A DNA stretch of 28,397 nucleotides from Geosiphon pyriformis (lineage: Eukaryota > Glomeromycota > Glomeromycetes > Archaeosporales > Geosiphonaceae), in NCBI GenBank assembly GCA_016748015.1, contig JAAOMT010000651.1:1-28397 (forward strand), written 5' to 3'. Numbering within the stretch: the stretch's first letter is position 1; each line of letters starts with the position of its first letter. A model generated the notes under the pieces. It was given only the letters and a program-made list of their open reading frames with translations, did not search any database and had not been told where the DNA came from. Positions 1 to 28,397 of this stretch are shown here, piece after piece. The position numbers and the translations under genes were made by a program.

Positions 1-503
1 AAAAAAAAAAATCAAAGTTTTAATATTTAACACATTTTTTTATAGCTTTTTAATATTATTTATTATTAATAAATTATAAATAACTTATTTAAAAAACATT
101 TTCTGATCTTTTTAAAAGCTATTTATTAACTAAAAATAAAAAAACAAGCCAAAACTTTGCTTTTTTAAAATTACATAAATTAATATATTAAGATATTAAA
201 AAATATTTCTAAAAGAGAAAATTTTGATTTTAAATTAAAGTATTAAATACATATTATCTTTTATATTACACAAGTTGGAAAACAAAATATATTTTATTTT
301 AAAAAAACAAAAAAACCAATCTGTTTAAAAAAAAATTATATAAAAAACCATGTAAATTTTATTTAGAAATAAGACATAAAAAAATAAACAAAACTTATAA
401 TATAATATATAAATAAATATTAATAATTTTTTATATATAAATTAAAAATTAATACATTTAAGTACTTAAAAATTTAGTAAAACATTTTTGTTTTTACTAT
501 ATT
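1..503. repeat. Outer part of left inverted-duplication arm
   Basis: This AT-rich non-coding stretch matches the reverse complement of about 27303-27668 almost end to end. Shared landmarks are the stretch around tcaaagttttaatatttaa at 12-30, the ttctgatctttttaaaagct run at 101-120, the aaccaatctgtttaaaaaa run near 314-332 and aagtacttaaaaatttagtaa at 460-480. The only large difference is an extra segment at 148-310. The arm is cut by the window edge, so its true outer end is not visible. No coding signal is seen. Confidence 0.85.
148..310. mobile_element. Small AT-rich insertion with 11-bp direct repeats
   Basis: The right arm has a single TAAAAAAACAA followed by the aaccaatctg landmark. The left arm has that 11-mer twice, at 137-147 and 300-310, with 152 bp between them. 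This is what a target-site duplication around a short insertion looks like. No terminal inverted repeat, tRNA-like box or poly(A) tail is evident, so the class is unknown. A deletion in the right arm by recombination between the two 11-mers would look the same. Confidence 0.5.
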
Positions 504-515
504 AAATATATTAAA
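504..515. repeat. Target-site duplication of LINE1, 5' copy
   Basis: The 12-mer aaatatattaaa here recurs at 7317-7328 immediately after the LINE1 poly(A). It occurs once, as its reverse complement, at 27291-27302 in the uninterrupted right arm. Confidence 0.85.
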
Positions 516-670
516 ACAAAAAACTTCTTTCTTTTCTATGTCCCAAATTCCTGAAATAATGCATTTTTGTTTTTTCATCTGTTTTCATCTTTTACTTTTG
601 CTTGGTTTTCACAATTTCTCAACTCATTAATCCTTTTATTGTTCCTTTGGCATCTAATGCTGTCAACATT

Positions 671-2497
671 ATGTCCATAAAAAAATTGGCCAGAAGTGCC
701 ACTACAAGTTCTGTAAGTGGTAGTTTAAGGCAAAAATCAAAGGTTTTGCTTGGTAAAGTTAAACACTTAGGCAATGAAGCTGATTTATCTTTCAAATTAC
801 CTATAAGTGAGCCTGGCCAGTATGAAAACATGGATATCTCTTCTGAAGAAAAGTTGGGACACAAGTTGGGCAAGGACTTAGACTACAGTGCTGGCAGTGA
901 AAATGATGAACTGTTGGACTCTTGTACCAACACCCCAAAGGCTAAATGCTTCAACTTTAATATAGTAAAAGTTCTTATTTTGGGGTCCTGTGACTTTGGC
1001 TCTGCTGTTGATAATGTCGACATAGATTTATCTCCCTCTGTTTCTTTGGAATCCTCTCTTTATTTGGTCACTTCTGTCAAAGAAAGACTTTGCTTTGAAC
1101 CAACCAAATCTTTCGCACTTAACATTGGTTTGTTAGCTGTTCCCAGAAATACTCTGCATAACAAACTCAAGAGTATCAAAAAGCTGTTCTATAAAGTTGA
1201 TGGTTTTGGGAGTGTGTTGACTCCATTAAAATTTTCAGGTATTGTTAGGGCATCTTTCATGTCTAAATTCAGTCTTGTTTTGGCTAAACAGTTGGCTGTG
1301 TCTAAAAATCTTGTTGTCAACACTAATCTAAAGAAGATTGGCATATAATTGGATCAGGAAATTGTTATCAAAAAAATTCCAGTCAATCTGCCCAAATTGG
1401 CAATTGAGTCAGCTTTGGTCAAGTATGAAAAAATTTTTTCAATCAAAATACAGCTGATTGGTCTCTGGCAAAAAGTGCTTGTGGAGTTTGAGAGTTCTTA
1501 GGTCGCTGACTTGGTTGTATCTAAATGGTCAATTTTGCTGGGTAAGGACTTGGCATGGGTTGCCAAAGCCAATGCTAACAAACAAACATGGGATTTAAGG
1601 AACAGCTATCGCACTTTTCTATACACTCTGCCAATAGGCACAATTGCCCACAATCTCTCAAATTTGGTCCAGTTATATGATGAGAAGACTTGCTGTATTT
1701 CTAGGAATTCAGTATCTTATGCATGAGCCCAATGTGCTGTCATATGTTTTGATTCTAAAGAAGCTAGAAAGGCTGCCATTTGCTTTACACTGGTGTTTAA
1801 GGGTATCAATCTCATCTGGGCTGGTTTGTCATCTTTTAAGTGTGCCACATATGGTAACTTTGGTCACGTTTTCTCTAGATTTAGCAGTAGTGAGAAAACC
1901 TTTGGGCTGGGTTTCAAAAAAAAATTTTTTTGTTCTGATTTGAATAAAAAGTGCCTTGTGCTCATCTATGCCAAAAAACAAGCTTTCGTGTCTTGTTCTG
2001 TCTCCTTTAGTGGTGTGACTTGGGCTTCTGTGGTAAGCAGCTCCCCTAAAAATTTGTCTTCTACACTATTCATTAAAACCAATATGGACATAGGATCGGT
2101 CAGCAGTTCAATGCCTGAGGTTGCAATTCTAGCTTTGTGTGTTAGTGTCTTCGAGCATTTGTTTGAGAATGTGTCTAACCAGGTAGCTGACATTTCACAT
2201 AAGCTAAACAGGTTGTTGGCAGTTTTATCAGCAAGTTTTGTTGTTTTGCCCACTCTTGAACATAATTCTGTGCTGGATATGGCTGTTGACGCTTCATTAT
2301 TTGTTCTTCCTATGCCTAGTGTGGTCACCACTGTCACCCAAAACATTTCTCCAAGTGGTTCCTGAGTTTTAACTGTGAAAGTAGGTGGCCTGGAGACTAG
2401 CCTGTTGGTTCTAGAGAATTCAATTAAAACAATAATGAATAAGTTAGACTCTTTTGGTTTTGGCAGTGGTGTGGTAATCTATTCCCTTCCTCAATGA
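671..2497 (+). pseudogene. LINE1 ORF1 (nucleic-acid-binding, gag-like), four internal stops
   Basis: One reading frame runs from ATG 671 to TGA 2495-2497 (about 608 codons), broken by TAA 1346, TAG 1499, TGA 1724 and TGA 2363, with no frameshift. The start MSIKKLARS aligns with MSKKKTSKS in LINE2, supporting ATG 671 over upstream non-ATG starts. The stretch after the first stop (EIVIKKIPVNLPKLAIESAL, codons near 1355-1415) looks like an RRM-type fold as in other LINE ORF1 proteins. A degraded CCHC knuckle lies near 1837-1885: KCATYGNFGHVFSRF keeps the first Cys and the His, but the second and last Cys have become Tyr and Phe. LINE2 has the intact CX2CX4HX4C at the same place. The expected role is RNA binding and particle assembly. 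The tail 1950-2480 is Ser/Val-rich with a probable coiled region. Confidence 0.85.
2494..2497 (+). promoter_or_regulatory. ATGA stop/start overlap between ORF1 and ORF2
   Basis: The ORF2 ATG (2494-2496) overlaps the ORF1 TGA (2495-2497). Such overlaps are used for termination-reinitiation in some LINEs with two ORFs. LINE2 has AATAAG at the equivalent place (12169-12166, minus strand), consistent with a decayed ATGA. Use of the site is inferred, not shown. Confidence 0.6.
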
Positions 2498-5400
2498 GTA
2501 GTTTAGCCTGGAAAATTGCTACTTGTAATATTAAAGATATGAATGTTTCTGCTAAGCAGGAAGACATTATTAGATGGCATATGATTTTGAATAATGACAT
2601 TTTAATAGTTACTGAAACTAAGCTTTGCTCCAGTGTTAAGTCTTGGATCATGAATAAGTTTTCTGGTATAAGAGTGTTTACTTCAAGTCTAGATGCTGGG
2701 TTTTTAAATGCAGGTGTTACTTTAATCATGAATGAAAATTTAGCCAAGCATGTTTCAAAAATCTCTGAGATTCCAGATAGGCTCTTAATGGTTCATTTAC
2801 TATTCAAAAACAAACAATCTGTCTTTGTATTGAGTTTGTATACAGAGGCCTCTTGGGATAGGCATATGATTCAGGCTGGTCTTATTAACTCTTTTATAGC
2901 CAAGGCTTGTAATGAAAATACTTTTGTTATATTAGGTGGTGATTTCAATGAGAATGAGAACAAACATAGCTCTAGCTTTAAGAAATATGTGGATCTTGGT
3001 TTAGTCAATACATTAATTAATAGTCCCTACATTAAGGCTTCTACTTGGAGTAATTCCAGAGGCGTTAAAAGAACCATTGATTTTGTTTTTGTTTCACAGA
3101 GTTTGAGTAATGCTTTGATAAATAGGCAAGTTGTGGATGTGGACAAGTTCTTTAATACTGATCACAGTTCTGTTCAAATTACAATTGGTCTTGGTGGAAT
3201 TTTGGATCCTGTTTTGAGAGCTATTTGTGTTCAAGCCAATAGAGACAAGTAGAAGTTTAATGTCAAAAATGCTGATGGGGTTAAATGGGAGCAGTATAAA
3301 AATGCATTTCATAAGAATTTTGCCATGTTCTCCAACAAGTTTGCAGATTTTCATTGTTTGTCTGATTTAGATGGCATGTGGTATGTTATTTGCAAAGCCA
3401 TCTGCTTCTCAGCAAATGAAGTTTTCTCAAAGACCTGGTCTAAAGATTTTAATAGTGGTTATACCAAGTGCTCTTCTTATTTTCATAAATTAGAACTTTT
3501 GGTTTCTAAATTGGTAAAGGCCTCACGTTCTGTGTTATCAGATGAGTTTGTTTCCCTTTTGGACATTTGGGTCTCTTTGGATTCTGTTAATGCTTTTGCT
3601 GTCAAATCTCTCTTCTTTTTGGGATCTCATTTTGATGCTATCAGGTCAGTTTTGGGAAAAATTAGGAAATATTATCATTCACTTAAGATGATGGAATCAA
3701 AACATGTTCAGAATTCTCAGATCAAGCTGGCAATTGACAAAAGAATAGAAAACTTTGGATTGAATAAAAGCCAGACTATTAAGAGTGTATTTGAGAGACC
3801 ATTTTGCAAAGTTACATTGAATCATTTGGTTGTGAATGAGGACCTTATTTTGGAATCTGGTTTGGTTAAATTTCACATCGATAGGATTATGGAGGGATAG
3901 ACCAGAAAGCGTATGGTAGTTGGTAATGTTTTGGATGACTGAAGTCACCAGTTTCAACCCTTGGAGTATGTTTTCGATAATGCTTTTTCAAATATTATGC
4001 ACTCAATTAAGGTGAATGAGTTTTTTGGTATGGTTCTGGATCTGCCTGATAATAAAGCTGTTGACCTTTCTAGTATTTCAAATGAGCTATGAAAACATTG
4101 TGACAGGTCTGTTCTGGATTTGTTTTTGGTTTTTTTGAACTCTTGTTTGGTTTGTGAGGCTGTTCCAGGCTCTTAAAAGAGGTCTGAGTGTCTATGATTC
4201 CTAAATCCTACAACTGGGAGGGAGTTCTTATGAATACCCAACCTATTGTACTGATTGAGAATATTTGTAAAATTCTCTCCAAGATTCTCTCTGACAGAAT
4301 CTTTTTGGTGTGTAGTAAGTATGATGTTCTTCATGGTGACAATTTTTCAGTCCTTAAAAGTATAACAACACAGTCTCTTATTTTTGCTATTGGTTCAGTG
4401 GTTAAGGATGCTTTGGAAAAGAATCACAAACTTTGGTTGGTTTTACAAGACATGAGAAAAGCATATGATTCAGTTGGCTGAAAACATTTGAGAAGAAGTT
4501 TGGTCAGAATTAAAATGTGCAGTGGATTCATAAGATTTTTTGGAAATATTCACAATGGTTGCATGAACAGAGTGATGACTGATTTTAGATTGACTGATGA
4601 TTATAGTGTTTGTGATGGCTTGGATCAAGAGGAAGTGTTTTCATCTCTCTTTTGATGAATTTTTTATGACACTTTGCTGTGCAAGGTTAAGAGACAAGAG
4701 GCAGTGTGTGGCTATAGGCTGAACTCATATTATGTTGCCAAGACTGGTTGTGTAGATTCACAGAATGGCTTTACATCTTTTTTTGCTGCAGATGCTTTTG
4801 TTGATGACACTATATGGGTTGGTTCTAGTCAGGCAGCCACACAATACATTTTCAATATTGCCAATGAATTTTTTAGGTTAAATAATATATCAATCAACAA
4901 TAACAAAACTGTAGCAATCCCAATTAATTATAGAGTGGCAGTGCCTTTTTTATCTATTAGTAATGCTCCTATTTCCATTGCCAAAAAGAGGGTGTCTCAC
5001 TATTATCTGGGTGTTTTTCTCTTTTCTAATGAATTGTCTAAGCCCAGCCTGGCCAAAGCACATTCTGATGTTTGGTTTTTTGCCAATTTAGTACTAAAAA
5101 AAGCGATTTCAGACAAACAGTTTTCTTACTTGGTTTCAGCAGTTCTTCATTCTATCATTGGTTACAGGATTCAGTTTAGCTTTGTTTCTGCTAGTGTGTG
5201 CCAGAAGTGGGATGTTTTGATTCGAAAAAGCCTGAAACTGAAGTTAGGTCTTCTTCTGAATTTTTTTAATGATGTCTTATACCATTTTTTGTTTTATGGC
5301 TTGAAAACTTTTAAGCAAATCCAGGCCAAAAACAAGGTTGCTGCTGTGGTGTGCTTCACTAACTCTGTTGGAATTTTGGGCCAGTTGTTCATGCATAGGT

Positions 5401-7181
5401 CACATGACTTGTAGGTTTTGAGTTGGCATTCAGTACATCTCTTGTGTTCTCCAGTTCGCATTAGTGTTAATCCTTTGAACAACTTCTTGGTGGGTGTGGT
5501 TTGAGTTTTTTTTGACTCTGGTTTATCCTTGGGCAACCTTGTTTATAATGCTTTTTGCTTCCAGAATGGAACTCTTTTATCTGAAATCCTTGGTGAATCA
5601 ATGTATTTCAGGTGTTTTCCCTCCCTTTGTTGTTATAGAATAGCTTTTGCTAAGCAGCTTTGATGCTGAAATAATGCTGTCTTTAATTGGAAAACTTTTA
5701 AGCAGTGGAAGAGGCTTGACCTGCGTGGCCCTGTTCCTGCCTGGTTTGCTGTTGCTGTTCGACATTTTTATGTTGCTGGTTTTTTTAATGTTGGCTCATC
5801 TTTTCTGGTTGCTACCTCTGTAAAAGACATTCTTGATTCTTATGAATTTAGATTAGTATGTAATCAGTTGTCTGGTCTTAGTGCCTCCAATTTTTTTGTG
5901 TACACAGATAATTCTTTTTGTGGCTTGGGAAGCATGAATATAAAAGCTGGTGCTACTGCATTCTTTGAAAACATTAACTTGGGTCTTGGGGTGGAGGTGT
6001 TTGGCATGATTTTTTTTACATTAGCAGAGCTTTAAGCCATTGCATTGGCTCTTAAATGTGTGCTTAGTTCAAGTTCAGTCCATTTATTTTCTAACAGCCA
6101 AGCTGCATTGGATGCATGTAAATCTGAATTATTATTGTTGGCTCCAGATTTTCGAAACAAATGTTGGGTTGAGCATCAGCACATTGCTGAAATTATACAT
6201 AACAGGAATTTGGACATTGGCTGACATAAGGTCAAAGATTACTTAAGTGTTCTGGGTAATAATAGAACTGACTTGCTTGTTAGTATTTCTTCCCATTCGG
6301 GCTGGCTCTTTTATCCCTGGCTCAAGAAATGTTTTATCTTGGCTAATGACAATACTGTTTCTAGAAACTCTAAGCACTTTGTTTATGATATTTTTTGGTC
6401 TATTCATCGTGCAAGCTGGAAGGTTGGCTCTGGTGCCAAAATTGTGAATGGTTATATTTTTTCAGATATTGATTGGTTTAAGTCATCCCTTGTTTGGCAT
6501 CTTGACTTTTACATGACTGCTGGCTTTACAAATTACTGCTCAGCTGGCTCCCATTCTTATTTTATGAAAGCTTTACATTATAGACTACCTGTTGCTATTC
6601 AAAAACGCCTTTATGATAGATGTTATTCCAGTGTGGTGTGCCTATATTGCAGTGATGTCGAGTTGTCAGACTATGTTTTCTCTTATGCATTTGATGTGAC
6701 TGCTTGGTTCCAGTTGTTTGTTGATTTTGCCTCTACTTGAAAAACTGTTTCTGGTCTGTCTCATGCCTCTTCTCATGTATCACAAATGCTATCCAATTGT
6801 TTGGCTGATTTGAAGCTTGTTGTTTTGCTGTGCAAAGGTTTTGTGCTCATGGATTGGTGCCAGAAGACCATTTCTTGCTTTGACGACTCTAAGGTTGCAT
6901 CTGATAAGATAATTGAGTTTGTTTGTAGTTTGTGTCTGTCTTTTAGGAATAATATTTGGCTGGTCCATTCCAAGTATTGTGTCTATATGGAGAAATATGG
7001 TCTAATCCCTTGCAATGGTTCAATTCCTGTCTTGGTGTCTGGTGGCATGTCAGTGTTTTCAGCCTGAGTGGTTAGACTGCTTGGTATTGACAATGTGTTT
7101 GGTGTTAGTTTTGGGCTGCACAGCTTCTGCTGGTTTTTCTCAGGTATAGGTAATTCAGTTTTTGTGCATGTGAGTATATAG
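2494..7181 (+). pseudogene. LINE1 ORF2: endonuclease, reverse transcriptase, RNase H (decayed)
   Basis: About 1,560 codons, first in frame with 2494, then shifted by a one-base deletion near 4174-4178 and continuous to TAG 7179. Endonuclease 2515-3250: ATCNIKDMN, ETKLCSS, GGDFNENEN, TIDFVFVSQ and NTDHSSV keep the expected catalytic Asn, Glu, Asp and His positions. Reverse transcriptase about 4100-5300: LQDMRKAYDSVG (motif A), GLDQEEVFS (motif B, degraded) and AFVDDTIW (motif C, Asp pair intact, about 4794-4817). RNase H about 5900-6250: VYTDNSFCG and LAEL keep Asp and Glu, but FSDSQ has become FSNSQ and the C-terminal HSG motif is lost. C-terminal Cys motif CLYCSDVELSDYVFSY near 6640-6690. 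Internal stops are at 3250, 3898, 3940, 4090, 4185, 4479, 4653, 4656, 5412, 5502, 5661, 5667, 6033, 6222, 6738 and 7065; many sit at Trp, Gln or Arg positions. The intact protein would nick DNA and prime reverse transcription at the target. Confidence 0.92.
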
Positions 7182-7316
7182 TGTAGTTCTGATTGGCTTA
7201 AGTGGCTAGTTACGTGTAGAAAAAGCATGATTTACACCTAGTTTAGATTATTATTTTGATGTATTATCACTAGACAGTATTTGGACTTCACTCATTAAAA
7301 TATAAAAAAAAAAAAA
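7182..7316 (+). other. LINE1 3' UTR and poly(A) tail
   Basis: A 3' UTR of about 120 bp ends in cactcattaaaat and then about 15 A (7304-7318). The right boundary is where the left-arm sequence resumes with atatattaaataataa. A similar ending (attcataaaacattaat plus an A-rich tail) is found in LINE2 and LINE3. Confidence 0.8.
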
Positions 7317-7328
7317 AAATATATTAAA
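7317..7328. repeat. Target-site duplication of LINE1, 3' copy
   Basis: Second copy of aaatatattaaa. Its first As merge with the poly(A), so the exact tail/target boundary is ambiguous by a few bases. Confidence 0.85.
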
Positions 7329-9066
7329 TAATAATTTTTAATTTAATCAATAGCTACGAATCTGATTTTAATAAAAGATTTTTATTTTTATTATTAATGT
7401 TTTATGAATGCAGCACAATCATTATCTAGTATATAAAGCCAAAACTATGAACTCCAACTAGACACAATTTATGTATTTATTACATGTGACCAGTTATTCA
7501 AATTAATCAAAGTAATACTAAGCCCTTATACAAACAGAAGTTAAACCACCAAAACCAGAAAAAAACAAACAAGATATACAAAAACCAAAACTAAACCCAA
7601 AAAAATTATCAATATCTATTAACTTAACTATACTATCTAATAAAACCAGCACTATGCCAACAGACATCACAGGCATCATTTTTGAATTGCTGATTAAATT
7701 ATTTTTTTCTATATTCACTTTAAATCTAGACTTGGTATCCCACAATTCAGAATAGTATTGTATATTCAAATCATATACAAAATCAACCAAAATTCAGACA
7801 GCCTTTTTATAATCCTCAAAAATTTTTACTGTCTTCTTAAACCACTCTACAAGTACAAAATCTTTGTAGAAAAGTGCATACAAGCCAACATCAAATAAAC
7901 ACAAAAGAAAAGATTCCACAATGACAGAAAAGATAAAAAAACAAAAACCAGCCAGGGACTTTTAAATTAAAATACATTCAAACAAGAATGCCTTATAAAA
8001 AACAGACTTCTTGCTATATGTGAACACATAATTGGAAAACTCAATCTCTCCACAATGTAAACATAAAACACCAGAATAACATTTATTGTAAAACCTTTTT
8101 CTAATAGCAACAAACAGTTTTTTATAGACAGTTTTTATAAAATAAGTACATAAACCAGCTGAAGTCTTACTTATAGACCTTGACAGCATATGTAAATCTG
8201 GATACTAAACTGCTATAGTATGGATCTAATCAACATTACAAACCGAAAAACCACCTAAAACCCTAGAATCAGAACCAATTTCCCAGCATGCATAATTTAT
8301 TGACCTAAAAATATCCCAAACAAAATAACAAACATTACCAAAAACTGGCAGACCATTAGCCACAATAAAACATTTACACACATTAATTGGCAGCAGCAAA
8401 GAAGAGTAAACAGCTACTCCCATTAAAGCATCTGTGCAAACATTACCCAAAACTCCTGAATGGCTTCTGACTTTCGACTAAACCACAGAAATATTTTTAT
8501 TAATAATCAAATTTGCAATATGTTTTCTCTTCATCTAACAACTACTATGAAAATTAGAATCAGATAACTTCAACTTTGAGACACATGTATCTAATGTGGC
8601 TTAACTGTCTAAACACACTATCACCAAACAAGAAAAAGACATGTATTCCAAAGTTAAAGCAACAGCTTGTAATTTGGTCATTATAGAAAACAAAAGCTCA
8701 TTAATTCTAACTTTAATATCCAAATCAATTTTAAGAAAAAATGTAGTAGCACTTCCAGTCACATTAACAAAACCAAGCCCTTTTAAAGAACCAACTATAT
8801 AAACAGTAAAAGTATCTAATCAGATCTTAAGCAGATTACTCTTAATATCAGAAAACTGATTAGATAATAAAACATTATTAAGCACAAAATCATGTAAAAA
8901 CTTTGATACCAAAACAAACCAAGAGGACACAGGTCTTTTAAAGTCCAATTTTTTCCAACATTAAAATGTCTTCTAATATAAAACTCTATTGCATTTGTTC
9001 AAAAGTCTGTTACAGAAGGCTACACCAAATTTTTTAAAAGAATTAACTCAATTATAGTACAAAGAT
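7329..9066. repeat. Inner part of left inverted-duplication arm
   Basis: The reverse complement of 25525-27290 aligns along this entire stretch. It includes non-LINE flank on the distal side (atcaatagctacgaatctg at 7347-7365) and then 1.7 kb of LINE 3' sequence. Long identical runs are visible, for example the acaaacagaagttaaacc run near 7529-7546. Homology ends at tagtacaaagat (9055-9066). Past that point LINE2 continues, while the right arm switches to LTR-B. Because the flank is shared as well as the element, this is one insertion that was later duplicated, not two insertions. Confidence 0.85.
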
Positions 9067-12000
9067 GGCCACAAGACACTCAAAACAAGAAATCTGCAAA
9101 GACAAAAAAAAGCACAAGGCAAATTGTTTATTATAAAAATACTATTTTTCAAAAAAACATGCACAATTCTGGCCAAAAAATTGTTTAAAAGACTAATTTG
9201 TAACTGCATTAAATATTGTAAAAGATTCAAAGAAGCCCAGCCCAAAACCTGCAAATCCAAAAATCTGTGTTCAAAAAGCCAACCAAAAATCTCAAAAACA
9301 TTAGCAAACATAACAATTGAAGTTAATTTTCTTTTAGCTTAAACCTGCTTAAATGTTTTCAGACCATACAATGAAAGATAATATAACACTTCATTTGAAA
9401 AATCATGGGGCAGCCCAGTCTTTGACTTAAAATTTTTCCTAACCAAAGCATCTCAATGCCAAAAAACAGTGGAAGAAATAAAACTAAACTGAGTACAGTA
9501 GCCAATAATGGGCTGCAAAACTGCCAAAACCAAATACAAGAACTGCTTATTTGAAATAGTCTTCTTTAACACCATATTAGAAAAAAACTTGATATCAAAT
9601 TGAGCCTTAGCCAAACTGGGCTTGGATAAATTATCAGTAAACAAAAAAATATCCAAGTATCTGTAAAATACACCACATTTGGCAATCAAAATAAGTGACC
9701 CACTAATCCTGAGAACAGCATTCTTAACTCTTCTATTGATGGAAATGACAACTATTTTGTTGTTATTGATTAAAATATTATTAATCAAGAAGAATTCACT
9801 GACAATGTTTAATATAAATTGTGTAGCAGTTTGGTTATTTCCAACCCAGATAGTATTATCCACAAAAGCCCCAGCCATGAAAAAAAAAGTCATCCTACTC
9901 ATATTATTAATCTTTTCTGTCTTGGCCACAAACTTGGTATCAATTTGGTAACCACACATATTTTCTTGTCTTTTAACTTTAGACAAAAGAGAGTCATAAA
10001 AAATTTGCCAAAGAAGGAAAAAAAACATCTCACCTTAATTAAGATTATTGAGCACCCAATATCCATTCAAAAAACCAAAATCTGTCATGACTTTATTCAA
10101 CTTATTCTTATAAATTCCACCAAAAAACTTAATGAATCTCTTGCAAATTTTGATATGCCACAAACTAACTTTCAAATAATGCCAACCAACTGAATCATAT
10201 GTCTTGTACATATCTTGCAACACCAACTAAATCTCTTTATCTTTTTTTAAAGTATCTTCAACCACTAAACTGACTGCAAAAATAAGAAACTGTATCAAAG
10301 TATTTTTTATAATAAAGAAGTTATTTTCACAAAGAACACCAAATTTATTGCAGATAAAAAAGATCCAATTTGAGAGAATTTTAGAAAAAATCTTATAAGC
10401 AGTCTTAACCAGAACAATAGGACAAGTATTCATTAAAATGTTATCTTATTTATAAGGTTTGGGTATTATTAAAACTCATGCTCTTTTCCATAAAATCAGA
10501 ACAGCATCCAACTTTAAGCACAAATTCAAAAGATTCAAAAAACTTCTGAAAACATCATCACCACAATTTTTCCACAATACATTAGGAATTCCACTAAGAC
10601 CAGCAGTTTTCCTATTAAACAAGTGTTTGACAACTTAAACCAACTTACTAAAACTGATAATGTTCATAATATTAGAGAAAACATTATTATTCACATGCTG
10701 CAAAGAGACATACTGGTAGGCTCAAAGATCAGACAAAGATCTAGAAACTAAATGCCTTCTGATTTACCTTCTCATTATAGCATTAATCTTAGATTTAATA
10801 TTATTAGAATTCAAAACCAGCTTGTTATCAACAATTAAATAGTTGAGAACCACTTTACAAAATGGTTTATCCAATATACTCTTAATTATACAGCCTTTGT
10901 TTAAGCAAAAATTTTCTATTTTTTTATTAATAACACACCTAATAGCAGCAGATTTAGCAGCTTTAAATTCATGAATCTTAGAACATTAGTAACTTTTTTT
11001 GATCTTAAACAAACAACTAAAAATTTTCATGTTGCTGGTACTATTATTTAACATGTTCTAAATCTCAAGAGTCTTAACATTATCAGCAATTAACCAAGTA
11101 CCAAGAAGTAAATCAGTTTTAAAAAAATCACCAGATTGAAGAGACTTAACTACTTTGGCAACCAGCAGTTCCAGCTTGAAAAACTTAGAAGATTGTCTGT
11201 TGATAAAACATTTGATATTATGAAACCAATGTTTAAAAAAACATTATTAGCTGAATCTACTATCACCTTTTTCAACAAATTTCACATAGTATTAAGATTT
11301 CTACTAGCATTTGCAAATAAAAACTCACCAATTACAGAAAAAAACTTGACAGAAACACATTCTTTAAAATAAGCCCATTTGGAAGCATTCACATTAGCAA
11401 TTTTAAACTTCTAATAATTTCTATTAGCTTGTTTGCACAAACCATTTAAATAAAAATCCAAAAGTCTACTTAGACCAACTGATACTATAACAGCCTTGTG
11501 ATCAGTATCAAAAAAATCAGAAGCAGAAACAACTCCATAACTAATAATTGCTAATGATAGATATTTACTGAAAAAAATGTAATCAATAATCTTCTTGACT
11601 CTTCTCAAATTGCTCTATGTAGAGGTCTTGACCAAATAATAACCTCTAAGTGAATTGACCAAACTCAAATCCAAACAAAAATGAAAGCTTACACTCTTTT
11701 TAGAACCATTTTCATTAAAATTCTCACTCAAAACCACAAAAGTGCTGGTGTTAACTGTTCTTGCAATAAAAAAATTAATCTCAACTGTCTGATCAAACTT
11801 AGTCCCAACAAAAACACCAGCATACAAACCCAAAATTGTGACTGAAAGCTTGCCCTTGAAAAAAAGCCAAACTGAAATAACATGGCCAAGCATCTCTTCA
11901 ATCTTGAAAACATGTTAAACCAAAAAATTGTTTATAATAATTATTACTCTAACACCAAGAAAACTTTTATCCAAACCAGATGTAAACACTTACACACTAT

Positions 12001-12169
12001 TAAACTTGTTTATAATCTATGGCTTAATACTAAACTTCAATTTTGTTTCTATGATTATTGAAATTATATTATCAGAGTTCATGTGCCAATGCACAATATC
12101 TTTCTGCTTAGCTAATACATTAATGCCATGAACATTGCATGTAACAATTTTCCAAACCAAACCACTTAT
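7518..12169 (-). pseudogene. LINE2 ORF2: endonuclease, reverse transcriptase, RNase H remnant
   Basis: Endonuclease 12166-11411 in one frame: VWKIVTCNVHGI, ETKLKF, SENFNENGS (the GGDFN Asp has become Asn), IDYIFFS and DTDHKAV. The linker 11410-10440 is broken by frameshifts. Reverse transcriptase about 10600-9450, with one frame kept from there to the end: GLSGIPNVLW, LQDMYKTYDSVGWHYL (motif A, about 10217-10165) and AFVDNTIW (motif C near 9855-9875, second Asp changed to Asn, so catalytically dead). RNase H near 8830-8440 is eroded: YTDGS appears as YIVGS and the AEL Glu as KL, although SHSGVLGN is still recognisable. The C-terminal motif CLHCGEIEFSNYVFTY lies near 8070-8020. The end CLFFSGFGGLTSVCIRA stops at 7518. 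At LINE1 stops 4090, 4479 and 4653 this copy keeps Trp. Confidence 0.88.
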
Positions 12170-14012
12170 TAGAAAAAAAAGGCACCTGAAAACTTAATCC
12201 AGCACACAACTAATCTAATTTCATCAAAATTGAACCAATAAAAGTCTTAAAAGCCACCAATTTAGACTCTAAACAGCCCATTTTAATAGTTAACATTTTC
12301 AAACTACTCAGACCCAGAACTGAAACATCAAAGACAATGAAGAAAGAAAACAAAGACACCAGCATAGGACTGTCCAAAATCATAGTCAAACCCAAATCCA
12401 AATCGGCAGTCATTAAAATAGTCAAGACATGAAAAAAAGAAATAGAACCCAGAGGCACCAATTCCAAATTGTTAAGCTTGTACACAATACTAGAAACCTG
12501 ATTTGTTAAAAGTTTCAAGGAGTGTTCTAAGGAGGCCAAACAAGTATTTAAGAGTGAGTTATTAGCAGAGATAAAAAAAAAGTACTATCCAAACTTGAAA
12601 TACCAGAAAGAAAAGAACCAAGACCAAAATTGAAGCAAGTACTATTAAAAAAACCAGCAAGTAAGACTACTTGGACCCAAGATTTGTCACCAAAGACAGC
12701 AGAATAAGAGATTGGAACACACTTCTTTTCATACAATTTGGTAAGCTGAAACAATTTTCCTCAGAAACAACTTTTTTATAGAACTTTTTTGATGATGACA
12801 GTACAGATACACCTAATACATCACATTCAAGAGCTGAATGTCCAAAATGCCTACACTTCTTACAATAAACCAAATTCATCTTAGCCCAAAAAAGCCTTAT
12901 TTCACCGAAAATCAGCTCTGTGCAAAAAACAGATTCTAAATTTTTTTTAAAGTTAAAGCCAATTACAGCACAGTGAATTTTATTACCAGCTTCTATAGAT
13001 TTATTTATAATGCAAGTTTTTTTACCAGTCTTTTCCAAAAAAGTTCCAAGATCATATGCTGTTATTTTTACTGGCAAAATAAACAGAAGTGCTCTAAACT
13101 GATTTTTAAATGCCCAAATTTCACAATTTTCTACAGTCTTGGCTATGTGCACAGAATTTTTTCTGATTAAGAATGATTATCTTAAGACCAACTAATTAGC
13201 TTGATTTGATTTGGCAAACTTTATCACAGTCTTCTGCTATATTTTAATCAATTGAATTTTGATTGACTTAATCTTTTCAAATTCAGATACTACAACAATA
13301 ATCAAATCTTTAGACATGTTTATGGAAATTTCTTTGATCACCACAGCCCAATTTGATCTTATTTTTTGTCTCTTAAGATTACTATTTATGTCAATTTCTT
13401 TCTTTTTGGCAAATAAAGCAGCCATTTCTATGCTTTTCTCTAAAATAAAGATAGATTAGATAATCTTTTCAAATTTTGAGAGAGTAGCAGTCTTTCCAAA
13501 ACTATTGATTAATGAAAACAATTTTCTGATAACTTGGGTTTTAGCTGTGGCAGATTTGCTCTCTACTATTAAAAGATTAATATTCAAAGTAAATAACTTC
13601 TTAACTAATACTTCTACTGAAGTCTTGATTATCTTTGAGTTAATTTATTTCTTGTTCAGAGAGATGGACAAGCGAAGAGAAAAAACAACTTTATAATTAT
13701 TTATATTAAAATTGGAAAAACTGAGCAGGAAATCAAAGACAGCATTAGTGTTAATATGTTTTACCTTGAGAGTGATAGCACCCAAGTCCAAAAAAACTCA
13801 CTATATATACCAAACATGCAAGCATTCTTATTATTATCAGACAGACTATTTATATTAGAATATATACTATTACCAGATTCAGATTTACTTAAGGAGATAG
13901 ACTTCTTATCATTAGAGTGTTTAATATTTTTAAAAATGACCTTCTTTTTCTGAAAAAAGGAACCACCAGCAGAATTATGAAAAACACTTTTGGATGTCTT
14001 TTTTTTAGACAT
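12168..14012 (-). pseudogene. LINE2 ORF1 with intact CCHC knuckle, several frameshifts
   Basis: The start is MSKKKTSKS at 14012. The reading frame then changes at least four times. Segments: 14012-13761 (N-terminal Ser/Lys-rich), 13425-13237 and 13152-12750 (RRM-like region; FRALLFILPVKITAYDLG matches FLYTLPIGTIAHNLSNL in LINE1), 12754-12548 and 12539-12210 (Val/Leu-rich tail, probable coiled region from EHSLKLLTNQVSSIVYKLNN). The zinc knuckle CKKCRHFGHSALEC at 12864-12823 is a complete CX2CX4HX4C, the clearest evidence in the window that this ORF is a nucleic-acid-binding gag-like protein. The ORF1 stop is expected at 12168 (TAA), overlapping the ORF2 start. Confidence 0.82.
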
Positions 14013-14157
14013 GATACTACTTGTAATAGCTTTCAAATTCACGAAAAATGGGTTATTAGGTAAAAAAATATTGATATAAATTAACAAAAAAAAACAAAAA
14101 ACTTCTTTTCAGAAAATGTGCTTTTTGAAAATTTATTGGAGGTAAAAAAGAAAGAAG

Positions 14158-14171
14158 ATTTTATTAAAAAA
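14158..14171. repeat. Possible target-site duplication of LINE2
   Basis: attttattaaaaaa here against attttaataaaaga at 7365-7378, 12 of 14 matching. Such matches are easy to get by chance in DNA this AT-rich. The shared 5' motif just before it is the stronger argument. Confidence 0.4.
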
Positions 14172-14825
14172 TTTTATGTATTATTTATAAGTAAATTTGG
14201 TTAATATATACAATTAACCAAATAATTTTTACAAATATATTTATTATGTTTGGAATTATTTTACAATTTTTTTGGATAATAATTCTTTTTTTTTAAGAAG
14301 CAAAAAAAGTAGCAAGCTTTTTTTTCAACTTTTTATTACATTTAAATCTCCAATTATCTTTTAAATTAATAATAAAAAAAAGTTTATAGTTAATATAATT
14401 AGAAAATTAACAGAATATAATTAATTAATTATATTATAAATAAATTTTCAAGACATTTTTAATTTTAAAAATTAATTAAATAAACAAATAATATAATTCA
14501 ACAAAAATTTTTAAAATAAATAGAGAATAAAAAAACTAATAATTAGTTGTATAGTTTATATTAAGTAATATGTAAAAAATATTATTTTTATATTAATTGA
14601 ATTATTTAAACAATTATTAATTTATTTTTATGTTTAGATATAATAAACACAAAAGTTTTTGTAGTTATTGGTTTTTTATTTTATTAAAAAATATTTAAAC
14701 AAAAAATTTTACATAAATTAATTTCTTTTTGAATTTTTTTTTAAACAATTAATTATACAAGAAAAATTTTTTTTTAATGACTTGAATATAGAACCAACTA
14801 ATAAAAAACCAATTTAACAGAAAAT
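14172..14825. other. AT-rich intergenic stretch
   Basis: About 650 bp with no coding pattern on either strand. The only local structure seen is a perfect 10-bp hairpin at 14196-14222. It probably represents DNA that flanked LINE2 before the minisatellite begins. Confidence 0.6.
14196..14222. repeat. Perfect 10-bp hairpin, 7-base loop
   Basis: tttggttaat (14196-14205) pairs exactly with attaaccaaa (14213-14222) around atataca. No T-run, gene end or known element terminus is attached, so no function is proposed. Confidence 0.6.
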
Positions 14826-15390
14826 CAAAAATAATAATAATTAGCAATAAAACAAATTACAACAACAAAATAACCAGTAATAAAAGCAAAATAACTAGTA
14901 ATAAAATAACCAACAACAAAAACAGCAAGATAATAAATAACAAAATAATTAGTAATAACAAAATAATAGATAATAAGATAATTAACAATAATAACAAAAT
15001 AATAGATAATAAGATAATTAATAATAATAGTAAGATAATAAATAATAGGATAATTAACAATAGTAATAAAATAATATACAACAAAATAATTAGTAGTAGC
15101 AATAAAATAATAAGTAACAAGATAATTAACAATAATAATAACAAGATAATTAGCAGCAGTAATAAGATAATATGTAACAAAATAATAGACAATAAAATAA
15201 TAAACAGTAACAACAAAATAATAAACATCAAAATAATCAACAGTAATAATAAAATAATATGTAACAAAATAATTAACAGCAGCAAAATAATAGATAACAA
15301 AATAACTAGCAATAACAATAAAATAATTAGTAACAAGATAATCAGTAACAGCAACAAAATAATTTATACAAGATAATCAGTAGTAGTAAA
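14826..15390. repeat. 36-bp minisatellite, left block
   Basis: Roughly 15 degenerate copies of a 36-bp unit. A typical unit joins aataacaaaataatatgt and aacaagataattagcaac, so the unit is two related 18-bp halves. Some copies are shortened to 33 or 24 bp. The unit length is a multiple of three and has few stop codons on the minus strand, which gives a long Leu/Ile-rich open frame with no gene-like features. The right block (23192-23660) has the same unit, strand and phase, so the two are one array split by the hAT element. Confidence 0.85.
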
Positions 15391-15439
15391 TAGAGTTTTA
15401 ATCAAATTGAATTAAATTAAATCAATTTTTTAAAATAAA

Positions 15440-15540
15440 TTCAGTTTAAATTTGGCATTTAACTTTTTTGACAAGTCTGAATTTGGTTCAAGTCTGGTTT
15501 GAAATTTACAAACTTGTTCAAGTTTAATAAAATTAAAAAA
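15440..15540. repeat. hAT left subterminal repeats
   Basis: Contains fragments such as aatttggttcaagtctggtt and aaacttgttcaagttt. The run aagtctggtttga also occurs near 23083 in the other subterminal region. Clusters of short motifs near the ends usually bind the hAT transposase; that role is inferred here. Confidence 0.5.
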
Positions 15541-15714
15541 AAATATAACTTGTACTACTTGTTTATCAATTATTATTTTGTTTAATTACTATAATTAGTT
15601 AAAGAAATATATAAAACTATGTATAACAAATTTATTTTCTAACTTACCAAAATAAATTTATTGTTAGTATTATCCAATATTATTAAATATTTAAAATTTA
15701 AAATAACAGAATTT

Positions 15715-16375
15715 AATAACCCAAATAGTCCAAATATTAATATATTTAGTAAGTATAGTTTTCAAAGTAAAATGGGACTATTTTGATAAGTTTGAAGAAA
15801 TAAAAAAAACAGCTAAATCTACAATCTCAAAATGTGCATATAAATCATTTTTTTGTGAAACTACAGATACTACCAAACTTTTATAGCATTATTTAGAGGT
15901 TTTCTACTAAACAGTATATATTACAATGAAAGAATATTATAAGAAAAAGCAAAATGGTTAAAAACATTATAAGTTAATTCAAAAAATATTTTAATAGATA
16001 AAATTGCTATTTTTTTTTTATGATTTTTATTTACTCTTTTTTTATACAAGTTTATCATTAATTTTATTAGTTATAATCTAATTTTTTTTAACAGTTTTTT
16101 ACTATTACTCTTGATAATATTGCAAATAATAGTACTTTTATAAGAGAATTAGCAAAAAAATTAGAAAAAAAAAACATTTAATAAAACTTAAAAAACTTTT
16201 GATTTTAATATTTTGATTATATTCTAAATTTGGCAGTACAAATGATTTTAGATAAAATAAAAAATGATATTTCTAAGGTATTTATTAAAAATCCAAACTG
16301 AATATATTTACATAAAATTTTATTAATATAAACTTTGTATAAATTAAAGATTAAAGAACTTAATTCTATAATTTG
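15715..16375 (+). pseudogene. hAT transposase, N-terminal part (BED finger and first catalytic region)
   Basis: 15767-15910 reads WDYFDKFEEIKKTAKSTISK, then CAY and, after about 12 residues, TTKLL-stop-HYLE. This follows the BED zinc-finger pattern (aromatic W and F, CxxC, then Leu/His); the two Cys of CxxC and one His have changed. After a frameshift, 16101-16170 reads ITLDNIANNSTFIRELAKKL, the hAT T-x-D-N-x-x-N-N signature with the Asp retained. 16215-16250 reads YILNLAVQMILDKIKND, the conserved block that follows. The frame reaches the TA at 16376-16377, where the Tc1/mariner element is inserted. The protein would be a cut-and-paste transposase; this copy is dead. Confidence 0.78.
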
Positions 16376-16377
16376 TA

Positions 16378-16403
16378 CAGGGGGGTATAAAAAGTATTAG
16401 ACA
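16378..16403 (+). repeat. Tc1/mariner left terminal inverted repeat
   Basis: Begins CAGGGGGGTATAAAAAG. It differs from the right repeat at its 4th and 22nd positions only. Confidence 0.93.
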
Positions 16404-16595
16404 CTTAATATAATATATAAAAAAGGCTATATATAGTAATACCATTACCAATTTAAGCCATAATTTTTTTTATAATTACTTATAGTTATAATCTACAAAT
16501 CAACATAAATTGCGTCCTTGTAAAACACAACAGTGGATCATACATGTATTTATAAAATATCAACATTCTTGTTGTGAAAAAATTTACTGCATCAA

Positions 16596-17633
16596 ATGTG
16601 TCTTAGAAAAAAACTTTCTGAATACCAAAAAGGAGGGATTATTTCAGCAAAAAAGTTAAAACATACAAATAGTAAAATTTCAATGACTATTAGATGTTCA
16701 TGTTCTTCTGTAATATGTGTATGGAAGTTATACAAACTAAAAAAACTTCCTAAAAAATGAATGGGCTGACCACAAATTCTTGACAAACGTGCACATGAAC
16801 AACTCAAATATTCAATAATGGAGAATAAAGAAACCTACTGTCAAACTCTTTCTCAAATATGATTGAATTTTATTAAAGATACCAACAAATCTATTTCTAT
16901 ACAAACTATTCAAAATAGATTAGCTTAAGAAGGACTTTGCTCATGCATTCCTCATCTCAAGCCATTAATTTCCAAATTAAATAAAGAAAAACATTTACAA
17001 TGGGCTTGTACTTATGAAAATTGAACAGTAGAAGATTTTAAACAAGTTGTTTGGTCAGATGAATCTACATATACACAATTTAGGACTACAGGATTTGGAC
17101 ATGTATGGTGTAAACCTTCCGAAGAGTTTCATAAGGATTGTATTATAGTCACAGTTAGAAAAAGCTTTGGTCGCATGTTTTGGAGATGTTTTTCATGGGT
17201 TGGTTTGGGTTCTTTAGTTCCTTTGGTTGGTCATATTACTGGAGTTATACATTACAAAACTTTGGCTAATTATGCAATTCCTACGGTAAAACTTCATGCA
17301 AAAAAAACTAAAAAAAAGTTTTTTTTTTAGGAAGACAATGCACCAATTCACACATCAAAAGTTGCGCATTCTTTTCTTACCTCTTCAAATGTTGAATTAC
17401 TTCCTTGGCCAGCACAAAGTCCTGATATTACTCCAATAGAAAATCTTTGGTCATATATTGAAGTTAAAATTTGTCAATGTAATTCACAACTCTTAAATAT
17501 TGTACAATTGAAACAGTAGATTAAGGAAAAATGGGATGCGATACCTGTAAATTACTATCATAATTTGATCAAGTCTATGCCACATCGAGTTCAAGCTATT
17601 CTTGAAGCAAATGGGGGTCAAACAAAATGCTAA
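16596..17633 (+). pseudogene. Tc1/mariner DD34E transposase, seven internal stops
   Basis: 345 codons in one uninterrupted frame from ATG 16596 to TAA 17631, the usual length for the family. N-terminal helix-turn-helix region: KLSEYQKGGIISAKKLKHTN and SSVICVWKLYK, then a G-[R]-P-Q hinge where the Arg codon is now TGA. Catalytic core: VVWSDEST (first Asp), EDNAPIHTS (second Asp, near 17336) and SPDITPIENLW (Glu), with 34 residues between the second Asp and the Glu. Internal stops are TGA 16758, 16767, 16860 and 17022, TAA 16926, and TAG 17328 and 17517. No frameshift is present, so a few substitutions killed it. The TAG at 17328 sits just before EDN, where Gln is usual. The intact enzyme would excise and reinsert the element at TA. 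Confidence 0.93.
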
Positions 17634-17705
17634 CATGTATTTTAATATAATAATAAAAAATTAACGATTCATAAGTTAGTTCTTTTATATAACATATTAT
17701 AAAAA

Positions 17706-17731
17706 TGTCCAATACTTTTTATACCCCTCTG
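17706..17731 (-). repeat. Tc1/mariner right terminal inverted repeat
   Basis: On the minus strand begins CAGAGGGGTATAAAAAG, matching the left repeat at 24 of 26 positions. Confidence 0.93.
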
Positions 17732-17733
17732 TA

Positions 17734-18705
17734 TGTTGTTTTAATGTTTTAAGTTTTTTGAACATGTCTGTAATATATGTCAAATTAAATACTGTAAACT
17801 CATTTTGAATTGTTTTATCTGATAAAATTTTACTTATGACATAGTCAAAAATAAATTATCTCTTAAATTGACAAGTTATTTATTTTTGATTTTGTATATT
17901 TTAAATAAAAAAATTCTAACTGTAAATTTATAAGCATTAAACATTCTTACTAGCACTTATATTGACTTCTATTAATATGTTATTTTACATAATTAGTGGG
18001 CTGTTTTTAATAAAATTGCTAGATTTTTTGAACTATTTAAAAATATTACAATTAAAATGTTAACCAGTTCAAATAATACTGCCTTCTCAATTATTATTTT
18101 TTTAATATCATTTTTAATCATGTCAAAAACACAGTTAATAATAATAAATCTGGTAAAGCATTATAATCTCAATTGTATTTATTTAGTTATTTATTTAATA
18201 TATTTAATATTAGATCTATTATTTATTATAACAGCTAAAACAATAAGAGAAAAGTTGATTGAATATTACTTTAAAACAAATACAATTATAATGCTCTGTA
18301 CTACATTGAATTTAAGAAAAAAATTTAATTATTTTACAAAAAAAAATTTTGGATAATAATATTAATAAAATAAAAAAATTATAAGTTATTAATTTATTTA
18401 AATAGTTTTATTTTTTAATTTTTACATGATAAATAAGTCTTAAGAATATATATTTTTTTTGAAATAAAGTATACACTAAATATTATACCAACATTAAATA
18501 ACAGTTTTTTGTTAAATAGCAATTTTAATAATACTATAGCATCAATTATACAATTTATATTAGAGACAAACTTTAACAATAATAATAAAAAAACTTAACA
18601 AAATTAATTATTATATCTCTGAAAAAATGACCAATAGAAAAATAAATGTAATAATATGGTAAAAGGTATATGATGCAAATTATTTATAATCATCAAAAAT
18701 ATAGA
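17734..18705 (+). pseudogene. hAT transposase, middle part
   Basis: Continues in the frame that was cut at 16376. 17754-17815 reads FFEHVCNICQIKYCK and then NFTYDIVKNKLSLKL, where the PTRWNSTYxM block of hAT transposases belongs; the Arg-Trp pair has become two stops. 17990-18100 reads WAVFNKIARFFELFKNIT and MLTSSNNTAFSI, matching the region before the insertion domain. 18215-18356 reads AKTIREKLIEYYFKTN and CTTLNLRKKFNYFTKKN, a decayed A-L-D/N-P-R-x-K-x-x-Y-F block. 18590-18705 reads YYISEKMTNRKINVIIW-stop-KVYDANYL, the lead-in to the C-terminal dimerisation domain. The protein stops abruptly near 18705 and resumes at 22790. Confidence 0.72.
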
Positions 18706-18854
18706 TCAGCTTAAAATTTTAAATGATAATTTTTATGTGTTTTTATTTATATAATTAAATTTTATTGGTTAATATACATGTGTTTTTAATATATTATTTA
18801 TAATAAAAAATAAAATTTTATTAAATTTTATATAATATAAAACCAAATACAGTA

Positions 18855-20990
18855 TTACAAATTTTGAATATTATTTAATTTGTTTAATTCTTCAAAAATA
18901 TTATCTGGAATTTTTCTATAAAATTTATACTTTTTTATAGCATATTCTACTAATTTTTCACTAAGACTTTTTTTATTCAAATTCATATAACACCAATATT
19001 TTTTTGAAAATTGTTTAATAATTATTAAAAATACCAATTTAAGACTTTTAGATACTGTTCTTTGTAATCTTTTCCATAAATAATTGTATTTATTATGTGC
19101 ATATTTTTTAACAGCTCTCCAATATTTTTCAATAAAATTTAATTCACAATAAAATTTTGAAAAAAAATGCACTTATGTCCCATACTTTTGATTAATTCTT
19201 CAATTGTATTTTTTTGAGTAAAAAAATCAGATTCTAAAAATATTATTTAATATGCACAACAAAAAACTCTTGAAGAATCTTTGATTTTTTCTTTGTATTT
19301 TTGGCATTTTAATATTAATTCTTTTAATGGCCATTTTTTTCATTCTATTAATACTTGTTTAATTTTTTTAGGCAATTTTCAAAGTTTTTTATCTGAATAT
19401 ATTTCCAGAAAGATCATTAATTATAATTGATTATCTAATTCAAAAGAAGTATTTTGCATTAATAATTGTTTTTTATTTAAACTTAAATTCATTCTGTTTA
19501 CAATTAAAATATTTTTACTAAATACTGCATAATTAGAGCTAATATTGAAAGCAAATATGGCTGTACAATTTGGATATAATTTTTTAAAAATTGGAATTGC
19601 TTTATATTTAATTTGTTTAAAAAGATAATTTGCTATTCAATAACTATCTTGATTTATACTAGATTGCAAATAGCATTATGTCTTTTCTGATAGTTTTTTA
19701 TATCATTTTGTTGTAAATATAAATGTCTATCAATTTTAGTTAAAAATTCATTAATTATGATTGATTTTTTTTTTTCTTTTTTTCTTAGTGGCAAATTTCT
19801 ATGCTCAGCTTATATGTTATGCTTGCTATCATTTAAATAAAAAATACATTTATTATGAATTACAAGAACTCTTTTTTTTCTTCATTAAGTAAGTTAAAAT
19901 GTATTTAATCTATAAATTCATCTTCATACTTTAACATATACTTTTTATGCTCATATATTTTTTCAAAAAATTTTTTTTGAGATTGCAAAATATTATTTCT
20001 TTCATGTTTATTATAATATAAGTCTTGATAATGTTTTTAAAATAAATAACCAAAAATTTTGAGCTATTTTATTACAGTCATAAAACTAATAGTTTTTTCC
20101 TTCATTATTTCAATATTAGAAAATAATTCATGTTTAATGAATTTTTAAATGTGGTTAAAATAACATTGAAGTTTTGGTTTCTAATCTAAATATGACATCT
20201 TTCTGCAATATCTTTATTATTAATTATTCTAATTATTTTTTGGTGTTTTTTATGTTTTGATGTTGAAAGCTTATCATTAAACAACTAATACTTTACAAAA
20301 TATCGAATTTTTTGTGCTTTTTATACACTATCATTAATAAAAACTTTTTGGGCAATTTTCAAACTGGCATTATTTTTTTATGTTCATTATTATCATTTAA
20401 CAAGATAAAATATTTAAAAATAGCTCTTTTTTAATTATATTCAAAGACAGTTAACTAAGCATGTTGTTTTTCTAAATGTTTTTTTAACTCTTGCTTTTTT
20501 TTTATTTAACTAGCATATAAATCAATCTTACTTTCTAAATTGCTTAAAGATTTATTAAATTCAGACCATTGTAAGTTTGTAATTTGAGCATTATTAATAT
20601 TAAAGAAAGTAGTAATTTTTTTTAGTTCCAACTGCTGCTTTAGTGAATAAATCATTTGGTCTATATTTATTATAATAAGTTAACTTTGATATCTTTTTTA
20701 TTATGTAAGGATCTTATTTTTTTTTTTATATAATTGTTATTTTTCTATATTAAACTGAGTTTTTTTAATTTTATATTTATTCTAATTACAGCTTTTATAT
20801 CTTCTGTATTATTTTATCTACTGTTATTATTATTATCCTACTCTCTATTACTAATATTCAGTTTGTTAAATTTATTTACTTCAATATTATGATCATTTAT
20901 TGAAATGATATAATGTGTTTTTTTATATAATTTTTTTGTATTTCTAATTTAATCTTTAGCTTTTCTTTTTTATTTAAAATAAAGTGGCAT
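18855..20990 (-). pseudogene. DDE-superfamily transposase, fungal KFHCELNFIE-type, heavily decayed
   Basis: Read 20990 to 18855 with many stops and frame changes; the ATG at 20990 (MPLYFK) is a likely start. Recognisable blocks in order: KKISKLTYYNKYRPN (about 20660-20700), NLQWSEFNKSLSNLESKI (about 20530-20590), KHKKHQKIIRIINNKDIA (about 20215-20265), YYNKHERNNILQSQKKFFE (about 19960-20020), VLVIHNKCIFYLND (about 19835-19875; Asp of the usual HDE lost), SIIINEFLTKIDRHL (about 19720-19765), KAIPIFKKLYPNCTAIFAFN (about 19550-19610; second Asp region, FDNSSNH degraded), VNRMNLSLNKKQ (about 19465-19500), KKIKQVLIE then WPLKELILKC (about 19300-19370), GHKCIFF and, after a one-base loss, KFYCELNFIEKYWRAVKKYA (about 19080-19185; the Glu is the last catalytic residue). 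The last 105 residues form an open frame from 19172. I know this family from fungal genomes but cannot name it securely. Confidence 0.75.
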
Positions 20991-22789
20991 TTTTTATGTA
21001 ATGTAATGTTAATTTGGTGTATAATTGGTGCTTGGACAAAATTAAAGAATTTGAACCATGTAATATTGTACAACAAAATTGTATTACAATAAAAATGGCA
21101 TTTTTAATTCAAGTATATATTTATTCTTTGAATCTTTTTGGTTTTAATTTAAACTTTAATTTCTGTTTTGTAGTTCTGGATAAGAAACAATTAAAAAAAG
21201 CTCCTTTAGTATTCATCAAAAAAAAATTTTATTGGGATTGGAGAGATTATCTGAGTCGAAAATTCAGGTAACATTAATAAAAATAGTTACCACAAAAATC
21301 TTTTTGACTTATAACAAATTATTTATGAATTTACTGTTCAAAAAAAAATATCCAAAATATTATAATGTAATTAAAAAGCCAAGATTCTTAAACATGATTA
21401 AGATTGGTACTATGCACTTTTTCTCATTAGTTGTTTAATACTTGACATATGTTTTTTATATTACATCAACAAAAAATTCAAAAAAAATATTATCCATTTA
21501 TGAATTTGATCAGAACTTGTAATTGATTTCAAAAATATTATGTATTTTAATGATAATTTATGCATTTTCAAAAATGCTAAATTCTTATAAATAAAAGTTT
21601 ATTAGGCTTTTACAAAAAAATCTGGATTTTATCTATTTAAAGTAATATGTTTTATATATTTTTTGCATCAAAATGAACTTGTTAAAAAATGTATAATACT
21701 AACAAAAAAGAACTATTTAAGATTATAGGCTTTAAGACAATTTCAGTTTTTTTAATTATGGTAAAGCCAAGGATCTTTAATTCCAATCTGATTCTTCTAA
21801 ATTAATATCAATTAATATAAGTTTTTTGTATATTGTGATAAGTTATTATATATTATATTCTAATAAGTTGTTAAAATATTCAACAATTAAAATTCTTTTT
21901 ACAGTCTAGAAAACCAATTCTAAAATTAGATTATAATTTAGTCGAATACACAATAGATATTTTAGTTATTATATTTTTCTTTGGTATAATTTATTATTCA
22001 AATATTAAATTTAACCAGAAATTTTTATTATAGAGAATTTTGTATATTTTTTAGATCTAAGCAATTTTTTAAACCATAATATTATAGTTATTGAAAAATT
22101 ATTTGTGAATTCAAGATAAGTATTCATATTATAATAACACAAGGTTATAAATAGAATGCAAATAACATTCCCAAATTCTATGATAATTACTTATAGTACT
22201 TTTATGATTCCTTTGATGTTTGGTGTAAACAATATTGATATCTAAATTTCTGTTCTAATAATAATAACTGAATATAGTAATGATATAAATAAAATATTCA
22301 TGATTAATAGTATCAACAGAAGATATGCAGGCTGAAAAATATTATATCTTTATAAAAAAGTGATCATTTAAAAATTAGATTAATATTAATTAAAAGTCTT
22401 TTTAAAAATGATAATACTTTGATGATTTATTACATAATAATGTAATTTTAATAATTGCTGATTGGCTAAAATCTGATTGATTGACATCCAAAAATTAAAG
22501 ATTAATAATAAAAGTGGCTAATTTTAAACTTTAATAACTTTATAAATTATAATATAATTCAAAAAATTAAACTATAAATATAAAAGAAAAGAACTTAATT
22601 TATCATATTTACGATTTAGTTTTTTAATATTATTAAAATTAGAAGACTAGATACAATTTAAAATTATATAAATTGTTTGATGACTATAAATAATTTGCAC
22701 TATATTACAAAAAATATTTATCTAAATTAACATTTTATTAATAATTTAATATTAAAGTACATCAAATACAATTTTTTTGTTTTATATAT
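20991..22789. other. Unexplained AT-rich stretch inside the hAT
   Basis: No protein family was recognised on either strand. Two short overlapping open frames at 21014-21438 lack an ATG-led, family-like protein and are not called. GC is slightly higher at 21000-21280 (for example tgggattggagagattatctg) than around it. Some of this may be transposon 5' sequence, hAT sequence after the insertion, or a further unrecognised element. Confidence 0.5.
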
Positions 22790-22915
22790 ATGGCTTGTAA
22801 TTATTTGGTAATCTAAAAATCATTTATTGCTTTTGAATTCACTTTTTCTGCAGATGAAAATATAATTACAGATATAAGATCTTGTTTAATATCTAAAATT
22901 ATAAAAACAATATAA
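22790..22915 (+). pseudogene. hAT transposase, C-terminal dimerisation fragment
   Basis: One frame reads MACNYLVI-stop-KSFIAFEFTFSADENIITDIRSCL. It follows the hAT pattern M-A-R-D-Y-L-x-I-x-x-x-S-V-x-S-E-x-x-F-S-x-x-G-x-x-I-T-x-x-R-x-x-L with several changed residues. It fits directly after the KVYDANYL block that ends near 18705, which fixes the hAT as one gene interrupted by the 18.7-22.8 kb insertion. Confidence 0.68.
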
Positions 22916-23009
22916 TGTTTTTGATTATAAATACAGAGACTATTAAAAAAAAAATTAAATAATAATAATGTATAATATAATATTTTTAATAGTTAAACCT
23001 AAATATGTT

Positions 23010-23191
23010 TATAAACTTCAAATTAAACTTGAACCAAACTTGTTACATGTATTTAGATTTAATTCAAGTTTAGTAATTTTAAGTCTGGTTTGAGTTTGAG
23101 TTTAAAATTTTGCAAATCTTTTATTTGAGTTTGGTTTAGTTTGATAGTTCTATCAAACTTAAACCAAACTAGACTAAACATCAAAATCCTA
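23010..23191. repeat. hAT right subterminal repeats with hairpin
   Basis: Repeated motifs such as aacttgaaccaaacttg, attcaagtttag and aagtctggtttgagtttgag mirror the left subterminal zone. A long hairpin lies at 23128-23170: agtttggtttagtttgata pairs with tatcaaacttaaaccaaact around gttc, with one bulged base. The element ends at 23191. Confidence 0.6.
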
Positions 23192-23660
23192 GCAGAAACA
23201 AGATAATAAGTAACAAAATAATTAACAACAACAATAAAATAATATATAATAAGATAACTAATAGCAAAAATAAGATAATTAGCAATAACAACAAAATAAT
23301 ATATAACAAAATAATTAACAATAATAACAAAATAATATGTAACAAGATAATTAGCAACAATAACAAAATAATAAACAACAAAATAATTAATAGCAACAAC
23401 AAAATAATATGTAACAAAATAATCAGCAATAGTAAAATAATAAATAATAAGATAACTAATAATAATAATAAGATAATTAATAACAAAATAATCAGCAGCA
23501 ACAACAAGATAATATATAACAAGATAACTAGCAGTAGTAAAATAATAAACAATAAAATAAACAACAATAACAACAAAATAATTAGTAATAATAAAATAAT
23601 AAATAATAAAATGATTAGCAACAACAAAATATTCAGTAATTGTAACAAAATAACTGAAAA
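23192..23660. repeat. 36-bp minisatellite, right block
   Basis: About 13 copies of the same unit as 14826-15390 on the same strand. If the hAT is removed, the left block ends with gataatcagtagtagt and the right one goes on with acaagataataagtaac, keeping the 36-bp register. On the minus strand two frames stay open, giving a 12-residue periodic Tyr/Phe/Val/Ile protein (220 codons, 23721-23059). I regard this as a by-product of the unit. Confidence 0.85.
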
Positions 23661-23789
23661 TAGTAATAATAACTACTAAATTAACAGTGTTATCAATGGT
23701 TTTTGTTACTATTGAGAACATTTTTTAGCTTAGCTGATAATATATATTACTATAATTATAACTATAAATTATAGTATATCATGAATATA

Positions 23790-24126
23790 GGTTAATCTAA
23801 AGATTTTGGTTAATCTAAAAGTTTTGGTTGAGCTCTTTATATAATAAACAGAGATTCAATAGTGATTTTCAGTAGTTTTCTGGAATTGCAATTCTGTTGA
23901 ATTTCTTTCTCAATATGATGGCTGATAATTTTCCTGGTAAGCCATTCTCAATTTTGTAAGTGTTCTACTTTTGTTTTACAGATCTTTTATCAGTCTTTTT
24001 GATATCAATAATTCTATACATGATTCTTAATCAATTAATAAACAACAAAACAAACAAAAAAAAATAAAAAAAATAAATAAAAAAAAATAAAAAAATTAAG
24101 CCAAGACAATTAAATTAGTATCCTAT
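23790..24126 (+). repeat. Internal domain of LTR element, plus-orientation copy
   Basis: Matches the reverse complement of 24626-24950 along about 340 bp. Shared landmarks are ctaaaagttttggttgag (23812-23829), agtagttttctggaatt, cctggtaagc, gtcttttatca-like, ttcttaatcaatt-like, a long A-rich run (24040-24098) and gtatcct just before LTR-A. The A-rich tract directly upstream of the LTR is where a polypurine tract would lie. No coding sequence is seen, so this looks like a short, non-coding internal region as in TRIM-type elements. Confidence 0.65.
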
Positions 24127-24195
24127 TGTTACTCATAAAAAAAAACAGATATAAAAAATAGTAGACCAATAAAGGAATAGTAGTTAGCATGTAAA

Positions 24196-24355
24196 CATAT
24201 TGCTCAGCAATATAAAGCAATGTCAGAAATTACAGCACATTATTTAGCAATGTGAAACAATGTTAGAAAATTAGAGCACATTGCTCAACAATATAAGCAT
24301 TGCTTAAAAAATCATAACACATCACTCAGAAATGTGAGTAATCTTGTAAAACATA
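24196..24355. repeat. 41-bp tandem repeats in LTR-A
   Basis: Four diverging copies, about 41-42 bp each, starting catattgctcagcaat (24196), cattatttagcaatgtg (24238), cattgctcaacaat (24279) and catcactcagaaatgtg (24320). Their position upstream of the TATA box suggests enhancer-like U3 repeats. Confidence 0.7.
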
Positions 24356-24363
24356 AATTTATG

Positions 24364-24372
24364 TATATATAA
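24364..24372 (+). promoter_or_regulatory. TATA box of LTR-A
   Basis: TATATATAA about 235 bp into the LTR. The same block with the same downstream sequence is present in LTR-B on the minus strand, so it is conserved between the two. Confidence 0.55.
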
Positions 24373-24625
24373 CAGTAGTATTAGAAGCTAGAAAATCAGT
24401 CAAGTAGACTTTTAGAGTCAAGAAAACTCAGAGTCAATAAGACTTTCAGAGTCAATTAGATTTGCAGGTCATAATTATTAAATACTCTTTCTTTAAAAAA
24501 TAGAATACTATAACTTGAAGTAAAATTACTCCTATATTAATGAAATTATCCATTATCTTTAAATCTATATTATTATTCACTATTTAATCTGCTGGCACAA
24601 TAGCTCTTAATTATGGCTATTAACA

Positions 24626-25017
24626 GGATACTTATTTCTTATTTTATTTTCTTTATTTTTTTATTTTCTTTTGTTATTTACTAAATTGATTAAAAGAATT
24701 AAGCACTGAGTTATTGACATTAAGAATAGCCTGGTAAAAGACCCAGAAATAAAAGTAGAATTACATATATATTAATAGATAGCTTACCAGAAAGGCATAA
24801 CTGCCAGAGTAAATCTGGCCACTAAGCTGAAAAAAAAATTGGGCAGAATTGCGATTCCAGAAAACTACTACAATCACCACTAAATTTTTGTCTATTATAC
24901 AAAAAACTCAACCAAAACTTTTAGACAAACAACACCTTCAGATATCCCCAAACATTTCAATCAATTGAGCACCAAGTTATGGGTTTGTTATTTGCTTTGA
25001 GACCCCAAATAATGATT
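24626..25017 (-). repeat. Internal domain of LTR element, minus-orientation copy
   Basis: On the minus strand this follows LTR-B directly (LTR end at 25018) and ends in an A/G-rich tract plus gtatcc against LTR-A. It is the better preserved of the two copies and includes 50-70 bp next to LTR-B that the plus copy lacks. The sequence ttggtgctc near 24965-24975 (minus) might be part of a primer-binding site, but I cannot match it to a tRNA with confidence. No coding sequence. Confidence 0.6.
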
Positions 25018-25287
25018 TGTAACACCATCAATAGCTATGATCAAGAGCTATTGTTTTAGTGTAGTTAAGTATTGGCAGCTATCAACATAAAATGTTAATA
25101 GTTGGAGTTTGATGAATAGTTTTTATTTAAATAATAACAACATGAATTGGATGTGAATAAGTATTTTATTGATATTTTGATGATTTTACTTCAGTAGATA
25201 TAAACTATCCTTGAAGTGATTAGTGGATGAATAAGAAGGGAAGTCCAAACTAAAAAATCTGTTTTTTTTTGCTTCTAATACTACTGC

Positions 25288-25298
25288 TATATATACAT
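25288..25298 (-). promoter_or_regulatory. TATA box of LTR-B
   Basis: atgtatatata on the minus strand, conserved with LTR-A including about 15 bases downstream. Confidence 0.5.
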
Positions 25299-25330
25299 AA
25301 TTCTCTTTACATAAGAAATCCTTTTTCTTT

Positions 25331-25426
25331 GCTAAATTTTTTGCAAAATCTTTGATTTTCTGAAACATCCAAAATTTTCTGAAAAATCTTCAACTTTTTT
25401 GAAATATCTTGGATTTCCTGAAAAAT
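25331..25426 (-). repeat. 19-bp tandem repeats in LTR-B
   Basis: Five copies with unit near atttttcagaaaatcnaag on the minus strand (25426 to 25331), for example atttttcagaaaattttgg and atgtttcagaaaatcaaag. They lie upstream of the TATA block, the same relative place as the unrelated 41-bp repeats of LTR-A. Confidence 0.7.
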
Positions 25427-25524
25427 TCTTTTTTCTCTTCTTTTATTCTAATTGGCTAATTTATAATCATGTGTTTTTTTTTTGATTATGTATTATTTTT
25501 TCTCTTTTTTAAGTATAGTATTAT

Positions 25525-27106
25525 CTTTGTACTATGATTGAATTAGTTTCTTAAAAAAATTTGGTGTGGTTTTTTATGACAGACTTTTGAACAAACATGG
25601 TAAAGTTTTAGATTAAAAGACATTCCAACATTAGAAAAAATTGGATCCCAAAAGATCTGTGTCCACTTGGTTTGTTTTGGTGTTAAAGTTTTTACACAAT
25701 TTTGTGTTCATATCAATGTCTTTCAATAGAAGTTCTGTGTTAAATGTTAATAATGTTTTATTATCAAATCAGTTTTTTAATATTAAAAGTAATTTGCTTA
25801 AGATCTGATTAGATACTTTTACTGTTTATATAGATAGTTTTTTGAAAAAACTTGGTTTTGTTAATGTAACTGGGAGTGCTATTGCATTCTTTCCTAAGAT
25901 TGATTTGGGCATTAGAGTTAGAGTTAATGGGCTTTTGTCTTTTATGATAGCCAAATTATAGGCTGTTGCTTTGGCTTTGAAATATGTGTTTTTTCTTATT
26001 TAGTAGTAGTGTATTTGAACAATTAGGCCATATTAGATGCATGTGTCTTAGAGTTAAAGTTACCTGGTCCCAATTTTTGTAATAGTTGTTAGATGAAGAA
26101 AAGACATATTGCAAATTTGATTGTTAATAAAAACATTGCTATGGTTTAGTCAAAAGTCAAAAACCATTTAAGAGCTTTGGGTAATGTTTATGCAAATGCT
26201 TTGGTAGAAGTAGTTGCTTACTTTTCTTTGCTGCTGCCAACTAATGTGTGTAAACACTTTATTGTGACTAATAGTCTACTAGTTTCTGGTAATGTTTGTC
26301 ATTTTGTTTGGAATATTTTTAAGTCAATAAATTATGTATGTTAAGAAATTGGTTCTGGTTTTAGAGTTTTAGGTGGTTTTTCAGTTTGTGATGTTGATTA
26401 AGTCCATATTATAGCAGTTTGGCATTCAGATTTACACATGTTATTAGGGTTTACAAGCAGAATTTTGGCTAGTTTATGCACTTATTTTATGAAGGCTGTT
26501 TATGGAAGGCTGCTATTATTATTAAAAAGAGACTTTGCAACAAATGTTATCGGTGTTTTATGTTTACATTGTAAAAAGATTGAGTTTTCTAATTATGTGT
26601 TTACATATAACAAAGAGTTTGTCTCTTATAAGGCAATTTTGTTTGAGTGTATTTTAATTTAGAAGTCCCTGACTGGTTCTTGTCTTCTTATTTCTTCTGT
26701 GATTGTGGAATCTTTTCTTTTGTGTTTATTTAATGTTGGCTTATATGCACTTTTCTACAAAACTTTTGTGCTTGTAGGGTGGTTTAAGAAGGCAGTAAAA
26801 ATTTTTGAGAATCATAGAGAGGCTGTCCAGATCTTAGTTGATTTTGCACATGGTTTGGATATATAACATCATTCTAAGTTGTGGAATATCAGATCTAGGT
26901 TTAAAGTAGATATAGAAAAAAATAATTTAATTGGTAATTCAAAAATAATGTCTGTGATGTCTGTTGATACAGTGCTGGTTCTATTAGATAGTGTGATTAA
27001 GTTAATAAGTATTGATGATTCTTTTGAGGTTAGTTTTGGTTTCTGTACACCTTGTTTGTTTTTTTCTGGTTTTGGTGGTTTAACTTCTGTTTGTATAGAG
27101 GCTTAG
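25525..27106 (+). pseudogene. LINE3 ORF2 C-terminal part (RNase H and Cys motif)
   Basis: Starts within the ORF2 region between the reverse transcriptase and RNase H (ISFLKKFGVVFYDRLLNK). RNase H remnant near 25815-26180: YIDSFLKKLG keeps the first Asp, the AEL motif reads AKL followed by a stop, and HSG appears as a degraded NHLRALGN. C-terminal Cys motif CLHCKKIEFSNYVFTY near 26557-26610. The end CLFFSGFGGLTSVCIEA with TAG at 27104 matches LINE2. Numerous stops are shared with or close to those of LINE2; others differ, such as TAA at 26344 where LINE2 has Trp. Confidence 0.85.
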
Positions 27107-27240
27107 TATTGCTTTAATTAGTCTGAATAACTGGTCATATGTAGTAAATACAGAATTGTGTCTAGTTAGAATTCATAGTTTTGACTCTGTATACTAAATA
27201 GTAATTGGGCTGCACTCATAAAACATTAATAAAAAAAAAA
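25525..27240 (+). mobile_element. LINE3: 3' quarter of the LINE2 duplicate
   Basis: Plus-strand copy of the last 1.7 kb of the LINE, ending in ten As (27231-27240). Its 3' flank (tcttttgttaaaatcagatt) is the same as that of LINE2, so it is the duplicated partner of LINE2 and not a separate insertion. The 5' end is cut at the LTR-B junction rather than being an ordinary 5' truncation of reverse transcription. Confidence 0.88.
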
Positions 27241-27668
27241 TCTTTTGTTAAAATCAGATTCGTAGCTATTGATTAAATTAATAATTATTATTTAATATAT
27301 TTAATATAGTAAAAACAAAACTGTTTTACTAAATTTTTAAGTACTTAAATATATTTATTTTTAATTTATAAATAAAAAATTATTAGTATCTATTTATATA
27401 AAAAATTAAATTAATATTATATATTATATTATAAATTTTGTTCATTTTTTTATGTTTTATTTCTAAATAAAATTTACATGATTTTTTATATAATTTTTTT
27501 TTAAACAGATTGGTTTTTTTGTTTTTTTATTTCTAGTTAATAAATAGCTTTTAAAAAGATCAGAAAATATTTTTTAAGTAAGTTATTTATAATTTATTAA
27601 TAATAAATAGTATTAAAAGACTATAAAAAAATGTGTTAAATATTAAAACTTTGATTTTTTTAATTGAT

Positions 27669-28397
27669 TAATAAAAAAAAACTTTTTATTGGCCAATTGA
27701 CTAAATAATATAATTTGTTAAGTTAATTCAGAATTAACATAGTATTAAATTAATAATTCAGAATTAATTTCAAGTTGAATTAGAATTCTAAATCAACTTA
27801 AATTGATTCTGAATTAACTTAAATTCTGTTTCAACTTATAACATATACAAGTATTACTTTGATTTTTTTGAAATTACAGAAACTTGATATTTATTGTTTT
27901 AAAAAGAAATTGCATAAGAAATCTAAGATTTTAAGTTTTAGATTAGATATAAAAAAAAATTTCTTTCGAAAAAATTTAATTAAAGTTTTTGTTAAAATAC
28001 AAAAAACAGTTAAAAAATAAAAAAATCTTAGCAAGATTCTTATAAAATATCTATTTGTTTAAAGATATTGTTTTATAAAAAAATTTTTTTGTTAAAATTA
28101 ATAAAGTTTTTTGATTTTAAGATCTTGTTTATAATTCTTTTAAAAATAAACAATTCAATACTTTACTTTTAATTAAGAATATGTTATTACTGAAAATTTA
28201 TATAAAAAAATAATTATTATTTGGATGTAAAAATTGCCAATTATTTCTTATTAAAAATGATCTTGTAGCATAAATCAATTTTTTTTTACCAAACTTCTTA
28301 GATTTGTTAACAATAATTGGCCAATATTAATATTATAGTTAATTTTTTATTCAGTTACTATGTATTAGTTATACAGAATAATATTTTATTTTAAAAA
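27669..28397. other. AT-rich flank with a cluster of palindromes
   Basis: No coding signal. At 27722-27738 gttaattcagaattaac is a perfect palindrome around one base. 27754-27766 repeats its core, and 27772-27799 is a 28-bp palindrome with one mismatched pair centred on tagaattcta. Further aattctgaattaac-like pieces follow to about 27840. The rest, 27850-28397, shows nothing recognisable. Confidence 0.6.

Follow-up and report, generated by a model that had tools for sequence, protein, structure and literature searches.

A LINE-bearing locus with a partial inverted copy, and transition-biased divergence between its arms, in a repeat-rich contig

Results

The two outer parts of the DNA analyzed here very probably go back to a single locus: a non-LTR retrotransposon (LINE B) entered a dispersed element (T) once, and the locus was then duplicated with a partial copy in inverse orientation; insertion of a second retrotransposon (LINE A), duplication of the whole block, entry of a Tc1-like element and C-to-T change would have followed. 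The window, i.e., the whole stretch analyzed, comprises 28,397 nucleotides, positions 1-28397 of the 69,698-base contig C164 (G000:C164:1-28397); C287, C405, and similar labels denote other contigs of the same genome. The following features were mapped in the window (strand given where one was assigned).

1-515: left arm, outer part; left end of the terminal-inverted-repeat element T, cut by the contig start (inverted match to 27291-27661; dispersed repeat).
504-515: first copy of the 12-bp target site duplication (TSD) of LINE A, AAATATATTAAA; the second copy is at 7317-7328, and the right arm and C405 have only one.
516-7316, plus strand: LINE A, a non-LTR retrotransposon with endonuclease PF14529, RVT_1, a poly-A end and a TSD.
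7317-7382: rest of T-left in the left arm, ending with the LINE B TSD (7364-7382).
7383-14156, minus strand: LINE B, an apparently full-length non-LTR retrotransposon (protein similarity to LINE A; A-rich tail in family copies); the right-arm copy stops at the equivalent of 9066.
14157-15390: T resumes with the second copy of the LINE B TSD (14157-14175), the middle of T and, from ~14800, an AAT/AAC-rich minisatellite; other T copies and C405 pass from ~27237 to ~14158 without a LINE.
15390-23165: AT-rich DNA within T, nested in turn; C405 and C260 pass from 18687 to ~22701.
16377-17733, plus strand: Tc1-like DNA transposon (HTH_Tnp_Tc3_2 and DDE_3; breakpoints 16377/17730), absent here in C287 and C405.
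25523-27236, plus strand: right arm, 3' 1.7 kb of LINE B, opposite in orientation to its left-arm counterpart (self-BLAST); inner breakpoint at 25523.
27237-27864: right arm, T-left including the outer terminal inverted repeat (~27599-27864), in the opposite orientation to the left arm.
27865-28397: outer flank copied along with T; the same flank adjoins T-left in C405, C314, C396, and C287.

Self-BLAST of the window paired 5-515 plus 7317-9066 with the reverse complement of 25523-27661 (E-values of 4.5e-36 to 0), through minus-orientation matches of 7317-8881 to 27302-25747 (84.3% over 1567), 8869-9066 to 25723-25523 (80.1%), 300-515 to 27529-27291 (87.0% with gaps, 8 mismatches) and 5-147 to 27661-27519 (95.8%). 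The inverted homology described in the initial annotation is therefore present, with limits that move from the 1-503 plus 7317-9066 versus 25525-27668 given there. The match ends at position 5 because the window starts where the contig does, which places its true outer limit out of view, and the right end of the window meets a run of N. Self-comparison, a check proposed with that annotation, shows homology reaching beyond the LINE into the flank; since the 3' end of LINE B in the right arm falls at ~27236 and not at 27302, the non-LINE flank common to both arms, put earlier at about 370 bp, measures ~425 bp (27237-27661). Left-arm positions 148-299 are unpaired, as ~152 bp is missing from the C164 right arm, most of which is kept in the right arm of C287. 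The arms are indeed separated, but the 16-kb spacer that was described between them includes most of LINE B itself. Inverted homology that stretches past one mobile element, with the insertion at the same site in both copies, is what identifies an inverted segmental duplication, and both are found here.

Another check proposed, a search for the outer flank elsewhere, gave 64 match rows for 27303-27668 in its own genome. The regions around these matches (17 places outside contig C164, plus locus L002) show that the sequence belongs to T, a dispersed element of ~2.6 kb whose left part forms the flank shared by the arms; T copies with both ends in view have terminal inverted repeats of roughly 180-270 bp at both of them, and no clear TSD could be read by eye at those ends. 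The left arm is thus a T into which LINE A (516-7316, plus strand) and LINE B (7383-14156, minus strand) have both inserted. Ten short T copies were compared, and in none could a LINE fit at the insertion site: ~27237-27243 is joined directly to ~14158-14173 in nine, while L018 shows a small deletion at this point. The LINE B site is also empty in C405, C314, C316, and the far end of C164, and C405 is colinear with the window, without the LINEs, from the outer flank through T to 16028. That the flank is a 3' untranslated region of the LINE is ruled out, as it is found without the LINE and runs on into the other half of T.

LINE B is bounded by TSD copies of ~19 bp (7364-7382 and 14157-14175) that differ at two bases, and its insertion point in T is the same base in both arms. 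Its protein matches that of LINE A at 59% over 180 amino acids, and no Pfam domain was found in six broken LINE B frames. Family copies elsewhere have their 3' end at about the same point, followed by an A-rich tail. Among 19 other LINE B loci fetched, L028 and L033 were set aside for flank reading because an interruption just inside the 3' end makes their own flank unreadable; T adjoins the 3' end in 0 of the remaining 17. The best T-left scores at the 19 loci were 21-42 bits; three positive controls reached 475-708 and four shuffled flanks 23-49. At L032, the match extended 54 bases beyond the usual LINE end, into T sequence of the query, but the flank is not T-left (42 bits). A target-specific LINE was rejected on the evidence of the same 17 copies. 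A tree built from transversions only separated one group, made up of the four arms (C164L, C164R, C287L, and C287R) and L028, from 18 further LINE B copies with a support of 98; in L028, which seemed too distant by transversions, 26 of its 30 lie in one stretch beside an alignment gap. In a tree of T-left, the LINE-bearing copies (the four arms, C287 unit 2, and C396) split from 15 others with a support of 100, with the insertion site itself not covered in one of the 15, C228. C396 carries L028 together with T-left and the tip of LINE B (L002), and LINE B there runs past the equivalent of 9066, as in the left arm (L069).

The common insertion base, the lack of T at all 17 readable flanks and the tree support of 98 together indicate one insertion that was later copied; with the LINE-free loci, they bear out the initial annotation, which held that inverse copying involved a segment already containing the LINE. 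A rival reading is that a target-specific LINE inserted twice independently, hitting the same base in each of two T copies already lying inverted; this would account for a difference of ~16% between the LINE parts of the arms against ~5% between their flanks. In LINE B, moreover, the transversion distance between the arms (0.77%) lies only slightly under those to the nearest outside copies (0.97-1.5%), which counts against a single insertion, and the T-left tree does not put the right-arm sequence nearer to the left arm than to C287 unit 2 or C396 (support of 51-58). We nevertheless consider independent insertions very unlikely, given the 17 family copies outside T, the empty site in the 10 short T copies compared, both tree supports and the fact that the half of T expected beyond 25523 after a truncated insertion was not found there. 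As for LINE A, the left arm appears broken because this element inserted later: it is found in the left arm only, here and in C287, and is missing at the same site in the right arm, C396, C287 unit 2, C405, C314, and C316. We take LINE A to resemble LINE proteins of Rhizophagus and Gigaspora.

The right-arm LINE B stops at 25523, corresponding to 9066 in the left arm, where the left-arm element continues. The other half of T, not found beside this breakpoint, is present in C287 unit 2, where the spacer is followed by the right end of T. The entire layout occurs again on this second scaffold, C287:3132-31080 being colinear with 7-28344 of the window at 92-97%, junctions included; a one-off false join is therefore unlikely. 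An assembly artefact, one of the options left by the initial annotation, would have two repeat copies joined at 25522/25523, and the setting invites it: the region is rich in repeats, the window opens where its contig does and closes on a run of N, and C287 has N at nearly the same points. The C287 junction lies, however, in sequence that is ~4.6% different, so the same false join would have had to be made twice, and we give this explanation very little credence. The C164 and C287 blocks both terminate in N or at contig ends. Compared with C287, C164 alone has the Tc1-like element (16377-17733) and the ~152-bp loss in the right arm; C287 and C405 have ~830-860 bp extra near 16025. Farther along in C287 lies another inverted block, its T again occupied by LINE B; the inverted T found farther along in C164 is empty.

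The evidence does not support another option raised at the outset, in which the arms would mark the two ends of a very large inverted-repeat element. The window would then be the body of a mobile element ending in the inverted T-left stretches, in keeping with a right end that has an outward-pointing T terminal inverted repeat, a left end that enters the same repeat before the contig stops, and a block present twice, in C164 and C287. The copied DNA nonetheless passes the end of T (to 28344 in C287), so that the unit exceeds the T ends and the copy is of a segment rather than a transposition of T. The sole transposase domains seen, in the part of the block scanned frame by frame, are those of the nested Tc1-like element. 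A large mobile element is, in our judgment, extremely improbable.

The arms are ~84% identical in the LINE and ~95% identical in the flank apart from gaps. Upon closer analysis, 261 of the 272 differences between the arms in the LINE are transitions, as are 14 of 22 in the flank. By transversions the flank is not the younger part (8/423, versus 11/1662 in the LINE), and five of its eight are clustered in the 76 bp next to the A/T-rich tail. The greater apparent age of the LINE part comes mainly from the predominance of transitions among its differences and from the scarcity of C and G in the flank (G+C of ~10% in T-left, ~29% in the LINE). Transitions per G/C base, calculated by hand, come to ~0.33 in the flank and ~0.54 in the LINE; this higher load means that composition explains much of the gap, but not all of it. 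Gene conversion of the flank is possible but not needed once transitions are separated. The bias recurs between C164 and C287, where transitions make up 710/725 differences in LINE A, 336/348 in the left LINE B and 176/199 in the spacer (17735-23150).

Direction was counted in repeat copies throughout. In 13 Tc1-like copies (that of the window plus 12 chosen from dozens of matches), 759 of 884 changes from the column majority are C to T or G to A. This amounts to 0.130 per C/G site, whereas transversions occur at 0.0031 per site; CpG accounts for 280 of these 759. By context, the rates are 0.308 at CpG, 0.131 at CpC, 0.095 at CpA, and 0.071 at CpT. The trend is weaker in 14 LINE B copies (1,376 of 2,372 changes, with 834 in the reverse direction), for which nine rows (the four arms, L028, and the distant L036-L039) were excluded and majority states are less certain. 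Cytosine methyltransferase exons gave 10 matches in the genome, and the nearest PDB entries for two exons of one such gene are DNMT1 chains. It is possible, but we regard it as rather unlikely, that the arms and other repeats of the genome are targeted by an active hypermutation process that turns C into T in repeated DNA, in any context but preferentially at CpG and TpC, in an arbuscular mycorrhizal lineage reported to lack repeat-induced point mutation (RIP).

Regarding the identity of the genome, an 18S copy closely matches mycorrhizal primer sites, one of them exactly, while AM1 fits poorly, with 4 mismatches; when read by eye, this copy has many apparent C-to-T changes. A search of the genome for a fatty-acid synthase I domain found none; failure to match does not prove absence, and the search included no fungal positive control.

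Discussion

Taken together, the nested insertions suggest an order of events. LINE B would have inserted once into T, and duplication of the locus would have yielded a partial copy, made up of the 3' part of LINE B, T-left and at least 0.5 kb of DNA outside T, set in inverse orientation at a distance of ~16 kb, in the place that the right end of T should occupy. What served as template for this arm was probably one of the LINE-bearing T copies, possibly the left arm itself, and the cause may have been an error of repair or replication, such as a template switch, or non-allelic exchange between T copies. LINE A would later have split the left copy, after which the whole block of ~28 kb would have been duplicated again (C164 and C287), the Tc1-like element would have inserted in C164 alone, and C-to-T change would have removed many cytosines from the copies.

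The duplication is an ordinary, known kind of repeat-driven rearrangement, though unusually well ordered by its nested insertions; the mutation pattern is the more interesting of the two and a lead worth following. Plain percent identity is misleading here because one mutation type dominates in the LINE, so that the same two copies give ~95% in one part and ~84% in the other. If the genome belongs to Glomeromycotina, directional C-to-T change outside CpG in repeats would be noteworthy, as RIP is reported to be undetected in Gigaspora. If hypermutation is at work, the inverted duplication would be a natural pair recording its rate, in which transversions have barely accumulated and a large share of cytosines has been lost; if it is a defense process, it would bear on how transposons are restrained in fungi said to be RIP-less.

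A CpA preference is a trait of Neurospora RIP. The repeats of this genome share with ascomycete RIP a directional change, C to T and G to A, on both strands, but they have no CpA preference; CpG and TpC are favored and other contexts are also affected. RIP in the strict sense was set aside on account of this difference in sequence context. Published work describes RIP signatures as undetected in Gigaspora margarita or Mucoromycotina (PMC8647823), G. margarita as lacking RIP (PMC7082362) and ascomycetes as unique in RIP-type signatures (PMC12543289).

With respect to the duplication itself, the genome looks related to that of Rhizophagus irregularis. One literature search on Rhizophagus listed five papers, none of them, judging by title, about an inverted duplication of this sort. 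One report describes the rDNA neighborhoods of R. irregularis as inverted and dispersed (PMC6123716), resembling the window in having inverted repeats tens of kilobases apart. Unlike them, the window and 8 further loci have no rRNA family match at gathering scores; the N runs start at different offsets, and rDNA was rejected as the identity of the outer flank. Inverted segmental duplications in transposon-rich chromatin, a general eukaryotic kind, offer the closer likeness: as in the window, a block with nested insertions is inverted, the copied DNA runs past element ends and a breakpoint truncates an element, and no feature tested sets the window apart from them.

Repeats and transition bias

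Apart from LINE A, LINE B and the dispersed element that holds LINE B, the following repeats were recorded in the window:

14819-15390 and 23165-23680, an AAT/AAC-rich minisatellite that occurs twice in direct orientation, flanking the AT-rich inner spacer
16377-17733, a Tc1-like transposon, whose match rows number in the dozens, most of them at 89-95% identity
23795-24943, an element bounded by no named family but having inverted repeats of about 118 bp (80%); C348 and C396 carry partial relatives

Transitions accounted for most of the differences among repeat copies (516-14156, 16377-17733, and 25523-27236). When the Tc1-like copies were polarised, the changes ran from C to T on both strands, with CpG and TpC favoured; in the LINEs, CpG is almost exhausted, at an observed/expected ratio of 0.03-0.15. 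The genome search returned three 5.8S matches, the sole strong one being at the rRNA locus L067 (C320:1042651-1045804), where the expected place of the 28S is occupied by N; by our reading of its sequence, the 18S and 5.8S of this locus appear to carry many C-to-T changes.

Element within the LINE B tip and the outer end of the window

On C396, the LINE B tip (L002) and the remainder of LINE B are separated by about 15.8 kb (~4313-20163). The 3' tip of LINE B at L002/L028 on this contig, and at C287:60954, holds an element with ends GTTAYCTRAGTA, positioned after AACATT, and L033 (C326) has a start resembling that of this element at the same LINE B point.

The outermost 126 bp of the window (28272-28397) gave 16 match rows, six of which lie about 5.3 kb or less from a contig start (C186, C405, C396, C402, C91, and C359), and several matches reach N close by. 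The runs of N in the two blocks, C164:28398-37481 adjoining the window (C164:32001-35000 checked by sampling) and C287:1-3131 and 31081-33898 around the second copy, start at near-homologous points.
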